Origin: Serinicoccus kebangsaanensis
GTDB taxonomy: Bacteria; Actinomycetota; Actinomycetes; Actinomycetales; Dermatophilaceae
Reading direction: 5' to 3'
Assembly: GCF_008919445.1 (NCBI RefSeq)
Contig: NZ_VSLG01000017.1
Span: 1 to 64,000 of the forward strand
Length of the DNA stretch: 64,000 nucleotides
Part shown: positions 1 to 64,000 of the stretch, one piece after another
How the letters are laid out: each line of letters begins with the position of its first letter
How positions within the stretch are numbered: position 1 is the first letter of the stretch
Notes under the pieces: generated by a model
What the model was told of the DNA's origin: nothing
What the model saw: the letters and a program-made list of their open reading frames with translations, nothing else
Databases searched by the model: none
Translations under genes and position numbers: made by a program

Positions 1-201
1 GCATGCGCATCAACCCCGAAGGGGCGACAACGACCCTATGAGCCAGACACCAGGTGCTCAGGATCCAACCAGCCGCCGAAGGCAGCAAGACTCACCCTGA
101 CACTGAGACGACCCTAACCGCGGCCTCCGACGAGGCCGGACCTCTGGGCCTTGCCTCATGAGAGGTAGAGGGTAGAAAATTCGTAGAGGTACCATCTATC
201 T
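1..201. other. Leading intergenic region with vapBC promoter/operator candidate
   Basis: No convincing gene is seen here. A 7-bp hairpin (CGGCCTC, loop CGAC, GAGGCCG) lies at 121-138 but has no T-tract, so terminator function is weak. Just upstream of vapB, GTAGAGG occurs twice (165-171 and 183-189), 18 bases apart. A -10-like TACCAT at 190-195 ends seven bases before the ATG. That spacing suggests a leaderless vapBC transcript whose promoter is covered by the repeats, which would fit the autorepression known for VapBC modules. This is inference from sequence only. Confidence 0.4.
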
Positions 202-471
202 ATGGGCCTCAACATCAAGAACGAGCGCGTCCATCGGCTCGCGCGCGAGGCGGCGCGGCTGACAGGGCAGAGCCAGACCAGCGTGATCGAGGAGGCGCTG
301 ACCCGGCTGCTGGCGTCCTATGGCGTCGATCCCCGGTCCGCGGCCACCGCTCGGAAGGTCGACCAGGCGCACCTGATCCTGGCCGAGTACTCCGCCGACC
401 CTGGCACGCGCGAGCCGGCGATCCGGGCACCCGAGGAGCTCTACGACGACGTGACCGGACTGTCCCGGTGA
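202..471 (+). CDS. vapB: VapB-family antitoxin
   Basis: An 89-residue protein resembling the actinobacterial VapB type (PSK/Rv0623-like transcription factor fold). The N-terminus reads as a short ribbon-helix-helix-like segment (starting MGLNIKNERVHRLAREAA, with TSVIEEALTRLL after it), followed by an acidic, flexible C-terminus that would bind the toxin. By family knowledge it neutralises the adjacent VapC nuclease and represses its own promoter, and direct GTAGAGG repeats lie upstream of the start. Its stop codon overlaps the vapC GTG start (GTGA at 468-471), so the two are translationally coupled. The ATG has no clear Shine-Dalgarno sequence and probably sits at the transcription start. Confidence 0.85.
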   Translation: MGLNIKNERVHRLAREAARLTGQSQTSVIEEALTRLLASYGVDPRSAATARKVDQAHLILAEYSADPGTREPAIRAPEELYDDVTGLSR

Positions 472-857
472 TCGTCGACTCCTCGGCGCTGGTCGCGATC
501 CTGCAGCAGGAAGCCCCCGCCGACCGGTTGCTCCAGGCGATCGCCTCCTCGTCCTGCCACATCTCCGCGGCCACCCTCCTGGAGGTGGGCATCGTGGCGG
601 ACGCGCGCTCCAGCGCGCACGGGGAGCGGCTGGACCGCCTCATCGATGTCCTGGAGATCACCGCGGTCCCGGTCAGCATCCGGCAGGCCCAGGTCGCTCG
701 CCTGGCCTACCGCAGATTCGGCCGTGGCTCCGGATCGCCGGCGAGGCTGAACTTCGGGGACTGCTTTGCCTACGCCCTGGCGGTGGAGCTGGGCGAGCCG
801 TTGCTCTTCGTCGGGTCCGACTTCAGCGAGACCGACGTCGCGGCGGCCCGGTGGTGA
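468..857 (+). CDS. vapC: VapC-family PIN-domain ribonuclease toxin
   Basis: A 129-residue single PIN domain. The expected acidic metal-binding residues are visible: D4 in MIVDSSA, E39 in TLLEVGIV, D98 in NFGDCFAYALA and D118/D123 in GSDFSETD. Family members are Mg-dependent endoribonucleases, usually cleaving tRNA or rRNA, and are held inactive by the cognate VapB. The start is GTG overlapping the antitoxin stop. All catalytic positions are intact, so the toxin should be active. A second, degraded PIN fragment lies on the other strand near 10.0 kb. Confidence 0.88.
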   Translation: MIVDSSALVAILQQEAPADRLLQAIASSSCHISAATLLEVGIVADARSSAHGERLDRLIDVLEITAVPVSIRQAQVARLAYRRFGRGSGSPARLNFGDCFAYALAVELGEPLLFVGSDFSETDVAAARW

Positions 858-861
858 GCGC

Positions 862-1584
862 TCAGACCTCGTCGTCGCGCTCGGCAGCCTCCACGAAGGC
901 GGCCATCGAGGGGTACTCCGCCTGGTAGCTCCACGTGCCGGCCGGCTCGGGGGTCGCCCCCCAGCCGGGGCGGGCGTGCCGCCGGTTGATCCACACCGAC
1001 GACAGGGAGTGCCGCGCGGCCGGCACGTGGTCGTGGAACAGGCTCTGAGCGACGTGCAGGTGCTCGTGCGGCGCGAGCTGCAGGTCGTGCAGCGTGCTCC
1101 GCAGGCTCTCGAAGTGCGGGTCCGCGGGCTTGTATGCGCCCACGTCCTCGGCCGTGATGATCGCCGTCGGTCTCGACCGCAGGTGGAGGTTGCTCGCGGC
1201 GAACCCGTCGCGGTGCACGTTGGACAGGATGATGAGGTCGTAGCGCTCGGCCAGGGCCTGCAGCGCGGTGGCACTGTCGCCGAAGGCCGGCCAGTCAGGC
1301 ACGGACGCGCCCAGCCTCTCCGCCCAGGCAGGGCCGACCGACACCCCGAGGCGCTCGCCGGTGCGGCGGAAGGCCTCGGCGAGCACATCGGGGTAGAGCC
1401 AGGTCGGCTGCTCGCGCTCGGTGGCGGCCTCGTGCTCGGCATACGCCAGCAGGAGCGCCTCCTGGTCCAGGTCCAGCCCGGCCTCGGCGGCCCAGGAGGT
1501 GAGGACGCTCCCGATGCCGGACTCCCAGTCGATGAGGGTGCCGTAGACGTCGAAGCTCAGGGAGCGGTAGGAGCGCAGTCGCAT
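862..1584 (-). CDS. HAD-superfamily hydrolase, haloacid dehalogenase type II-like
   Basis: A 240-residue HAD hydrolase. Motif I is SFDVYGTLIDW with the nucleophile D12, motif II is LSNVHRDGF, and the lysine motif is AYKPADPHF. The layout matches type II haloacid dehalogenases and related phosphatases. The ATG at 1584 was chosen over a longer reading frame because it follows an AGGGAGGTG ribosome-binding site and overlaps the symporter stop (TGATG). It is therefore co-translated with the symporter, and both are probably under the RpiR regulator upstream. The substrate is unknown; a haloacid or a phosphorylated metabolite of the imported compound is possible. Confidence 0.8.
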   Translation of the reverse strand: MRLRSYRSLSFDVYGTLIDWESGIGSVLTSWAAEAGLDLDQEALLLAYAEHEAATEREQPTWLYPDVLAEAFRRTGERLGVSVGPAWAERLGASVPDWPAFGDSATALQALAERYDLIILSNVHRDGFAASNLHLRSRPTAIITAEDVGAYKPADPHFESLRSTLHDLQLAPHEHLHVAQSLFHDHVPAARHSLSSVWINRRHARPGWGATPEPAGTWSYQAEYPSMAAFVEAAERDDEV

Positions 1585-3022
1585 CAGCGGGCACCTCCCT
1601 CGGCCGACCCGGGCGCGGCATCGACGCGATCGAGGTCGTCGTCGCGTGATCCGGGAGTCAGGAGGCTCACGACCACGAGCGTCAGGAGGGTGAGCGGCAG
1701 CGAGACGAGGACCGAGTGCACGTCCCCGGGGCGACCCAGCTGCTCCCAGGTGATGGTCACGACCACGGCCAGGGTCATCGAGGCCAGCGCGCCCCACCTG
1801 GTCGCCCGGGGCCAGAAGAAGATGGCGAGGACCGGCGGGGCGAGGGCGACGCCGTAGACGGTGTAGGAGTAGAGCTGCAGCTCCAGCACGGTGGGGAAGA
1901 AGCGGCCCAGCACGTAGGCGATGGCGGCGATGCCCAGGACCGCCAGCCGGTGCACCCGCAACCGTCCCTGCTCGCCCAGGTCCCGGCCCAGCATCCGCTG
2001 CACGACGTCGTAGACCACGTTGCCGGCACCGGAGAGCAGGAAGGACGAGCCGGTGGTGATGATGAACGCCAGGGCACCGCCGAGCAGCAGCCCGCCGATC
2101 ACGACCGGCAGGTAGCCCTCGCCCGCGAGCGAGAGGATCGCGGTGTCCGGGGCGATGTCCGGCATCAGCACGACGGCCGCCGAGCCCAGCAGCGCCACGG
2201 GGACGGTCACCAGGAAGCTGGTCAGGAAGAAGCCCGTCGTGGAGCTCCGCGCCTCCTCCTCGGTGCGGGCGGCGCCCAGCCGCTGTACATGTTCTGGTCG
2301 GCCAGGATCAGCAGGAAGAGCGGCAGGAAGTACCCCAGCAGCGCGAGCGGCGTCAGCCCGCCGGACAGCGTGGTGTGGGTGGCCGGCATACCGTCCCAGT
2401 AGGACGACCAGCCGCCGATCTCCCCGCCGAGGATGAGCGGCAGGGCGATGGCCAGGCTGGCGACGATGACCAGGGCCGAGATGAAGTCGCTCCAGGCGAC
2501 CGACTTCAACCCGCCTCCGACGGCCAGGAAGGTGATCACCAGGGCCACGAGGATGGCGCCGGACTCGGGGGAGAGCGGGGTGATGACGCTGACGATGTAG
2601 CCGCCGCCGGTGAACTGGTATGCCGTGATGCCGGTGTAGGCGAGGACGGTGATGAGCGCGGCGATGCTGCGCACGCCCAGGCCGTACTTGCCCTCCAGCA
2701 GCTCCGGCACCGTGTGCGTCGACAGCCTGCGCACCCGCTTGGCGATGAAGTAGAGCACCACGATGCCGACCGGTGTCCCGGCCATGAAGAAGATCGAGGC
2801 GAGCGGACCGTAGGAGTAGGCGAAGCTGGCACCGCCGATGATGGTGCCGGACCCCACCCAGGTCGCGAGCAGCGTGCCGATCATCACCGGCCGCGGCAGG
2901 TTGCGGCCGGCGAAGAGGAAGTCCTCGCCACTGGCGACGTGCTTGCGGCGACTGAACCACACCCCGATGCCCACCATCAGGATGAGGTAGAGGACCAGGA
3001 TCGTGACCTGCACCGTCTGCAT
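1584..3022 (-). pseudogene. Sodium:solute symporter (SSS family), interrupted by a one-base frameshift
   Basis: The first 240 or so residues (ATG at 3022) form the N-terminal transmembrane half of an SSS transporter. They include the Na+/substrate motif region SGEDFLFAGRNLP and WVGSGTIIGGASFAYSYG, and reach ADQNMY. From there the frame breaks. The conserved continuation (QRLGAARTEEEA) and the remaining helices are read perfectly in the next frame down to the stop at 1584. Adding one G (plus strand) between 2284 and 2285 restores a roughly 479-residue protein of normal SSS length. Either the gene is recently inactivated or the base is a sequencing error; the intact downstream frame favours a very recent event or an error. 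An RpiR-like operator lies upstream. Confidence 0.8.
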
Positions 3023-3099
3023 GAGAACCTCCGGGGAGCGCGACAGGCGGACAGCGTGGACTCCGCCGGGCGTCCATACAACCGGCTCGCGCTCAGGAT

Positions 3100-3115
3100 T
3101 GCAATAGTTGTTGCA
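3100..3115. promoter_or_regulatory. Candidate RpiR operator upstream of the symporter
   Basis: Inverted repeat TGCAA-N6-TTGCA. It lies between the symporter start and the end of the RpiR-type regulator gene. The same architecture recurs at 4001-4016 upstream of the regulator and the amidohydrolase, which is why I read both as binding sites of that regulator. Confidence 0.5.
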
Positions 3116-3991
3116 TCATTCGCGCCACCGGGCGTGCTCATCCGGGAAGAGGCCGAAGTCGTGCCACAACCGGTCGGCGGCGTCGGCGGCGGCCGAGGCG
3201 GCCCGACGGTCGGCCTCCACGACGGCGGCGATGATGGCCTGCACCGCCGTGACGGCCGGGACGAGGGACGGGAACATGCTCGCGCCCTCGCTGGGCACCA
3301 GGACGAGCTCGTCCGCGGCGTCCGCGACCCCGGGTCGGACCGAGTCCGCGATCACGACCAGCCGGACCCGGTGCTCTCCGGTCAACCCCGCGATGCGGAC
3401 CAGGTCCTGCGGCGTGTGCCAGAGGTCGAACAGCACCAGGGCGTCCCCGGGCCGGAGCAGCCGGACGGAGTTGAGCAGGGCCGTGCCGCCCGCGCGCTCG
3501 AGACGCACGTCGTGCCCGAGGGTCTGGGCCAGGTGGGCCAGCTGCAGCCCGGGCGCCGCGAAGCTCCCCGAGCCCAGGACGAGGGTCACCCGTGCCTCGA
3601 TGAGGATGCCGGCGACCCGGCGGAGCTGGTCGTCGTCGAGCAGGCCGGCGAGGTCCTGGAGATTGTGCAGGTCGCGGCGCACGGCCGCTCGGCCGAGGCC
3701 GTCGCCGGGTTCGTCCGCGTGCTCATGCAGCACCTCGGAGGCCGAGAGCTGGGACAGGTAGCGTGCGCGCACCTCCATGCGCATCGCGGGCCAGCCGGTG
3801 TAGCCGACCTGCTGGGCCGCCCGCACCACCGTCGCGGGGTTGACCCCGGCGAGCTCGGCAGCCTTGGCCGTCGAGGCGTAGGCGAGCTGCCGCTGGTGGG
3901 TGACCACGAGTCCCAGGACCTTGCGCACCCCGCGACTGGCGCTCCTCTCGCCCAGTCGGCTCGTGATCCAGTCCGGCAGGTCGGTGCTCAT
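3116..3991 (-). CDS. MurR/RpiR-family transcriptional regulator
   Basis: A 291-residue protein. It has an N-terminal RpiR-type helix-turn-helix (residues about 1-75, including ELAGVNPATVVRAAQQVG) and a C-terminal SIS domain (about 110-250, with VLGSGSFAAPGLQLA and LFDLWHTPQDLV). SIS domains bind phosphosugars or related ligands, so this protein should sense a metabolite and repress or activate its neighbours. It lies between the symporter/HAD pair and a divergent amidohydrolase. TGCAA-N6-TTGC(A/C) inverted repeats are present at both of its flanks. The start at 3991 gives a typical family length. The ligand cannot be deduced. Confidence 0.87.
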   Translation of the reverse strand: MSTDLPDWITSRLGERSASRGVRKVLGLVVTHQRQLAYASTAKAAELAGVNPATVVRAAQQVGYTGWPAMRMEVRARYLSQLSASEVLHEHADEPGDGLGRAAVRRDLHNLQDLAGLLDDDQLRRVAGILIEARVTLVLGSGSFAAPGLQLAHLAQTLGHDVRLERAGGTALLNSVRLLRPGDALVLFDLWHTPQDLVRIAGLTGEHRVRLVVIADSVRPGVADAADELVLVPSEGASMFPSLVPAVTAVQAIIAAVVEADRRAASAAADAADRLWHDFGLFPDEHARWRE

Positions 3992-4000
3992 GCTGCATTC

Positions 4001-4016
4001 TGCAACATTCTTTGCC
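4001..4016. promoter_or_regulatory. Candidate RpiR operator in the regulator/amidohydrolase divergent promoter
   Basis: Inverted repeat TGCAA-N6-TTGCC (one mismatch from perfect). It lies ten bases upstream of the regulator ATG and about 50 bases upstream of the amidohydrolase ATG. It matches the spacing of the 3100-3115 site, so this is likely the autoregulatory site and the control site of the divergent gene. Confidence 0.5.
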
Positions 4017-4065
4017 AGATCTGTGCGAGGCTGAGTCGAGGACGTCCCTTCCCGAGGAGAGAGCC

Positions 4066-5292
4066 ATGCCCGAGCAGATTCTCGTGGTGCGCGGTGCCAC
4101 CGTGTGTGACCCGGCGACCGCGAGCGCCGCAGCCGCCGACGTGGTCGTCGTCGACCGGACGATCCAGGAGGTGGGGAGGGGGGTCCACGTGCCCCCGGGG
4201 GCGGTCGAGATCGACGCCGGCGGGCTGTTCCTCACGCCCGGCCTCATCGATGCCCACGTCCACGTCACCGCCGGCACCGCTGACCTGGCCGGGCAGGCGG
4301 AGATGTCGCCCTACTACGTCGCCGCCCAGACGCAGCAGATCCTCGGGGGGATGCTGCGCCGCGGCTTCACGACCGTGCGCGACGTCGGGGGGGCGGACCA
4401 CGGGGTCGCCGCGGCCGTCGCCGACGGCCTGTGGCCCGGTCCGCGGGTCATCTTCGGGGGCAAGGCGCTCTCGCCGAGCGGAGGGCACGCCGACCTGCGC
4501 TCCGCGGGGCGGACCGTGCTCGACAACCACGTGTGCTGCCCGAACATCGGCACGGTCTGCGACGGGGTGGACGCGGTGCGACGCGGCGCCCGGGACCAGC
4601 TGCGCACCGGAGCCCACCACGTCAAGCTCATGCTGTCCGGCGGGGTCGCCTCGCCCACGGACCGGGTCGACTCGCTGCAGTTCTCCGCGGACGAGGTCCG
4701 GGCTGCCGTCGAGGAGGCGCAGATGGCCAACCGCTACGTCACCGGCCACGCCTACACCGCCCGCGCGGTCAACCGCGGGCTGGACCTCGGGGTGCGGTGC
4801 ATCGAGCACGGCAACCTCATCGACGAGTCCAGCGTCGCGCGCTTCCTCGAGCACGACGCCTTCCTCGTCCCGACGCTGGTGACCTACGAGTTCCTCAAGC
4901 GGGAGGGGGCTGAGGCCGGGCTGCCACCGGCCAGCCAGGCGAAGGTCGCCGACGTGCTCGAGGCAGGGCTGCACGCCCTGGACCTCGCCGCCCGGGGAGG
5001 CGTCAAGATCGCGCTCGGGACGGACCTGCTGGGGTCGATGCACCGCCATCAGAGCGAGGAGTTCCGGATCCGGGCGCAGGTGCAGCCCTCGGCCGACATC
5101 CTGCGCGCCGCCACGGAGGTCGGCGCCGAGCTGCTCGGCCTCGAGGGCGAGGTCGGCCAGGTGCGGGAGGGGGCCACGGCGGACCTGTTGCTGGTGGACG
5201 CCGACCCGCTGGAGGACATCACCGTGCTGGCCTCGCCGGACCAGCACCTGCGCATGGTCGTCCAGGGCGGGCAGGTCGTGCACGAGGTCTGA
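4066..5292 (+). CDS. Metal-dependent amidohydrolase (imidazolonepropionase/prolidase-like)
   Basis: A 408-residue amidohydrolase-superfamily enzyme (COG1228-like) with a full set of metal ligands: HxH at H64/H66 (LIDAHVHV), K187 (HHVKLMLSGG), H228 (VTGHAYTA), H248 (CIEHGN) and D320 (ALGTDLLG). This pattern fits a binuclear Zn/Fe hydrolase acting on amide or imide bonds. The ATG at 4066 was chosen because a GAGGAGAGA ribosome-binding site precedes it, although the open frame extends further upstream. It is divergent from the RpiR regulator and shares an operator with it. The likely role is hydrolysis of the compound brought in by the adjacent symporter; the substrate is not identifiable. Confidence 0.83.
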   Translation: MPEQILVVRGATVCDPATASAAAADVVVVDRTIQEVGRGVHVPPGAVEIDAGGLFLTPGLIDAHVHVTAGTADLAGQAEMSPYYVAAQTQQILGGMLRRGFTTVRDVGGADHGVAAAVADGLWPGPRVIFGGKALSPSGGHADLRSAGRTVLDNHVCCPNIGTVCDGVDAVRRGARDQLRTGAHHVKLMLSGGVASPTDRVDSLQFSADEVRAAVEEAQMANRYVTGHAYTARAVNRGLDLGVRCIEHGNLIDESSVARFLEHDAFLVPTLVTYEFLKREGAEAGLPPASQAKVADVLEAGLHALDLAARGGVKIALGTDLLGSMHRHQSEEFRIRAQVQPSADILRAATEVGAELLGLEGEVGQVREGATADLLLVDADPLEDITVLASPDQHLRMVVQGGQVVHEV

Positions 5293-5369
5293 CCGCAGCT
5301 CCGCCGGCCCGGTGTCTTGCCAGCAGGGTCCACCGCTCCTACGCTGACTGTGTGCGTATAGCGAAGTAC

Positions 5370-5386
5370 GTTGCATGTTGAGCAAC
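5370..5386. promoter_or_regulatory. Candidate IclR operator at the MTHFR-like gene
   Basis: Inverted repeat GTTGC-N7-GCAAC overlapping the ATG at 5375. It has the same half-sites and spacing as the repeat over the iclR start at 6304-6320. A -10-like TATAGC at 5357-5362 lies just upstream, so a protein bound here would block a near-leaderless promoter. Confidence 0.5.
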
Positions 5387-6241
5387 AAGTACCCCTCGGT
5401 CGTGCTGGAGGGGTTGCTGCGCGAGGCGCGGCTGGAGATCCTGCCCACCGAGTCCGTCGCCGAGCAGGTGCACGCGCACGTCGAGACGGGGCGCACGGTG
5501 ACCGTCACCGCCTCGCCGACCAAGGGGCTCGAGGCCACCTTGGCCCTGACCGAGGCGCTCGCCGGGGCATACCACGTCGTGCCGCACGTCGCGGCCCGCA
5601 TGGTCGAGCGCGCCGCCCTGCCGGACCTCGTGGCCCGGCTGAAGCAGGCCGGGGTCAGCGAGATCTTCGTCCCCGGGGGAGACGCGGAGCCCACCGACGC
5701 GACCTTCGGCAACGCGCTGGACCTGCTCATCGAGCTGCAGGAGCTCGGCTCGCCGTTCGCGGGGGTCGGCATCACCGGCTACCCCGAGTCGCACCCCGGG
5801 ATCGACGACGACGTGATCGTCCAGTCGATGTGGGACAAGCGACGGTATGCCACCGCGGTCGTCTCCAACATGACCTTCGACGACGAGGTGGTGGGCCAGT
5901 GGTTGGAGCGGGTGCGTCGCCGCGGTGTCGAGCTGCCGGTCTGGGTGGGGGTGCCCGGGCCGGTCGACGCGGGGAAGCTGCTCCGCATGGCGAGCACGAT
6001 CGGGGTGGGTGACTCGATGCGCTTCCTGAGCAAGCAGCGCAGCGTCTTCACCAGGATGTTCCTCCCGGGCTTCTCCACGACCCAGTTCGCCCACCGCGTC
6101 GCGGCCCTGGCCGCCACGGAACGGCTCGGCATCGCCGGGCTGCACCTCTACACGTTCAACCAGGTGGCCCGGACCGAGGCCTGGCGGCGCACCCAGCTGG
6201 CCGCGGTGTCCGAGCTGCGTGACCCCTCGGCCGGGCCGTGA
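5375..6241 (+). CDS. Methylenetetrahydrofolate reductase family protein
   Basis: A 288-residue TIM-barrel protein of the MetF/MTHFR family. Supporting segments are TVTASPTKGLEATLALTEAL, HVAARMVE, FVPGGDAEPTDAT and GVGITGYPESHP; the last matches the family's GYPE-H motif. Family members reduce 5,10-methylene-THF to 5-methyl-THF with FAD and NAD(P)H. The neighbours (IclR regulator, GcvT/DmdA-like demethylase, DMGDH-like flavoprotein) make a role in handling THF-bound one-carbon units from a demethylation pathway more likely than housekeeping methionine synthesis. No Shine-Dalgarno sequence is visible; an upstream GTG in the same region runs into a stop, so ATG 5375 is the start. Confidence 0.8.
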   Translation: MLSNKYPSVVLEGLLREARLEILPTESVAEQVHAHVETGRTVTVTASPTKGLEATLALTEALAGAYHVVPHVAARMVERAALPDLVARLKQAGVSEIFVPGGDAEPTDATFGNALDLLIELQELGSPFAGVGITGYPESHPGIDDDVIVQSMWDKRRYATAVVSNMTFDDEVVGQWLERVRRRGVELPVWVGVPGPVDAGKLLRMASTIGVGDSMRFLSKQRSVFTRMFLPGFSTTQFAHRVAALAATERLGIAGLHLYTFNQVARTEAWRRTQLAAVSELRDPSAGP

Positions 6242-6303
6242 GAGGGTGGATGCCGGAGGGGCAACGCACCCCCGCGCACGCACTGTCGCGCAGGACGCGT
6301 AGG

Positions 6304-6320
6304 GTTGCGGTATGCGCAAC
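6304..6320. promoter_or_regulatory. Candidate IclR autoregulatory operator
   Basis: Inverted repeat GTTGC-N7-GCAAC whose centre contains the iclR ATG (6312-6314). Read on the minus strand it is GTTGCGCATACCGCAAC. Related sequences occur at 5370-5386, 8670-8686 and 12927-12962, each at the promoter of a one-carbon or demethylation gene. Confidence 0.55.
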
Positions 6321-7115
6321 GATGACGATGCCACCGGGACCACCGTCCAGTCCGTCGACCGAGCCCTGACGATCCTCGAGATCCTGGCGAGGGTCGGCGA
6401 GGCGGGGGTCGGCGAGGTGGCGACGGCGCTCGGGGTGCACAAGTCCACGGCCAGCCGGCTGGTGTCCACCCTGGCCGCCCACGACCTGGTCGAGCTGACG
6501 GGGGAGCGCGGCCGGGCCAGGCTGGGCGTCGGCGTGCTGCGGCTCGCCGGCTCCACCAGCGCCCGGCTGGACCTGGTGCAGGAGGCCCGCCCGATCTGCC
6601 AGGAGCTCGCCTCGGACACCAACGAGACGGTCAACATCGCTGTCCTGGGCGGGCACTCCGCCCTCTACATCGACCAGGTGATCGGACCGTCCACGATCAC
6701 CTCCCACAACTGGGTCGGCCAGCACATCCCGCTGCACGCGACGAGCAACGGCAGGGTGCTGATGAGCGAGCTCTCGCCCCGCGAGCGCCGCAGCACGTGG
6801 GGTGAGCTCACGGCATACACCGAGAGCACGGTCACCGACGTCGACCAGCTGGACCAGCTCGTGGACGCGGCGCGGGACCGGGGGTATGCCGTCGTCCGGG
6901 ACGAGCTGGACGTGGGGCTGACGGCGGTGGCCGCCCCCGTGCGCAACGCGCACGGAGAGATCTGCGCCTCGATGAGCGTCTCCGGGCCGAGCTTCCGGAT
7001 GGACGCCGAGCGGGTCGACGAGGTGGTGCCGACGCTGCTGGCGGCGGCGGCCGAGGTGTCCTCGCGCCTGGGCTGGCACCGGGCGTCGGTCGCGGACCTG
7101 TCCGTGCCGCGCTGA
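6312..7115 (+). CDS. IclR-family transcriptional regulator
   Basis: A 267-residue IclR protein. It has an N-terminal winged helix (about 12-72, with VQSVDRALTILEILAR and VHKSTASRLVSTL) and a C-terminal GAF-like effector domain (about 85-255, with NVAV-type NIAVLGGHSALYIDQ and the family pattern GYAVVRDELDVGLTAVAAPV). IclR members control catabolic operons in response to a pathway metabolite. The gene follows the MTHFR-like gene. Its start codon lies inside a GTTGC-N7-GCAAC palindrome, suggesting autorepression and leaderless translation. It ends at a strong bidirectional terminator. Its regulon probably includes the 5.4, 8.6 and 13.0 kb promoters. Confidence 0.9.
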   Translation: MRNDDDATGTTVQSVDRALTILEILARVGEAGVGEVATALGVHKSTASRLVSTLAAHDLVELTGERGRARLGVGVLRLAGSTSARLDLVQEARPICQELASDTNETVNIAVLGGHSALYIDQVIGPSTITSHNWVGQHIPLHATSNGRVLMSELSPRERRSTWGELTAYTESTVTDVDQLDQLVDAARDRGYAVVRDELDVGLTAVAAPVRNAHGEICASMSVSGPSFRMDAERVDEVVPTLLAAAAEVSSRLGWHRASVADLSVPR

Positions 7116-7132
7116 CGGTCCGCCGCATGCAG

Positions 7133-7168
7133 ACCGGGGCCCGACCGTCGCTGCGGTCGGGCCCCGGT
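7133..7168. terminator. Bidirectional hairpin terminator between iclR and the demethylase gene
   Basis: Perfect 15-bp stem (ACCGGGGCCCGACCG and its complement) with a six-base loop TCGCTG, lying between two converging genes. There is no long T-tract, as is common in high-GC actinobacteria. Confidence 0.85.
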
Positions 7169-7192
7169 GCCGTGTGCCGGCGGGTGCTCGGC

Positions 7193-8560
7193 TCAGAAGG
7201 ACTGCTGCCCCTGCTTGAGCACCTCGCGGGTGTTCGGGTTGACCGAGGGGCGGAACGGCACGTCGACGATCGTCGCCTCCACCGGTTGACCCGGCGTCTC
7301 GGCATACTGCTCCGGCAGCCACACCCGCATCGGCGTCCCGACGGCGCTCATGCCGACCGGCACGTAGCCGAGGGCGATGTTGGTCTCGAGCTCGGGCGAG
7401 TACCACGGCGAGGTGAGGTAGCCCACGGGCTCGTCCGCGTCCGGGGTGCTGACCAGCCAGAAGTCCGGGGCGTAGTCGGTGATCGGCCTGCCGCCCAACC
7501 GCATCCCCACGAGCATCAGGTCGAAGGGGGGTGACCCCGCCTCGAGCTGCTCCCGCTGTGCCTCGAGGGCGGCCTTGCCGATGTAGTCCTCCTCCTTCTT
7601 GCGGGGGACCTGGTAGTCCAGGTTGGTCTGCAAGGGCGAGGTCTCGGCGTCCATGTCCTGACCCCAGGACAGGATCCCGGCCTGGACCCGGCGCGGGTGG
7701 GCCGGGGCGATGACGCGCAGGTTGTGCGCCTCGCCCGCCTCGAGGATGGCGTTCCACATCTCCTCGGCGTGGAGGGTGGCGTCGTAGAGGTAGATCTCGT
7801 AGCCCTTCTCCCCGGTGAAGCCGGTCTGGGAGACGATCACCGGCAGCCCGGCGACCTCTGCCGCGGCGAGGCCGTAGTTGGGGATGTCGGAGACGATCGG
7901 ACCGATGAGGTCGCGCATCAGCGCCTCCGACTTCGGGCCCTGGATCTGCACCGGGCAGACGTCGATCTCGTCGATCGTGACGTCGTAGCCCTTGCTGATG
8001 TTGACCCCCTGGAGCCAGAACATCAGGCTCGAGTCGGACAGGCTGAACCAGAACTCGTCCTCGCTGATCCGCAGCAGCACCGGGTCGTTGAGGATCCCCC
8101 CGGCCTCGTTGCACAGGATGACGTAGCGGGCGTGCATCGGGGTGATGGTCTTGGCCTGCCGGGTGATGACGTAGTTGACGAAGTCCTCCGCGTCCGGGCC
8201 CTTGACCTGGATCTGCCGCTCGACCGCGACGTTCCACAGCGTGACGTCGTTGACGACCGAGTTGTGCTCGGCCAGCGGGCCGCCCTCCTCCATCGAGAGG
8301 TAGCCGCGCGGGTGGTAGACGCGGTTGTAGACCTCCGCGCGCCAGGCCCCGGCCTCGACCGAGAGGTGCCAGTAGGGCGACTTGCGGATGCGGGTCGAGA
8401 TGAGCAGCTCGACCGGGGTGGGCCCGGTCTGCCTCAGGTTGACGGGGACGGAGCGCCCCTGCTGCACCGTCGGGTGGTTGTGGTTCGTGGGTGCCGTGTC
8501 CGGGGCCGCGGCTCCGGTGGGCTGGTCCTGGGACTCGGTGATGATCGGGGTTGCCGCCAT
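7193..8560 (-). CDS. GcvT/DmdA-like tetrahydrofolate-dependent methyltransferase (demethylase)
   Basis: A 455-residue protein of the glycine-cleavage T-protein fold. Segments such as VNDVTLWNVAVERQIQVKGP, GILNDPVLLRISED, FWFSLSDSS and QTGFTGEKGYEIYLYD match the GcvT family. The closest resemblance I can recall is to dimethylsulfoniopropionate demethylase DmdA, but the protein is about 85 residues longer, with an extra N-terminal stretch. Such enzymes move a methyl or methylene group from an N-, S- or O-methyl donor to THF. ATG 8560 was chosen because it follows a GGAGGG site; the open frame upstream is low-complexity. No DmdB/C/D neighbours are present, so DMSP is not supported as the substrate. 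It is converging with iclR and probably in its regulon. Confidence 0.78.
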   Translation of the reverse strand: MAATPIITESQDQPTGAAAPDTAPTNHNHPTVQQGRSVPVNLRQTGPTPVELLISTRIRKSPYWHLSVEAGAWRAEVYNRVYHPRGYLSMEEGGPLAEHNSVVNDVTLWNVAVERQIQVKGPDAEDFVNYVITRQAKTITPMHARYVILCNEAGGILNDPVLLRISEDEFWFSLSDSSLMFWLQGVNISKGYDVTIDEIDVCPVQIQGPKSEALMRDLIGPIVSDIPNYGLAAAEVAGLPVIVSQTGFTGEKGYEIYLYDATLHAEEMWNAILEAGEAHNLRVIAPAHPRRVQAGILSWGQDMDAETSPLQTNLDYQVPRKKEEDYIGKAALEAQREQLEAGSPPFDLMLVGMRLGGRPITDYAPDFWLVSTPDADEPVGYLTSPWYSPELETNIALGYVPVGMSAVGTPMRVWLPEQYAETPGQPVEATIVDVPFRPSVNPNTREVLKQGQQSF

Positions 8561-8669
8561 GGGCGTCGCCCTCCTGTCGTGCGGGGTCGACCCCGGGGGT
8601 CGACCGAACGGTGGGCTGGTTTCCAGCGTGCTCTGGACGCTACACCTCACGTCTCGCGTGATGCAATGG

Positions 8670-8686
8670 TCTTCGCCATGCGCAAC
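8670..8686. promoter_or_regulatory. Candidate degenerate IclR site upstream of the demethylase gene
   Basis: On the minus strand the sequence begins GTTGCGCATGGCGAA, matching the first 9 and several later bases of the 6304-6320 operator (GTTGCGCATACCGCAAC). One half-site is good and the other is degenerate. It lies about 110 bases upstream of the demethylase ATG in the divergent promoter region. Confidence 0.35.
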
Positions 8687-8727
8687 ACTTCGGCGTGTCG
8701 TGACCTGCGTCGGTGGTCCGTGCCAGC

Positions 8728-9945
8728 ATGAGCGCATCGCCCAGCGACGGCGTCGGGCGCGGAGGAGAGGCGGCGATCAGGGTGGCCGACGTGGAGCTGC
8801 TGGTGGGGACGACCAAGGGTGGGTTCATGCTGCGGCCGGACCCGCAGGCGTCGACGTGGTCGGTGCGGGGTCCGTTCTGCGACGGCTGGCCGATCAACCA
8901 CATGGTCGGTGACCCGGCGACGGGGGCGATCTGGGCCGGTGGTGGCGGTGCGTGGAGCGGTGCGGGGGTGTGGAGGTCGTCCGACGGCGGGGACTCGTGG
9001 GAGCTGAGCAAGCTGACGACGGGAGAGCTGGACGCCTGGGCGGCCGACGACCCCGACTTCGCGCAGAGCATCGGCTGGAGCAGGCCCGAGGCGCCCTTCG
9101 GGGACGAGTTCAGCCAGGTCTGGTCGCTGGGGCTCGCCGGAGACCGGGTGTATGCCGGGACCAAGCCGGCCGCGCTGCTCGCCAGCGACGACGGCGGAGC
9201 GACCTGGGCCGAGGTGGAGAGCCTGCGGCAGCACCCGTCGGCCGACGAGTGGAGCCCGGGTGCCGCAGGTCTGGTGCTGCACACCATCGTGGCGGACCGC
9301 GCCGACCCCGCGAAGCTGTGGCTGGGCATCTCGGCGGCCGGGGTCTTCGCCTCCAAGGACGGTGGTGCCGCCTGGGAGCGGCGGAACTCCCTGGCCGAGT
9401 CGTCCGGCGCAGGCTCGGCGGCGGACGCCGGGCACCCCGGCGGTCCCGAGGGAGGACAGGTCGGGCTGTGCGTGCACAACATCGTGCAGGCGCCGGGAGC
9501 GGCCGACGTGCTCTACCAGCGCAACCACGTCGGGGTGTGGCGGTCCGGGGACGGCGGCATGACGTGGGTCGACATCACGGCGGGCCTGCCCTCGACCTTC
9601 GGCTTCCCGATGCGGGTGCACCCGCGCGACCCCGACACCATCTGGACCATCCCGCTCAACGGGGACACCGAGGGCCGCTACCCGCCCGACGCCGCAGCAG
9701 CGGTGTGGCGCTCCACCGACGGCGTGGCATCCTGGCAGGACCAGCGCGCCGGCCTGCCGCAGGAGTCCTGCTTCTTCACGGTGCTCCGGCAGGCGATGGC
9801 CGGGGACACCGCCGACCCGGCCGGGATCTACTTCGGCACCAACACCGGCTCCGTCTTCGCGAGCAGGGACGAGGGGGAGTCCTGGGACGAGATCGCCCGC
9901 CACCTGCCCACGGTGCTGTCGGTGGAGGTGCTCGAGCGCAGCTGA
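8728..9945 (+). CDS. BNR/Asp-box repeat beta-propeller protein
   Basis: A protein of about 405 residues with six Asp-box (S-x-D-x-G-x-x-W) repeats: SSDGGDSW, SDDGGATW, SKDGGAAW, SGDGGMTW, STDGVASW and SRDEGESW. This is the signature of a sialidase/VPS10-type beta-propeller. No signal peptide or sialidase catalytic Arg/Asp set is evident, so it is probably a cytoplasmic exo-alpha-sialidase-like protein without proven enzyme activity. The start is uncertain: ATG 8728, GTG 8713 and GTG 8782 (after GGAGGAG) are all in frame, and conservation begins at ELLVGTTKGGF. It is divergent from the demethylase gene and may share its control. Confidence 0.75.
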   Translation: MSASPSDGVGRGGEAAIRVADVELLVGTTKGGFMLRPDPQASTWSVRGPFCDGWPINHMVGDPATGAIWAGGGGAWSGAGVWRSSDGGDSWELSKLTTGELDAWAADDPDFAQSIGWSRPEAPFGDEFSQVWSLGLAGDRVYAGTKPAALLASDDGGATWAEVESLRQHPSADEWSPGAAGLVLHTIVADRADPAKLWLGISAAGVFASKDGGAAWERRNSLAESSGAGSAADAGHPGGPEGGQVGLCVHNIVQAPGAADVLYQRNHVGVWRSGDGGMTWVDITAGLPSTFGFPMRVHPRDPDTIWTIPLNGDTEGRYPPDAAAAVWRSTDGVASWQDQRAGLPQESCFFTVLRQAMAGDTADPAGIYFGTNTGSVFASRDEGESWDEIARHLPTVLSVEVLERS

Positions 9946-9954
9946 GGCGTGCGC

Positions 9955-10075
9955 CGACGGCGCGCAGGGTCGCGTGCTGCGAACGTGAGGTCGTGGCGAA
10001 GGGCTGTCGCCGCGAGGAGGGGGTCGACGACGGCCAGCGGGTCGGGCGTCATGATGTCGGCCCACCATGAGGCGA
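9955..10075 (-). pseudogene. Remnant of a VapC PIN-domain gene
   Basis: Minus-strand translation gives WWADIM followed by VVDPLLAATALRHDLTFAARD. This matches the C-terminal part of actinobacterial VapC proteins (third catalytic aspartate in the D-x-L-x-AATAL-x-H-x-LT segment). No start, no N-terminal catalytic Asp and no antitoxin gene are present. It is best read as a decayed toxin fragment in a region with no other gene (9946-10166). Confidence 0.45.
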
Positions 10076-10166
10076 CCCCCGGCGTCGACGTGAAGGATCC
10101 TGCTGCACCAGTTCTCCCGCAGCGACACCAGCCCCTCTGTCGGGGTGAGGGCGTAGCGTCCGGCGC

Positions 10167-10535
10167 ATGGATGCAGCAGAGGTCGTGCGCAGGCTCGTCG
10201 ACACCATCGACGCCCACCGGTGGGAGGGTCTGCCCGACCTGCTGGCTCCGGGCTTCAGCAGCCGCCTGGTGCATACCGGTGAGACGTTCGACCGCGACGC
10301 GTGGGTCCGGCTCAACGCCGACTACCCCGGCTTCGAGCGGATGCACCTCGAGGACCTGGTGGCCCAGGGCGACCGGGCCGCCTGCCGGGCGCACGTCACC
10401 GGCGTCACGGAGGGGCGGACGGCGCACTTCGAGGTGGCGATGTTCGTCACGGTGACCGAGGGGGTGATCCAGGAGATGACCGAGGTCTGGGCCGACGGCG
10501 ACAGCAGTCCGCCGGAGGGCACCCGGCCCGGATGA
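10167..10535 (+). CDS. SnoaL-like/NTF2-fold nuclear transport factor 2 family protein
   Basis: A 122-residue protein with the NTF2-like pattern: helical N-terminus (VVRRLVDTIDAHRWEGLPDLLAP), then strands with CRAHVTGVTEGRTAHFEVAM and a C-terminal GVIQEMTEVWAD. Such small alpha+beta cones act as isomerases, dehydratases or ligand binders, often polyketide-related or stress-related. It lies just upstream of the DGPF/ECF42 sigma module and may be part of it; no catalytic residue set can be assigned. There is nothing unusual in codon use. Confidence 0.7.
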   Translation: MDAAEVVRRLVDTIDAHRWEGLPDLLAPGFSSRLVHTGETFDRDAWVRLNADYPGFERMHLEDLVAQGDRAACRAHVTGVTEGRTAHFEVAMFVTVTEGVIQEMTEVWADGDSSPPEGTRPG

Positions 10536-10629
10536 TGGGTCGACGGCAGCCATGTCGAGAAGCCGGGCTGTGCTCCGACGTCCAGGGTGAGCGCCTGCGA
10601 CCGCGGCGCCACGAACCGAAAGGGAGACC

Positions 10630-11022
10630 ATGAAGTACGTCATCCTCATCCAGTCCAACCCCCAGCCGTGGGGCCACCCCACCAGCGACTACCTGCCGGC
10701 ATACCAGCACCAGTCGCAGGAGACCCGTGACCGGGCGAACGCAGACTTCGAGGACATGCTCGGCGAGCTCGGTGAACGCGGCGAGCTCGTGGGGGGAGAG
10801 GCGTTGGGTGACCCGGCGACGTCGCGACTCTTCCGGTGGGCGGACGGCGACCGGGTGGTCAGCGACGGGCCGTATGCCGAGGGCAAGGAGCACCTGGCCG
10901 GTTTCTTCCTCATCGACGTCGAGAGCCAGGAGCGTGCCGAGCAGATCGCCGAGGCGTTCAGCGGGCCGGGCGAGACCGTGGAGCTGCGGCCGGTCATGGG
11001 GGGCGGTGGCGACGTCGACTGA
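10630..11022 (+). CDS. YCII-related (DGPF) domain protein
   Basis: A 130-residue YCII/DGPF protein. Features are an MKYVILIQ start, the defining DGPYAEGKEHLAGFFLIDVES segment and a ferredoxin-like alpha+beta fold. A GAAAGGGAG ribosome-binding site precedes ATG 10630. DGPF genes are characteristically paired with ECF42 sigma factors, and such a gene follows immediately with overlap. The biochemical role of DGPF proteins is not known; in the family they are typical targets or partners of the ECF42 sigma. Confidence 0.85.
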   Translation: MKYVILIQSNPQPWGHPTSDYLPAYQHQSQETRDRANADFEDMLGELGERGELVGGEALGDPATSRLFRWADGDRVVSDGPYAEGKEHLAGFFLIDVESQERAEQIAEAFSGPGETVELRPVMGGGGDVD

Positions 11023-12283
11023 GGTGGACGACACGGCCTACGACGAGATCTGGCGCGAGGAGCACCGTCACGTCGTCGCCGCGCTCGCCCGACGGCACGG
11101 CGACCGCGGCGACTGCGAGGACGCCGCGCAGCAGGCCTTCCTCGCCGCCGCCGAGTCGTGGCCGTCCGAGGGCGTGCCCGACCGGCCCCGAGCCTGGCTC
11201 ATCCGGGTCGCGTCGCGTCGGCTGATCGACCAGGTCCGCGCCGACGCTGCCCGGCGGGAGCGGGAGCAGCGGTCCGGGCTGCAGGAGCACGCGCTGCACG
11301 GCGGGGCGACCGAGGACGACCACCCGTCCGAGCACGAGGAGACGGCGGTGGCCGACGACACCGTCGAGCTCATGCTCCGCTGCTGCCACCCCTCGCTGTC
11401 GCCGACCTCCAGGGTCGCGCTCACCCTCCGGGCGGTGGGCGGCCTGTCCACCCGGGAGATCGCGGCCGGCTTCCTCGTCCCGGAGTCGACCATGGCGCAG
11501 CGGATCAGCCGCGCCCGGGCGACCCTGTCCCGGACCGGCGCGCGCTTCAGCAGCCCCACCGTCGACGAGCTCCCCGAACGCATCACGGCCGTCCGGCACG
11601 TCGTCTCGATGATCTTCACCGAGGGCCACCAGCGTTCCTCGGGAGACGAGGTGGTGGACGAGGCCTTCGCCCGGGAGGCCATCCGGCTGGCGCGGGCGCT
11701 CCACGCGGCGGACCCGGCCGACACCGAGAACGCCGGCCTGCTCGCCCTCCTGCTGCTCACCCATGCCCGGACCCCCGGCCGGGTCGACGGGGCCGGGCGG
11801 TTGGTGCCGCTGGGGCAGCAGGACCGCGCCCGGTGGGACCCCGCACTCATCGTCGAAGGGGTGCGGCTGCTCCAGGAGTGCCTGCCTGCGGGCGAGGTGG
11901 GGCCGTTCCAGCTGCAGGCGGCCGTCGCGGCGGTGCACGCGGAGGCCGCCGACGTGGAGGCGACCGACTGGCCGCAGATCCTCGTGCTCTACCGCATGCT
12001 CGACAGGGTGGCTCCGTCGGCGTCCACCACCCTCGCGCTCGCCGTCGCCACCGCAGAGGTGGAGGGTCCCGGGGCCGGGCTCGACGTCCTGGCGAGGATC
12101 GAGGGGGACCGGTGGCACCGGCCGCACGCCGTCCGAGGCCACCTGCTGCGACGCCTGGGCGACGCGCGAGGGGCGCGCGAGGCCTTCGCCACCGCGGCCC
12201 GGTTGACGCGGAGCATCCCCGAGCAGCGCTACCTCAACCGGCTCCTGACCGAGATGGGTGACGATGAGCACGACCCAGCCTGA
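11006..12283 (+). CDS. ECF42-type RNA polymerase sigma factor with C-terminal extension
   Basis: About 425 residues. Sigma region 2 is at about 7-80 (AYDEIWREEHRHVVAALARR, DAAQQAFLAAAESW, ...WLIRVASRRLIDQVR). Region 4 is at about 125-180 (LSPTSRVALTLRAVGGLSTREIA). A long C-terminal helical, TPR-like extension of about 200 residues follows, characteristic of ECF42. No anti-sigma gene is present; in this group the extension itself is required for activity. The start is either GTG 11006 (overlapping the DGPF gene, used here) or GTG 11024. It is coupled to the DGPF gene and followed by a small hydrolase-like gene, so the three may respond to a common signal. Confidence 0.85.
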   Translation: MATSTEVDDTAYDEIWREEHRHVVAALARRHGDRGDCEDAAQQAFLAAAESWPSEGVPDRPRAWLIRVASRRLIDQVRADAARREREQRSGLQEHALHGGATEDDHPSEHEETAVADDTVELMLRCCHPSLSPTSRVALTLRAVGGLSTREIAAGFLVPESTMAQRISRARATLSRTGARFSSPTVDELPERITAVRHVVSMIFTEGHQRSSGDEVVDEAFAREAIRLARALHAADPADTENAGLLALLLLTHARTPGRVDGAGRLVPLGQQDRARWDPALIVEGVRLLQECLPAGEVGPFQLQAAVAAVHAEAADVEATDWPQILVLYRMLDRVAPSASTTLALAVATAEVEGPGAGLDVLARIEGDRWHRPHAVRGHLLRRLGDARGAREAFATAARLTRSIPEQRYLNRLLTEMGDDEHDPA

Positions 12284-12980
12284 CCGCGCGCACCGCCAGC
12301 GACCGAGCTCGGTACTGGTGCTGCCCAGCCCGCTCCTGGGTCCGACGGCATACGCCGGGCTGGCCGCGGCGCTGACCCGGCTCGGCCTGCCCGCCCGGGT
12401 CGCCACCACCCCGCCGTCGCCGCGCTCCGCCGCCGCGGTGCTGGAGGCCTGGCGCGATCAGGTCGGGCCGGAGGACGTCCTGGTCCCGCACAGCAACGCC
12501 GGCCTGCTGGCGCCGCACCTCGCGCCGCATGCTGTCGCCACGGTCTTCGTCGACGCCGCGCTGCCCCCGCGCGTCGGTGCCCACCGGATGGCCCCCGGCC
12601 CCATGCTCGACGGGCTCCGGGCGATGACCGGCCAGGACGGCATGCTGCCGCCCTGGACCCGATGGTGGCCGCGGGAGCAGACGGAGCAGATCCTCCCGGG
12701 CGACTCCTTCGACCTCGTCGACAGCGGCTGCACAGGTATGCCGCTGCGCTACTTCGAGGACGAGCTGACCTCGCGCTCCTGGGCAGGCTGCCCTGAGCTG
12801 CACCAGCCGCGCGAGCATCCCGGCGTGCACCGAGGCAGACGAAGGCGGCATACCCGCCGGGATCGCGCATCGTGCACGCCGGCCCGTCCGAGATCCTTGA
12901 CACCGGTGATCTGCCGGGCGAGACTTATTGCGCGATACGCGCGCAGTTGCGCAATACGCATCGACGAAGGGCAACAATGA
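12264..12980 (+). CDS. Alpha/beta-hydrolase-like protein, C-terminus doubtful
   Basis: The first 175 or so residues look like a small alpha/beta hydrolase: VLVLPSPLLGPTAYAGLAAAL, DVLVPHSNAGLLAPHLAP (a nucleophile-elbow-like region with Ser) and VATVFVDAALPP. After LRYFEDELTSRSWAG the sequence becomes Arg/His/Pro-rich and unlike a folded hydrolase end. The expected late His region is not visible. The last 20 codons run through the operator-like repeats of the next promoter, ending by overlap with ATG 12977. I infer that the 3' end is frameshifted or truncated. The start is ATG 12264 (an upstream GTG at 12258 is also possible), overlapping the sigma gene end. Confidence 0.55.
   Translation: MSTTQPDRAHRQRPSSVLVLPSPLLGPTAYAGLAAALTRLGLPARVATTPPSPRSAAAVLEAWRDQVGPEDVLVPHSNAGLLAPHLAPHAVATVFVDAALPPRVGAHRMAPGPMLDGLRAMTGQDGMLPPWTRWWPREQTEQILPGDSFDLVDSGCTGMPLRYFEDELTSRSWAGCPELHQPREHPGVHRGRRRRHTRRDRASCTPARPRSLTPVICRARLIARYARSCAIRIDEGQQ
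12927..12962. promoter_or_regulatory. Tandem candidate IclR sites upstream of the DMGDH-like operon
   Basis: The core TTGCGC(G/A)ATACGC occurs twice, at 12928-12940 and 12947-12959, in direct orientation and 19 bases apart. The second copy reads GTTGCGCAATACGCATC, closely related to the operator over the iclR start (GTTGCGCATACCGCAAC on that gene's minus strand). It lies 15-50 bases upstream of ATG 12977. Confidence 0.5.
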
Positions 12981-15526
12981 GCACCTCCTCCCTCCCCGCC
13001 CGCTGCGACGTCCTGGTCATCGGCGCAGGGATCGTGGGCAACTCGCTGGTCCACCACCTGGCCGAGCTCGGGTGGACCGACATCGTCCAGATCGACAAGG
13101 GGCCGCTGCCCAACCCCGGCGGGTCGACCGGTCACGCGTCGAACTTCATCTTCCCGGTGGACCACAGCCGTGAGATCACCGACCTGACCCTCGACTCGAT
13201 GCGGCAGTACGAGGAGATGGGCGTGCTCACCACCTCCGGCGGCATCGAGGTCGCCCGGACCGAGGAGCGGATGGAGGAGCTGCGCCGGCGGATGAGCTCG
13301 GCCAAGGCCTGGGGGATCGAGGCCCGGCTGGTCACGCCGGAGGAGGTCGCCGAGATGGTGCCCTTCCTCGACCCTGGCGTCATCGTCGGCGGGTTCTACA
13401 CCCCGTCGGTGGGCGTCGTGGACTCGCTGCGCGCGGGCACGATCATGCGGGAGCGGGCGCAGGACAAGGGCGTCCTCACCACCGTCCCCAACGTCGAGGT
13501 CACCGGCATGACGGTCACCGAGGGCAGGATCTCGGCGGTGCAGACCGACAAGGGCGACATCGAGGCGCCCGTCGTCGTCATCGCCTGCGGTGTCTGGAGC
13601 CCCCGGCTGGCCCGGATGGCCGGCGCGCACATCCCGCTCACCCCGGCCGTGCACCAGATGATCTCGGTCGGCCCGTGCGAGCCGCTGGCGGAGAAGCCGG
13701 GAGAGATCAGCTTCCCCATCATCCGCGACATGGACACCTTCTGCTACGAGCGCCAGCACGGCTCGGACATGGAGGTGGGCTCCTACGCCCACCGGCCGAT
13801 CCTGCACGAGCCCGACGACATCCCCTCGATCGCCCAGGCCAAGCTGTCGCCGACCGAGATGCCGTTCACCGAGGACGACTTCGACCCGCAGCTGGAGCAG
13901 GCCCTGGAGCTCATGCCCGAGCTGCTCGGGGACGAGCGGGCCGAGATCCGCTACGCCATCAACGGGCTGCTCTCCCTCACCCCCGACGGCGCCCCGGTCC
14001 TGGGCGAGACACCAGAGGTGAAGGGCCTGTGGAGCTGTGCCGCCGTGTGGATCAAGGAGGGACCCGGGGTCGGCCGTGCCGTCGCCGAGTGGATGACCCA
14101 CGGCATACCCGAGATCGACCTGGGGCACAGCGACATCGCCCGGTTCTACCCCCACCAGCGCACCCGCGAGCACGTCCGCGCCCGCACCTCGGAGGCCTTC
14201 AACAAGACCTACGGCATCGTCCACCCGGGCGAGCAGTGGTCCAGCTCGCGACCGGTCCGGAAGTCGCCGATGCACGAGAGCCAGAAGGCGCTCGGCGCCG
14301 AGTTCTTCGAGGCGGTCGGCTGGGAGCGCCCGCACTGGTATGCCTCGAACGAGCCGCTGCTCGAGGAGTTCGGCGAGGCGGTGATGCCGCGCGAGCACGA
14401 GTGGGACGCCCGGTGGTGGAGCCCGATCATCAACGCCGAGCACCTGGCGCTGCGGGCCCGCGGCGGCATCGTCGACCTCACCGCCTTCGCGATCTTCGAC
14501 ATCGTCGGCCCCGCCGCCCTCGACGCGGTCCAGCGGGTCGTCGTGGCGCAGGCCGACGTCGCCGTCGGCCGGGTGATCTACACCCCCGTCCTGGACGAGA
14601 AGGGCGGCTTCCGGTCCGACCTCACCGTCATGCGGCTCGCCCACGACCGCTTCCGCGTGGTGACCGGTGGCGCCCACGGCATGGTCGACGCGAAGTGGTT
14701 CGCCGACCACCTTCCGGAGGGAGCCTCGCTCGTCGACCTGACCTCGGCATACACCACGATCGGGGTCTGGGGGCCGCGCGCGGGAGATGTGCTGGGTGCA
14801 CTGACCGACGACGACCTCGCGCCCGAGAGCTTCCGGTTCGGCACCTGCCGGCTGATCGAGGTGGGCGAGCTGTCCGTGCTGGCCTCGCGCATCTCCTACG
14901 TCGGCGAGTTCGGCTGGGAGCTGTATGCCCCGATCGAGACCGGCGCCGCGCTGTGGGACCGGTTGATCGAGGCCGGCCGTGAGCACGGTGTCGTGCCCGT
15001 GGGCATCGGTGTCTACACCGCCACCGGCCGGATCGAGAAGGGCTACCGCGCCTACGGCGCCGAGCTCGACTCGGAGCGGACCCTGGAGGAGACCGGGATG
15101 CAGCGGGCCAAGGTCAAGGACGCCGACTTCATCGGCAAGGACGCGATCCTCGCGCAGGCGGACGAGGCGCCGCAGGCGGTCCTGTGCGCGCTGACCGTCG
15201 ACGACCACACCTCGGCCAGCGGGATGAAGCGCTACATGCTCGGCGGCGAGCCGATCCTGACGCGGGCGGGGGAGCCGCTCACCGACGGGCACGGGCACCA
15301 CCCCTATGTCACGTCCGCGGCCTCCGCCCCGAGCCTGGGCAAGCACGTGCTGATGGCGTTCCTGCCGCCGGACCGGGCCGAGGTGGGCACCGAGCTCGCG
15401 GTCTCCTACATGGAGGAGCTCTACCCGGTGACGGTGGCCGGCGTCGACGCGACCCCGCTGCTGGACCCGGACAACCTGCGGGTGAAGAACCGCTACGACG
15501 AGATCGAGGAGGCCGCGGCGCGATGA
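12977..15526 (+). CDS. Dimethylglycine/sarcosine dehydrogenase-like FAD oxidoreductase with C-terminal GcvT domain
   Basis: An 849-residue, four-part enzyme. It has an N-terminal DAO-type FAD domain (GAGIVGNSLVHHL Rossmann loop; H53 in STGHASN aligns with the histidine that binds FAD covalently in DMGDH), an FAO_M linker (about 370-430), a GcvT barrel (about 440-700, with YVGEFGWELYAP) and a GcvT C-terminal domain (about 715-830). Family members oxidise N-methyl groups (dimethylglycine, sarcosine) and pass formaldehyde to THF as 5,10-methylene-THF. The coupled etfBA genes show that electrons leave through ETF, so it acts as a dehydrogenase rather than an oxidase. ATG 12977 was chosen because operator repeats lie just upstream. 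The exact substrate is not deducible. Confidence 0.85.
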   Translation: MSTSSLPARCDVLVIGAGIVGNSLVHHLAELGWTDIVQIDKGPLPNPGGSTGHASNFIFPVDHSREITDLTLDSMRQYEEMGVLTTSGGIEVARTEERMEELRRRMSSAKAWGIEARLVTPEEVAEMVPFLDPGVIVGGFYTPSVGVVDSLRAGTIMRERAQDKGVLTTVPNVEVTGMTVTEGRISAVQTDKGDIEAPVVVIACGVWSPRLARMAGAHIPLTPAVHQMISVGPCEPLAEKPGEISFPIIRDMDTFCYERQHGSDMEVGSYAHRPILHEPDDIPSIAQAKLSPTEMPFTEDDFDPQLEQALELMPELLGDERAEIRYAINGLLSLTPDGAPVLGETPEVKGLWSCAAVWIKEGPGVGRAVAEWMTHGIPEIDLGHSDIARFYPHQRTREHVRARTSEAFNKTYGIVHPGEQWSSSRPVRKSPMHESQKALGAEFFEAVGWERPHWYASNEPLLEEFGEAVMPREHEWDARWWSPIINAEHLALRARGGIVDLTAFAIFDIVGPAALDAVQRVVVAQADVAVGRVIYTPVLDEKGGFRSDLTVMRLAHDRFRVVTGGAHGMVDAKWFADHLPEGASLVDLTSAYTTIGVWGPRAGDVLGALTDDDLAPESFRFGTCRLIEVGELSVLASRISYVGEFGWELYAPIETGAALWDRLIEAGREHGVVPVGIGVYTATGRIEKGYRAYGAELDSERTLEETGMQRAKVKDADFIGKDAILAQADEAPQAVLCALTVDDHTSASGMKRYMLGGEPILTRAGEPLTDGHGHHPYVTSAASAPSLGKHVLMAFLPPDRAEVGTELAVSYMEELYPVTVAGVDATPLLDPDNLRVKNRYDEIEEAAAR

Positions 15527-16293
15527 CCGACGTGCTGGTCTGCGTGAAGAGGGTGCCGGACACCTCCGGCGAGGTCGTGCTCACCGCCGACGGTGACGCC
15601 GTCGACGGTCGGTATGCCGGCTGGACGATGAGCGCGCACGAGGAGTGCGCGGTGGAGATCGCGGCCGGCGTCGCCGGGGACTCGGGCGGCTCGGTGACGG
15701 TCCTGACGCTGGGCGACGAGGACAGCGTGGAGCAGCTGCGCGCGGCCCTCGCCGTGGGTGCCGGCGAGGCGGTGCGGATCGACGCCCGCGCCGACGACTA
15801 CGGGCCGGCCGACGTGGCCGGCGCGATCGCGGAGGTGGCGCGGGCGCGGGAGGCGGCGGGCCAGGGCTTCGGCCTGATCCTCGTCGGCAACGACGCGGCC
15901 GACACCGGTGACCACCAGGTCGGGATCCGGCTGGCGCACCTGCTCGGGCGGCCCGTCGTGGCCGGCGCGCAGGAGGTGACCGCGGCCGACGACCGCCTCG
16001 AGGTCCGGGTCGGCACGGCCTCCGGGACCGAGGTCTACGACGTGCCGATGCCGGCGGTCCTCACCGTGCTGGAGGGCGGCGTCGAGCCGCGCTATCCCAA
16101 CATCAGCGGGCGGATGAAGGCGAAGAAGGCGCAGATCGAGGTGGTCGAGCCCGGGGTGGCCCCGCAGGGGTCGGGCCGGCTCGGGCTGCGGGTGCTGCCG
16201 CCGCCGGAGAGCAACGTCGAGGTGCTCGGCGAGGGGGCGGCCGCAGCGCCGAGCCTGGTCGCCGTGCTGCGAGAGATCGGAGTCGTGCGATGA
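15523..16293 (+). CDS. etfB: Electron transfer flavoprotein beta subunit
   Basis: A 256-residue ETF beta/FixA-type protein: DVLVCVKRVPDTSGEV at the N-terminus, a central FGLILVGNDAADTGDHQVG segment, and the family signature near the C-terminus, EPRYPNISGRMKAKKAQIEV. It binds AMP and forms a heterodimer with ETF alpha. The ATG overlaps the DMGDH-like stop (ATGA) and its own stop overlaps etfA, so the three subunits are made together. A dedicated ETF next to a demethylating dehydrogenase implies electron transfer to the quinone pool. No ETF:quinone oxidoreductase gene lies in this window. Confidence 0.92.
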   Translation: MTDVLVCVKRVPDTSGEVVLTADGDAVDGRYAGWTMSAHEECAVEIAAGVAGDSGGSVTVLTLGDEDSVEQLRAALAVGAGEAVRIDARADDYGPADVAGAIAEVARAREAAGQGFGLILVGNDAADTGDHQVGIRLAHLLGRPVVAGAQEVTAADDRLEVRVGTASGTEVYDVPMPAVLTVLEGGVEPRYPNISGRMKAKKAQIEVVEPGVAPQGSGRLGLRVLPPPESNVEVLGEGAAAAPSLVAVLREIGVVR

Positions 16294-17261
16294 GTGTGCT
16301 GGTGGTCGTGGAGCCGGACGAGGGCGGGGACGGGCTGTCCGTCGTCTCGCAGGAGACGCTGACCTTCGCCCGCCAGCTGCCCGGGGACGGTGTGAGCGCG
16401 GTCCTGGTGGACGCGGTCGGCGAGCCCGACGACTCGGTGCTGACGCACTGCCGCGAGCACGGTGTCGACGCGCTCTACGTCACGGACGACGAGCGGCTGC
16501 AGCGGTATGCCGCGCTCGCCTGGGCGCGGGTCGTGGGTGCCGCGGCCGAGGCGAGCGGTGCGGCATACCTCATCGCCGGCGGGACCGCGCGCGGCAACGA
16601 GATCCTGGCCCACGCGGCGGCCGTGCTGGAGGCGCCGATGGCGACCAACGTCGTGAGCATCGCCCAGCCCGAGCCGCTCGAGGTGGAGCGTCAGGTGGCC
16701 GGCGGTGCGGTGCTCGAGCGGGTGGCGCTGACCGGTGAGCCGGCGATCGCGTCGGTCGCCGGGCACGCCCTCGCGCCCGAGCCCGCGCAGGCCCCGGGCC
16801 AGGCGCGGGTCGAGCGGGTCACCGCGGAGCTGGCGGACGCCGACCGCGCCGCGCAGGTGGTGCGGCTCGAGGAGCGCGAGGGTGGCGACACCTCCGCCCT
16901 GACCGGCGCCAACGTCGTCGTCGGGGCAGGTCGCGGTGTCGGTGGGGCCGAGCAGTTCGCCGACGTCGAGGCGCTCGCCGCCCGGCTCGGCGGCGCCGTC
17001 GGTGTCTCCCGCGTCGTGACCAGCCTGGGGTGGCGTCCGCACCACGAGCAGGTCGGCCAGACCGGCAGCCGGATCGCGCCGGACCTCTACCTCGCCTGCG
17101 GTATCAGCGGCGCCATCCAGCACTGGGCCGGATGCAGCTCGAGCAAGACGATCATCGCCGTCAACACCGACGCCGAGGCGCCGATGGTGACCAAGGCGCG
17201 GTATGCCGTCATCGGCGACATGCACGAGGTGATCCCCGCCGTGCTCGAGGAACTCGGCTGA
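16290..17261 (+). CDS. etfA: Electron transfer flavoprotein alpha subunit
   Basis: A 323-residue ETF alpha/FixB. The N-terminal domain begins MSVLVVVEPDE. The C-terminal FAD domain carries the diagnostic run VVTSLGWRPHHEQVGQTG, then YLACGISGAIQHWAG and IIAVNTDAEAPM. It binds FAD and shuttles electrons from the upstream flavoprotein. The ATGA overlap with etfB confirms the operon. The gene is full length and there are no anomalies; two short palindromic repeat elements lie just downstream. Confidence 0.93.
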   Translation: MSVLVVVEPDEGGDGLSVVSQETLTFARQLPGDGVSAVLVDAVGEPDDSVLTHCREHGVDALYVTDDERLQRYAALAWARVVGAAAEASGAAYLIAGGTARGNEILAHAAAVLEAPMATNVVSIAQPEPLEVERQVAGGAVLERVALTGEPAIASVAGHALAPEPAQAPGQARVERVTAELADADRAAQVVRLEEREGGDTSALTGANVVVGAGRGVGGAEQFADVEALAARLGGAVGVSRVVTSLGWRPHHEQVGQTGSRIAPDLYLACGISGAIQHWAGCSSSKTIIAVNTDAEAPMVTKARYAVIGDMHEVIPAVLEELG

Positions 17262-17298
17262 GCGCTGCCCGGCGCCTCGCTCGGCTGACCCCTGCACG

Positions 17299-17415
17299 TT
17301 TTCGACCTCTCGAATGTTCGCCATGGCAGAAGAACCAGAGGTCGAATTCGGGCGTGCTCCTTTTCGACCTTCCGAATCGTCGCCATGGCAGACGAAGCAG
17401 AGGTCGAATTCGGGC
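17299..17415. repeat. Two tandem copies of a palindromic (REP-like) element
   Basis: Two copies of about 55 bases, at 17299-17353 and 17361-17415. Each starts TTTTCGACCT, carries CGCCATGGCAGA in the middle and ends AGAGGTCGAATTCGGGC. The ends TTCGACCTCT and AGAGGTCGAA are inverted repeats, so each copy can fold into a hairpin. They lie between the convergent etfA and kinase genes and may act as a terminator. A third, diverged copy lies inside an aminotransferase gene at 28415-28471. Confidence 0.8.
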
Positions 17416-17417
17416 AG

Positions 17418-18350
17418 TCAGGGGGTCAGCAGGTCGGCGGAGCGCAGCCAGCGCTCGGCCTCGTCGAGGAAGCCCAGCCGGTGCAGCCAGACGCCGGTGC
17501 TGACGCGCTCGACGAAGGCCCAGGCGCTCACCCGGTCCGCCTCCAGCTCCAGCCGCGCGCTGACCCGGTCGACCTGGGAGCGGTGCCAGTCGCGGACGGT
17601 TGCCGGGCTCTCGGTGCGGGCGAGCGACTCCAGCTCGGCCATCAGGTCGCGCAGCGCGACGCCGGCGTCGTACTCCCGCTCGCACAGGAAGCCGTCCGGG
17701 TCGATGAAGGCGTGACCGACCCCGGGCCGCTCGAGCACGTTGAGGCTGTGCGCGTCGCCGTGCACGACGACCCGGTCGGTCAGGGGCTGCTCCACCAGGG
17801 CGCGGGCGAGGGTCGCCGCGTGGGTGAAGGCAGGGGTATGCCCGTTCACCCACCCGCCGTCGGCGACCTCGGTCTCGACGATCGCGAGCAGCTGGCTGGC
17901 CTTCTCCCCGAGCTGCTCGTCGTCGGCGACCGACAGCGGCAGCTCCCAGGCCTGCTCCAGGAGGTCGACCAGCACCTCGACCTGGGCCACCCCGTCCGGG
18001 GTCGTCCGCGCGAGGGAGGGTCCGAGCCGCTCTAGCAGGGCCGACCCGATGTGCTCGGCGTGGTCGAGGAGGCGGCAGTAGCCGCGTCCCTCGGCCGCCC
18101 TCATCACCCGCACCTGCTGGGTGAGGTCGGTGCCGGCGTCGTCGAACTTCACCGCCGCGGGGTGCTCGCCGCGGCGCACCTCGAGCACCGGCAGGCCCAC
18201 CCCGTCGAGGTGGGCACGCTCGATGACCAGGCCCCAGTGGTCGACGGTGCGCGCCAGCACGTCGGGGAAGGAGTCGAGGAGAGGGGCGGCCCAGTCCTGG
18301 TCGGCCCACGGGCGGGCGCGCGCGAGGGCGACGACCTCCGACTGCTCCAC
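17418..18350 (-). CDS. Aminoglycoside/hydroxyurea-type small-molecule kinase
   Basis: A protein of about 310 residues of the APH(6)/hydroxyurea kinase group. The N-lobe strand LPVLEVRRGEHPAAVKFDD is present. The catalytic loop VVHGDAHSLNVL (the HGDxHxxN motif) is followed by AFIDPDGFLCEREYDAG, the Mg-binding DPD. Such enzymes phosphorylate streptomycin-like antibiotics, hydroxyurea or unknown metabolites. The longest frame reaches 18419, but that start falls inside the terminator hairpin of the neighbouring operon, so GTG 18350 is preferred. It is monocistronic, with REP-like elements at its 3' end. Its role in resistance is unproven. Confidence 0.75.
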   Translation of the reverse strand: MEQSEVVALARARPWADQDWAAPLLDSFPDVLARTVDHWGLVIERAHLDGVGLPVLEVRRGEHPAAVKFDDAGTDLTQQVRVMRAAEGRGYCRLLDHAEHIGSALLERLGPSLARTTPDGVAQVEVLVDLLEQAWELPLSVADDEQLGEKASQLLAIVETEVADGGWVNGHTPAFTHAATLARALVEQPLTDRVVVHGDAHSLNVLERPGVGHAFIDPDGFLCEREYDAGVALRDLMAELESLARTESPATVRDWHRSQVDRVSARLELEADRVSAWAFVERVSTGVWLHRLGFLDEAERWLRSADLLTP

Positions 18351-18384
18351 AGGGGTGATCGTGCCAGACGCGCCGGACGAGCAC

Positions 18385-18433
18385 GGAAGCCCTCCCTGAC
18401 GCAGGGGATGTCGCTGCATTGGGGAGGGCTTCC
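18385..18433 (-). terminator. Hairpin terminator of the bkd operon
   Basis: Inverted repeat GGAAGCCCTCCC (18385-18396) and GGGAGGGCTTCC (18422-18433), with a 25-base loop that holds a small inner stem (GCAG/CTGC). It lies about 45 bases downstream of the E2 stop codon on the minus strand. Confidence 0.65.
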
Positions 18434-18477
18434 GCGGCCGTGCCCGGGGGCATGCCGAGCACCCCGGGCGGTGTGCC

Positions 18478-19854
18478 TCAGAGGTCGGCGAGCAGTGTGG
18501 TGGGGTGCTCGACGCCGTCGGCGACGAACCGCAGGAAGCCGCCGGCCGTGCCTCCGTCGCAGACGCGGTGGTCGAAGGTGAAGGACAGCTGGGTCACCTT
18601 GCGGACCCGCACCTTGCCCCGGTGCGCCCACGGCTTGTCGACGATCCGTCCCACGCCGAGCATGGCCGCCTCCGGGTGGTTGATGATCGGCGTCGACCCG
18701 TCCACCCCGAAGACGCCGTAGTTGTTGAGCGTGAACGTCCCGCCGGTCAGCTCGGCGGGCGACAGCTTGCCGTCCCGGGCCTTGAGCGTGAGCTCGCGCA
18801 GGGCGGCGGCCAGCTCGGTCGTGGTCATCGCCTGCGCGCCGTGCACCACGGGCACCACCAGGCCGCGGGGGCTCTGCGCGGCGAAGCCCAGGTTGACCGC
18901 GCCGTGGTGGACGATCTCGCCCGCCGCCGTGTCCACCGAGGAGTTGAGCGCCGGGTATGCCGCCAGCCCGGCGACGGTGATCCGTGCCAGCAGCGGGAGC
19001 ACACCGATCCCGGCGTCGGGGCGGGTGGCGCGCAGCGCGTCCTTGGCCTTCATCAGCCGGGTGGCGTCGACGTCGACCCAGGTGGTGGCGTCGGGGATCT
19101 CCCGCCGCGACGTGCTGAGCCGCTCCACCATCAGCCGGTGGACGCCCTGGATCGGGATGCGGGTTTCGCCCCGGCCTGCTTCGCCCCTCTCCCGACCGGC
19201 CGCACGGTCGTCGATGGAGGCGAGGTATGCCGTGAGGTCGGCCTTGCGGATCACGCCGGTGGGCCCCGGGGTCACCGCGGCCAGGTCGATCGCGTGCTCG
19301 CGGGCCAGCTGGCGGACGAGCGGCGAGATCACGCGCACCGCCGAAGCCGCGGCAGCCGAGGGGGCGGCCGAGCGGCGGTTCCGCCGGGAGGCCCGGGCCC
19401 GCCGGGCCGGGCCCTGGCCCGCGCCGTAGCCGATGAGCGGCCGCTCCGGCTCCTCCTCTCCGGCGGCAGCCTGCTCGCCCGTGGCCGTGTCAGGCTCACG
19501 CAGCCGGGCGCCGGCCCGCTCCTCGGTGCGGTACTGCTCACCGCCGGCGCCCTGCGGTGCCTCGACGGTCCCTTGCGACGCCTCGCCGGCGCCCTTGGCC
19601 GGGTCGCCCCCACCGGTGCCCCCGCCGATCGTGATCAACGGCTCGCCGACGGGCAGCACCTGCCCGGCCTCGGCGTGCACCTGCGCGACGGTGCCGGCAT
19701 ACGGGCAGGGCACCGACACCGCGGCCTTGGCCGTCTCGACCGTAACGACCTCCTGGTCCACGGTGACCTCGTCGCCGGCGGCGACGTGCCACTCGACGAT
19801 CTCGGCCTCGGTCAGTCCTTCGCCGAGGTCGGGCAGCCGGAAGACCTGCGTCAT
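18478..19854 (-). CDS. bkdC: Branched-chain 2-oxoacid dehydrogenase E2 (dihydrolipoamide acyltransferase)
   Basis: A 458-residue E2 with three parts. The lipoyl domain (about 1-80) carries the lipoyl lysine in VETAKAAVSV. The peripheral-subunit-binding domain (about 165-205) reads VRQLAREHAIDLAAVTPG. The C-terminal catalytic acyltransferase (about 230-458) ends with FDHRVCDGG, the active-site H-x3-DG. An Ala/Pro/Glu-rich linker joins the lipoyl and binding domains. It transfers branched acyl groups to CoA as the core of the complex. ATG 19854 overlaps the E1beta gene. It could serve pyruvate instead, but the split E1alpha/beta plus Lrp control favours branched-chain oxoacids. No E3 gene is in the window. 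Confidence 0.88.
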   Translation of the reverse strand: MTQVFRLPDLGEGLTEAEIVEWHVAAGDEVTVDQEVVTVETAKAAVSVPCPYAGTVAQVHAEAGQVLPVGEPLITIGGGTGGGDPAKGAGEASQGTVEAPQGAGGEQYRTEERAGARLREPDTATGEQAAAGEEEPERPLIGYGAGQGPARRARASRRNRRSAAPSAAAASAVRVISPLVRQLAREHAIDLAAVTPGPTGVIRKADLTAYLASIDDRAAGRERGEAGRGETRIPIQGVHRLMVERLSTSRREIPDATTWVDVDATRLMKAKDALRATRPDAGIGVLPLLARITVAGLAAYPALNSSVDTAAGEIVHHGAVNLGFAAQSPRGLVVPVVHGAQAMTTTELAAALRELTLKARDGKLSPAELTGGTFTLNNYGVFGVDGSTPIINHPEAAMLGVGRIVDKPWAHRGKVRVRKVTQLSFTFDHRVCDGGTAGGFLRFVADGVEHPTTLLADL

Positions 19855-20876
19855 GCCGACACCTCCGCGGGGGTATGCGTGTGGTCCGGCTCGTCGTCCC
19901 ACTGCAGCCGCGCGATCGTGTCCAGGATCCGGTCGACGCCGGGCAGGTGGGTGTGCTCCAGCTTGGGCGGCGGGTAGGGGATGTCGAGCCCGGAGACGCG
20001 CAGCACCGGCGCCGCGAGCGAGTGGAAGCAGCGCTCCTGCACCCGGGCGGCGATCTCGGCGCCCATCCCGGCGAAGCTCTGCGCCTCGGCCAGCACGACG
20101 GCGCGGCCGGTCTTGCGCACCGACGCCTCGACCCCGGCGTCGTCGAAGGGCACGAGCGTGCGCAGGTCGACGACCTCGACGTCCCAGTCCTCCTCGGCGG
20201 CGGCGACCTCGGCCACCTTGAGTGCCGTGGCCAGCTGCGGGCCGTAGGTCACGAGGGTCACGTCGCTGCCCTCGCGGCGCACCGCCGACCGGCCGATCGG
20301 CTCGGTCGTGGTGGGCAGCTCCAGCTCGGCCTTGGAGTAGTACTGCGACTTCGGCTCCATGAAGATCACCGGGTCGTCGGACTCGATCGACTCGCGCAGC
20401 AGGGAGTAGGCGTCGGCCGGCGTCGCGGGCGTCACCACGTGCAGGCCGGGGGTGTGGACGTAGTAGCCCTCGGAGGAGTCGCAGTGGTGCTCCACCCCGC
20501 CGATGCCCCCGGCATACGGGATCCGGATGACGATCGGCATCGGCAGCGCGCCCCGGGTCCGGTTGCGCATCTTGGCGATGTGCGAGGTGACCTGCTCGAA
20601 GGCGGGGTAGCCGAAGGCGTCGAACTGCATCTCGACGACCGGGCGGAAGCCCTGCATCGCCAGCCCGACGGCGAAGCCGGCGATCCCGGCCTCGGCGAGC
20701 GGGGTGTCGATGCAGCGGTCCTCGCCGAAGTCGCGGGTCAGCCCGTCGGTGATGCGGAAGACGCCGCCGAGGGCGCCGACGTCCTCGCCCATGATCAGCA
20801 CGTCGGGGTCCGCGGTGAGGGCGTCGCGCAGCGCGGTGTTGAGCGCCTTGGCGTAGGTGGTCGTGCTCGTCGACAT
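19851..20876 (-). CDS. bkdB: Branched-chain 2-oxoacid dehydrogenase E1 beta subunit
   Basis: A 341-residue transketolase-type E1 beta. Supporting segments are DVLIMGEDVGALGGVFR, DTPLAEAGIAGFAVGLA, YAGGIGGVEHHCDSSE and the C-terminal swivel domain with VVDLRTLVPFD. It forms a heterotetramer with E1alpha to decarboxylate 2-oxo acids with TPP. The ATG at 20876 overlaps the E1alpha stop (ATGA); a GTG one codon upstream is possible. Its own end overlaps the E2 start. Order and spacing confirm a single transcription unit. Confidence 0.92.
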   Translation of the reverse strand: MSTSTTTYAKALNTALRDALTADPDVLIMGEDVGALGGVFRITDGLTRDFGEDRCIDTPLAEAGIAGFAVGLAMQGFRPVVEMQFDAFGYPAFEQVTSHIAKMRNRTRGALPMPIVIRIPYAGGIGGVEHHCDSSEGYYVHTPGLHVVTPATPADAYSLLRESIESDDPVIFMEPKSQYYSKAELELPTTTEPIGRSAVRREGSDVTLVTYGPQLATALKVAEVAAAEEDWDVEVVDLRTLVPFDDAGVEASVRKTGRAVVLAEAQSFAGMGAEIAARVQERCFHSLAAPVLRVSGLDIPYPPPKLEHTHLPGVDRILDTIARLQWDDEPDHTHTPAEVSA

Positions 20877-22015
20877 CACTGCGTGTCCTTCGTCTCGGTG
20901 CCGCCGTGCGCCGCGGACGCGCTCGCGGCGAGCTCGTGCCGGACCAGCTCACGCTGCTCGGCGAGCTGCGGGGTGGGCTCGGCGTAGACGTGCTCGAAGA
21001 GCTCCAGCGGCTCCACGGCTGGCTCGGCGTTCATCCGGGTCCGGAGGTCGGCGGCGAGGTCCTCGGCCTCGGCGCGGACCTGCTCGATCCGGGCGTCGTC
21101 GAGGTGCCCCTGACCGACGAGGTATGCCTGGAGCCGGACGATCGGGTCCTGCCCGGTCCACTCGTCGACCTCGTCCTGGGTGCGGTAGCGGGTGGCGTCG
21201 TCGGCGTTGGTGTGCGCCTCCATCCGGTAGGTGTGTGCCTCGACCAGCACCGGGCCATGGCCGGCGCGGGTGTGCTCGTAGGCCGCGCGCATGACGGCCA
21301 GCACCGCGGCCGGGTCGTTGCCGTCGACCTGCTCGCTGCGCACGCCGTAGCCCACGCCCTTGTAGGCCAGGGCCGGGGCCTTGGTCTGCTTGGCCAGGGG
21401 GACGGAGATGGCGTACTTGTTGTTCTGCACGAGGAAGACCGCAGGCGCCTCGAAGACGGCGGCGAAGTTGAGGCCCTCGTGGAAGTCGCCCTCGCTGGTG
21501 GCGCCGTCGCCGATGAGGCAGAGCGCGAGGGCGTCGGTCCCGCGCCGGGCCAGACCGTGCGCGGCACCGGCGGCGTGGACGGCCTGGGTGGCCAGCGGCG
21601 TGCACTGCGGCGCGGTGCGGCGGGCCTGAGGGTCGTAGCCGCAGTGCCAGTCGCCGCGCAGCAGCGTCAGCACCTCCACCGGGTCGATGCCGTGGGTGAC
21701 CAGGGCCATCGAGTCGCGGTAGGTGGGGAACAGCCAGTCCTGCTCGCCGAGCGCCAGGATCGGGGCGACCTGGCAGGCGTCCTGGCCTCGGGAGCTGGGG
21801 TAGACCGCGAGCCGGCCCTGCTTGGTGAGGGCGGTGGCCTGGGCGTCGAAGCGGCGGCCGATGACCATCGCGCGCCAGACCGCGAGCAGGTCCTCGGGGG
21901 CGGGCATCGCGTAGCCGCGCTCGCGGGCCTGCTCAGTCGGCGGGACGGCGGTGCCGTCAGCGGCGAGCAGCTGCACCGGCTCGGGGCAGGGCAGCAGGTC
22001 GGTGATCTCACTCAT
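20876..22015 (-). CDS. bkdA: Branched-chain 2-oxoacid dehydrogenase E1 alpha subunit
   Basis: A 379-residue E1 alpha with the TPP-binding motif GDGATSEGDFHEGLNFAA ending in VQNNKYAIS. Other supporting segments are PTYRDSMALVTHGID and the phosphorylation-loop-like YRMEAHTNADDATRY. It decarboxylates branched 2-oxoacids derived from Val, Leu and Ile and supplies starters for branched fatty acids. ATG 22015 is preceded by GAGGACTCGACG; the octamer GAGGACTC is repeated just upstream. An AGACGTCT palindrome (22042-22049) in the divergent promoter could be a regulator site. The first gene of a three-gene operon divergent from an Lrp regulator. Confidence 0.92.
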   Translation of the reverse strand: MSEITDLLPCPEPVQLLAADGTAVPPTEQARERGYAMPAPEDLLAVWRAMVIGRRFDAQATALTKQGRLAVYPSSRGQDACQVAPILALGEQDWLFPTYRDSMALVTHGIDPVEVLTLLRGDWHCGYDPQARRTAPQCTPLATQAVHAAGAAHGLARRGTDALALCLIGDGATSEGDFHEGLNFAAVFEAPAVFLVQNNKYAISVPLAKQTKAPALAYKGVGYGVRSEQVDGNDPAAVLAVMRAAYEHTRAGHGPVLVEAHTYRMEAHTNADDATRYRTQDEVDEWTGQDPIVRLQAYLVGQGHLDDARIEQVRAEAEDLAADLRTRMNAEPAVEPLELFEHVYAEPTPQLAEQRELVRHELAASASAAHGGTETKDTQ

Positions 22016-22125
22016 CGTCGAGTCCTCGAGTCCTCACGGTTAGACGTCTGACCCCTATCGTCCCGCGTCGGCCTACATCCGGACTACTTCTCTCGATGAC
22101 TCTGGAGGTCTGGCATGATCAATGC

Positions 22126-22620
22126 ATGTCTGAGGGCGATATGTCCGAGTCCGGAGTGGCCAGTGCGTCGCGTGCCGGACAGGTGGCACCCGAGCTGGAC
22201 GACACCGACCGCGCCATCGTCTCCGAGCTGCGTCGCGACGGGCGACTCTCGGTGCGCGCGCTCGCCGAGCGGGTCCACATCAGCCGGGCGACGGCATACT
22301 CACGACTCCAGCGGTTGCACCGGGAGAAGGTGATCACGGGGTATGCCGCCCAGGTCGACCCCGACAAGCTCGGGCTGGCGACGGCGGCCTACGTGTCGGT
22401 CTCGATCGAGCAGGGCTCGTGGCGGGAGGTGCTGGACGCGCTCGAGGTGCTGCCGGGGGTGGAGCGGGTGGCCCTGGTGGGCGCCGAGTTCGACATGCTG
22501 GTGGAGGTGCGGGCGCGCGACAACCACGAGCTGCGGGACGTCGTGCTCGGGCGGATCCAGGGGGTCCCCGGCGTCCGGGCGACCCGCACCTGGCTGATCT
22601 TCGACGAGTGGGAGCGCTGA
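22126..22620 (+). CDS. Lrp/AsnC-family regulator (BkdR-like)
   Basis: A protein of about 164 residues. The N-terminal winged HTH (ELDDTDRAIVSELRRDGRLSVRALAERVHISRATAYSRLQRL) is followed by a RAM/AsnC ligand domain (AAYVSVSIEQGSWREV, VERVALVGAEFDMLVEV). Lrp proteins sense amino acids, and genes divergent from bkd operons usually regulate branched-chain amino acid catabolism. ATG 22126 and ATG 22141 are both possible starts. Its 3' end is followed by a long hairpin element shared with the converging lysE-like gene. Confidence 0.87.
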   Translation: MSEGDMSESGVASASRAGQVAPELDDTDRAIVSELRRDGRLSVRALAERVHISRATAYSRLQRLHREKVITGYAAQVDPDKLGLATAAYVSVSIEQGSWREVLDALEVLPGVERVALVGAEFDMLVEVRARDNHELRDVVLGRIQGVPGVRATRTWLIFDEWER

Positions 22621-22687
22621 GCGGCCGCCCGGCCGACCCGTCGCTCTGCCCACCCCCTCCCGCTCGCCGTCCCGCCCGTCCCTTCCC

Positions 22688-22761
22688 GGAGTGTGGTCGG
22701 CCTAGCAGAACCTTCATCGGCAAACTTCCCGATGAGGGTTGTGCTATCCCGACCACACTCC
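22688..22761. repeat. 74-bp imperfect palindrome between convergent genes
   Basis: Outer arms GGAGTGTGGTCGG and CCGACCACACTCC pair perfectly (13 bp). Inner arms AACCTTCATCGG and CCGATGAGGGTT pair with one mismatch around the loop CAAACTTC. It is more AT-rich than its surroundings. It probably acts as a bidirectional terminator for the Lrp and LysE-type genes, but its two-tier structure also looks like a mobile palindromic element. Confidence 0.7.
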
Positions 22762-22775
22762 TCGGGGGGAGGGCC

Positions 22776-23426
22776 TCAGAGCGAGGCGGCGGCGAGCTTG
22801 GCGCCGAAGCCGACGAAGACCGCGCCCACGAGACCGGTGAGGCCGCCCGAGGTGCGTCGGTGCCGCCGGAAGCCGCGGGCCAGGGCGGTGCCGCTGACGA
22901 TGAGCAGGCCGAGGTAGATCATGCTCAGCACCTGCATGGTCGTCGCGAGCACGACGAAGTCGAGCAGCGGCCGGGTCGAGTCCGGGCGGAGGAACTGCAC
23001 GAAGAAGGCGACGAAGAAGAGGATCGCCTTGGGGTTCAGCAGGCTCAGCACCAGCGCGGTGAGGAAGGAGCCGCCGCGGCGTGGCGGGGCGACCGGCTCC
23101 TCCGCCGGCTCGGGCCCGGCGTGCCGCACCGCGCCGATCCCCGCACGGACGAGGCGGAGCCCGATCCAGGCGAGATAGGCGGCGCCGAGATACTTCACCA
23201 CGCTGAAGACGATTGGGTTGCCCTGCAGCAGCGAGGCGGCGCCGAGGAAGGTGAGTCCCATGAGCACCGAGTCGCCGACGAAGACCCCGACCGCGGCCGA
23301 CCAGCCGCGACCGATGCCGCGCCGGGCCGCCTCGGACAGCACGAACATCGAGTTCGGTCCGGGCAGCAGCACGATGAGCAGCGCGGCAACGAAGAACGTC
23401 CCGTAGTCAGGGATCCCCAGGAACAC
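22776..23426 (-). CDS. LysE/RhtB-family amino acid exporter
   Basis: A protein of about 216 residues with five or six predicted membrane helices. It shows the family N-terminal motif ALLIVLLPGPNSMFVLSEAARRG, then FVGDSVLMGLTFLGAASLL and SLLNPKAILFFVAFFVQFL. RhtB/LeuE members export leucine, homoserine, threonine or lysine by proton antiport. GTG 23426 was chosen because it gives the usual family start (FLGIPDYGTFF); the upstream open frame is Arg-rich and unlikely. It lies next to the bkd/Lrp region, so export of branched-chain amino acids is plausible but unproven. Confidence 0.82.
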   Translation of the reverse strand: MFLGIPDYGTFFVAALLIVLLPGPNSMFVLSEAARRGIGRGWSAAVGVFVGDSVLMGLTFLGAASLLQGNPIVFSVVKYLGAAYLAWIGLRLVRAGIGAVRHAGPEPAEEPVAPPRRGGSFLTALVLSLLNPKAILFFVAFFVQFLRPDSTRPLLDFVVLATTMQVLSMIYLGLLIVSGTALARGFRRHRRTSGGLTGLVGAVFVGFGAKLAAASL

Positions 23427-23503
23427 CAGAGAAGCGTAGGGCCTGGATGCCACCCGTGAAAAGTCCTGTGCGCCGCGACACCGGACCCGCCTACGGTGGC
23501 GAG

Positions 23504-24079
23504 ATGACCCCCGAGCCTGCGCCGACGGCATACCGGCTGCGGCCCGTGCTGGAGGACGATGCCGCGGCCGTGCTCGCGGCCTTCCGGAGCGCACCCGACA
23601 TGGCGCGCCAGGGGGAGGTCGCGGACCTCGGCTCGGCGCGCCGCTACGTCGCCTGGCTGCGTGCGGACCGACGCCTGGCGTATGCCGTGACCTGCGACGA
23701 CGCGATGGTCGGGCTGGTCGGTGTCACGGTCGACGTGGCGAACCGGAGCGGCTGGGTCTTCTACTGGATGCACGCCGACCACCGTGGTCGTGGGCTGACG
23801 ACGCGGGCCGTGGCGACGGTGTGCGACCGACTGCTGGCCGGAGCGCTCGACCGGCTCGAGCTCGGCCACCGGGTGGACAACCCGGCGTCCGGCGGGGTGG
23901 CGGTGGCTGCCGGGTTCGTCGTCGAAGGTCGGGAGCGGGGCAAGTTCCTCGTCGACGGCGAGCGGGTGGACGTGCTGACCTACGGGCGGCTGGTGGGTGA
24001 CCCGGCATCCGGGCTCCCACCCCTCGAGGTCGACGCCGCTCTGGACCGGGCCCCGGCCTCCGATACGCGCCGCCCGTGA
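23504..24079 (+). CDS. GNAT-family N-acetyltransferase (RimJ/RimL type)
   Basis: A 191-residue GNAT protein. RLRPVLEDDAAAVLAAF starts the fold. WMHADHRGRGLTTRAVATVCD is motif A with the acetyl-CoA loop, and LELGHRVDNPASGGVAVAAGF is motif B, typical of RimJ/RimL-type acetyltransferases acting on N-termini or small amines. ATG 23504 follows GGTGGCGAG. It is divergent from the LysE-type gene. The substrate is unknown. Confidence 0.82.
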   Translation: MTPEPAPTAYRLRPVLEDDAAAVLAAFRSAPDMARQGEVADLGSARRYVAWLRADRRLAYAVTCDDAMVGLVGVTVDVANRSGWVFYWMHADHRGRGLTTRAVATVCDRLLAGALDRLELGHRVDNPASGGVAVAAGFVVEGRERGKFLVDGERVDVLTYGRLVGDPASGLPPLEVDAALDRAPASDTRRP

Positions 24080-24092
24080 CGAGCGAGGAGGC

Positions 24093-24635
24093 TCAGGCCT
24101 GCCGTTCCCGCCAGCGTGCCTGCTTGTTGCGGTTGCCGCAGACCTCCATCGAGCACCACTGGCCGGTGCGGGAGCGGGACCGGTCGTAGAACGCCCATCG
24201 ACAGGTGTCGTCCCGGCAGGCCTTGAGGCGGGACCATGTGCCGTCGGCGAGGGCGTGGCCGACGATCGCCACCACCTTCCCCGCGAGTGCGCGCGCTCCG
24301 GCGCCACCGACCTCGAGGGCGATGCCCGCGTCGGTCAGCACCGGCCGGGCACGCGACCACAGGAGGACCTCGTCGAGGCTCTGCCGGGCGTGGGCGGGCA
24401 GTGGTGCGCGGTCGTGGTTGGCCAGCAGTCCGGCTCGCAACGCCTCGCGCAGCTCACGAAGCCGCGCCAGCTCGGCCTTCGACGCCGGCTCCGGTATGCC
24501 GAGACCGTCCGCCCACGCGGACCATGAGGCGGGGTCGGCCAGCTGGTCGACACCGTCCTCCAGGTCCAGGGTGTTGACGAAGGCGCGCACGAGCTCCAGC
24601 TCTCCGGGGGCGGTGGGGGCGTCGGTGGCGGGCAT
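24093..24635 (-). CDS. CGNR zinc-finger/ABATE-domain protein, putative regulator
   Basis: A 180-residue protein. It has an N-terminal ABATE domain (FVNTLDLEDGVDQLADPASW and on) and a C-terminal CGNR zinc finger with C140, C145, C161 and C166 (ACRDDTCRWAFYDRSRS and WCSMEVCGNRNKQARWR). The family is thought to be stress-linked transcription factors. It is divergent from an MFS exporter, and a 29-bp palindrome sits over the exporter's start region, consistent with direct control of that gene. The exact ligand is unknown. Confidence 0.85.
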   Translation of the reverse strand: MPATDAPTAPGELELVRAFVNTLDLEDGVDQLADPASWSAWADGLGIPEPASKAELARLRELREALRAGLLANHDRAPLPAHARQSLDEVLLWSRARPVLTDAGIALEVGGAGARALAGKVVAIVGHALADGTWSRLKACRDDTCRWAFYDRSRSRTGQWCSMEVCGNRNKQARWRERQA

Positions 24636-24692
24636 ACCCTCATCCTAACCGGCGAAACGCTGACGCCGGTTGCAGGCCCGGTGAGAGCAAGG

Positions 24693-24721
24693 ATAACCTT
24701 CGTCATCATGACAAAGGTTAT
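24693..24721. promoter_or_regulatory. 29-bp palindromic operator at the MFS exporter start
   Basis: The left half ATAACCTT-C-GTCAT and right half ATGAC-A-AAGGTTAT are mirror complements around a central C at 24707, apart from one mismatched pair (24701/24713). It lies in the CGNR-regulator/MFS divergent region and ends at the likely MFS start codon. Confidence 0.7.
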
Positions 24722-25973
24722 GAGCGCCTGGAGCAGCCGTGACTACCGCCGGGTGTGGGGTGCGAGCACCGCCGGCGCGGTGGGAGGCGAGATCGGTGAG
24801 CTGGCGCTTCCGGTGCTGGCCCTGGTGACCCTCGGGGCGAGCGCGCAGGAGCTGTCCTGGATGCGCACAGCGACCTTCCTCCCCTACCTGCTGCTCACGC
24901 TGTGGCTGGGGGTGGTCGTGGACAACCGGCGGCGTCGCCCGCTCATGATCGGCGCCGAGGTCGGACGCGCGGCCCTCCTGGTGGCGGTGGGCGCCCTGGC
25001 ACTCACCGGCCAGCTGAGCGTGCCCATCCTCGTGGCGGCGACCTTCGGGGTGGGCGCGCTGGCGGTGCTGCACATGCTGGCCGACTTCTCCTTCCTCCCC
25101 TACGTCGTCAGCCCCGGGCAGCTGCCCGACGCCAACGCCCGGATCACGGCGACCCAGTCGGCCGTCGGCATCGGCGGGTCCGGGCTGGGCGGTGCTCTCG
25201 TCCAGGCGGTGACGGCACCGGTCGCCGTGCTGGTCAACGCCTTCACCCACCTCGTCTCGGCGCTGCTGCTGCGCCGCGTGCGGGTCGAGGAGGCGGCGGT
25301 GGAACCAGCCGAAGCAGGCACGCTGGCGCAGGCGAAGGAGGGGCTCGTCACGATGCTCAGGCACAGGGTCGTGCGGGCGCTGGCCGCGGAGGCGACGGTG
25401 TGGAACCTCGGCAACGAGGTGTTCATGCTGGCCCTCACCGTCGCGGTCGTGGGCGGGCGCAGCGACGGTCCGCTGGTCCTCGGGCTGGTGCTGATGGCAG
25501 GAGGTGTCGGCGCCTTCGTCGGCGCCAGTCTGAGCGCGCGACTCACGGCCAGGGTTGGCTACGGCCGGTCCCTCGTCGGGGCGATGCTCCTCGGCAACAC
25601 TGCACCCCTGCTCGGGGTGGTGCTCAGCGGAAGCACGAGCCTGCGTTCGCTCATCGTGCTCGGGGTGGCCTTCCTGGCATCCGGTGTCGGCATCGGGGTG
25701 GCGAACTCGCAGGCCGTGACCGTGCGCCAGCTCGCGGTGCCGGAGCGCCTGCGTGGACGGGTGAACTCGGCCTACCGGCTGCTGTCGTGGGGTGCGCTGT
25801 CCGTGGGGGCGATGCTGGCCGGGGTGCTGGTCACGCTCTGGGGCCCGTGGGCGACGGCGGTGGTCGGGACCGCCCTCATGACGCTGGCGACGCTCCCCGT
25901 GGCGCTGTCCCCCGTGCGGCACATGCGGGATCTCGACGACGACCCGGAGCCGGCCGCCGCGCCCGCGGAATAG
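24720..25973 (+). CDS. MFS transporter (antibiotic/macrolide-efflux-like)
   Basis: A protein of about 417 residues with 12 hydrophobic segments. It has the MFS A-loop (VVVDNRRRRPLMIGAE) and the second-half equivalent SARLTARVGYGRSL, resembling the enterobactin/macrolide exporter group (DHA3-like). The start is taken as ATG 24720 (MSAWSSRDYRRVWG), directly after the palindromic operator; an in-frame ATG at 24708 lies within the palindrome. Divergent from the CGNR regulator, it is probably a repressor-controlled drug or metabolite exporter. Confidence 0.82.
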   Translation: MSAWSSRDYRRVWGASTAGAVGGEIGELALPVLALVTLGASAQELSWMRTATFLPYLLLTLWLGVVVDNRRRRPLMIGAEVGRAALLVAVGALALTGQLSVPILVAATFGVGALAVLHMLADFSFLPYVVSPGQLPDANARITATQSAVGIGGSGLGGALVQAVTAPVAVLVNAFTHLVSALLLRRVRVEEAAVEPAEAGTLAQAKEGLVTMLRHRVVRALAAEATVWNLGNEVFMLALTVAVVGGRSDGPLVLGLVLMAGGVGAFVGASLSARLTARVGYGRSLVGAMLLGNTAPLLGVVLSGSTSLRSLIVLGVAFLASGVGIGVANSQAVTVRQLAVPERLRGRVNSAYRLLSWGALSVGAMLAGVLVTLWGPWATAVVGTALMTLATLPVALSPVRHMRDLDDDPEPAAAPAE

Positions 25974-26038
25974 TCACCTGCTGCCGGCGTTGTCCCTGCC
26001 GTGCGGCACCCTGCACGTCCCGACCCGAGGAGGAGACC

Positions 26039-26962
26039 ATGCGCGCAGCGAGCTACGACACCTTCGGGGGAGCCGACGTCCTGACCGTCGGCGAGCGGCC
26101 CGACCCGCCGGTCGGCCCGGACACCGTCCTGATCCGCGCCCGCGCGACCAGCGTCAACCCGGTCGACTGGAAGATCCGCGAGGGCTACCTGCAGGGCGCC
26201 TACCCGCACCATCTGCCGATCATCCCCGGCTGGGACGTCGCGGGCGTGGTCGAGGCGGTCGGCCCGTCCGTGCGCACGGGACTGCAGGTCGGTGACGAGG
26301 TGTGGGGGTATGTCCGGCGCGACGACGTCTCGCACGGCACCGCCGCGGAGCTCGTCCCGGCGCCGGAGCGCACCGTCGCGCGCAAGCCGGCCGGGCTGTC
26401 CTTCGAGGAGGCGGCCGCCATCCCGCTCGCCGGGCTCACGGCATACCAGGCGCTGACCGAGGCGCTCCAGGTGCGTGAGGGGGAGCGGGTGCTCGTCCAC
26501 GCGGCGTCCGGGGGCGTCGGCCACCTCGCCGTGCAGATCGCGGCTGCGCTGGGTGCCGAGGTCATCGGCACCGCCTCGCCCACGCACCACGAGCTGGTCC
26601 GCAGCCTGGGCGCCACGCAGGTGATCGACCACCACGCCGGGCCGGTGAGCGAGCAGCTCGACGGCCGGGTCGACGCCGTGCTCGACCTGGTCGGGGGCGA
26701 CGCGCTCGCGGACGCGGCGGCGCAGGTCCAGGACCCGGCTCGCGTCGCCTCGGTGATCGACGCGGCGGCGGTGGCCGAGCTCGGCGGCAGGTATGTCTTC
26801 GTGCGGCCCGACCGCGAGCACCTCGACGCGCTCGCCGCCCTGGTGGGCCAGGGGTCTCTGCGGGTGAACCTCGCGTGCACCTTCGACCTGGCGGACATCG
26901 CCGAGGCGCACCGGCTCTCCGAGCAGGGCAGCCCCGGAGGCAAGATCGCCGTCACCATCTGA
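26039..26962 (+). CDS. NADP-dependent quinone oxidoreductase (zinc-free MDR family)
   Basis: A 307-residue medium-chain reductase. It has the N-terminal GroES-like domain (SVNPVDWKIREGYLQG, GWDVAGVVEAVG) and a Rossmann domain with the nucleotide loop HAASGGVGHLAVQIA. It lacks the catalytic and structural zinc cysteines, as in quinone reductases (QOR). It reduces quinones or enones with NADPH, usually as a detoxification enzyme. ATG 26039 follows a strong GAGGAGGAG site. It is monocistronic, after the MFS gene. Confidence 0.87.
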   Translation: MRAASYDTFGGADVLTVGERPDPPVGPDTVLIRARATSVNPVDWKIREGYLQGAYPHHLPIIPGWDVAGVVEAVGPSVRTGLQVGDEVWGYVRRDDVSHGTAAELVPAPERTVARKPAGLSFEEAAAIPLAGLTAYQALTEALQVREGERVLVHAASGGVGHLAVQIAAALGAEVIGTASPTHHELVRSLGATQVIDHHAGPVSEQLDGRVDAVLDLVGGDALADAAAQVQDPARVASVIDAAAVAELGGRYVFVRPDREHLDALAALVGQGSLRVNLACTFDLADIAEAHRLSEQGSPGGKIAVTI

Positions 26963-26998
26963 GGCGGACGGGAGCGACGGCCGGCGGCGGCGGTCGGC

Positions 26999-28195
26999 TC
27001 AGCCGATCCAGTGCTGCTCCGGCAGCGCGTGCGACAGGAAGTGGCTCATCGCCTGGGTGTAGGCATAGGCACCGGCCTGCCCGAACACCACGACGTCACC
27101 CGGTCGCAGGTCGGTCGGCAGGTCCCCGCTCCCGACGCGGTCCAGCGAGGTGCAGAGCGGCCCGGCCAGGGTGGCCGCTGACGTCTCACCGCCCAGCACG
27201 CCCTCGCCCGGCCGCACGGCGAGCGTCGGGAAGGACTGCCCCGTGAGCAGCGGCCTGAGCAGGTGGTTGATCCCGCCCTCCAGCATGACGAAGCGCTCGC
27301 CCCGGGAGGTCTTCGTGCGCACCACCCGCGCGGCATACACCCCGGTGGGGCCGGAGAGCCACCGTCCGGGCTCGAGGATCAGCTCCCCGGTAAACCAGTC
27401 GTGCTCGGTCAGGATCCGACCCAGACCGGCACTCACGGCACGGATGTCGAGCGTGGCCTCGCTCAGGGCATACCGGATGCCGAGGCCGCCGCCGAGGTCG
27501 ATGAGGTCCAGCTCGCGCCCCACGAGCTCCTGCAAGCGCCGCCCGATCCGCAGCGCGGTCCGGTGGTTGCCGAGCAGCCGGCCGGCGTCCAGCTCGTTGC
27601 TGGCGGAGAAGACCTGCAGGCCCCGGATCTCGACCCGGTCGTAGTGCGCCGCCTCGGCCACGAAGTCCTCCATCACCTCCTCGTCGACACCGAAGGCGCT
27701 CGGGCCAGCACCACCGATGATGGTCGCCACTTCCGACACACCCCCGGCGGGATTGATCCTCACGTTGACCGGTAGCGGGCGGTCGCCGGTGTGCAGCCGG
27801 TGCAGCCGCGCCACGTCCTCGATCCCGTCCACCTGCACCCGTGCCCCGGCGAAGAGCGCCGCCTGGAGGTCGCGCTCGGTCTTGGCAGGTCCGGCGAAGA
27901 CCATGCCGGGCCCGGTCGCCCCGGCCGCGAGCGCCGTCGAGACCTCGCCCGCACTGGCGCAGTCGAACCACGCGCCCTGCGCCGCGAAGGCCTCCAGCAG
28001 CGGGAGGCCGGGGTTGGACTTCACGGCATAGGCCAGACGCACCCGGGGCGGCAGGACCGCGCGCAGCCGGGTGAAGCGCTCGCGCGCGGTGGCCAGGTCG
28101 TAGGCGAAGAAGGGCGAGGTGTGCGTGCTCGCGAGATGGTCGAGCCCGGCCTCGTCGAAGGCAAACAGGTCGGTCGTGGCAGCGGTCAAGATCAT
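26999..28195 (-). CDS. PLP-dependent diaminopimelate-decarboxylase-like enzyme (LysA/TabA-like)
   Basis: A 398-residue fold-type III PLP decarboxylase. The PLP lysine is in YAVKSNPGLPLLE. IDLGGGLGIRY and LILEPGRWLSGP are the phosphate and EPGR motifs, and GPLCTSLDR carries the family's catalytic cysteine. It is shorter than typical actinobacterial LysA (about 450 residues or more, from memory) and resembles the carrier-protein or secondary-metabolism branch. It is the last gene of a five-gene dap-like operon, with an ATGA overlap with the aminotransferase. It could make lysine from DAP or decarboxylate a DAP-like intermediate of another product. Confidence 0.78.
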   Translation of the reverse strand: MILTAATTDLFAFDEAGLDHLASTHTSPFFAYDLATARERFTRLRAVLPPRVRLAYAVKSNPGLPLLEAFAAQGAWFDCASAGEVSTALAAGATGPGMVFAGPAKTERDLQAALFAGARVQVDGIEDVARLHRLHTGDRPLPVNVRINPAGGVSEVATIIGGAGPSAFGVDEEVMEDFVAEAAHYDRVEIRGLQVFSASNELDAGRLLGNHRTALRIGRRLQELVGRELDLIDLGGGLGIRYALSEATLDIRAVSAGLGRILTEHDWFTGELILEPGRWLSGPTGVYAARVVRTKTSRGERFVMLEGGINHLLRPLLTGQSFPTLAVRPGEGVLGGETSAATLAGPLCTSLDRVGSGDLPTDLRPGDVVVFGQAGAYAYTQAMSHFLSHALPEQHWIG

Positions 28196-29400
28196 CCCTT
28201 CCACCAGGGCGCGAGGCGCCGCAGTCCTTCCTCCAGATCATCCACCGGTCCACCGAGGCTGACGCGGAGGAAGCCGGCGCCGCGCGCTCCGAAGGCCGTG
28301 CCGGGGATGGTGGTCACCCCGCCCTCGTCCCGCAGCCGGAGCGCGAAGGCCTCGGTGTCGGCCGGGTCCACGTCGTCCGTGAGCGGCAGCCACAGGTAGA
28401 AGCCCGCCCGCTGCCCCGAATTCAACGGTGGTTCTATCTGCCATGGCGACGTTTCCGATGGTCGAATTCCGGGTGAGCGCAGGTGGGGCCCCACGAGATG
28501 CGGCGCGACGAGATCGACGCACTCCCAGCGCGCGCGGACCTCCTCCCGCGCCGCCGGCAGCACCTCGTCCGCCCGCTCGAGCAGGGCGAGCGCCGCCCGC
28601 TGCGAGAGCCGGGAGGGGGCGGTCGTCATGGCGTTGTGCACCAACCGGGCCGGCGCCAGCACGTCGGCGTCACCGGAGGCCCAGCCGATCCGCAGGCCGG
28701 GCGCGGCGAAGGCCTTGCTCATCGAGCCGAAGACGACCCCCTGCCCGGTCACGTCACGCAGCGACGCGGGGCGCTCGTCGACCCAGAGCTCGGCATACAC
28801 CTCGTCGCTGACCACCAGGACGTCGCGATCGGCGCACGCCCGGGCGACCCGGTCGAGCGCGGCCTCGGACGCGAGGCCACCGGTCGGGTTCGCGGGGTGG
28901 TTGAGCACCACCAGCGAGGTATGCCCGTGCTCGCCGAGCACGTCGGTCAGCGCGTCCGCGTCCAGGTCGCCGCCCGGTCCGAGCGGGTAGCCGACCGGCG
29001 TCGCCCCGCAGAGCCGGGCGAGCGTCGCGTAGGCGACGAAGCCCGGATCGGGGACCAGCACCACTGAGCCGACCTCGACGTAGGACTGGAAGAGGGCGAA
29101 GAGCGCGGCCTGGCTGCCGGCGGTGACCATGACCTGTGCCAGGTCGTCGGTGCCCGCGAAGGACGCGACGGCTCGCACCAGGGCCGGGTCCGAGGTGTTC
29201 GGCCCGTAGGAGAGGTCGTCGACGGCCTGTCCGGTCACGGTGGAGAGGTCGCCGACGGCCTGTCCGGTCGGGGTGGAGGAGTCCCCGAGGGCCTGTCCGG
29301 TCGGAAGGGACCAGCCGGGCTCGCCGAGGCCGAGGTTGATCGCGTCAGCCGGGGCGCCGAGCGACATGCGTCGGATGGGTGACAGGCTCTCGCCCGCCAC
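28192..29400 (-). CDS. Class I/II PLP aminotransferase with two in-frame insertions
   Basis: A 402-residue fold-type I aminotransferase. It has INLGLGEPGW near the N-terminus, a LNHPANPTGG loop, LVVSDEVYAELW, the PLP lysine in FGSMSKAFAAPGLRIGW and a C-terminal GFLRVSLGG. By position it would be the N-succinyl-DAP aminotransferase step (DapC-like). Two oddities: residues about 34-65 are a threefold tandem repeat of a GQA-x2-D-x-S unit, and residues about 308-328 are encoded by a REP-like element inserted in frame before GFYLWLPL. Start GTG 29400 is 14 bases after dapD; ATG 29367 is an alternative. Whether the protein still works is unknown. Confidence 0.78.
   Translation of the reverse strand: MAGESLSPIRRMSLGAPADAINLGLGEPGWSLPTGQALGDSSTPTGQAVGDLSTVTGQAVDDLSYGPNTSDPALVRAVASFAGTDDLAQVMVTAGSQAALFALFQSYVEVGSVVLVPDPGFVAYATLARLCGATPVGYPLGPGGDLDADALTDVLGEHGHTSLVVLNHPANPTGGLASEAALDRVARACADRDVLVVSDEVYAELWVDERPASLRDVTGQGVVFGSMSKAFAAPGLRIGWASGDADVLAPARLVHNAMTTAPSRLSQRAALALLERADEVLPAAREEVRARWECVDLVAPHLVGPHLRSPGIRPSETSPWQIEPPLNSGQRAGFYLWLPLTDDVDPADTEAFALRLRDEGGVTTIPGTAFGARGAGFLRVSLGGPVDDLEEGLRRLAPWWKG
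28415..28471 (-). repeat. REP-like palindromic element inserted in frame in the aminotransferase gene
   Basis: A diverged third copy of the element at 17299-17415. It shares GCCATGGCGACG, the GGTCGAATTC end and the opposite CCCGAATTC end, in inverted orientation relative to those copies. It adds about 20 codons without a stop. Confidence 0.65.
29221..29312 (-). repeat. 33-bp tandem repeat inside the aminotransferase gene
   Basis: Two full copies at 29221-29253 and 29254-29286 and a partial third from 29287, all sharing GGCCTGTCCGGTC. Each codes for 11 residues (TGQAVGDLSTV-like), so copy number changes keep the frame. Confidence 0.85.
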
Positions 29401-29414
29401 CCGCGCGGCCGGCC

Positions 29415-30218
29415 TCACCGCAGCGACTCCTCGAGCGCCGTCGCGGCGTCGGTGGAGGCGTCGCGGTACTTGACGATGACGGGGGCGTAGAGCGAGAGCC
29501 CCAGCACGTCGGCGTAGTCCCCCCGCGCCGGGCGGGAGCCGGGCACGACGACCGCGTTCTCCGGCACCTCGCCGCGCACCTCCTCCTGCTGGACCAGGTC
29601 GTAGATCGTGGTCCCCGAGGTGAGGGTGACCCCGGGGGCGAGCACGGCACCACGCCGCACCACGACACCCTCGTAGAGCCCGCACTGCGCGCCGACGAAG
29701 ACGTCGTCCTCCACCACGACGGGCCGCGCACCGATCGGCTCGAGCACGCCGCCCAGCTGCACCGCGGTGGACAGGTGGACGCGCTCGCCCACCTGGGCGC
29801 AGGACCCGACGAGGACGTGGCTGTCGATCATCGAGCCGGCGCCGACATACCCCCCGATGTTGACGTAGCTCGGCGGCATGACGACCACGCCCGGGGCCAG
29901 GTGCGCGCCCCGGCGCACGGAGGTCCCGCCCGGCACGAGGCGTATGCCGTCTCCCGCCCTGATCCGGCGCGCCGGGACGAGCGACTTGTCGACCGCGCCG
30001 CCGGGCCAGTCCAGCTCGACGGTCTCGCTCAGCCGGAAGGCCGCGAGGATCCCGCGCTTGACCCACCCGTGCACGGCCCACCGGCCGGCCTCGTCGCGGG
30101 TCGCGGCCCGGACGGCGCCGGACTCGAGCGCCTCCAGCAGCTCCGCGACCTGCTCAGGTGTCGGGGTGCTCTCCTCGGCGAAGACCTCCTGCAGACCCAC
30201 CGTCGCCGCGCTGCTCAC
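29415..30218 (-). CDS. dapD: Tetrahydrodipicolinate N-succinyltransferase (DapD), proteobacterial-type
   Basis: A 267-residue left-handed beta-helix acyltransferase. MPPSYVNIGGYVGAGSMIDS, VGSCAQVGERVHLSTAVQLGG, VVVEDDVFVGAQCGLYEG and GEVPENAVVVPGS parallel the E. coli DapD core. It is clearly shorter than the actinobacterial DapD type (about 315 residues or more, e.g. Mycobacterium, from memory), so this is an unusual type for the phylum. It succinylates (or acetylates) tetrahydrodipicolinate for DAP synthesis. GTG 30218 overlaps the dapA stop (GTGA). In tabtoxin clusters TabB is the homologue, so a non-lysine role is conceivable. Confidence 0.82.
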   Translation of the reverse strand: MSSAATVGLQEVFAEESTPTPEQVAELLEALESGAVRAATRDEAGRWAVHGWVKRGILAAFRLSETVELDWPGGAVDKSLVPARRIRAGDGIRLVPGGTSVRRGAHLAPGVVVMPPSYVNIGGYVGAGSMIDSHVLVGSCAQVGERVHLSTAVQLGGVLEPIGARPVVVEDDVFVGAQCGLYEGVVVRRGAVLAPGVTLTSGTTIYDLVQQEEVRGEVPENAVVVPGSRPARGDYADVLGLSLYAPVIVKYRDASTDAATALEESLR

Positions 30219-31243
30219 GAGGCGAGTGCCGCCGCGTCGTGGGGAACGGTGACCTGCACCGGCAGCAGCCCGGGACGGGCCTCGCCGCCGTCCTGCCGCC
30301 GCGCGGCGTGCAGGTCCGCGAGCGCGGTCTGCACCCGCGTCCACGTGTCCGGCTCGGCGGGGGAGAGCGGCAGGCGGACGTTCGCGGTCGCGAGCCCGAG
30401 ACAGGCGAGCGCCGCCTTGACCGGCACCGGGTTGGTCTCGACGAACATCGCGTCCATCAGCGGCGCCAGCAGCGCGGCAGCGTCCTGGGCCGCGGTGAGG
30501 TCGCTGCCCAGGGCGGCGTGCACGAGGCGACGGGTCTCCACCGGGGCGACGTTGGCGCAGACCGACACCAGGCCGTGGGCACCCACCGCGATGCCGGCGA
30601 GCGCGAGGTCGTCGTCCCCGGCCAGCACGGCCCGGCCGGCGGGCGCGTCCTGGCACATGCGGCCGACCTGGCGCAGGTCGCCCGAGCTCTCCTTCACCGC
30701 GACGACCTGCTCGACCTGCCAGATCTGCCGCATCGCGTCGGGGGTGATGTTGCAGCCGGTGCGTCCGGGCACGTTGTAGGCGATGATCGGGAGCTCGGGG
30801 GCGGCCGCGGCGACCGCGCGGTAGTGCGCGACCAGACCGCTGACCTGCGGCTTGTTGTAGAAGGGGGTGACGACGAGCAGGGCGTCAGCACCCGCCGCCG
30901 CGGCCTGCGCGGCCAGCTCGCAGGTGCGCTCGGTGTCGTTGTGACCGACGCCCACGACGACCGGGACGGTCCGCTCCTGCCGGCCGGCCAGGTCCACGGC
31001 CTGGCGGACCAGGGCGTGCCGCTCGACGTCCGAGACGGTGGCGGCCTCGCCGGTGGAGCCGAGCACGACCAGCCAGTCGACGCCGTGGCCGTCGGCCAGG
31101 ACGTGCTCGACCAGTCGTCCGAAGGCCGCGTGGTCGACCGCTGGCTTTCGCGCCCCGCCCACGGCGTCGGCCCCGGTGGTGAACGGCGTCGCGAGCGCGA
31201 CGCCGAGACCGGTGAACGGTGCTGCGGTGAGGCTGGTGCTCAT
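30215..31243 (-). CDS. dapA: 4-Hydroxy-tetrahydrodipicolinate synthase
   Basis: A 342-residue TIM-barrel aldolase of the DHDPS family. It has GSTGEAAT, the tyrosine loop PIIAYNVPGRTGCNI and the Schiff-base lysine in VVAVKESSGD. It condenses pyruvate with aspartate semialdehyde. ATG 31243 overlaps the dapB stop (ATGA). A typical DapA is about 290-300 residues, so this one is slightly long at both ends. It is the second gene of the dap-like operon. Confidence 0.88.
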   Translation of the reverse strand: MSTSLTAAPFTGLGVALATPFTTGADAVGGARKPAVDHAAFGRLVEHVLADGHGVDWLVVLGSTGEAATVSDVERHALVRQAVDLAGRQERTVPVVVGVGHNDTERTCELAAQAAAAGADALLVVTPFYNKPQVSGLVAHYRAVAAAAPELPIIAYNVPGRTGCNITPDAMRQIWQVEQVVAVKESSGDLRQVGRMCQDAPAGRAVLAGDDDLALAGIAVGAHGLVSVCANVAPVETRRLVHAALGSDLTAAQDAAALLAPLMDAMFVETNPVPVKAALACLGLATANVRLPLSPAEPDTWTRVQTALADLHAARRQDGGEARPGLLPVQVTVPHDAAALAS

Positions 31244-31941
31244 GCTGTCTCCTTCAGGTGGTCCTCGGCGAGGTCGTCGAGGGTGAACAGGCCCGGTGCG
31301 GGCCGGGTGGTGAGCCAGGTGGCCGCGGTGAGGGCACCGGCGGCGAAGAGGTCGCGGTCGTGGGCGGTGTGCCGCAGGGTGATCGTCTCGGTGGCCGTGG
31401 CGAGGGTGACCTCGTGGTCGCCGACGACCTCCCCGAGACGCAGGCTGGTGGTCTGCACGTCCTCGGTCCCGGTGCCGGCGCCACGCGCCAGCGCCTCGCG
31501 CAGCACGACCGCGGTCCCGCTGGGCGCGTCCACCTTGTGCCGGTGGTGGGTCTCGGTGACCGCGAGGTCGACGGGTATGCCCTCCGCGCGGCTTGCGGCG
31601 GCATACTCCCCGAGGAGCCTGCTCACCCGGCGCGCGAGGGCGACACCGAGGGAGAAGTTGGGGGCCACGAGCACCCGGATGCCCAGGTCGCGCTCCACCG
31701 TCGCGGGGTCCCATCCGGTGGCCCCGATGACGAGGTCGGTGCCCGTCCGGGCGGCCCAGTCGACGTGCTCCGCGACGGCGGACCCGGTGCTCACGTCGAG
31801 GGCGACGTCCACCGGGCTCAGGTCGAGGCGGTCCCTGCTGCCGACCGCCCAGCGCACCTCGACGTCCTCGCGGCCGTCGGCGACGCGCCGGATCGCCGAC
31901 CCGAGGCGTCCGGTCCCGAAGAGTCCGATGGTGAGGGGCAC
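31240..31941 (-). CDS. dapB: 4-Hydroxy-tetrahydrodipicolinate reductase
   Basis: A 233-residue DapB. The Rossmann nucleotide loop is IGLFGTGRLGSAIRR, the catalytic segment is TETHHRHKVDAPSGTA, and the pattern ATGW-x-P precedes the FSLGV region. It reduces HTPA to tetrahydrodipicolinate with NAD(P)H. GTG 31941 is the likely start; a good promoter (TTGCAC, 18-base spacer, CATACT) places transcription initiation at or beside it, so translation is probably leaderless. It is the first gene of the operon that runs to 26999. Confidence 0.87.
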   Translation of the reverse strand: MPLTIGLFGTGRLGSAIRRVADGREDVEVRWAVGSRDRLDLSPVDVALDVSTGSAVAEHVDWAARTGTDLVIGATGWDPATVERDLGIRVLVAPNFSLGVALARRVSRLLGEYAAASRAEGIPVDLAVTETHHRHKVDAPSGTAVVLREALARGAGTGTEDVQTTSLRLGEVVGDHEVTLATATETITLRHTAHDRDLFAAGALTAATWLTTRPAPGLFTLDDLAEDHLKETA

Positions 31942-31947
31942 CAGAGG

Positions 31948-31977
31948 AGTATGTCCAGGCTCCGGGGGCACGTGCAA
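31948..31977 (-). promoter_or_regulatory. Promoter of the dap-like operon
   Basis: On the minus strand, -35 TTGCAC (31972-31977), an 18-base spacer and -10 CATACT (31948-31953). The predicted start of transcription is at or next to the dapB GTG, giving a leaderless message. Confidence 0.6.
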
Positions 31978-32106
31978 GGCACGTTTTCGCAGGTCAGGGC
32001 GCCTTTCCTGGCAAGTGGGCCATTCGCCGGACGATGTCCTGCATGGCCCCGGCAGGGCTCGCCGTCCTCCCGCCGGACCCGACAAAGTTGGTATGCCACT
32101 CGTCCC

Positions 32107-32357
32107 ACCGAGCGTCGCTTGTGGTTGTCCCAGCTGTCACCGGGCGTCGCTTGTGGTTGTTTCTCCTGTCACCGGGCGTCGCTTGTGGTTGTCTCGCGAT
32201 CGACCTGGGGGCGAGCCGGCGGCGCTGTTGGAGTCTGAGCCAACCACTCGCGACGCTCGGTCGGGCCGAGGGCAACCACAAGCGACGCTCGGTCGGGCCG
32301 AGGGCAACCACAAGCGACGCTCGGTGGGGCCAGGGATAACCACAGGCGACGCTCGGT
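32107..32357. repeat. Two-armed array of 32-bp repeats
   Basis: This fills most of the 426-base gene-free stretch 31942-32367. Three direct copies begin at 32107, 32139 and 32171, each with the core GCGTCGCTTGTGGTTGT. Four copies in the opposite orientation end at 32261, 32293, 32325 and 32357. The period is exactly 32 bases in both arms; a 10-base stretch varies between copies. The arms would form a long stem in RNA or a cruciform in DNA. It lies between the 3' end of the response-regulator gene and the dap promoter. Confidence 0.85.
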
Positions 32358-32367
32358 CGGTCGTAGG

Positions 32368-33033
32368 TCAGGGTTGGACGAGGCCGGACTTGTAGGCGAG
32401 GGCCACCAGCTGCGAGCGCTCGGCGCTGCCGGTCTTCATGAGCAGCCGGGAGATGTGCGTCTTGACGGTCGCCTCGGAGACGAAGAGCTGCTGGGCGAGG
32501 TCCTTGTTGGAGGGTGCGTCGCCCATCAGAGTCAGCACCTCGAGCTCGCGGGGGGAAAGGGCGTCGAGGCTCGGCAGCCCGTGGTCGTCCCGGGGCGCCG
32601 TCTCCCGGAGCGTCTCGATCACCTTGCCGGCGACGCTTGGGTCGATCCAGGACTCGCCGGCCGCCACCTGCCGGATCGCGTCCGGCAGCCGGCTGGGAGC
32701 CGCGTCCTTGAGCATGTAGCCCGACGCCCCCGCCCGGAGAGCGCCGTAGAGCGCGTCGTCGTGGTCGAACGTCGTGAGCACGAGCACCGTGGTGACCGTC
32801 GCCCGGTCGGCCCCCTGCTCCACGATGAGGCGGGTCGCCTGGATCCCGTCCATCCCCGGCATCCGGATGTCCATGACGACCACGTCGGGTCGGGTGCTGG
32901 CGGTGAGCTCGACCGCCTCGGCACCGTCCCGCGCCAGGCCGACCACGACGATGTCGTCGTGCACCCCCAGCAGCATCTCCAGACCCTCGAGGACCTCCCG
33001 CTGGTCGTCCGCGACGACGACGCTGATGCTCAC
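32368..33033 (-). CDS. NarL/FixJ-family response regulator
   Basis: A 221-residue protein. The receiver domain (1-120) has the acidic pair in VVVADDQREV, the phosphoacceptor Asp in VVVMDIRMPGMDG and the Lys in YMLKDAAP. The C-terminal LuxR-type HTH (about 155-215) reads LSPRELEVLTLMGDAPSNKDLAQQLFVSEATVKTHISRL. It is the output of the kinase encoded immediately upstream (ATGA overlap). Its target genes are unknown. Confidence 0.92.
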   Translation of the reverse strand: MSISVVVADDQREVLEGLEMLLGVHDDIVVVGLARDGAEAVELTASTRPDVVVMDIRMPGMDGIQATRLIVEQGADRATVTTVLVLTTFDHDDALYGALRAGASGYMLKDAAPSRLPDAIRQVAAGESWIDPSVAGKVIETLRETAPRDDHGLPSLDALSPRELEVLTLMGDAPSNKDLAQQLFVSEATVKTHISRLLMKTGSAERSQLVALAYKSGLVQP

Positions 33034-34340
33034 TCCGGCTCGGCCCGGTTGCGGGTGCTACGGGACTCCGACGGCGGGCCACCGGAGCTCGGCGGGCGCA
33101 CCGGGAGCACGGCGGTGCTCACGAACTCCTCGCCCGACCAGCCGGCGTCGAAGTTGCCGCCGACCAGCCCGACGCGCTCGCGCAGACCGCGCAGCCCGGT
33201 GCCTCCGTTGGGGGTGGCGGGTCGGGCGCCGTGGCTCGCGCGGGACCGCACCTGCACCTGGAGCTCGCTGCCCTGCCAGGCGAGGTAGACGTCGACCAGG
33301 GCTCCCCGTCCGGCGTGCTTGAGCGCGTTGGTGAGCGACTCCTGCACCACTCGGTATGCCGCGCCGCCGACCGAGGGGTCGACCTCCTGCGGGGTGCCGG
33401 ACCGGTGGACCTCGACGATGAGACCGCTGCTGCGGGGCACCTCCACGAGAGCCTCGATGTCGTCCAGGCCGGGCTGGGCACTGGGGGAGAGGTCGCGGTC
33501 GAGCTCGCCCGCGCGGGGCTCGCCCTCCTCGTCCCGCAGCACGCCGAGCAGGCGGTGCAGCTCGCGCATGCTCTGGGCGCCCGTCGTCTCGATGGTGCCC
33601 AGGGCGCGTTGGATGGTGTCCACCCTGGCGTCCTCCGGCAGGTCCCGGCCCACCGACTGGCTCATGGCGCGGGCGCCGGCGGCCTGCATCATCATGGCGC
33701 TGACCGAGTGGGCGACGATGTCGTGCAGCTCCCGGGCGATGCGGTGGCGCTCGGCCTGCGCGGCCTGCTCGGCGCGCACGTCGATCTCACCGTGCAGTGC
33801 GGTGGCGCGTCGCTGTGCGTAGCGCTCGACCGTCCCGGAGCCCCAGGCCGCGAGGACCAGCGCCGCGAAGAAGGTCGTCGAGGACAGGTAGTCACCGAAC
33901 TCGGGGGCGGTGAAGGACTTGGCGACGTTGCGCACGATGAGCGGCACCTGGACCAGGCCCACCACCAGCGAGCCCCACCAGCGCAGGAGCCCCCCACGTC
34001 GGGCGGCCGCGTGGATCGCGACGAGCAGGCAGAAGATGGGCTGGCCGTACTCCAGGGCGAGGGTGAGGCCGATGGTGATGACCCCGACGATGACCAAGGA
34101 CGGCACCGGGAAGCGATAGCGGAGCGCCAGCACGACACTCATCACCAGCACGAGGAGGGCGATCAGCCACGCGGGTGCGGTGCCACCACCGGCGAGGGCC
34201 AGGTCGTCGATGAGCACGCCGGTCGTGCCGAGGTCGAAGATCGTGGCCAGGACGATGGCGAGCACGCCAAAACCTCTGATCAGCAGCCGCCACCGGCGTC
34301 CATGCGGGATGTCTGGCGGGCCAGAGGTCGAGCTGGTCAC
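33030..34340 (-). CDS. NarL-type sensor histidine kinase
   Basis: A protein of about 436 residues. Six or so membrane helices are in the N-terminal half. A HisKA_3 dimerisation/phosphoacceptor segment follows (ERHRIARELHDIVAHSVSAMMMQ, His in ELHD). The HATPase region includes VVQESLTNALKHAGRG (N-box) and NGGTGLRGLRERVGLVGG (G-boxes). It is a membrane sensor paired with the downstream response regulator. GTG 34340 follows a GAGAGAGAG site; the open frame extends further but looks non-coding. The signal is unknown. Confidence 0.88.
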   Translation of the reverse strand: MTSSTSGPPDIPHGRRWRLLIRGFGVLAIVLATIFDLGTTGVLIDDLALAGGGTAPAWLIALLVLVMSVVLALRYRFPVPSLVIVGVITIGLTLALEYGQPIFCLLVAIHAAARRGGLLRWWGSLVVGLVQVPLIVRNVAKSFTAPEFGDYLSSTTFFAALVLAAWGSGTVERYAQRRATALHGEIDVRAEQAAQAERHRIARELHDIVAHSVSAMMMQAAGARAMSQSVGRDLPEDARVDTIQRALGTIETTGAQSMRELHRLLGVLRDEEGEPRAGELDRDLSPSAQPGLDDIEALVEVPRSSGLIVEVHRSGTPQEVDPSVGGAAYRVVQESLTNALKHAGRGALVDVYLAWQGSELQVQVRSRASHGARPATPNGGTGLRGLRERVGLVGGNFDAGWSGEEFVSTAVLPVRPPSSGGPPSESRSTRNRAEPE

Positions 34341-34389
34341 GGTCGCTCTCTCTCTTGGTCGGGCCGATGGGGCGGGAAGGGAACCCAAC

Positions 34390-34818
34390 CTAGCGGCAGA
34401 ACCGGGGGAACATCTGACAGAACCAGTTGTCCGTGGTGGCCCGATCGGCATCCATGGACACCAGCTGCATCGACGAGGCCGGTGTGGCCCGCCCTGGTCG
34501 AGCGAGCGCGACCGCGCGAGCCAACCTCAGCGCGATCATCCGTTCGCCGTCCTGGGCCGTCAGCACCTCGACCACGTCGATGCGGTCGTGCTCGTCCCTG
34601 TCGCCCCCTGCCGCGACAGGGACGAGCACGACATGCAGCGGAAGGGATGGGGTGGGCTCCCTGTCGCCCACCCGCATCACGGCGTGTTCCGGGGTGACCA
34701 GCTCGGCCTGACCTAGGGTCCGGCCCGAGTGTCCCTCTGCATCACCCTCCACGACACGCACGTGACCTCTGAACTGCACGCGCCCCAGTCTGATGGTGTC
34801 ACCAGACCGGGGCGTCAT
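34390..34818 (-). CDS. Hypothetical protein
   Basis: About 142 residues with no family I recognise. The middle part alternates hydrophobic and charged residues like a small beta-rich domain (LPLHVVLVPVAAGGDRDEHDRIDVVEVL) and the C-terminus ends WFCQMFPRFCR. Codon third positions are mostly G/C, which supports coding, but the opposite strand also has open frames. ATG 34818 is assumed; GTG 34783 is an alternative. It lies upstream of the histidine kinase gene on the same strand. Confidence 0.45.
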   Translation of the reverse strand: MTPRSGDTIRLGRVQFRGHVRVVEGDAEGHSGRTLGQAELVTPEHAVMRVGDREPTPSLPLHVVLVPVAAGGDRDEHDRIDVVEVLTAQDGERMIALRLARAVALARPGRATPASSMQLVSMDADRATTDNWFCQMFPRFCR

Positions 34819-34872
34819 CCTCAAGACTGATTTCCGTCAGGCAGGTGCAGGAGGCAGATGGCGCTCGCGGGA

Positions 34873-36432
34873 TCAGGGTCGGGGGCCACCGCCCATCCCG
34901 CCGAGGGCGTACTCGCCGGCCGTGGTGGAGGCGAGCTCGGTGTCGCCGGCGCTGACGGTATACGTCTGTCCCGCCTCCAGGTCGGTGGTGGACAGCACGA
35001 GCGACGCGGTGTCCTTGGTCACCGGGACCTCGGCGACCACGGAGCCCTGGGCGTCGGTGACCGTGAGCGTCTGCCCGGCCGCGACCACGCCCGACAGGGC
35101 GGCGGCGATCGAGGCCTGGTCACTGTCGGTGGACGGTGCCATCATCATCCCGGCGCTGCCGAGGGCCGTGAGCGTGCCGCCGGAGACGAGGAAGTCGCCG
35201 TCGACGTCGATCGCACCGTTGCCGTCCATGGTGGGTCCGTTGACGACCACCGTCCCTCCGGTCATGGTGACCACGCCGTTGGAGTCCAGCCCGTCGCCGT
35301 CGGAGGTCAGGGTCAGCGAGCCGCCGCTGATCTCGACCGAGGGGGTGATCGTGTCGGACACGGCGTTGAGCGCGTCGTCGGTGGCGGTCACGTCGGTGCT
35401 GCCTCCCTCGACGATGATGCGGGCCGACTCCAGACCCTCCAGGGACCCGCTGACGGTGAGGGTGCCGCCCACGAGGTCGATGACGTTCTCCGCCGTGACC
35501 GCGTCGTCGCCGGCGGCGACGCTCACCGTCGTGTCCTCCCCGGAGAGGGCGATGATCCCGGTGCCGTCCTCGGTGTTGTCCGACGTCAGCCCGTCGTCCT
35601 GGGCGGTGACCGTCACGGTGCCGCCCTGGACGGAGAGGAAGTCCTTGCCCCGGATCCCGTCGTCGGCGGCGATCACGTCGAGGTCGCCGGAGAGGATCAC
35701 CAGGCCGTCCTTGCTGGTGATGCCGTCGCCGCCGTTGCCCTGGACGGTCAGCGAGCCGTCGCCGGCGATGGTGAGGTCGGCGGTGGAGTAGAGCGCCGCG
35801 TTGGGGGCGTCCACCTCCTCGCCGGTCTCCTCGTCGACGCCGGCGTCGGTCTGGGCGTAGGTCTCCGGGTCGGTCAGCGAGTTGTCCGACCCGTCGGCGA
35901 GCACGACGGTCGCGTCCTCGGCGGAGCTGACCTGCAGCGCCGGCCCGAGCGAGCTGGTGATGTCGACGCCGTCGAGCACGACGGTGACGTCCTCCTCCTC
36001 GGGCACGGCCACGACGACCTGACCGTCGCCGAGGGTGCCGGAGAGGACGTAGGTGCCGGCCTCGGTGACGGTGACCAGGTCGGTCCCCTCCTCGGTCGTG
36101 GTCACCTGGACGCCGTTGTCGGCGGTGGTGCCAGCACCGTCGGCCAGGGCGACCGCGACCGCGCTCTGCTCGTCGTCGTCGGCCTCGTCGCCGTCCGCGT
36201 GGGTGGTGAGGCCGACGACCCCGATGGGCTCCTCGGTCGTGGACTCGTCGCTCGCCTCCTGGGCGCCCGTGCTGCTGGTCGCCTCCTCCGTGCGCTCGGT
36301 GCTCGACGTCGTCGTGGCCACGGTGGTGCCGGCGGCCGTGCTGCTGGAGGTCTCCTGGATGCCGCAGCCGGCGATGAGCGCGGCGACGGCGAGGCTGGCG
36401 GCGGTGGTGCGGAGCCGGGTGCGGATGGTCAT
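34873..36432 (-). CDS. Carbohydrate-binding DUF4353-type lipoprotein
   Basis: A 519-residue lipoprotein. The signal peptide ends in the lipobox LIAGC, followed by a Ser/Thr/Glu-rich linker (about 25-100). A long right-handed beta-helix-like region follows, built of repeated GG-x-(L/V/T)-x-(V/I) and DDG(I/L) units (SKDGLVILSGDLDVIAADDG, SVQGGTVTVTAQDDGL). DUF4353 proteins (Cthe_2159-like) bind acidic polysaccharides and calcium. It is encoded downstream of VTC and DUF4956 genes, a recurring trio. ATG 36432 follows GAGGAGAG. It is probably anchored on the outer face of the membrane. Confidence 0.83.
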   Translation of the reverse strand: MTIRTRLRTTAASLAVAALIAGCGIQETSSSTAAGTTVATTTSSTERTEEATSSTGAQEASDESTTEEPIGVVGLTTHADGDEADDDEQSAVAVALADGAGTTADNGVQVTTTEEGTDLVTVTEAGTYVLSGTLGDGQVVVAVPEEEDVTVVLDGVDITSSLGPALQVSSAEDATVVLADGSDNSLTDPETYAQTDAGVDEETGEEVDAPNAALYSTADLTIAGDGSLTVQGNGGDGITSKDGLVILSGDLDVIAADDGIRGKDFLSVQGGTVTVTAQDDGLTSDNTEDGTGIIALSGEDTTVSVAAGDDAVTAENVIDLVGGTLTVSGSLEGLESARIIVEGGSTDVTATDDALNAVSDTITPSVEISGGSLTLTSDGDGLDSNGVVTMTGGTVVVNGPTMDGNGAIDVDGDFLVSGGTLTALGSAGMMMAPSTDSDQASIAAALSGVVAAGQTLTVTDAQGSVVAEVPVTKDTASLVLSTTDLEAGQTYTVSAGDTELASTTAGEYALGGMGGGPRP

Positions 36433-36469
36433 GGTCTCTCCTCGGTGTGGTGCGGGTGGTGGTGCGGGG

Positions 36470-37228
36470 TCAGCCGGCCAGCGGACCGGCGGTGGTGAGC
36501 AGGCGGTGCCAGCGGTGCGCGGGCAGCGTGGGGTCGAGCAGGGCCAGGCCGGTGCCGAACTTGCTGATCCGGACCGGGCGATGGCCGGCGGCCCAGAGCC
36601 GGCGGTCCAGGCCGGAGGGCGTCGAGCCGCCCTTGGTCTCGACGATCACCACGCCCTCGGGGGCCAGCACCGTGCCGTCAGGTGCGACCCACCGCAGGGC
36701 GGTGTCGACGGTGGCGCGGGCGCCGTCGGGCAGCGCCAGCGTCGTCCTCCGGTATGCCGTGTCGAGCGCGGGCGCGCCGCTCCACCCGGTGCGGGGGACC
36801 GGCACCCCGCACCCCGCGAGGGTGCGCTGCACGAAGCCGGTCGCCTCCGCGGTGAGTGCGGACGGCATACCGACCGGGTGCGGCTGGCGTGCCTTGACCG
36901 TGGTGCCGCGCGGACCGCGGGTCTTGACCTCGAGCCAGCAGGTGCCGGTGTCGAGGTAGGAGCGGGTGCGGACCTTCCACCGGCGACGGCGGGCGGTCGC
37001 GGTCGAGCGGTAGCTGGCCCGGTCCCCGGTGTCGAAGTAGGTCGAGGCATACCGCTGCGACCGGCGCCCGTCGATCTCGAGCACCCTGGTGCCGGTGGGC
37101 AGGTGGAGCAGGGCGTCGTCGAGGTCGTGCCGGGCGAGCAGGTACTTGCGGTCCACCCGGGTCAGCAGGGCCGACTCGGCCACCAGGTCGGTGAGGCTGA
37201 TCGGGGCGAGCGAGGCGAGCGGCGTCAT
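36470..37228 (-). CDS. VTC-domain protein (polyphosphate polymerase-like)
   Basis: A 252-residue VTC domain. RVDRKYLLARHDLDD, RYASTYFDTGDRASY, RRRWKVRTRSYLDTG, CWLEVKTRG and VIVETKGG give the basic and acidic tunnel residues of the VTC4/TTM fold. These enzymes make polyphosphate from ATP or act on related triphosphates; bacterial VTC proteins next to DUF4956 are of unsettled function. ATG 37228 overlaps the DUF4956 stop (ATGA). The catalytic residues appear intact. Confidence 0.85.
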   Translation of the reverse strand: MTPLASLAPISLTDLVAESALLTRVDRKYLLARHDLDDALLHLPTGTRVLEIDGRRSQRYASTYFDTGDRASYRSTATARRRRWKVRTRSYLDTGTCWLEVKTRGPRGTTVKARQPHPVGMPSALTAEATGFVQRTLAGCGVPVPRTGWSGAPALDTAYRRTTLALPDGARATVDTALRWVAPDGTVLAPEGVVIVETKGGSTPSGLDRRLWAAGHRPVRISKFGTGLALLDPTLPAHRWHRLLTTAGPLAG

Positions 37229-37845
37229 CGGGCCACCGCCTCGCGCGTCGAGACCGACGTCGTGGTCGCCGCCGCGGGTGTCCTGCGGGTGCTGGCCGAC
37301 GGCATCCAGCCGACCTCGACGTGGGTGCTGTCGTCGACGAGGTCCAGGCGCACCGTGCGGGTGCTGACGACCTCCCCGCCCAGCAACGTCTGCAGCCGCG
37401 CGACGAGGTCGTCGGGGTCGGTCACCGCATGGTCCAGCACCACCAGCTGCTGCCGCAGCTCTGCCTGCCGCCCGGAGACCAGCGGGTGGTCCCCGATCGC
37501 GAGGGCCAGCACCACCAGGGCCATGAGGCCGGCACCGATCGGCAGGCTGGTGACGCCGATGCCGCCGAGCAGGCCCAGCGCCAGCGAGGCGAAGTAGTAG
37601 GCGATCTCGCGCTGGCTCAGCTCGCTCGAGCGCAGCCGGATGATGGACAGCACGCCGAACAGGCCCAGGCCGAGACCGATCGTGGCGGCCGAGGAGGTGA
37701 GCGCCATGCTCACGGCGAGCACCCCGACGTTCACCCCGAGGAAGGCCGGCACCAGCTCGGTGCGGCGGTGCCGTGGCAGGTAGATCGCGAAGGTCAGCAG
37801 GATGATCGCGACCAGGTCGACGGCGGGCAGGATCAGGGCGTTCAT
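37225..37845 (-). CDS. DUF4956 membrane protein
   Basis: A 206-residue protein with four or so membrane helices in the first 120 residues and the DUF4956 core FGVLSIIRLRSSELSQREIAYYFASLALGLLGG. A soluble C-terminal domain of about 85 residues follows. It is consistently linked with VTC proteins and may conduct or organise their product at the membrane. ATG 37845 follows GAGGAG. First gene of the three-gene operon. Confidence 0.85.
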   Translation of the reverse strand: MNALILPAVDLVAIILLTFAIYLPRHRRTELVPAFLGVNVGVLAVSMALTSSAATIGLGLGLFGVLSIIRLRSSELSQREIAYYFASLALGLLGGIGVTSLPIGAGLMALVVLALAIGDHPLVSGRQAELRQQLVVLDHAVTDPDDLVARLQTLLGGEVVSTRTVRLDLVDDSTHVEVGWMPSASTRRTPAAATTTSVSTREAVAR

Positions 37846-38000
37846 GAGGGCTCCTCGTGGGTGGTGCGGTGCGTCGTCCCTCCATTGCGCGGCGCGGGGC
37901 TATGTGCCCGCTGTGAACGGGCGGTGCTGCCTGTATGAGGTGTGGCAGGCTTGCCCCCACGTCGGGTCCGGCCGACGGTCGAGTTGGGCGAAGGAGAGCC

Positions 38001-38744
38001 ATGGAGCGCGAGCAGATCGATCTCGACACCGAGGGCGTGGGACGCGGCGCGATCATCCGCTACGGCCACTGGGGCAGGCCGGTCGTGGTCTTCCCCTCCG
38101 AGGCGGGCCGGGCCTGGGACTTCGAGAACAACGGGATGCTCGACGGCATCGCCGACCTGCTCGAGGGCGGTCGCGTCAAGCTCTACTGCGTCGACTCCTT
38201 CGACCACCTGACGTGGAGCGACAACAGCCTGCCCACCGAGGAGCGGGCCCGCCGGCACGGCGGCTACGAGCGCTGGATCCTGAGCACCGTGGTGCCCCTG
38301 ATCGACCAGGACTCACCGGGCCACGCGAGCATCGTCACCGTCGGGGCGAGCATGGGTGGCTTCCACGCGGTGAACTTCGCGCTCAAGCGGCCGGACGTCT
38401 TCGGGGTGGGCATCAGCCTGTCCGGCAACTTCGACCCCAGCTCCTGGCACGGGTGGGGCGAGCTGGGTGAGGCGACCTACTTCGCCAACCCCACGGCATA
38501 CGTGTCCGGCATGGAGGGCGACCACCTGCAGTGGGTGCGCGAGCACGCCAACATCCTGCTGGTCGCCGGGCAGGGAGCCTTCGAGGTGCACCCGACCCGG
38601 TCGCTGCCCGGCGCGCAGATGATGGCCGGGATCCTGGCGGAGAAGGGCATACCGCACGAGCTCGACCTGTGGGGCCACGACAGCGCGCACGACTGGCCCT
38701 GGTGGCGCAAGCAGCTCGCCCACCACCTACCCCGCTTCTGCTGA
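38001..38744 (+). CDS. Alpha/beta-fold esterase family protein
   Basis: A 247-residue esterase-D-like protein. VVVFPSEAGRAWDFENNGM is the oxyanion region, IVTVGASMGGFHAVNFAL holds the G-x-S-x-G nucleophile (GASMG), and a late His lies in LWGHDSAHDWPWW. ATG 38001 follows AAGGAG. Such esterases often neighbour ATP-grasp enzymes, and one lies 2 kb downstream, separated here by a repeat-flanked gene and a DUF3817 gene. The substrate is unknown; cleavage of an amide or ester made by the ATP-grasp partner is a reasonable guess. Confidence 0.8.
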   Translation: MEREQIDLDTEGVGRGAIIRYGHWGRPVVVFPSEAGRAWDFENNGMLDGIADLLEGGRVKLYCVDSFDHLTWSDNSLPTEERARRHGGYERWILSTVVPLIDQDSPGHASIVTVGASMGGFHAVNFALKRPDVFGVGISLSGNFDPSSWHGWGELGEATYFANPTAYVSGMEGDHLQWVREHANILLVAGQGAFEVHPTRSLPGAQMMAGILAEKGIPHELDLWGHDSAHDWPWWRKQLAHHLPRFC

Positions 38745-38786
38745 CCCCCCGGGGTGCTCTCCGTTGCAGGTGAGGCCACCACGCCC

Positions 38787-39030
38787 ACCGCGGTCGGTTC
38801 GTGCTGCCCTGGCGACACCTTCCCACCGCGTGACTTCCCTGCCGCGCCAACCGCGGTGGCTTCGTGCTGCTCTGGCCACACGTTCCCACACCGCGGTGAC
38901 TTCCCTGCCGGGGCTGACCGCGGTGGCTTCGTGTGGCTCTGGCGACACGTTCCCACCGCGGTGACTATCCCCCTGGAGCCGACCGCGGTCGGTTCGTGCT
39001 GCCCTGACGACACCTTCCCACCGCGGTCAG
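38787..39030. repeat. Tandem CCGCGG-containing repeats, first array
   Basis: This occupies the 38745-39051 gene-free gap. Four units of about 63-67 bases begin at 38787, 38850, 38917 and 38982. Each carries ACCGCGGT(G/C)G-TTCGTG and then CCCACCGCGGTGAC about 37 bases later. Related units recur at 40052-40202, on the other side of the DUF559-like gene. Confidence 0.82.
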
Positions 39031-39051
39031 GGCCGCTCGCGGTGGGCGCGG

Positions 39052-39993
39052 TCACCCAGACCGTGCCCACCGGGAGTCGAGGGCGATCGCGCAGGTATGC
39101 CCGCAGGGCCTGGGTGACCCCGTCCAGCCTCGCGCCTGCTGGGCAGCGGCCACGTCGGCGGCGAGCCGGCACGGATCGCTCACGACTTCGACCCAGCCGG
39201 CTCGGAGCACGACGCCACCCTCCCCAACGGCTTCTCGATCGCGCCGCCGGTCAGCGAGCTGCTTCTCCCGGTGCCACAGTGCGCCGTCGATCTCGACGCC
39301 CAGCGCCCGCGCACGGTCACGGAAATCCATGGTCCGTCCGAGGGCGCGACCGTCCGCGCCGCCGATCGGATCCTGACGGCACATGCGCGGAAGGCCGTGC
39401 GCCGTCTCGACATCGCGGACGTAGCGTGCCTCGGCGGCGCTACCCAGCCCGTCCTCGGCGGCCATCAGGGCCTCCGTGAGCACATCGCGTGCGGGGTGAC
39501 GTGGATGGTGCACGAGCTCGGCGCGCAGCTCAGCCACGGTGACCTTGCGTGAGGAGACGGCACGCGTGATGAGCGCCATGGCACCGTCGATGTCGTTCGG
39601 GCGGAGGGCGATGACGTCGATGATGGTCTGCGGCAGCGTGGTCAACGGAAGTCCGTGTCGCCGTGCCACCGTCAACCGGCGACGCCGACGGGTCTTGACG
39701 CCCGTGAACGTGCTGGTGCGGTGCGTGTCGAAGTGCTCCGCCAGCGTGATGATGGCTGGTTGGTCCGACGTCAGGTCCCACAGGTGCAAGGCGCAGCGCA
39801 GGCTGACGACTGCCCCAGCCCCGCGCGCCAAGACCGCCGCCTCGACGCGTTCGAGCCATGTGACCTGCCCGGTGTGGGTCACATACGTCGCTCGGAAGAC
39901 CTGTTGCCAGGAGTGCTTGTCCAGTCGGTGCCGGATCTGCGCGATCGTCATGCCGTCCGCGAGTGCCTGGCGGCGCGAGGTCACCTTTCTCAT
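39052..39993 (-). CDS. AbiEi-like/DUF559 endonuclease-domain protein
   Basis: A 313-residue protein. The N-terminal winged-helix region resembles AbiEi antitoxin-type proteins (RRQALADGMTIAQIRHRL, WLERVEAAVLARGAGAVVSLRCALHLW). The C-terminal segment resembles DUF559/Vsr-type nucleases (RALGVEIDGALWHREKQ, then GWVEVVSDP). Full nuclease motifs are not clear. ATG 39993 was selected because upstream codons belong to the repeat array. It is flanked on both sides by the same CCGCGG repeats, suggesting a mobile or genomic-island-like cargo. Its function is not assignable beyond possible defence or regulation. Confidence 0.65.
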   Translation of the reverse strand: MRKVTSRRQALADGMTIAQIRHRLDKHSWQQVFRATYVTHTGQVTWLERVEAAVLARGAGAVVSLRCALHLWDLTSDQPAIITLAEHFDTHRTSTFTGVKTRRRRRLTVARRHGLPLTTLPQTIIDVIALRPNDIDGAMALITRAVSSRKVTVAELRAELVHHPRHPARDVLTEALMAAEDGLGSAAEARYVRDVETAHGLPRMCRQDPIGGADGRALGRTMDFRDRARALGVEIDGALWHREKQLADRRRDREAVGEGGVVLRAGWVEVVSDPCRLAADVAAAQQARGWTGSPRPCGHTCAIALDSRWARSG

Positions 39994-40051
39994 GGGCTCC
40001 AGAGTGGCTGCTCGGACCGACCGGGCGCCGAAGTCATCCACAGGCATACCG

Positions 40052-40202
40052 ACCGCGGTGGCTTCGTGTGGCTCCGGCGACACTTTCCCACCGCGGTGAC
40101 TTCCCTGCTGGCACCGACCGCGGTGGCTAGAGGTTGTCAGGGGCGCGCATAACGACCGCGGTGGCTAGAGGTTGCCAGGGCCACGCTTACCGACCGCGGT
40201 GG
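40052..40202. repeat. Tandem CCGCGG-containing repeats, second array
   Basis: This lies in the gap 39994-40249. One long unit at 40052 matches the array at 38787-39030. It is followed by shorter 38-base units at 40117, 40155 and 40193 that share ACCGCGGTGGC(T/C) but continue with AGAGGTTG(T/C)CAGGG. Confidence 0.8.
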
Positions 40203-40249
40203 CCAGGGGTATGCCCGTGGCGGGGGAGCCCTGGGGGGAGCCCGGCAGG

Positions 40250-40723
40250 TCAGCCGACGGGAGGGCCGATCGCCAGCAGGGCGCTGAAGACGGCACCGAC
40301 GACCAGCAGCGCCACCACGGCCGAGGGCAACGGGCGGCGGAGCACGGCCGCGAGCGCGCGCTCGACCGCCGTCCTGGCACCGCTCTCGCGCAGCCGCCAC
40401 CGCTCACCGGCAAGCCCACGACGCCTGACCCACCGCTCGAAGGGGATCGTGGTGAACGGCGGCACCGCGCTGGCCAGCCCGAGCACCATCCGCCGGGCGC
40501 CCCACCGCTGGTCCACGCCCACCACCAGCACCACGACGCAGTAGGCCAGGAAGACGAAGCCGTGGACCGGGCCGGCGATGCTCACGCCGAGGTCGGTGGT
40601 GCGGGTGAGGTACTTCAGCGTCATGCCGAGCAGCAGCAGCGCCCACGTCACCGCCTCGGCGTCGGCGAGCAGGCGGAGCAGGCGACCGGGTCCGGGGGAG
40701 AGCACCCCTGCATTGTCGATCAC
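40250..40723 (-). CDS. DUF3817 integral membrane protein
   Basis: A protein of about 157 residues with three or so membrane helices. The DUF3817 core reads LLRLLADAEAVTWALLLLGMTLKYLTR, then GPVHGFVFLAYCVVVLVV. A basic, hydrophilic section and a last helix follow. GTG 40723 (or GTG 40705) is the start, divergent from the ATP-grasp gene. DUF3817 proteins are widespread small membrane proteins in actinobacteria with no established function. Confidence 0.75.
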   Translation of the reverse strand: MIDNAGVLSPGPGRLLRLLADAEAVTWALLLLGMTLKYLTRTTDLGVSIAGPVHGFVFLAYCVVVLVVGVDQRWGARRMVLGLASAVPPFTTIPFERWVRRRGLAGERWRLRESGARTAVERALAAVLRRPLPSAVVALLVVGAVFSALLAIGPPVG

Positions 40724-40787
40724 CGGCCGGCCGCGGGCATACGGACCCCTCCTGACGCGAGGACCGGGAAGCGCTAACGTTCCGACC

Positions 40788-42029
40788 ATGGGCAACGACG
40801 TGCGCACCCACCTGATCGGTCTGCTGCTCGGCGCGGAGGAGGACTGGCCCCGCGCCTTCGAGTCCATCCTGTCGCTCGTCGGGCCGGTGGAGGCCGATGG
40901 TGCCACGCACTCCATCACCAGCGAGCGGGTGCGCATCCATCCCTTCGACCTGACCGACCCGGTGCGGCACGGCCTGGTCATCGACCGGCTCGCGTACTGG
41001 TACTACCACCCTCGCGAGTGGCTGAAGAAGACGTCGCTGATGAACGACACCTACCTGCTCAACAGCCCGTTCACGTTCCAGTCGATGGAGAAGCACAGCG
41101 CCTACGTGGCGATGCTGCGCCTGGGCATGAAGATCCCCAAGACGGTGCTGGTGCCCTACAAGAACCCGGTGGACAATGTGCGCTGGGCCTACACCTCGAG
41201 CAAGTACAACGACCCCTTCGACCTGGAGACCATCGCCGCCGACATCGGCTACCCGCTCTTCATGAAGCCGTTCGACGGTGGCGGCTGGCGCGGGGTCTCC
41301 AAGGTCAAGGACGTCGAGGGGCTGCACAAGGCCTACGACGAGTCCGGCAACATGCTCATGCACCTGCAGGCGACGGTCGACTACGACAAGTTCGCCCGGG
41401 CGCTCACGATCGGTCCGGAGACCATGGTCATGGACTTCCGCCCGGACGAGCCGATGCACGACAGGTATGCCGTCACGCACGACTTCCTGTCACCCCAGGC
41501 AGGGTGGGAGGCCGAGACGGTGAGCAAGGTCGTCAACGCCTTCTTCGGCTGGGAGTTCAACTCGGCCGAGATGCTGGTCGCGGGCGACGAGGTCTACCCG
41601 ATCGACTACGCCAACGCCTGCCCCGACGTGGCGATCACCTCGCTGCACTACTACTTCCCCTGGGCCATCACGGCGCTGGTGCGCTGGTCCACCTACTGCC
41701 TGGTGACCGGTCGCAAGTCGGCGATCGGGGTGCGCAACCCGCGTGACTACTTCGCCATCGGTGACGACCCGGACCGCACCTACCAGGAGAAGATGCAGGG
41801 CTACCGCGAGCTCGCGGACGCCGAGTTCGAGACCGACCGCTACTGGGAGTGGTGCGAGAAGCACCTGCCGCACCTGCCCGAGCGGGTGCTGGACTGGGTC
41901 GGCTCGGACGACTTCGACCGGCTGCTCGTCGACACCGTGCGCGGGCACTATCCCGAGCACGAGCACGAGAAGTTCATCGCGCACTTCCGGGGCCTGACCG
42001 GCCTGTGGGCGAAGGACCAGCGGGCCTGA
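40788..42029 (+). CDS. ATP-grasp family enzyme
   Basis: A 413-residue protein. The ATP-grasp core includes IGYPLFMKPFDGGGWRGVSKV (the ATP-binding Lys and glycine loop), ETMVMDFRPDEPMHD and a metal-binding VYPIDYANACPDVAI. The protein should ligate a carboxylate to an amine or thiol through an acyl-phosphate. ATG 40788 is the start; the open frame upstream is not coding. Likely partners are the esterase at 38.0 kb (functional link inferred) and a missing amidoligase. No substrate can be named. Confidence 0.83.
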   Translation: MGNDVRTHLIGLLLGAEEDWPRAFESILSLVGPVEADGATHSITSERVRIHPFDLTDPVRHGLVIDRLAYWYYHPREWLKKTSLMNDTYLLNSPFTFQSMEKHSAYVAMLRLGMKIPKTVLVPYKNPVDNVRWAYTSSKYNDPFDLETIAADIGYPLFMKPFDGGGWRGVSKVKDVEGLHKAYDESGNMLMHLQATVDYDKFARALTIGPETMVMDFRPDEPMHDRYAVTHDFLSPQAGWEAETVSKVVNAFFGWEFNSAEMLVAGDEVYPIDYANACPDVAITSLHYYFPWAITALVRWSTYCLVTGRKSAIGVRNPRDYFAIGDDPDRTYQEKMQGYRELADAEFETDRYWEWCEKHLPHLPERVLDWVGSDDFDRLLVDTVRGHYPEHEHEKFIAHFRGLTGLWAKDQRA

Positions 42030-42045
42030 CCCTCAGGCCTGGTCT

Positions 42046-42738
42046 CTACACGACCTCGGTCGTGCCGATCAGTCGGTAGCCCTGGCCCCGGACGGACTCG
42101 ATGACACGCTTGGAGCCGGCGGCCTGGAACTTGAGGCGGAGCCTGCTGATGTGCGACTCCAGCGCGCGGTCGCTCAGCTGCGCCTTGCCGAGGGCGGTCG
42201 CCAGGTCGCGGCGGGACACGACCTGGCCGGACTGATCGGCCAGGAGGGACAGCAGGTCCAGCTCCGAGCGGGTGAGGGCCACCGGCACCCCCGACGCCAG
42301 GACGAAGCGTCCCTGCAGGTCCAGGTGCACGTCGGCGAGGGACTCCTCATGGAGCTCGTGCCGCGGACGGTCGGCGTAGTTGCGCACGAACACCTCGAGC
42401 CGACTCCGCAGCCGGGTCTCGGACACGGGCAGGCCGATGACGTCCTTGGCCCCACGCCCCAGGAGCAAGGCCTCGTGCTGCTCGGTCAGCTTCTCGGCCA
42501 GGATGAGCGTCGGCACCCGTCCCTGGTTCAGCCACCGCTGGGCCTCGACCATGGCGGTCGAGAAGCACCCACCATGGATCACCGCGGTGGTCGGCTGCTC
42601 CGCGGACATGCGCTCCTGCAGGCCCCCAGGCGCGACCGACACCACCGAGCAGCCGAGGGCACGGCTGATGGCGATGGTCGGCTCCTGCGGGGGGATCACC
42701 CCGTCCGTCGGGATGATCCACATCGTGTGCTCTGGCAT
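42046..42738 (-). CDS. OmpR/PhoB-type transcriptional regulator with degenerate receiver
   Basis: A 230-residue protein. The C-terminal winged helix (about 130-225) is a clear OmpR domain: ALTRSELDLLSLLADQSGQVV, LATALGKAQLSDRALESHISRLRLKF, RGQGYRLIG. The N-terminal part has the length and pattern of a receiver but lacks the DD pair and the phosphoacceptor Asp (TTAVIHGGCFSTAMVE where that Asp should be). Control by phosphorylation is therefore unlikely. ATG 42738 follows AGGAG. It is divergent from the large PKD protein, with 11-base direct repeats in between that suit OmpR-type binding. Confidence 0.8.
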   Translation of the reverse strand: MPEHTMWIIPTDGVIPPQEPTIAISRALGCSVVSVAPGGLQERMSAEQPTTAVIHGGCFSTAMVEAQRWLNQGRVPTLILAEKLTEQHEALLLGRGAKDVIGLPVSETRLRSRLEVFVRNYADRPRHELHEESLADVHLDLQGRFVLASGVPVALTRSELDLLSLLADQSGQVVSRRDLATALGKAQLSDRALESHISRLRLKFQAAGSKRVIESVRGQGYRLIGTTEVV

Positions 42739-42782
42739 CGGTCACTCCTGTGTTCGGGACCATCACACCAGATTCGCGAGGG

Positions 42783-42868
42783 TCTTGACACGATCTTGAC
42801 CATAGCCAGGCGCCTTCAGGCCTGTAGCCACGCGGGGAAAATCGAGATTGTCACGATCAGGTAACGAT
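42783..42868. promoter_or_regulatory. Two pairs of 11-bp-spaced direct repeats in the divergent promoter
   Basis: TCTTGAC at 42783-42789 and 42794-42800, and ACGAT at 42853-42857 and 42864-42868. Both pairs have an 11-base period, the arrangement bound by OmpR/PhoB-type dimers. They lie in the 234-base gap between the regulator gene and the PKD protein gene. Confidence 0.55.
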
Positions 42869-42972
42869 TCCTCGCATTCGCGCCAAACCAGCGTATCGTT
42901 CCCGTCTGTCAGGGATCGCAGGGGCTTGCCCGTAGGCGCCATGCCGCAACACCAGATCGAAGTGGAATCGCC

Positions 42973-45900
42973 ATGTACTCACTCGCACAACGTGCCACCG
43001 CGATGTTCGCGGCTCTCCTCGTCGGGCTCACGGTCGGGGGGACACAGGCCGCAGCAGCGGTCCCCCAGCCGGCGGCGACCGCGATCGCGATTCCCACGGT
43101 CGTCCCAGACGTCATACCGCACGACTCGATCGTGTCCGAGTCCTCGGTCAACTGGACCCCGCAGATCCGGGACGGCCGAGTCTTCGACATCGCGCAGTCC
43201 GGCCAGAGCGTGGTCGCCGGCGGCCGGTTCGCCGAGGTGGCCGGCAGCAACGGCTCGCCCGTGCTGAGCCGGAGCAGCATCGTCTCCTTCAACGCCACGA
43301 GCGGGGCCATCAACACGGGCTTCGACCCCAGCATCGTCGGTGACGTGCGGGCCATCGAGCCCGGACCGACACCGGGCACGGTCTACGTCGGGGGGACGTT
43401 CCAGGGCATCGACGGCGTCACGGGCAAGCTCTTCCTGCTCGACGCGCAGACCGGCGCGCGCGTGAGCTCCTTCACGCCGGTGCGCACCAACGGCGCCGTC
43501 CAGGACGTCGTGCTCCGCAACGGCCGGCTCTTCGTCGGTGGCTCCTTCACGATGGTGAACAACCAGCCTCGCGGCGGGCTGGTGACGATGAACCCGACCA
43601 CGGGAGCGGTCGACGGCTTCCTGACCTCCACCGTTGCTGGGAATCACAACTGGTTCGAGGGCTCCAACGGCGCGAAGGCGCCGGTCGGTCCCAAGGCGCT
43701 GACGATCGACCCGACCGGTCAGCACCTCGCGGTCATGGGCAACTTCAAGACCGTCGACGGGCTGACCCGCGACCAGCTCGCCCTCCTGGACATCTCCGGC
43801 GGCAGCGCCCAGCTGCGGACGGACTGGCGCACGACCGGCTACGAGGCCACCTGCGCATCGGGTGCCTTCGACTCCTACGTGCGTGACGTCCACTTCTCGC
43901 CCGACGGTGAGTACTTCTCCGTCGCCACGACCGGTGGCCCCTTCCCCGGCACCCTGTGCGACACGCTGACGCGCTTCGACCCGGAGGCCACGGGCCAGGA
44001 CGTCGACCCGCTGTGGACCGACGAGACCGGCGGCGACACGCTGCTGAGCGTGGCGTCGAGCGGGGCGACGGTGTATGCCGGTGGGCACCAGCGCTGGATG
44101 AACAACCTCAACGGTCGGGACCGGCCGAACCCCGGTGCGGTGCCGCGGCCCGGCATCGGCGCCGTCGACCCCAACAGCGGCATCCCCATCGAGTGGAACC
44201 CGGGCCGCAACCCTCGCGGGGCAGGCGCCGAGGCTCTCCTCGCCACCGACCAGGGACTGTGGGTCGGTCACGACACCAACTGGATCGGTGACCGCGACGA
44301 GTGGCGCCCGGGCATCGCCTTCTTCCCCCTCTCGGGCGGGTATGAGCTCGGTGCCGGTGAGAGCGGATCGCTGCCCTCCAACGTCTACCGGGCGGAGACC
44401 GGTGCCGGTGCCGGCGCGGACGCGCTGTTCCGCGTGAACGCGGGCGGTCCGGCCATCCCGGCCTTCGACGGTGGCCCGTCGTGGCGCGCCGACACCGACG
44501 CGGCGAGCGACGTGCGCAACAGCGGCAGCAACGCGGCGGGCTACGGGGCGGTCCCGACGGTCACGCCCAACGTCCCGGCGTCCGCGCCCAGGGCGCTCTA
44601 CGAGTCCGAGAGGTGGGACCCGAACGGTGACCCGGAGATGACCTGGGCCATCCCGATCCCGGCCGGCGAGGACATCAGCGTCCGCCTGTATCTGGCCAAC
44701 CGGTGCACCTGCACCAACGACCCCGGCGAGCGGCGCTTCGACGTCCAGCTGGAGGGCTCGACCGTGCTGAACGACTACGACATCAGCGCGGACGTGGGTC
44801 ACGACGTCGGCACGATGAAGTCGTTCGACATCACCTCGGACGGCACCGTCGACATCGTCTTCGGGCACGTCACGGAGAACCCGCTGATCAACGGGATCGA
44901 GATCGTGCGACGCACGGACGGCACCGAGCCTCCGGCGGAGGACACCGGGCTCAGCTACCTCTACTACGAGGGCGGCGCCTCGCCGTTCCCGGCCCAGCCG
45001 GCCCCGGCGGGCGACATCGACTGGCAGCAGGTCCGTGGGGCCACCATGATCGACGGCGAGCTCTTCTACGGGACGGCCAACGGCACGTTCGTGCGCCGGA
45101 CCTTCGACGGCACGGACTACGGCGACCCGGTCCTGATCGACCCCTACAACGACCCGGACTGGGTGAACGTCGACACCGGATCGGGCCAGACGTTCCGTGG
45201 GACCGTGCCGAACTTCTACGCACAGATCCCGAACCTGACCGGCATGGCCTACGACGACGGCCGGCTCTACTACACCCGCGCGGGCTCGAACCAGCTGTTC
45301 TACCGGACCTTCAGTCCCGACAGCGGCGTGATCTATCCGGCCGAGCGCACGGTCGCCGGCTTCTCCGCCCCCTCCCCGGCCGGCATCTTCGTCGACCAGG
45401 ACGGTGAGTCGCTCTACTTCGCGACCGCGACGACCGGCAACCTCTCCCGGATCGACCTGGACGGCACGTCAGTCTCGGGCACTTCCGAGGTGGTCAGCGG
45501 TCCCGACGTGGACGGGGTCAACTGGGCGTTCCGTGCGGTGTTCCCCGGTCCGGGCGACCCGCCACCGGTCCCCAACATCGACCCGGTCGCCGCGTTCGAG
45601 TCGACCTCGACCAGCCTGACCGCGTCCTTCGACGCCTCCGGCTCGAGCGACTCCGACGGCGAGATCGTCTCCTACGAGTGGGACTTCGGCGACGGTGGCA
45701 CGGCTGAGGGCATCGAGGCCGAGCACACCTACGACGAGGGCGGGACCTACCAGGTCACGCTGACCGTCACCGACGACGAGGGTGCGACCGACACCGCCAC
45801 CCAGGACGTCACGGTCGTCTTCGAGAACGAGAGCCCGGTGGCGGAGTTCACGGTCGAGTCGACGAGCCTGACGGCGAGCTTCGACGCGACCGGCTCCAGC

Positions 45901-48117
45901 GACCCGGACGGTGAGATCGTCTCCTACGACTGGGACTTCGGCGACGGCGAGTCCGGCACGGGTGCCACGGTGGACCACACGTATGCCGAGGCCGGCACCT
46001 ACACCGTGTCGCTCACGGTCACCGACGACAACGAGGCCACCAACCTCGTCGCGCAGGAGGTGACGGTCTCGCTGGCCAACGTGGAGCCCACGGCGGCCCT
46101 GACCGTCGAGGCGACCGATCTCATGATCGTCACCGACGGCTCGGGGTCCTCCGACTCCGACGGCGACATCGTGTCCTACGAGTGGGACTTCGGCGACGGT
46201 GGGTCGGCGACCGGTGTGACGGCTGAGCACACCTACGCCGAGGGCGGCACGTACACGGTGACGCTGACCGTCACCGATGACGACGGTGACACCGGCACCG
46301 CCACCGAGGAGGTGAGCGTCGAGGCGGCCAACGTCTCGCCGTCGGCCTCCTTCACCGCGAACTCCTCGGGGCTCGACCTCGGTGTGGATGCGTCGGGGTC
46401 GGCTGACCCGGACGGTGAGGTCGTGTCCTACGAGTGGGACTTCGGTGACGGTGGGTCGGCGACCGGGGTGACCGCGGAGCACACGTACGCGGAGTCCGGG
46501 ACGTACACGGTGACGTTGACGGTGACCGACGACGAGGGCGCGCAGGGTACGTCCTCGCAGGAGGTGACGGTCTCCGATGCTCCGGTGGGTGCGCCGGCGT
46601 TCGTGACCAGTGGTGCGGTGCAGACGCACGGGAACACCTCGTCGATGCGGGTGCCTGAAGGTGTGGAGGAGGGTGACCTGCTCCTGCTGCACGTGGTGAT
46701 GAGCAAGGATCGTGACCCTGCTCCGCCGACCGGTGTCGGTGAGTGGGAGGTCGTGACGCGGCTGGACAACGGTCCGCAGAACGTCGTGGTCTACTCCCGG
46801 GTGGCTTCGGGCGCGGAGAGCGACGAGATCATCACCCTGGACGTCACGGACTGGACCAAGACGGACATGACGATGTCGGTGTACCGCGGTGTCGCGGGTG
46901 ACCCGATCGAGGCGATGGCCGATGTGGCGCTGGTGAACCAGACCCAGCACCCGAGTGCGGAGGTCGCGGTGGCTGGTCCGGGTCGCACGGTGGTGACCTA
47001 CTGGTCGGACCGGTCGAGCTCGACCACGGCCTGGCAGGCCCCGTCGGGTGTGGAGGTCCGGTCGACGCAGGTCGGTGCCGGTGGTGGACGCGTGTCCTCG
47101 CTGCTGGTGGACGACACCTCTGGTCCGGGTACCTACCCGAGCCTGGTGGCGACGAGCACGCCCCAGTCGCCGCGGTCGATGGTCATCACCCTCGTCCTCG
47201 CACCCGGTGACAGCCCGCCCCCGGCGAACGTGGCACCCAGTGCCGCCTTCACGCTGCCGCCCTGCGACCAGCTGAGCTGCGCTGTGGATGCGTCGGGGTC
47301 GGCTGACCCGGACGGTGAGGTCGTGTCCTACGAGTGGGACTTCGGTGACGGTGGGTCGGCGACCGGGGTGACCGCGGAGCACACGTACGCGGAGTCCGGG
47401 ACGTACACGGTGACGTTGACGGTGACCGACGACGAGGGCGCGCAGGGTACGTCCTCGCAGGAGGTGACGGTCTCCGATGCTCCGGTGGGTGCGCCGGCGT
47501 TCGTGACCAGTGGTGCGGTGCAGACGCACGGGAACACCTCGTCGATGCGGGTGCCTGAAGGTGTGGAGGAGGGTGACCTGCTCCTGCTGCACGTGGTGAT
47601 GAGCAAGGATCGTGACCCTGCTCCGCCGACCGGTGTCGGTGAGTGGGAGGTCGTGACGCGGCTGGACAACGGTCCGCAGAACGTCGTGGTCTACTCCCGG
47701 GTGGCTTCGGGCGCGGAGAGCGACGAGATCATCACCCTGGACGTCACGGACTGGACCAAGACGGACATGACGATGTCGGTGTACCGCGGTGTCGCGGGTG
47801 ACCCGATCGAGGCGATGGCCGATGTGGCGCTGGTGAACCAGACCCAGCACCCGAGTGCGGAGGTCGCGGTGGCTGGTCCGGGTCGCACGGTGGTGACCTA
47901 CTGGTCGGACCGGTCGAGCTCGACCACGGCCTGGCAGGCCCCGTCGGGTGTGGAGGTCCGGTCGACGCAGGTCGGTGCCGGTGGTGGACGCGTGTCCTCG
48001 CTGCTGGTGGACGACACCTCTGGTCCGGGTACCTACCCGAGCCTGGTGGCGACGAGCACGCCCCAGTCGCCGCGGTCGATGGTCATCACCCTCGTCCTCG
48101 CACCTGACGAGGCATGA
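42973..48117 (+). CDS. Large secreted PKD-repeat/malectin-like protein
   Basis: A 1714-residue protein. Order: signal peptide (about 1-30), N-terminal beta-propeller-like repeats (SVVAGGRFAEVAG, FVGGSFTMVNNQPRGG), a malectin-like carbohydrate-binding domain (about 482-650, RVNAGGPAIPAFDGG), a second propeller-like region with YYEGGAS, four PKD domains (about 868-1203, each with SYEWDFGDG or SYDWDFGDG), a beta-sandwich module (about 1206-1412), a fifth PKD and a second copy of the module ending the protein. No LPXTG or C-terminal membrane anchor is seen. It is probably an extracellular polysaccharide-binding or matrix protein. The ATG is preceded by weak ribosome-binding sequence. The last 274 codons of each half are an exact duplicate. 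Confidence 0.85.
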   Translation: MYSLAQRATAMFAALLVGLTVGGTQAAAAVPQPAATAIAIPTVVPDVIPHDSIVSESSVNWTPQIRDGRVFDIAQSGQSVVAGGRFAEVAGSNGSPVLSRSSIVSFNATSGAINTGFDPSIVGDVRAIEPGPTPGTVYVGGTFQGIDGVTGKLFLLDAQTGARVSSFTPVRTNGAVQDVVLRNGRLFVGGSFTMVNNQPRGGLVTMNPTTGAVDGFLTSTVAGNHNWFEGSNGAKAPVGPKALTIDPTGQHLAVMGNFKTVDGLTRDQLALLDISGGSAQLRTDWRTTGYEATCASGAFDSYVRDVHFSPDGEYFSVATTGGPFPGTLCDTLTRFDPEATGQDVDPLWTDETGGDTLLSVASSGATVYAGGHQRWMNNLNGRDRPNPGAVPRPGIGAVDPNSGIPIEWNPGRNPRGAGAEALLATDQGLWVGHDTNWIGDRDEWRPGIAFFPLSGGYELGAGESGSLPSNVYRAETGAGAGADALFRVNAGGPAIPAFDGGPSWRADTDAASDVRNSGSNAAGYGAVPTVTPNVPASAPRALYESERWDPNGDPEMTWAIPIPAGEDISVRLYLANRCTCTNDPGERRFDVQLEGSTVLNDYDISADVGHDVGTMKSFDITSDGTVDIVFGHVTENPLINGIEIVRRTDGTEPPAEDTGLSYLYYEGGASPFPAQPAPAGDIDWQQVRGATMIDGELFYGTANGTFVRRTFDGTDYGDPVLIDPYNDPDWVNVDTGSGQTFRGTVPNFYAQIPNLTGMAYDDGRLYYTRAGSNQLFYRTFSPDSGVIYPAERTVAGFSAPSPAGIFVDQDGESLYFATATTGNLSRIDLDGTSVSGTSEVVSGPDVDGVNWAFRAVFPGPGDPPPVPNIDPVAAFESTSTSLTASFDASGSSDSDGEIVSYEWDFGDGGTAEGIEAEHTYDEGGTYQVTLTVTDDEGATDTATQDVTVVFENESPVAEFTVESTSLTASFDATGSSDPDGEIVSYDWDFGDGESGTGATVDHTYAEAGTYTVSLTVTDDNEATNLVAQEVTVSLANVEPTAALTVEATDLMIVTDGSGSSDSDGDIVSYEWDFGDGGSATGVTAEHTYAEGGTYTVTLTVTDDDGDTGTATEEVSVEAANVSPSASFTANSSGLDLGVDASGSADPDGEVVSYEWDFGDGGSATGVTAEHTYAESGTYTVTLTVTDDEGAQGTSSQEVTVSDAPVGAPAFVTSGAVQTHGNTSSMRVPEGVEEGDLLLLHVVMSKDRDPAPPTGVGEWEVVTRLDNGPQNVVVYSRVASGAESDEIITLDVTDWTKTDMTMSVYRGVAGDPIEAMADVALVNQTQHPSAEVAVAGPGRTVVTYWSDRSSSTTAWQAPSGVEVRSTQVGAGGGRVSSLLVDDTSGPGTYPSLVATSTPQSPRSMVITLVLAPGDSPPPANVAPSAAFTLPPCDQLSCAVDASGSADPDGEVVSYEWDFGDGGSATGVTAEHTYAESGTYTVTLTVTDDEGAQGTSSQEVTVSDAPVGAPAFVTSGAVQTHGNTSSMRVPEGVEEGDLLLLHVVMSKDRDPAPPTGVGEWEVVTRLDNGPQNVVVYSRVASGAESDEIITLDVTDWTKTDMTMSVYRGVAGDPIEAMADVALVNQTQHPSAEVAVAGPGRTVVTYWSDRSSSTTAWQAPSGVEVRSTQVGAGGGRVSSLLVDDTSGPGTYPSLVATSTPQSPRSMVITLVLAPDEA
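46383..47204 (+). repeat. 822-bp direct repeat, copy 1
   Basis: Identical to 47283-48104 over its whole length as far as I can check, at an exact 900-base offset. It encodes a PKD domain and the following module of the large surface protein. Identity at third codon positions too means recent duplication or ongoing gene conversion. Confidence 0.95.
47283..48104 (+). repeat. 822-bp direct repeat, copy 2
   Basis: Second copy of 46383-47204, ending 13 bases before the protein's stop codon region. The 78 bases between the copies encode a short non-repeated linker with an ..LPPCDQLSC.. segment. Confidence 0.95.
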
Positions 48118-48821
48118 CGGATAATCGGGTGATGAGCCCACCCACCTCGCGAGCGCGTCGCCCACGGCTCCTCACGGCCTGCCTGTTGGTCGGGTCGCTG
48201 CTGCTCACCGGCTGCAGCGGGTCCGACGACGGGGAGGACCAGGCGACGTCCAGCGCCTCTCCCACGACCGGCGAGGCGGCAGGAGAGCCGTCCGGATCCG
48301 AGGGGGCTGAGCCCACCGGCACCGACGACGCCGGCGCGAGCCCCACGTCCGGCACGGACGGCGGCGACAGCGCCGGCTCCGACGAGGGCGAGACGGACCC
48401 CGAGGCCTCGGTGAGCGTCACCACAGCGGCTGAACCCACGGCCGTCGGCGAGTTCGAGTACGAGGATGTGCCGGAACCCGCGCCGCAGGAGGTGGAGACG
48501 TTGTGCAACCTGACGCGGGACTACTTCGTGGGTCAGCGCGACGCCTCGCTGGTGGACGGCCGGGTCTCCGAGAGCATGCAGCTGACCGTCGTGGGTCTGA
48601 GCGATCAGGTCGGGATCTGGACGGGGCTGCAGGAGCAGTACCCCGACGCGGCCGAGGACATCCGTCGTGCGGGGGTGATCCTGCAGCACTGGGACAACGC
48701 CCTCGCCGCGTCGCAGCAAGGACTGACCGCAGAGGAAGCGGCCTACCTGAGCGAGGCGAACGAACTGATCGAGCAGCTCCCGTCGCAGGCCGCCGTCTCC
48801 GAGGTCGGGTGCGACCGGTGA
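48114..48821 (+). CDS. Lipoprotein with acidic Ser/Thr/Gly-rich linker
   Basis: A 235-residue protein. The signal peptide has a lipobox (LLVGSLLLTGC), followed by a low-complexity linker of about 80 residues rich in Gly, Ser, Asp and Glu, and a small helical C-terminal domain (ETLCNLTRDYFVGQR to VSEVGCDR) with two Cys that may pair. No family recognised. ATG 48114 overlaps the PKD-protein stop; ATG 48132 is possible. It is co-transcribed with the PKD protein and the following membrane protein, and so is probably part of the extracellular polymer machinery. Confidence 0.7.
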   Translation: MTDNRVMSPPTSRARRPRLLTACLLVGSLLLTGCSGSDDGEDQATSSASPTTGEAAGEPSGSEGAEPTGTDDAGASPTSGTDGGDSAGSDEGETDPEASVSVTTAAEPTAVGEFEYEDVPEPAPQEVETLCNLTRDYFVGQRDASLVDGRVSESMQLTVVGLSDQVGIWTGLQEQYPDAAEDIRRAGVILQHWDNALAASQQGLTAEEAAYLSEANELIEQLPSQAAVSEVGCDR

Positions 48822-49624
48822 GCGGCTCGCCCGTCTCGGTCGGCCCGGCACCGGTAGCCACCGAGAGCGGCCGGCGGCTGGCCTGGATCTTCTACGGTGG
48901 CCTCGGCCTGGCCATGCTGGTGATCATCCTCGGGCTGCACACACGGGTCCTGCCCGGGGCGGCGGCGAGCACGTTCGCCTACAACTCCGAGGGCTACTTC
49001 TTCGCCTTCTTCATGGCCGCCTGGATCCAGTTCGGCCTGCCGCGGCTGCCGTCGGGCTCCCGTGGCCTGTCGATAGCGGCCGGTGCCGGGGTGGCCTTCG
49101 CTGCACTCGGGCTGGCACTCCTGTCGATCGACGGGCTGCGCTCGTCCATCGCCACGCTGAACGAGCCGGCTCTGGCGCTGGCGGTGCTCGTGCCGTACGC
49201 CAGCCTGCCTCGACCGCTCCCGCGCTGGGCCCCGCTGGGACTGTCGCTGGTCGTGCTGATCATCGTTGCGATCGGCCTCTGGGCGGGAGATCCGCAGCCC
49301 GGTGTGCAGCTGGGATCGGTCAACTGGGTCATCGCGACGGCCGAGATGATGGCCCTCATCTTCCTGGCGCCGATCGTGCTCGACCTGACCTGCCCCTGGA
49401 TCCTGGACCGGTCCCGGCGGGGTCGTGCCCTGCTGGTGCCCACCCTGGTCGGCCTCCTGCTCGTCCCGGTGGTGGTCTCCGGGCTCGGTCGGGCGGCGCG
49501 GGCGGGGGACACCTGGCTCCCGCTCATGCTGAACTACCTGGGCAGGTCGCACGAGGCCTTCGTCGGCTTCCTGCTGCTCGTCGCGTATTTTTGGCTGCGC
49601 GGAAGAACACGACGTGTCGGCTGA
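48818..49624 (+). CDS. Polytopic membrane protein of unknown function
   Basis: A 268-residue protein with seven or so hydrophobic segments (LAWIFYGGLGLAMLVIILGL, GLSIAAGAGVAFAALGLALL, LGLSLVVLIIVAIGLW, ALLVPTLVGLLLVPVVVSGL and others). No known domain is recognised. GTG 48818 overlaps the lipoprotein stop (GTGA). Position between a lipoprotein and sulfotransferases suggests a role in polymer sulfation, export or anchoring, but this is inference only. Confidence 0.65.
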   Translation: MSGSPVSVGPAPVATESGRRLAWIFYGGLGLAMLVIILGLHTRVLPGAAASTFAYNSEGYFFAFFMAAWIQFGLPRLPSGSRGLSIAAGAGVAFAALGLALLSIDGLRSSIATLNEPALALAVLVPYASLPRPLPRWAPLGLSLVVLIIVAIGLWAGDPQPGVQLGSVNWVIATAEMMALIFLAPIVLDLTCPWILDRSRRGRALLVPTLVGLLLVPVVVSGLGRAARAGDTWLPLMLNYLGRSHEAFVGFLLLVAYFWLRGRTRRVG

Positions 49625-49658
49625 CGTGGGGCGGTCGACGGAAGAGGGACAGACACGG

Positions 49659-51497
49659 ATGAGCACCGACAGCCGACCGAACGTTCTCTACATCGCTGGA
49701 TCGGGGCGGTCGGGCAGCACCCTCCTGGAGCGACTCCTGGGCTCCATGCCGAACCTCGTGAACGTCGGTGAGGTGACCGACATCTTCCGCCGGGTCCATG
49801 CCGGTGACGAGCTGTGCGGCTGCGGACAGGCCTTCTCCGCCTGCCCCTTCTGGACGTCCGTCGGCGACTACGGCTGGGGCGGCTGGTCCCGGGCGCCGTT
49901 GGCCGAGGTGGCCGCGCTGCAGCGGGAGGTGGCCCGGCAACGGCACATCCCGCTGCACCTCAAGGTGCGCCATCGCACCGACTTTGCTCGAGCGCGGCGT
50001 GAGTACCAGGACGCTTACCGGCGGCTCTACAACGCCATCCAGACCGTCTCGGGGGCAGACTTCGTGGTGGACGCCAGCAAGCAGCCTGCCCACCTCTTCG
50101 CGTTGCGGGGGTCAGGTATCGACGTGAGGGTGCTGCACCTGCTCCGTGACGTGCGTGGGGTCTCCTGGTCGCAGGCCAAGCGCGACGTCGCCCGCCCTCA
50201 CTCGGTGGCGGCCCGGGAGACGATGCACCGACAGGCCCCGCTGGAGGCGGCCGGACGGTGGCTGGCCTGCCAGACCGAGATCGATCTGCTGGCCCGCTTG
50301 GGTGAGCGGACCGCCACGGTGCGCTACGAGGACCTGATCCCCTCTCCGCGAGAGGTGATCCAGACGGCTCTGGGGGAGCTGGGGGTCGATGTCGCGCCCG
50401 ACGCGCTCGACCATGTCGGCGAGGGTGTCGCCCATCTCCCGTCCAGCCATGGCCTGTCGGGCAACCCGTCCAGGTTCCAGCAGGGCGAGGTGCCGTTGCG
50501 GATGGACGAGGCCTGGAAGGGCTCGATGCCGCGACCGCAGCAGCTGGCCGTCGGCGCCGTGGCCTCGCCCTATCTCGTGCTGTCCACCTTGACCCGGCGC
50601 CGTGAGGACCCGGCCGGCGCTGAGCCCCGGACGTCGTCGGCTCCCGCCACCCGGGCTCGCGGTCCGTTGCCGAACTTCCTCTACATCGGACCCGACAAGG
50701 CTGGATCGACGTGGTTGCACGAGGTGCTCGTCAAGCACCCGGACATCTTCCTGACCCCTGCCAAGGATCTGTACTTCTTCGACCGGTACTACCAGCGCGG
50801 GGTCGAGTGGTACCGCAGGTTCTTCGCGGGCGCGGACCACGAGCGGGTGGTCGGCGAGGTCTGCCAGGACTATCTCTTCGACCCGGCCGCCCCGGCGCGG
50901 ATCCGCGAGGTGCTGGGCACACCGAAGATGATGGTGACCTTGCGCGATCCTTCCGAGCGTGCCTTCTCGTCCTACCTCTACATGCGCAAGCACGGTCGTG
51001 CACCGGCGACCTTCAGCGAGGCCCTGGACCGGATCCCCAAGCTCGTGGAGCACGGCCGCTACGGTGCCCTGCTGGAGAACTACCGCGAGGTCTTCCCGGA
51101 CGAGGCGCTGCACGTCGCGGTGTTCGACGACCTCAAGGCGGACCCGCAGTCGTTCCTGGACAGGGTCCTGGACTGGCTGGAGGTGGACAGGATGGATCTG
51201 AGCGACGGCGACGAGGACAGCAAGCTTCCCGCCAGCCGGGCACGCAACGTCCCGCTCGCCTGGAGCGTCCGCCTCGCGGCCAACGTCGTGCGGAGCCTCA
51301 ACGGTGCCGAGCTCGTCGGTCAGGTCAAGCGCTCCCCGCTGGTGCACCGGGTGCTGTACGTCCCGTTCGGCGGCGAGGCGCCACGCATGTCGGCCGAGGA
51401 TCGAGCCCGAGTGCACCGCGAGCTCGCGGACGACGTGGCCGACCTCGACGACCGGTATGGGTTCAACCTCCGGGAGCGCTGGGGGTGGACCGCATGA
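49659..51497 (+). CDS. Double-domain sulfotransferase
   Basis: A 612-residue fusion of two complete PAPS-dependent sulfotransferase domains. Domain 1 (about 8-310) has the 5'-phosphosulfate loop in YIAGSGRSGSTLLERLLG and the 3'-phosphate site in LHLLRDVRGVSWSQ. Domain 2 (about 338-612) has YIGPDKAGSTWLHEVL and MVTLRDPSERAFSSYLYMRK. Both keep their PAPS motifs. ATG 49659 was chosen for the GGAAGAGGGA site; GTG 49614 is also in frame. By context both domains should sulfate the saccharide units of the exopolysaccharide. ATGA overlap with the next sulfotransferase. Confidence 0.82.
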   Translation: MSTDSRPNVLYIAGSGRSGSTLLERLLGSMPNLVNVGEVTDIFRRVHAGDELCGCGQAFSACPFWTSVGDYGWGGWSRAPLAEVAALQREVARQRHIPLHLKVRHRTDFARARREYQDAYRRLYNAIQTVSGADFVVDASKQPAHLFALRGSGIDVRVLHLLRDVRGVSWSQAKRDVARPHSVAARETMHRQAPLEAAGRWLACQTEIDLLARLGERTATVRYEDLIPSPREVIQTALGELGVDVAPDALDHVGEGVAHLPSSHGLSGNPSRFQQGEVPLRMDEAWKGSMPRPQQLAVGAVASPYLVLSTLTRRREDPAGAEPRTSSAPATRARGPLPNFLYIGPDKAGSTWLHEVLVKHPDIFLTPAKDLYFFDRYYQRGVEWYRRFFAGADHERVVGEVCQDYLFDPAAPARIREVLGTPKMMVTLRDPSERAFSSYLYMRKHGRAPATFSEALDRIPKLVEHGRYGALLENYREVFPDEALHVAVFDDLKADPQSFLDRVLDWLEVDRMDLSDGDEDSKLPASRARNVPLAWSVRLAANVVRSLNGAELVGQVKRSPLVHRVLYVPFGGEAPRMSAEDRARVHRELADDVADLDDRYGFNLRERWGWTA

Positions 51498-52369
51498 CGG
51501 CACTGCGTCAACGCGTCCCTGCGCCGCTGCAGCGGGTCGGGAGGCAGGCCTACGTCGAGACGGGCCGGCTCGTCCCAGGGCTGCAGCGGGTGCAGCCGCA
51601 GTTCCTGCTCATCGGCGGTCAGCGCTGCGGCACCACGTCGCTGTTCCGTGCCCTGATGCAGCATCCCCGCGTCATCCGACCCTCCTTCCACAAGGGGATC
51701 AACTACTTCGACGTCAGCTACCACCGTGGTCCGGAGTGGTATGCCGCGCACTTCCCGCTGCAGCGGCGTGCCGAGGCGAGCACCGCTCCGGAGTCACCCG
51801 TCGCCTTCGAGGCGAGCGGCTACTACATGTTCCACCCGTGGGCGGCCGAGCGCATCGCGGCCGACCTCCCGGACATCAAGCTGGTGGCGCTGCTCCGTGA
51901 CCCCGTGGAGCGCGCCTACTCGGCGTGGAAGCACGAGCACGCCCGCGGCTTCGAGACCGCGAGCTTCGAGGATGCGCTGGAGCTGGAGGACGAGAGGGTG
52001 CGTCCGGAGGTCACCCGGATGCGGAAGGACCCCGGCTACTACAGCGCGGTCCACCGGCACCAGGCCTACCGCGGGCGGGGGGAGTACCTCGACCAGCTTC
52101 GTCGCTACACCTCGCTGCTGTCCCGCGATCAGCTGTACGTGATGTACAGCGAGGACTTCTTCCGTGACCCGAGAGGCGAGTTCTCGGGCCTGTGCTCCTT
52201 CCTGGGGATCGACCCCCTGGAGACCCTCGAGGCGAAGCAGTACAACGCCCGCCCCAGCGCCTCGATGCCGGCAGCGGCGCGGTCGCGCCTCAGCGCGCAC
52301 TTCGCCGAGGGTCGTGGTGCGCTGGAGGAGTTCGTCGGGCGGCCTGCGCCGTGGCCGACGGGCGACTAG
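51494..52369 (+). CDS. Heparan-sulfate-type sulfotransferase
   Basis: A 291-residue enzyme. The PAPS loop is in FLLIGGQRCGTTSLFRALMQHP, followed by HKGINYFDVSYHRGPEWY, and the 3'-phosphate site is LVALLRDPVERAYSAWKHEH. It resembles glycan N/O-sulfotransferases (sulfotransferase domain-containing carbohydrate type). ATG 51494 overlaps the previous stop. It is the last gene of the plus-strand operon, ending 15 bases from the converging GT2 gene; no clear terminator lies between them. Confidence 0.83.
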   Translation: MTALRQRVPAPLQRVGRQAYVETGRLVPGLQRVQPQFLLIGGQRCGTTSLFRALMQHPRVIRPSFHKGINYFDVSYHRGPEWYAAHFPLQRRAEASTAPESPVAFEASGYYMFHPWAAERIAADLPDIKLVALLRDPVERAYSAWKHEHARGFETASFEDALELEDERVRPEVTRMRKDPGYYSAVHRHQAYRGRGEYLDQLRRYTSLLSRDQLYVMYSEDFFRDPRGEFSGLCSFLGIDPLETLEAKQYNARPSASMPAAARSRLSAHFAEGRGALEEFVGRPAPWPTGD

Positions 52370-52384
52370 CGGACCCCCGTCGGC

Positions 52385-53296
52385 TCAGACGCCTCGACCG
52401 CGCTTGTTGAGCGTGTCCAGGACGGTGCGACCGACCCGTGGGTGCACTGCCGCTGCGGCGGCCAGCGGCCCGCGCCACTGCCTCGGGTCGGCCAGCACGG
52501 TGCGGGCAGCCCACTGCCACGCAGCACCGCGCTGACCCGAGCACGCCTGGGCGAAGGCGATCTTGCCCATGAGCCGGGCCGCGCCGACACGGTCTTTCCG
52601 GACGTCGTCGTGCTTCTCGAGAAGGTACTGGTTGCTGGCGATCTTGGTCGGCCAGTCGTGCCGGAAGAACGACTTCTGGCCCCAGGTCACGGTGACCAGG
52701 GGCTCCACGACGACGAGGACCGGATGGAGGGTCGAGGCGCGCAGCAGGAGGTCCCAGTCCTCGCTCTGGCTGCCGGGCAGCCCTTCGTCCACCAGGCCGA
52801 TGTCGTGGATGAGGGCCTCCCGACGGAAGACGAACGTCGAGGAGTGGAGCATCGACAGCCGAGAGCGTCTGAGCATGGCGTGCGTCGCGTACGGGGTGGC
52901 GGTGGTCCGGGGGGTGGACCGGCCGTGGTTGTCGATGAAGATCCCCGAGGAGACCATCACCGCTGCAGGGTCCAGCTCGACGAGGGTCACCTGCCGGTCG
53001 AGCTTGTGCGCGAGCCAGTAATCGTCGTCGTCGCAGAACGCGACCAGCTCGCCCTCGGCGGCCAGGACGCCGGTGTTCCGCGCGCCCGCCAGGCCGGGGG
53101 TCCGGGTGTTCTCGAGGACCCGCACCGGTCGTTCGCCCTCCTCGACCAGGGACAGGTCCGGCTCGGCACGGTCGAACACGACGACGACGTCCAGGGCGCC
53201 GTCGTAGTCCTGGTCGCGGATGGCCCGGATGACACGACGCAGCTCCTCAGGTCGTGCATGGGCGGGGACGACAGCGGTGACGCTGGGGCGGGTCAT
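52385..53296 (-). CDS. Family 2 glycosyltransferase
   Basis: A 303-residue GT-A enzyme. VTAVVPAHARPEELRRVIRAI is the nucleotide-sugar strand, ELVAFCDDDDYWLAHKL carries the DXD, and LPGSQSEDWDLLLRAS holds the ED catalytic base. It adds a sugar to the growing repeat unit on the cytoplasmic side. ATG 53296 overlaps the end of the polymerase-fusion gene (4 bases). It is the last gene of the minus-strand polysaccharide operon. Confidence 0.87.
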   Translation of the reverse strand: MTRPSVTAVVPAHARPEELRRVIRAIRDQDYDGALDVVVVFDRAEPDLSLVEEGERPVRVLENTRTPGLAGARNTGVLAAEGELVAFCDDDDYWLAHKLDRQVTLVELDPAAVMVSSGIFIDNHGRSTPRTTATPYATHAMLRRSRLSMLHSSTFVFRREALIHDIGLVDEGLPGSQSEDWDLLLRASTLHPVLVVVEPLVTVTWGQKSFFRHDWPTKIASNQYLLEKHDDVRKDRVGAARLMGKIAFAQACSGQRGAAWQWAARTVLADPRQWRGPLAAAAAVHPRVGRTVLDTLNKRGRGV

Positions 53297-55842
53297 GGGG
53301 TCCTTCCTCGACTGGCGGTGCTGGCTTCGGCGGTCCGTTCCGACCAGTCCACCAGGAGCAGACCGACCGGTTGCAGGCCCATGGCGGTGGCCTCCCGGTA
53401 GAGCCGCCGCACGGGTCGGGCGGCGGAGTCCGACGTGGCGACGAGCAGCACGCGCTCGCCGCGGCGGTCGACGGGTCCGCGCAGCGCCCCGTCCAGCTGC
53501 TCGGCCAGGTCGACGGCCACCATCGAGGTGGTGACCGGGAAGATCCCGGCCAGCGGGGTGTAGGTGCGCGCGACCCAGGCTGCTTCCTCGAGCTCTGCCG
53601 CTGCGAAGCCGCCGGACGCGGTGACGCCGACCCGGCCGACCACGGGCACGCCGAGGTCGAGACGCTCGGCCGGGTCCTGGCCGAGACGGTCCCGTCGACC
53701 GTCCGTGGCCCGGGCGACGAGCAGACCGGCGAAGAGTCCGAGCATCGCGCCGCTGGTGAGATAGACGAACCACGGGTCCTGGGAGCGGGTGACCGTGACG
53801 TCGTTGAACTCCTGGCCAGGATTGATGCTCTCGCGCCGCAGGCCCAGCCAGGTCGAGGAGACCTGCGCGTACTCGCGCCGCAGGTCGATGAGAGTGCCCT
53901 GCAGCGCACCGAAGACGAGCGGCTCCTCCTCGTCCTCCGCCTCGGGGCCGGTCGGCTCGTCCGTCTCGACCACGCCGCTGGTGAGGGAGACGGACTCCGC
54001 CAGCGCCTCCTGATAGTTCTGGAGGTCCTCCGCGCGCTCGCTGCTGGCCTCCTCCGCCATGCTCAGCCGCAGGTCCAGGTAGCGGTTCGCGCCCTCACGG
54101 GCTCCCGCGACGGCCGCCTCGCGGTCGGGGTGGGAGAAGGTCAGGTTGAGGATCCGGGTGTTGGGCTCGGCCGTGATGAGGATCCGCTCACGTGCCTCGT
54201 CCGCACCGCCGGGTATGCCCGTCGCCTGGGCCACCGCGTCGAGCACCACCCTGGAGGTGGCCAGCTGGGCCTCGGTGTCGAGGGTGAACGGACGGGCCTG
54301 CGGCGCGTTGACCAGCGACGTGGTGCTGAGCAGCACGGACTGCGTGGCGGCGTAGGGTCGCTCCTTGGTCAGCTGGAGACCGGCCCCGGCCAGAGCGCCG
54401 ACGACGGTCAGGACGAGGACGGTCGCGACGTTCCTCCGTGGCGGGACGATCAGGCTGTTGAGGGGTCTCAGGTGCGCCCCTGGGTTCTCCCGCACCAGGA
54501 GACCGAGGGAGATGAAGATGACCACGATGGCGGGGTGGATCACGGTGTAGACCGGCATTGTGACCAGCGCCGCCACCGTGCTGGCCTGCGCGGCCACCAT
54601 GATGACGGTCGACCGGCGCAGCGAGCGGAAGAACTGACCGACGATGAAGCCGACGTAGAGGGCGGCGCCCACGAAGCCCGTCGCGAAGACCACCTGCCAC
54701 AGCTGTCCCTGGGTGCCGAGCGGCGGCGGGGAGCAGTTGGGGCAGAGGGCGCTGGACCCGGTCGCGATGGAGTTGAAGTTGCCCTGGACGTCACGGGTGG
54801 ACCCGTAGCCGACGAAGGGTGAGCCTTGCCAGGTGCTGACCACCGCCTGGGTGCTGAGGTTCGCCCTGCCCTCGTTGCTGTGCGGCGTGTTGAGCCGGTC
54901 CAGGATGAGGTCCCCGAGGGGCGAGACGACGAGCGCGGCCCCGATGAGGATGACCACGACGAGGCTGGCCCACAGCACCTGGAGGCGGCCGGTGAGAGCG
55001 ACCTTGACGATGACGAAGAGCGTCATCATCACCAGGGCACCCCACATCCCTCGGTTCAGGGACCCCACGATGGGGAAGATGGCCAGCGGGAGCCCGATGA
55101 TGACGACCCAGCGCCGCCACGTGTTGCCGACCCACCACGACGCCACGAAGTGCGGGATGGTCGCGGCGGTGGCGATGCCCCACTGGTTGGCGTAGGCGAA
55201 AGGCGCGCTGGGGCGCGGCTCCACGTAGCCGAGGAAGTCCTGCAGCTGGGCCACCTGGGGATGGATCAGGGACTGGACGAAACCGTTGTTGGCGATCGCC
55301 CCGGGCAGGAGCAGCTCGGCGACGGACGGGAACTCCAGCGTCGGGACCAGCAGGCCGAGGATGCCGCCGGAGGCCAGCATGACGAACATCCAGCCGATCG
55401 CCCGGCTGATGCGCAGGGTGGACAGCTCGGCCCGCATGTTGACCGTGTAGAGGAAGGCGATCGTGGCCGCGAGGTACCACCCGTAGCGGTAGCCGAAGGT
55501 GAAGTAGCGCGACGCCCCCTCGCCCGGGATCGTCGCCGGGGCGTCCACCTGCAGGACGAAGACTCCGCCGATCACCCAGACCAGGAACAGCAGCCAGGTC
55601 CCGAAGCCGCGCGGCACCATCACCCGACGCTGCGCGAGCTGGATGACCATGGGGATGCAGGCCAGGAAGAACACGACCTGGAAGAGTCCCAGCACCCACC
55701 ACAGGGGGATGCCGACGAAGGCGATCGTCAGCGGCCAGCCGGGGGCGAGCAGCGCCGTCGGTGCCTCCTCGTCGGTCACCGGCTCAGGGGCGCCGCCCCT
55801 CGGTGACCGCACGTCGGGCCGTGCAGGGCTGTCGATGCTCAT
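53293..55842 (-). CDS. Fused polysaccharide polymerase (Wzy/O-antigen-ligase-like) and Wzz-like chain-length protein
   Basis: An 849-residue protein. The N-terminal half (about 40-470) has ten or more membrane helices and the GYGSTRDVQGNFN/GTQGQLWQVVFATG loops of O-antigen polymerases or ligases. The C-terminal half (about 475-849) begins with a helix (LVLTVVGALAGAGLQL), has a periplasmic coiled region typical of Wzz (SSERAEDLQNYQEALAES), a second helix (LTSGAMLGLFAGLLVA) and a cytoplasmic domain like BY-kinases but without a P-loop. The two functions are normally on separate proteins. ATG 55842 gives the best start. Confidence 0.8.
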   Translation of the reverse strand: MSIDSPARPDVRSPRGGAPEPVTDEEAPTALLAPGWPLTIAFVGIPLWWVLGLFQVVFFLACIPMVIQLAQRRVMVPRGFGTWLLFLVWVIGGVFVLQVDAPATIPGEGASRYFTFGYRYGWYLAATIAFLYTVNMRAELSTLRISRAIGWMFVMLASGGILGLLVPTLEFPSVAELLLPGAIANNGFVQSLIHPQVAQLQDFLGYVEPRPSAPFAYANQWGIATAATIPHFVASWWVGNTWRRWVVIIGLPLAIFPIVGSLNRGMWGALVMMTLFVIVKVALTGRLQVLWASLVVVILIGAALVVSPLGDLILDRLNTPHSNEGRANLSTQAVVSTWQGSPFVGYGSTRDVQGNFNSIATGSSALCPNCSPPPLGTQGQLWQVVFATGFVGAALYVGFIVGQFFRSLRRSTVIMVAAQASTVAALVTMPVYTVIHPAIVVIFISLGLLVRENPGAHLRPLNSLIVPPRRNVATVLVLTVVGALAGAGLQLTKERPYAATQSVLLSTTSLVNAPQARPFTLDTEAQLATSRVVLDAVAQATGIPGGADEARERILITAEPNTRILNLTFSHPDREAAVAGAREGANRYLDLRLSMAEEASSERAEDLQNYQEALAESVSLTSGVVETDEPTGPEAEDEEEPLVFGALQGTLIDLRREYAQVSSTWLGLRRESINPGQEFNDVTVTRSQDPWFVYLTSGAMLGLFAGLLVARATDGRRDRLGQDPAERLDLGVPVVGRVGVTASGGFAAAELEEAAWVARTYTPLAGIFPVTTSMVAVDLAEQLDGALRGPVDRRGERVLLVATSDSAARPVRRLYREATAMGLQPVGLLLVDWSERTAEASTASRGRTP

Positions 55843-56657
55843 GGTGCCGGCAGGCTCCAGTCGTGGCGTGCGTCGACATCCTCGATGTCGTAGCCGTAGC
55901 GGCGGGCGGCGTCGTCGAACCGGCTCACGATCCGGCGACGCTCGCGCCCCGAGAGGGGACCGGACATCGCGGACCACGCGCTGCGGTACCGGTCGGAGTA
56001 GGTCGACCTGACCTGACCGCTGTTGACCAGCGGGAAGCTCAGGCCGAGGAAGCTCGTGAGAGGGGCCAGGGCGGCGTCCGTGTCGGCGACGAGGTCCTCG
56101 TACCGCAGGACGTGCACCCGCTCCAGGTCGGCCACATCACGCAGCAGGGCGTCGTGCGCGACGAACCAGTGCTCCACCAGGGAGCTCAGGCTGGTCCCTC
56201 GTTGCCACTTCTTGCTCGACAGCGCGACGACGACCGGGTGCCGGAAGATGACCACGAGCGCGCTGCCGGGGAACACCGACTGCAGAAAGCGACCCATGAC
56301 GAGGTTGGGTGGTGACTTCTCGAGCAGCAGCGGTGACTCGAGGTCCCAGTACGGCATCCAGGACCGGATCAACCCCTCACCGATCCGGGCCTGCTCGCCG
56401 GCATCGGTGACCGGGCCGAGCTGTGCGGCAGGGTCGTGGGCGAAGCGCCCGGGGCCGCCGTAGGCGACGGCGGGCTGGTACATGGTCTGCAGGTGCTGAC
56501 CCTCGTCCTCGCGCACACCCGTCCCCTGCAGCCCGGAGATCTCGGGGTGATCGCCGAGGAGCCGCCCCAGGGCTGTGGTCCCGCTCCGGTGCAGGCCGCC
56601 GACGAAGACCAGCCGGTCGGGGGCCACGAGCGGACTCACGGGTTGCGACAGCGTCAT
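55839..56657 (-). CDS. Sulfotransferase
   Basis: A 272-residue PAPS sulfotransferase. LVFVGGLHRSGTTALGRLLG holds the phosphosulfate loop and ALVVIFRHPVVVALSSKKW the 3'-phosphate site. HVLRYEDLVAD lies near the end of the core. ATG 56657, with ATGA overlaps to both neighbours (flippase before, polymerase fusion after). It is located inside the assembly operon, so it probably sulfates the lipid-linked unit before flipping, or the polymer. Confidence 0.85.
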   Translation of the reverse strand: MTLSQPVSPLVAPDRLVFVGGLHRSGTTALGRLLGDHPEISGLQGTGVREDEGQHLQTMYQPAVAYGGPGRFAHDPAAQLGPVTDAGEQARIGEGLIRSWMPYWDLESPLLLEKSPPNLVMGRFLQSVFPGSALVVIFRHPVVVALSSKKWQRGTSLSSLVEHWFVAHDALLRDVADLERVHVLRYEDLVADTDAALAPLTSFLGLSFPLVNSGQVRSTYSDRYRSAWSAMSGPLSGRERRRIVSRFDDAARRYGYDIEDVDARHDWSLPAP

Positions 56658-58243
56658 GACGGCTCCTGTCCTTGCGCGCTGGCGGCAGCCTGACCTCGTC
56701 CACCTCGACGACGCCGCAGCGAGGTCACGAGGTAGCCGAGCTGCAGTCGACGGCGGAGTAACCACAGACCCAGCAGATAGGTCGGCGAGCAGACCGCCAG
56801 GGAGATCAGCAGAGCATAGCCCTGGTCGTCGACGAGCGCGGCCAGACCTGCCGGGAGGCCGCCGAAGACCACTGCGGGCAAGGCCATCGCGAGGAGCGAC
56901 TCCCGGCCGAAGGGGTGCAGGTTGCGCCAGATGAGCAGCTGCATCAGGGGCACCAGGTTGGCCACGAGGATGGCGACGGCCCAGCCGATCGCCGCCCCGA
57001 TGATGCCCAGGCGCGGGATGAGCAGCAGATCGATGACGACGTTGGTGGTGAGCGCGAGGATCACGTTGCCGAGGTTCCACAGCGACTTGCCGGCCATGAG
57101 CAGGACCATGTCCACCATGCCGCACGCCGTGGCCACGAGCATCGCCGCGCACAGCACCTGCAGGACCCGCTGTCCCTCGGTGTAGTCGCCGCCGAAGATG
57201 CGCAGCACCGTGCCCGAGAAGGTCATGAGCATGAGGTAGAGGGGCCAGGTGATGACGATGAGCCAACCCGTGGCGGTGCGGTACAGGGACGACGTCCCGC
57301 TCCAGTCGCTCCGCGCCACGGCTTCGCCGATGTGCGGCTGGACGCTCAGGCCCACGGCCCGGGCGGCTGCCTGGCCCAGGGTGATGAAGCGGGTCGCCGC
57401 GGTGTAGATGGCTGCGGCCGGGAGGCCGGCCAGCGCGCCCACGAGGACGATGTCGAAGCGCTGCATCGCGACCTGGGCCAGGCCGGCCGCCGCCCGCGGT
57501 GAGCTGAACCGCCAGAACGCCCCCCAGGGGGCGAATCCCGCACTGCGGTCCTGCGTGGCGGCGCGGTCGCGCAGTCGGCGCCACCACCACCAGCCCAGCA
57601 CGGCCAGCGGGACGTAGGAGGCCGACCAGGCCCACGGTGCCGCGTCGACGCCCAGGACAGCGAAGGCCAGGGCGACGAGCGCGAGCTGGAGCAGGGGACG
57701 TGCCAGCTGGTCGAGGGTGGCGTTGACGGCCATGGTCCCCAGGCCTCGCGAGGCGGAGACCGTCAGGTTCGTGATGCCTGCGGCCGGCAGGAACAGCGCC
57801 ATGGCCACGACGAAGGTCGCGAAGCGTTCCGGCTGGTCCGGGCTGAGCAGCCTGCCGATCTCGCCGGACCAGATGATGAGGACGGCCGCGCACACGACCG
57901 AGGTGATGAGCACCGGCACCGCGGCGATCCGCATGTAGACGTGCGCTCGCGAGAGCTCCCCACGCGCCCGCGACCCCGAGAGAAAGTACACCAGGCCCGC
58001 GTTCGTGCCGAGCTGCGCGAGCCCGGCCGCCAGGAGGAACACCGAGGTCGCCGTGAAGAAGGCTCCCGCCTCCGTGGTCGACGACAGCCGGGTGATGAGC
58101 ACGGTCAGCACGAACGTGCTCACGGCGGAGACGGCCGACCCGGCGAAGTTGAGCATGCTGCCCCGACCGGCGCGGCGCAGCGAGGATCCTCCGGCGCCGC
58201 TGGTGCCCGGCTTCGTCACGTGCGGGCTATCGACCCCGGTCAC
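56654..58243 (-). CDS. Wzx-type polysaccharide flippase (MATE/MVF-like)
   Basis: A 529-residue protein with 12-14 membrane helices and the flippase pattern (MLNFAGSAVSAVSTFVLTVLITRLSS; FDIVLVGALAGLPAAAIYTAATRF). It moves lipid-linked repeat units to the outer face. Start GTG 58243 overlaps the kinase-like gene's end by 17 bases. Part of the minus-strand assembly operon. Confidence 0.87.
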   Translation of the reverse strand: MTGVDSPHVTKPGTSGAGGSSLRRAGRGSMLNFAGSAVSAVSTFVLTVLITRLSSTTEAGAFFTATSVFLLAAGLAQLGTNAGLVYFLSGSRARGELSRAHVYMRIAAVPVLITSVVCAAVLIIWSGEIGRLLSPDQPERFATFVVAMALFLPAAGITNLTVSASRGLGTMAVNATLDQLARPLLQLALVALAFAVLGVDAAPWAWSASYVPLAVLGWWWWRRLRDRAATQDRSAGFAPWGAFWRFSSPRAAAGLAQVAMQRFDIVLVGALAGLPAAAIYTAATRFITLGQAAARAVGLSVQPHIGEAVARSDWSGTSSLYRTATGWLIVITWPLYLMLMTFSGTVLRIFGGDYTEGQRVLQVLCAAMLVATACGMVDMVLLMAGKSLWNLGNVILALTTNVVIDLLLIPRLGIIGAAIGWAVAILVANLVPLMQLLIWRNLHPFGRESLLAMALPAVVFGGLPAGLAALVDDQGYALLISLAVCSPTYLLGLWLLRRRLQLGYLVTSLRRRRGGRGQAAASAQGQEPS

Positions 58244-59396
58244 CCTGCACCACCTGTTCGAGCGCGGGCAGCAACCAGTCCTCGATCGGACCCTTCTTGG
58301 CGCCGGCCTTCTCCTGCTGGTGCCGGACGAACCGCTCGGCGAGGTCGATCGCGTAGAGCGCGACCAGCATCCTGCCGGAGGTGGGGTGAGCGCCGTTGGC
58401 CTCCCCCAGGTCCGCCGCCAGGTGCTGGAGACGGGTCATCGACCCCTGGGGCGTCAGGCCGTCGAGCCGCACGCCGGACTGGAAGGAGTAGTGCAGGGCG
58501 TCCAGCCCGACCGGCACACCGGTGCTGAAGCGCTCCCAGTCCCAGGCATACGTCGTGTCACCGCGCGTCGCGAGGTTCCACGGGGTCCAGTCGCCGTGCG
58601 CGGCCCCGAGTCGCAGGCTGGAGGAGCCCCAGATGTCCTCGGCGGCCTCGGACAGTGCGGCGAGGCGGTCCGACAGCGGTGTCGGTCCGAGCTCCCCGAG
58701 CCGGGCGCGCAGCGCCCGCCACCACGGCACCGAGGCGAGCACGTCCTCGCTCTGCTCGAAGCCACCGACGAGACGTCGCAGCGCGGCATCCCGCACGCCA
58801 GGATCGACGCCGCGCGGCGACCAGGTGGGCACCGGTTCGATCAGGAGGTAGCGGTGCTCGTGCCAGTCGCCCGCCTGGATGACGTTCGGGTGGCGCAGGC
58901 TGCCGAGGTCTCGACCCTCCAACGAGCGCAGCGCCTCCTCCTCGCGGACCAGACGTCGGCTGGTGAGGTCGTTGACCGCGACCTTGGCGTAGCCCTGGGT
59001 GACCCCGCGCCCGTCGAGGAGGTGCAGGACGGGTTTGCGGTTGGCCCGGGGAGGTCCGAGGGTCAGCCCCACGTGGAGTGGCCGACCCGCTGCCGCGGAG
59101 AGCCGGGCGGGCAGTCCGTGCTCCGGCCTCCGGACGTGGAGCCTGGTCGGCACCAGCCCCCCGGCACCGAGCCAGCCGGCCACGCCCAGGCCGACAGCGG
59201 TGAGCTGCGCGCGCCGGGTGCTGGGTGACTTGTAGTGGCGCAGCGCGGCGGCGGTCACCCTGCGCGGACCCCGCGGGACGAACACGGTCGGCGCCGATCC
59301 TCCGGGGAGGCAGAGGTAGGTCTCGGAACCCCTGGACTGACGTCCGCGGCCACCGAGGGAGAGGTCGCAGGCGGCCGGCCACACCGCCTCGAGCAT
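58227..59396 (-). CDS. Aminoglycoside-phosphotransferase-fold protein in the polysaccharide operon
   Basis: A 389-residue protein. The C-terminal two-thirds have an APH-type kinase fold: LGAAHGDWTPWNLATRGD is the catalytic loop (HGDWTPWN) and YAWDWERFSTGVP follows as the metal site. The N-terminal 130 residues are less clear (LPGGSAPTVFVPRGP). It may phosphorylate a sugar or a lipid carrier, or act as a pseudo-kinase. ATG 59396 is preferred; ATG 59432 overlaps the preceding gene. Co-transcribed with the flippase and the chain-length gene. Confidence 0.72.
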   Translation of the reverse strand: MLEAVWPAACDLSLGGRGRQSRGSETYLCLPGGSAPTVFVPRGPRRVTAAALRHYKSPSTRRAQLTAVGLGVAGWLGAGGLVPTRLHVRRPEHGLPARLSAAAGRPLHVGLTLGPPRANRKPVLHLLDGRGVTQGYAKVAVNDLTSRRLVREEEALRSLEGRDLGSLRHPNVIQAGDWHEHRYLLIEPVPTWSPRGVDPGVRDAALRRLVGGFEQSEDVLASVPWWRALRARLGELGPTPLSDRLAALSEAAEDIWGSSSLRLGAAHGDWTPWNLATRGDTTYAWDWERFSTGVPVGLDALHYSFQSGVRLDGLTPQGSMTRLQHLAADLGEANGAHPTSGRMLVALYAIDLAERFVRHQQEKAGAKKGPIEDWLLPALEQVVQGDRGR

Positions 59397-59418
59397 GCTC
59401 AAGGCAGACAGATGCCCA

Positions 59419-60933
59419 TCAGGCGTTGGCATGCGTGGCTGGGGTGGGTTCGTCCACGGGAGCTTCCGTCGGAGGCAGGGCGAGTGCCATCCCCGCGTCG
59501 CGACGGACGTTGACCAGGCCGGCGGCGACGATGCCGAGGTGCCGCTGGCGGTCCAGGGCCGCCTCGATCTGGGCACGGGTCGTCTGACCGTCCACGACGA
59601 CCAGCAGCACGGACTCGGCGGCGCTCATCGCGGCGTCGCTGTCCGCGGTGCCCGAGGGCGCGGCGTTGAAGATGACGTAGTCGTAGTCCGAGCGCACACG
59701 GTCCACGAGCTCCCGCAGGGCGGGGCCGCCCTGGAGGTCGCGGATGCCGGCGGGGTCGTGGCCGATCGGCAGGACGTCGATGCCGTGGACCGAACGGACA
59801 GCGTCGTGGAAGAGCTCGTTGCGGCCGAGGATGTCGGACAGGCCGGGGCGACCCTCGACCCCCAGAGCGGTGTGCAGGCCCTCGGCGTAGGCGTCGGCGT
59901 CGACGACCAGGACGGAGTACCCGGCATCGGCCAGGCTGATGCCGAGGTTGGGCACCACCAGCGACTGCGGGTTCTTGCCGACACCGGAGACGACGAGCAC
60001 GTGCGGTCGGGCGCAGTTCGCGACGACACCGGCACGGAGCTGCCGGAAGGCCTCCCGGACGTGCGCGAGACCCTCCTCGTCGTGCTTGTGCCTGACGCGC
60101 GGGATCGAGGCGAAGACCGGCAGGCCGCTGACGGAGAAGTCCTCCTCCGAGCGGACCACGTCCTGGCGCCACTCGCGGAGGAGTGCCGCCAGCACGGCGA
60201 GAACGGCCCCGACCACAGCGGCCAGCGCCAGCAGCAGCCAGGACGGGACGCCGTCCGGCGCGGTGGGCTCCTCGGCCGGGTTCAGGACGGTGCCGGGGTC
60301 GGTGCTCACCACCTGCTCGGCGCTGAGGTTGGCGTTGAGCTGGGCCAGCCGGTCGGTGAACAGCTGGACCTGCTGCTGGGCGAACCCGCCCACCCCGTCC
60401 GCGGCGTCGCGCAGGCTCTGCTGGGCCGACTCCGCCTGAGACTCCAGACCCTCGATGCGGCTCTCCTGCAGCTCCGTGGCGGCGGTGCCGCGATATGCCA
60501 GGAACGAGTCGGCGAAGGCCTGGGCACCCGAACGGGCGTTCTCGGGGGTGTCGCTGGTGTAGGCGATCTCGAGGGTCTGCGTCGCATCCAGGACGCGCAC
60601 GGCCAGCTCGCCGTCCTCGTCACGGAGCAGGCGCCCGGCATCCTCGGAGGCCAGCGCGGCCACGGCGGGGGTGGTCACGGTGCGCGCCTCGGTCTGCATG
60701 GCGATGGTGTTCTGCGTCCCGCTCGTGGTGGCCACCTCGGGGGAGAGCGGACTGCCCGGCACCGGCTTCAGCAGGACGACCGAACGTGCGGTGTAGCTGG
60801 ACTCCTGGGTGGCGGCATACGCGGCCGCCAACCCGACGACGAGGGCGAGGGTGAGCAGCATCACCCACGGATGGTGCCGTGCTGCCGTCAGCACGGATGG
60901 GAGACCGCGGGGTCCGCCCTGCCTGTCGTTCAC
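59419..60933 (-). CDS. Wzz/CapB-like chain-length regulator with degenerate tyrosine-kinase domain
   Basis: A 504-residue protein. The N-terminal membrane segment (PWVMLLTLALVVGLAAAYAA), a periplasmic coiled region and a second helix (SWLLLALAAVVGAVLAVLAAL) form the Wzz part. The C-terminal domain (about 270-490) resembles CpsD/BY-kinases, with SVLVVDADAYAEGLHTALGV (Walker A'-like). The Walker A position reads SGVGKNPQSLV instead of GEGKST, and there is no C-terminal tyrosine cluster, so kinase activity is doubtful. GTG 60933 follows an AGGGGG site. Likely a scaffold for polymerisation length. Confidence 0.82.
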   Translation of the reverse strand: MNDRQGGPRGLPSVLTAARHHPWVMLLTLALVVGLAAAYAATQESSYTARSVVLLKPVPGSPLSPEVATTSGTQNTIAMQTEARTVTTPAVAALASEDAGRLLRDEDGELAVRVLDATQTLEIAYTSDTPENARSGAQAFADSFLAYRGTAATELQESRIEGLESQAESAQQSLRDAADGVGGFAQQQVQLFTDRLAQLNANLSAEQVVSTDPGTVLNPAEEPTAPDGVPSWLLLALAAVVGAVLAVLAALLREWRQDVVRSEEDFSVSGLPVFASIPRVRHKHDEEGLAHVREAFRQLRAGVVANCARPHVLVVSGVGKNPQSLVVPNLGISLADAGYSVLVVDADAYAEGLHTALGVEGRPGLSDILGRNELFHDAVRSVHGIDVLPIGHDPAGIRDLQGGPALRELVDRVRSDYDYVIFNAAPSGTADSDAAMSAAESVLLVVVDGQTTRAQIEAALDRQRHLGIVAAGLVNVRRDAGMALALPPTEAPVDEPTPATHANA

Positions 60934-61017
60934 AACAATCCCCCTATGGACGTCTACATGAACGAGCCCATGATACGCGCCTGACCAGTGGATCCACGCA
61001 TCGCCGGGGGTCGAGGG

Positions 61018-62370
61018 TCAGGCCGCGCCGCCCGTGGCGTCACCTCGTCGGACCGCGGCACGCAGGTCGGCCTCATTGGTGAGCGCGGTCTCGTCGTCGG
61101 TGGGAACCCCCAGCTCGTTCTCGAGCGCGTCCGCTGCGGTCTGGCCGGACTCGATCTTTCCTCGACCCAGGACCGAGCCGATGGCGCGGAGGTATGCCTT
61201 GCGCTGCGGCCTCCAGTCGAGCACCGAGACGGCGCGGCGCCGACCGCGGACGGCCATCTCCGCGCGCAGGTCGTCGTCGTCGAGCAGCTGTTCCACGGCA
61301 TCCGCGAAGGCACCGATGTCGCCTGGAGGGACGTAGAGGACCGAGTCGGCCCCGGAGATGCGCGTCTCCTTCAGGTCGAAGGCGACCGACGGCAGCCCGA
61401 AGGCCATGTACTCCATGGTCTTGTTCATCGTCGACAGGTCGTTCATCGGCGTCCGCGGGTCCGGGCCGAGACCCACGTCGGCGGCGTTGAGGTACCGCGC
61501 GATCTCGGCCGGTCCGACCCGGCCGGTGAACTCGACGTGGTCGTCGAGGTCGAGTCGGGTGCACTCCTGACGCAGCGACTCCAGGCTGTCGCCGAAGCCG
61601 AGGAGGACGGCACGCACCGAGGTGCGCCCGCGCCGGTGGACGAGCTCGTCCATGAGATGCAGGACGCTCTCCACCCCGTCCTGCGGCCCCATGATGCCGA
61701 GGTAGGCGAGCAGGTGGCTGGCACCCCCGCGCACGTCCGGGTCGGGGTGGCGGGGATACATGCTCCGGGTGTCCGGGCCGCTGCGCACCACGGTCACGTC
61801 CTGCTCGGCCAGCCCACCACGCTCCTGGGCGATCGCCTTGAACGACTCGTTGGTCGAGATCACGTGGTCGGCGGTGCGGAACGTGCACCGCTCCAGCCAG
61901 CGGAGCACCGCCAGCTCGGCGTGCTCCACAGGAGTGGTCGGCGCCCCGAACCGGGACAGGAAGAGCTCCGGGTTGAGGTCGTGGTGGTCGAAGACGAAGC
62001 GCACGCCGCGTGTCTTCCACAGCAGCGCGAGCAACCAGAAGGTGTCAGGGGGGTTGCAGGCCTGGATGACGTCGAACCCGCGTTCGCGACGCACGGTCAG
62101 GCTCAGCAACGCCGTGCGGATCCACGAGTAGGCGAACTCGTAGGCGAAGCCCGCCAGCCCCTCGGCCTCGGGTGCCGGCGGGTACTTGTACAGCGCCACT
62201 CCGTCGACCACGTGGTAGGTGGGGTCGCCAGGCCCCTGCGGGCAGATCACCGACACCTCGTAGCCGCTGTCCCGCAGCGCCTGGCACTCGAGCCAGACCC
62301 GGCGGTCCAACGGCACGGGGAGATTCTGCACGATGATCAGAATCCTGGGGGCCTGTCCGGCGCTTCTCAT
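61018..62370 (-). CDS. Family 4 glycosyltransferase
   Basis: A 450-residue GT-B enzyme. ILIIVQNLPVPLDRRVW at the N-terminus, a central HHDLNPELFLSRF, and the C-terminal nucleotide-sugar site MNKTMEYMAFGLPSVAFDL with the upstream acidic residue. It transfers a sugar (often GlcNAc/Fuc-type or mannose) in the repeat-unit pathway. ATG 62370 is the start of the minus-strand operon, divergent from the GH26-like gene. The region 60934-61017 between it and the chain-length gene holds no further gene. Confidence 0.88.
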   Translation of the reverse strand: MRSAGQAPRILIIVQNLPVPLDRRVWLECQALRDSGYEVSVICPQGPGDPTYHVVDGVALYKYPPAPEAEGLAGFAYEFAYSWIRTALLSLTVRRERGFDVIQACNPPDTFWLLALLWKTRGVRFVFDHHDLNPELFLSRFGAPTTPVEHAELAVLRWLERCTFRTADHVISTNESFKAIAQERGGLAEQDVTVVRSGPDTRSMYPRHPDPDVRGGASHLLAYLGIMGPQDGVESVLHLMDELVHRRGRTSVRAVLLGFGDSLESLRQECTRLDLDDHVEFTGRVGPAEIARYLNAADVGLGPDPRTPMNDLSTMNKTMEYMAFGLPSVAFDLKETRISGADSVLYVPPGDIGAFADAVEQLLDDDDLRAEMAVRGRRRAVSVLDWRPQRKAYLRAIGSVLGRGKIESGQTAADALENELGVPTDDETALTNEADLRAAVRRGDATGGAA

Positions 62371-62575
62371 GCGAATATTCGTTCACGACTTGGTGTCCGA
62401 GTCAACTAGGCACGCGTGCAGGGTGAACGCGACCAGCGAGGTTGGGCCGTCGCTGCGAGGGCGGCTCATATCAGGGGCCACCAGCGGTGTCGTCACGGGG
62501 GTGCCGGGGTCGTCGGAGGCGCGATCTGTAGCCCGCCTGGGAACGTTTGCGAGATTACTTTGAGAACTCACGAGT

Positions 62576-62607
62576 AACCCCCGATTTCTCGCGTGTTCTC
62601 GGGGGTT
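62576..62607. terminator. Hairpin in the divergent GT4/GH26 promoter region
   Basis: 9-bp stem AACCCCCGA / TCGGGGGTT with a 14-base loop, followed by TTTC on the plus strand. It is located in a comparatively AT-rich gap (62371-62651). It could be an attenuator or an isolated terminator. Confidence 0.45.
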
Positions 62608-62614
62608 TCAGCAA

Positions 62615-62643
62615 TTGACAGTCCTGCGAGGGCGAACTAGTTT
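62615..62643 (+). promoter_or_regulatory. Promoter of the GH26-like gene
   Basis: A consensus -35 TTGACA (62615-62620), 17-base spacer and -10 TAGTTT (62638-62643). The expected transcription start is at or a base or two before ATG 62652, so the message would be leaderless. Confidence 0.65.
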
Positions 62644-62651
62644 GCCGCTGC

Positions 62652-63665
62652 ATGTCCCGAATTTCACGAAGGTCTCTGATCAAGAACGGCGGCGCCCTGT
62701 CCCTGGGTGGTGCCGTCGCCCCTGCCCTCCTCAGCCAGGTCGAGGACCCGTCAACCCTGTTCCCCCGGGAGCCCCGCAACATCCTCCCCGCCCCTGCGGC
62801 GGGCGCCCGTTGGACCGGGCATCAGCCCGGCAAGATCTATCTCGGCATGTCGACGAACGGCGACATCACCCGCGAGGTCCGCAAGACCGGCGCCATCGGT
62901 GTCCACCGGCACTACTACCAGTGGTCCTTCGGCCGGGGCGAGCGCTCCACCATCGCCAACGACCACGCGAACCGGCGTATCCCCTGGGTCAGCTTCAAGC
63001 CCCCGGGTGGCGGCACCAACGGCTGGAAGCAGATCGCGAACGGCCAGCACGACTCGGCGATCCGTGCGCGTGCCCGCGGCTACGCCTCGTTCTCCAAGCC
63101 GATCATCGTGACCTTCCACCACGAGCCTGCCGAGGAGGCTCGCTCCAGCCGCGACCTCCCCCGTCAGTGGCAGCGGGCCTTCTGCCGCATCCACGACCTG
63201 ATGCAGGACGAGACGAACCTGCGCAACGTGGTCTTTGTGCCGATCATCGGCGACTACACCTTCAACCCGTGGAACAAGCGGGACAGGCCGGAGGACTGGG
63301 CGACGCCGGACGTGGTGCGTCGCTCTGGCTTCTTCGGGCTGGACCTCTACCAGAACCAGTCCGGTGACGGGCTCGACGAGCGCATCGGTCGCGTCCGGGA
63401 GCACCTCGCCGACGCCGGCTACCCGAACAAGATGGTCGGCATCGGTGAGACCGGCGTGGCCCTGAAGTTCCGCAACCCCAACGCGGTGACCTGGTGGCAG
63501 CAGCAGTGGCAGTGGGCCTCGCGCAACACCGACAAGATCGGCGTGATCTCCTACTTCAACAGCAACAACAACCCGTCCCGACCGGACTGGCGGCTGTCGG
63601 AGAGCCCGGCCAAGCTCACGGCCTTCCGCGCCTCGCTGTCCAGCTCGAGGTCGTGCCGCCTCTGA
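62652..63665 (+). CDS. Tat-exported GH26-like glycoside hydrolase
   Basis: A 337-residue protein with a twin-arginine signal (SRRSLIKNGGALSLGGAVAP). The TIM-barrel region has the acid/base Glu in IVTFHHEPAEEA and the nucleophile Glu in MVGIGETGVALKF, as in GH26-type retaining enzymes. It would cut or trim beta-mannan/glucan-like chains outside the cell. Its place at the end of the polysaccharide locus suggests it processes the exopolysaccharide made next door. The promoter upstream is strong and leaderless. Confidence 0.8.
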   Translation: MSRISRRSLIKNGGALSLGGAVAPALLSQVEDPSTLFPREPRNILPAPAAGARWTGHQPGKIYLGMSTNGDITREVRKTGAIGVHRHYYQWSFGRGERSTIANDHANRRIPWVSFKPPGGGTNGWKQIANGQHDSAIRARARGYASFSKPIIVTFHHEPAEEARSSRDLPRQWQRAFCRIHDLMQDETNLRNVVFVPIIGDYTFNPWNKRDRPEDWATPDVVRRSGFFGLDLYQNQSGDGLDERIGRVREHLADAGYPNKMVGIGETGVALKFRNPNAVTWWQQQWQWASRNTDKIGVISYFNSNNNPSRPDWRLSESPAKLTAFRASLSSSRSCRL

Positions 63666-63791
63666 CCGTCCCCTGACAGGCCGCCGCACCTGCGGCCCGC
63701 CCCCGACGCGCTATGCTCGCGCCTGCCCTGCACAGGGCTTCTCGTGAGCTCCGCGCGGCGGGGGCGTCTGTCGTGAAAGGGTCTGTCGGAC

Positions 63792-64000
63792 ATGTCCTTG
63801 GACGCGTGGATCACCGTCGTCGTCATCGTCGGCGTCCTCGCGGCGCTGGTGCGGCAGCGCACGAGCCCCTGGGTGGTGGTCCTCGGTGGCGTGATCGTGC
63901 TGCTCACGCTCGGCGTGATCACCCCGGCGCAGGCCTTCTCCGGCTTCTCCAACCCGGCCCCGATCACCGTCGCCGCGCTCTACGTCGTGGCGGCGGGCAT
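63792..64000 (+). CDS. SLC13-family permease, 5' part only
   Basis: The window ends inside this gene. The first 69 residues are two hydrophobic segments and the motif FSGFSNPAPITVAALYVVAAG typical of SLC13 (CitT/sulfate-dicarboxylate type) transporters. ATG 63792 follows AAAGGG and GTCGGAC. Because SLC13 members include sulfate transporters, it could feed the PAPS needed for the sulfotransferases, but citrate-type substrates are equally possible. Confidence 0.75.
   Translation, partial: MSLDAWITVVVIVGVLAALVRQRTSPWVVVLGGVIVLLTLGVITPAQAFSGFSNPAPITVAALYVVAAG

Follow-up and report, generated by a model that had tools for sequence, protein, structure and literature searches.

A wps-1-type gene cluster predicted to assemble a sulfated polysaccharide in Serinicoccus kebangsaanensis

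In a 64,000-nucleotide stretch of the Serinicoccus kebangsaanensis genome, here called the window, we describe a wps-1-type cluster that, with a probability of roughly 0.8, directs the synthesis of a sulfated polysaccharide through the Wzx/Wzy route, a prediction based on gene content, PAPS-loop motifs, gene adjacency and co-occurrence among relatives. The first-pass annotation had proposed a Wzx/Wzy-type sulfated exopolysaccharide system not described for this lineage. The predicted product gained support from adjoining sulfate-activation genes, from co-occurrence within the genus and from conservation of the cluster among actinobacteria, but the claim of novelty falls because a paper of June 2026 (PMC13390465) presents wps-1 of Actinoplanes missouriensis (AMIS_7280-7380), which has most of the same gene kinds, as a predicted locus for sulfated-polysaccharide synthesis. 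The cluster in the window is an enlarged version of this known kind.

Layout of the cluster and its protein families

The genes named by the first-pass annotation were found where it had placed them, with open reading frames, and are listed below with their neighbors. Within the window, Pfam scans took in the genes from 40578 onward plus four lying further upstream; Rfam gave no match at gathering thresholds.

42046..42738, minus strand: regulator whose C-terminal DNA-binding domain is of OmpR type (Trans_reg_C, E 1.6e-17), flanking, possible regulator of the cluster
42973..48117, plus strand: large secreted protein carrying malectin and multiple PKD domains (Pfam PKD_4, Malectin)
48114..48821, plus strand: small lipoprotein (lipobox LLTGC identified by eye; no Pfam match)
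48818..49624, plus strand: polytopic membrane protein, judged by eye (longer ORF without Pfam match)
49659..51497, plus strand: ST1-ST2, fused double sulfotransferase (Pfam Sulfotransfer_3 in two stretches, and Sulfotransfer_1)
51494..52369, plus strand: ST3, sulfotransferase, WpsH-like by position in related loci (Pfam match)
52385..53296, minus strand: GT2 glycosyltransferase, WpsA-like (Glycos_transf_2, E 2.4e-20 on the longer ORF)
53293..55842, minus strand: Wzy-like polymerase fused to a Wzz-type domain (Wzy_C below cut-off; C-terminal half Wzz-like)
55839..56657, minus strand: ST4, sulfotransferase (Sulfotransfer_3, E 9.4e-22 on the longer ORF)
56654..58243, minus strand: Wzx flippase (Polysacc_synt, E 3.7e-10, and MatE)
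58227..59396, minus strand: APH-like protein, WpsI-like, used as survey marker (conserved APH-type residues; no Pfam match)
59419..60933, minus strand: Wzz-type protein with a BY-kinase-like domain, without Walker A (AAA_31, E 4e-9)
61018..62370, minus strand: GT4 glycosyltransferase (Glyco_trans_1_4, E 2.8e-20)
62652..63665, plus strand: GH26-family protein, twin-arginine signal read by eye (family profile; conserved E158 and E266)
63792..64000, plus strand, continuing to contig position 65558: start of an SLC13/CitMHS permease, possible sulfate uptake (CitMHS, E 5.6e-71; Na_sulph_symp, E 2.2e-11)

The genes form two converging operons 15 bases apart, as had been described, the plus-strand operon stopping at 52369 and the minus-strand one at 52385. 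Six of the 10 junctions inside them are 4-base overlaps, including those of ST3 with ST1-ST2 and of ST4 with both Wzx and Wzy. The regulator gene holds the same position in the closest relative (G132). Homologues of the PKD/malectin gene, which contains two exact 822-bp copies, lie near the marker in many mapped family loci, and its product is possibly a polymer-binding surface protein; the polytopic membrane protein has homologues in several family loci.

The reading of four sulfotransferase domains in three genes holds, since all three proteins score above the Pfam cut-offs (Sulfotransfer_3, Sulfotransfer_1) and the coordinates are right. All four domains show a PAPS-loop-like motif: GSGRSGST in ST1, GPDKAGST with RDPSERAFS in ST2, GGQRCGTT with RDPVERAYS in ST3 and GGLHRSGTT with RHPVVVALS in ST4, where we take a 5' loop such as GxxRxGTT and the sequence RDPxxRAxS to be the PAPS-binding motifs. 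The PAPS-loop residues of ST3 are conserved across its homologues. The solved structure nearest to both ST2 and ST3 is 3rnl, an unnamed sulfotransferase, followed by heparan sulfate 3-O-sulfotransferases for ST2 and by NDST and 3-OST for ST3. ST4 matches protein-tyrosine sulfotransferases weakly (E 3e-5), and the matches of ST1, to polyketide-synthase sulfotransferases, are all weak.

GT2, GT4 and Wzx all exceed their Pfam cut-offs (Wzx reaches 40.1 bits for Polysacc_synt against 28.2). The proposed fusion of polymerase and chain-length regulator stands in its C-terminal half, which aligns to Wzz/BY-kinase families (hhalign probability 100 and 99.9; because the Wzz profile included stand-alone Wzz relatives, the BYK1-family match is partly circular and the BYK2-family match less so). 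The N-terminal half is tentatively assigned to Wzy by homology, its Wzy_C score (E 2.5e-6, 27.8 bits) being below the 31.7 cut-off, as is that of the homologue in a related locus, L116 (28.3 bits). The separate protein (59419..60933) is likewise Wzz-type by homology, with a BY-kinase-like domain, and a Wzz-type homologue in L116 passes Pfam Wzz. The BY-kinase-like domain lacks Walker A: the pattern G....GK[ST] occurs in none of 73 homologues, and the window protein reads GVGKNP.

The APH-like protein matches aminoglycoside phosphotransferase weakly (E 0.008), and K138, E152, HGD 267-269, N274 and D286 are invariant in 36 sequences. The predicted GH26-like hydrolase was upheld as a family member through its relatives: 25 of 33 aligned members match PF02156, the window protein (62652..63665) itself staying below detection with Pfam GH26, and the family profile matches solved GH26 enzymes at E 5e-38. 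In the family E158 is invariant and E266 nearly so; presumably these are the catalytic glutamates.

A whole-genome search for the initiating transferase (PF02397) gave two matches, both on contigs other than that of the window (C8), in agreement with the earlier remark that the window holds none. The initiator is most likely a 541-aa WbaP-type protein on contig C26, judged by its 44-50% identity to WbaP-type proteins that lie about 20 kb or less from the marker in eight family genomes. A WbaP on contig C4 was rejected as the only candidate, as five of the 12 genus genomes tested (G132, G108, G120, G109, G133) carry only the longer type.

Sulfate activation and co-occurrence among relatives

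The window was also said to lack PAPS synthesis genes, with a search of its flanks for cysDNC/PAPS genes suggested. Past the window end the same contig continues with the SLC13 permease and, between 65562 and 73628, with cys genes encoding a CysQ-like protein, APS kinase, CysD and CysN. The sole APS-kinase match in the genome lies at contig 66431-66892, 2.3 kb beyond the window; this agrees with the earlier remark on the window itself, while the idea that PAPS genes are missing was rejected. Over 172 aa this kinase shares 63% identity with its counterpart in an Actinoplanes locus; a reading of its N-terminal part as an ATP-sulfurylase remnant was unsupported (E 0.31). The cluster CysD is the only one found in the genome, which has no PF01747 ATP-sulfurylase and has two CysH-like genes, one of them beside an apparent sulfite reductase by our reading by eye; the cys genes may therefore also feed cysteine synthesis. 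The same kind of CysH-like gene is present in eight relatives with cluster-type CysD.

The genome falls in the Ornithinimicrobium/Serinicoccus group. Thirteen of the 31 genus genomes have a strong APS-kinase match (weak matches in G123, G126 and G131 were not counted). The genomes with cluster-type CysD (82% identity or more) are these same 13, every one of which encodes sulfotransferases, whereas the 15 genus genomes without sulfotransferase have neither a strong APS-kinase match nor cluster-type CysD. Two genomes, G107 and G112, hold APS kinase and CysD and no further PF01507 (CysH-type) match, so that in these two PAPS does not serve CysH-type reduction. G118 and G135 carry CysH-CysD pairs without APS kinase, and relatives in which the CysH-CysD pair is divergent lack a strong APS kinase unless a sulfotransferase is also present, as in G122.

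Among 186 family genomes, with relatedness ignored, 50 have both a sulfotransferase and a strong APS kinase, six a sulfotransferase only, 33 an APS kinase only and 97 neither. Here APS-kinase matches weaker than E 2.1e-23 were dropped (116 genomes at E 0.001, 83 counted), and a genome was taken as sulfotransferase-positive at E 0.001 (56 genomes, 53 of them passing the cut-off). The two genes lie within 30 kb on one contig in at least 29 of the 50 genomes that have both, a lower bound as sulfotransferase matches were followed to E 2.1e-7.

The APH marker occurs in 25 of the 186 family genomes, 24 of which have a sulfotransferase and 23 an APS kinase, and in 18 of the 396 genomes sampled across the phylum, our genome being included in both counts; a cluster peculiar to this genome was thus rejected. 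Among culturable relatives, the record of Ornithinimicrobium murale DSM 22056 contains such a cluster. Within the 10 kb fetched around the marker at the best 80 loci we found a sulfotransferase in 79, Wzx in 79, a Wzy-labelled ORF in 77, Wzz-like proteins in 75, GH26 in 74 and GT2 in 65. A full-length ST3 homologue is present in 79 of these loci, and in 70 ST3 is the same-strand neighbor of the APH gene; APS kinase lies within 10 kb in 50 and not in the other 30.

Alternative explanations and a proposed assembly route

Sulfotransferase folds serve many types of acceptor, and the polymer could be made while the sulfotransferases, present in the operons only incidentally, modify small molecules, lipids or proteins. 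The solved matches of ST4 and ST1 would fit this. It is nevertheless the least probable reading, given the same-strand pairing of ST3 with the APH gene, the near-constant company of sulfotransferase and Wzx around the marker, the 4-base overlaps that join ST3 to ST1-ST2 and ST4 to Wzx and Wzy, and the position of ST2 and ST3 closest to polysaccharide sulfotransferases among named solved enzymes. Only slightly less improbable is that the cys genes serve ordinary sulfate assimilation and sit by chance beside an exopolysaccharide cluster. The lack of any other CysD or PF01747 gene in a genome that still has CysH-like genes, and the same CysD/CysH-like pairing in eight relatives, favor it; against it stand the 15 sulfotransferase-free genus genomes, the two relatives that retain APS kinase and CysD without a CysH-type match, and the relatives with a divergent CysH-CysD pair, where strong APS kinase appears only alongside a sulfotransferase.

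The Gram-positive-type wall of Actinobacteria offers attachment for polymers, and the lipoprotein and PKD/malectin protein suggest retention at the surface. We therefore see some chance, though not a large one, that the product is a sulfate-bearing capsule or wall-attached glycopolymer instead of a free exopolysaccharide.

The preferred reading is a sulfated polysaccharide that follows the Wzx/Wzy route. For it we infer the sequence of steps below, along with the acceptor, the ion that is transported and what each accessory protein does. The SLC13 permease would import sulfate, and CysDN and APS kinase, encoded nearby, would turn it into PAPS, the by-product PAP being cleared by the CysQ-like protein. 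Undecaprenyl phosphate would be loaded with a sugar by a WbaP-type enzyme encoded elsewhere, and GT4 and GT2 would extend it. The four sulfotransferase domains would then sulfate the lipid-linked repeat unit before export; we place this step on the cytoplasmic side because PAPS is made there and no export signal was seen on the sulfotransferases when the window proteins were read by eye. Wzx would flip the repeat unit, the Wzy half would polymerise it and the two Wzz-type domains would set chain length. The secreted GH26 protein may trim or release the polymer, which the lipoprotein, together with the PKD/malectin protein, may retain at the surface.

Relation to known sulfated-polysaccharide clusters

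Apart from cyanobacteria, few bacteria are said to have sulfated polysaccharides (PMC13390465), and among the matches listed in our literature search that paper alone bears directly on their genes in actinobacteria. Eight of the 11 wps-1 gene kinds are common to both clusters: GT2, two kinds of sulfotransferase, GH26, Wzx, the APH/protein-kinase-like WpsI, Wzy (likened by homology alone) and Wzz. An adjacent sulfate-activation gene is also shared, an ATP-sulfurylase/APS-kinase there and an APS kinase here. The comparison was made with Actinoplanes relatives, among them an Actinoplanes sp. locus that shows the published wps-1 content and homology to the window genes. This locus carries WecG and a methyltransferase, while the Pfam scans of the window cluster genes gave no WecG-type GT26, methyltransferase or DUF4262. 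The window differs from wps-1 in having more sulfotransferase domains (four), GT4, the Wzy-Wzz fusion, the PKD/malectin protein, a Wzz partner without Walker A, separate permease, CysQ, CysC, CysD and CysN genes and, probably, a second sulfotransferase cluster next to its own.

The xss (synechan) cluster of Synechocystis PCC 6803 likewise has Wzx, Wzy, a co-polymerase, glycosyltransferases and two sulfotransferases (PMC8205485). It differs in its eight glycosyltransferases, cyanobacterial regulators and phylum, and the passages covered name no APH-like or GH26 gene; the sulfate of its product was measured (PMC8205485). Sulfated capsules with a gene cluster are also reported for the Gammaproteobacteria Vibrio sp. 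KMM 8419 and Cobetia marina KMM 1449 (PMC11641403, PMC11766843).

A bolder picture, which we offer tentatively and consider rather doubtful, is that the genus keeps sulfate activation mainly to decorate polysaccharide over making cysteine, that two neighboring assembly lines share one PAPS module, and that relatives of heparan sulfate N- and O-sulfotransferases build a densely sulfated, glycosaminoglycan-like polymer.

In A. missouriensis, deletion of AMIS_7390, the ATP-sulfurylase/APS-kinase gene adjoining wps-1, spoils the sporangia, and deletion of wpsB, one of two sulfotransferase deletions, leaves sporangia normal by microscopy with about 10 times fewer spores released (PMC13390465); the wpsB result weighs against the preferred reading. 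If AMIS_7390 supplies PAPS to the sulfotransferases, the sporangium defect of its deletion would be explained. Judging from our survey, a single conserved type of cluster, in many cases accompanied by a matching supply of PAPS, extends across several Actinomycetota families, named culturable species among them.

Gene content and the wps-1 precedent

The cluster in the window (C8:1-64000 of a 3.5 Mb genome) consists of two converging operons whose ends lie 15 bases apart, with 4-base overlaps at 6 of the 10 junctions within them. The plus operon carries, in order, a PKD/malectin protein, a lipoprotein, a membrane protein, the double sulfotransferase ST1-ST2 and ST3; the minus operon, which converges on it, carries GT4, a Wzz-type protein, an APH-like protein, Wzx, ST4, a Wzy-Wzz fusion and GT2. 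Next after the operons comes a protein of the GH26 family, in which a twin-arginine signal was read by eye. The gene calls of the first-pass annotation hold, and its observation of a cluster is confirmed.

Genes of the window discussed individually
49659-51497, plus strand: fused double sulfotransferase (ST1-ST2)
51494-52369, plus strand: sulfotransferase (ST3)
55839-56657, minus strand: sulfotransferase (ST4)
58227-59396, minus strand: APH-like protein, WpsI-like
59419-60933, minus strand: Wzz-type protein with BY-kinase-like domain

The PKD/malectin gene holds two exact 822-bp copies (window 46383-47204 and 47283-48104, 900 bp apart); they point to recent duplication or to gene conversion. 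The window contains 7 copies of ACCGCGGTGGC, where shuffling would give 0.3; six of these copies fall within 38850-40203, four of them at 40052-40203 as an irregular direct repeat.

Such a locus had been considered not described for this lineage, a statement now out of date, as Tezuka and Ohnishi have disrupted the wps-1 cluster of Actinoplanes missouriensis. According to their report, wps-1 contains GT2, two sulfotransferases, GT26, DUF4262, GH26, a methyltransferase, Wzx, the protein-kinase-like WpsI, Wzy and Wzz, and its product is predicted to be a sulfated polysaccharide, a prediction that by the authors' own statement still has to be verified; deletion of wpsH gave squashed sporangia, and deletion of wpsB left sporangia of normal appearance with reduced spore release (PMC13390465). 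A related locus of Actinoplanes sp. TFC3 (L116) encodes ATP-sulfurylase with APS kinase, Wzz, Wzy_C (below cut-off), a sulfotransferase and MatE, then a methyltransferase, GH26 (below cut-off), WecG, a sulfotransferase and GT2, with an APH-like gene between. Because this locus and the published wps-1 gene content match, we regard the window as holding a wps-1-type cluster, the likeness running through sequences of Actinoplanes relatives and the published gene list. Compared with wps-1, WecG, methyltransferase and DUF4262 were not found in Pfam scans of the window's cluster genes, and the window has extra sulfotransferases, GT4, the Wzy-Wzz fusion and the PKD/malectin protein. The kind of cluster is already known, though recently described, and the window holds a variant of it.

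A PAPS-loop-like motif is found in all four sulfotransferase domains and is conserved across the ST3 family. The nearest solved relatives of ST2 and ST3 are 3rnl, followed by heparan sulfate N-deacetylase/N-sulfotransferases and 3-O-sulfotransferases; those of ST4 are protein-tyrosine sulfotransferases, as weak matches, and ST1 gave weak matches only. In the APH-like family K138, E152, HGD, N274 and D286 are unchanged in 36 sequences, as expected for an active kinase fold; our guess is that the protein acts on a sugar or a lipid-linked substrate. Its Wzz partner (59419-60933) retains a BY-kinase-like domain and probably has a structural role, since Walker A is absent from all 73 homologues. 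These proteins form a conserved family, possibly one of pseudokinases. A second Wzz-BY-kinase, outside the window, reads intact, with PGEGKST and a tyrosine-rich tail.

Sulfate activation, a probable second cluster and candidate initiating transferases

In the flanking genome, cysDNC/PAPS genes are present on C8 just outside the window, before the contig ends at 75788.

Genes beyond the window end on C8, and near the end of contig C4
C8 63792-65558: SLC13 permease, sodium:sulfate symporter match, spanning the window end
C8 65562-66335: CysQ-like inositol-phosphatase-family protein
C8 66332-67429 (L002:6332-7429): APS kinase
C8 67507-69006: amino-acid permease
C8 68993-69862: protein without Pfam match
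C8 69866-71284: Wzz protein with AAA_31 domain
C8 71455-72366: CysD
C8 72366-73628: CysN
C8 73628-74848: Wzx2, candidate second flippase, membrane protein labelled by eye (Pfam scan, no match)
C4 89670-90356: PF13469 (sulfotransferase) match
C4 90514-91044: PF02397 match (C4 WbaP)
C4 93433-94017: PF13469 match
C4, near its end: PglF-like, aminotransferase and GNAT-like proteins, labelled by eye only

With PAPS genes directly outside the window, the sulfated-polysaccharide reading is strengthened, and we give sulfated-polysaccharide assembly, as the function predicted from sequence, a probability of about 0.8. The APS kinase has about 178 additional N-terminal residues without Pfam match; a comparison gave no support for tying this extension to an ATP-sulfurylase domain.

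Contig C4 ends at 95651, and its end region carries sulfotransferase-type genes. In the complete genome G117, which is without the APH marker, a single contig has the order SLC13, CysQ, CysC, CysD, CysN, permease, SGNH-like, Wzz-BY-kinase, followed by CysD (in pieces), CysN, Wzx2, two sulfotransferases, GNAT-like, WbaP, ST5, aminotransferase and PglF-like. The end of C8 and, read in reverse, that of C4 resemble its two parts, the first CysD-CysN pair being absent from C8, and the C4 and G117 WbaP proteins share 98.6% identity. By this G117-like order, C8 probably joins C4, which would place a second sulfotransferase cluster next door. In G124, also a single contig, both cluster kinds lie inside about 40 kb; in G132, our genome's nearest relative among those surveyed, the 9 kb past CysN gave no match to C4 genes. 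One gene of each of the two cysD-cysN pairs of G117 (C1:2644914-2654450) is broken into several ORF pieces. In G124 a second cysD match, short and with an internal stop (C1:2991176-2991493), lies beside the Wzz-BY-kinase gene.

Candidates for a WbaP-type initiator lie on both C4 and C26. The C26 protein belongs to a class with frames of 533-554 aa, present in 12 of 12 genus genomes tested, and shares 44-50% identity with WbaP-type proteins encoded close to the marker in eight of the family genomes; no polysaccharide gene was recognised in 20 kb of C26 (N-terminal stretches, by eye).

Distribution of the cluster and PAPS supply

Using the APH-like protein as survey marker, we found it in 25 of 186 family genomes, spread over 7 of 53 genera, and in 18 of 396 phylum-sampled genomes, our own included. 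From the 543 marker relatives found in a named-genome scan we retained the best 80, hence a non-random sample; genes were labelled by the best profile among small alignments built here. Within up to 10 kb of the marker, these best 80 loci have Wzx in 79, sulfotransferase in 79, Wzy-labelled genes in 77, Wzz-like in 75, GH26 in 74, GT2 in 65 and APS kinase in 50. Every one of the 65 loci spanning at least 21 kb has a sulfotransferase, and 62 have at least two; APS kinase is present in 47 of them and the complete core (Wzx, Wzy, Wzz-like, GT2, sulfotransferase) in 59. Sulfotransferase ORFs number 0 in 1, 1 in 8, 2 in 63, 3 in 7 and 4 in 1 of the best 80, several loci with 0 or 1 ending at contig ends. 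With three ORFs and four domains the window exceeds the usual number, yet it is not unique, as its relatives L078, L079, L080 and L147 likewise have three. Many of the 80 come from Actinoplanes and kin, Catellatospora and Glycomyces, with Modestobacter, Blastococcus and others (uncounted). GH26-type matches number 111, spread over 72 of the 80 loci, and many of the 80 hold two distinct genes of this type, one beside APS kinase and one within the cluster (for example L116:3405-4904 and L116:13612-15633).

Of the 186 family genomes, 83 have an APS-kinase match counted as strong (E no higher than 2.1e-23), the 33 with weaker matches among 116 at E 0.001 being counted as lacking, and 56 have a sulfotransferase match. 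Both are present in 50, sulfotransferase only in 6, APS kinase only in 33 and neither in 97; at least 29 of the 50 genomes have the two within 30 kb on one contig. Among the 31 Ornithinimicrobium-group genomes, 13 have strong APS kinase and 16 a sulfotransferase; none has APS kinase without sulfotransferase, and three have sulfotransferase only (G115; G121, 75% complete; G129, 74% complete, E 4e-4). Cluster-type CysD is present in exactly the same 13. No CysD match was found in 16 of the 31, some incomplete, and the other ATP-sulfurylase family, PF01747, in none; many of these organisms may lack the means of sulfate activation through either route.

A CysH-like gene of the type on contig C11 is present in 9 of the 13, our own included. 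In G114 the CysH-like gene is of a different type, G122 carries a divergent CysH-CysD pair as a separate unit, and in G107 and G112 no further PF01507 match was found. The divergent pair also occurs in G118 and G135, which lack APS kinase. Where CysH-like genes occur, the cluster CysDN may be shared with cysteine synthesis. Because APS kinase tracks sulfotransferases and not CysH, the survey, its associations counted without regard to shared descent, fits PAPS being made for sulfation.
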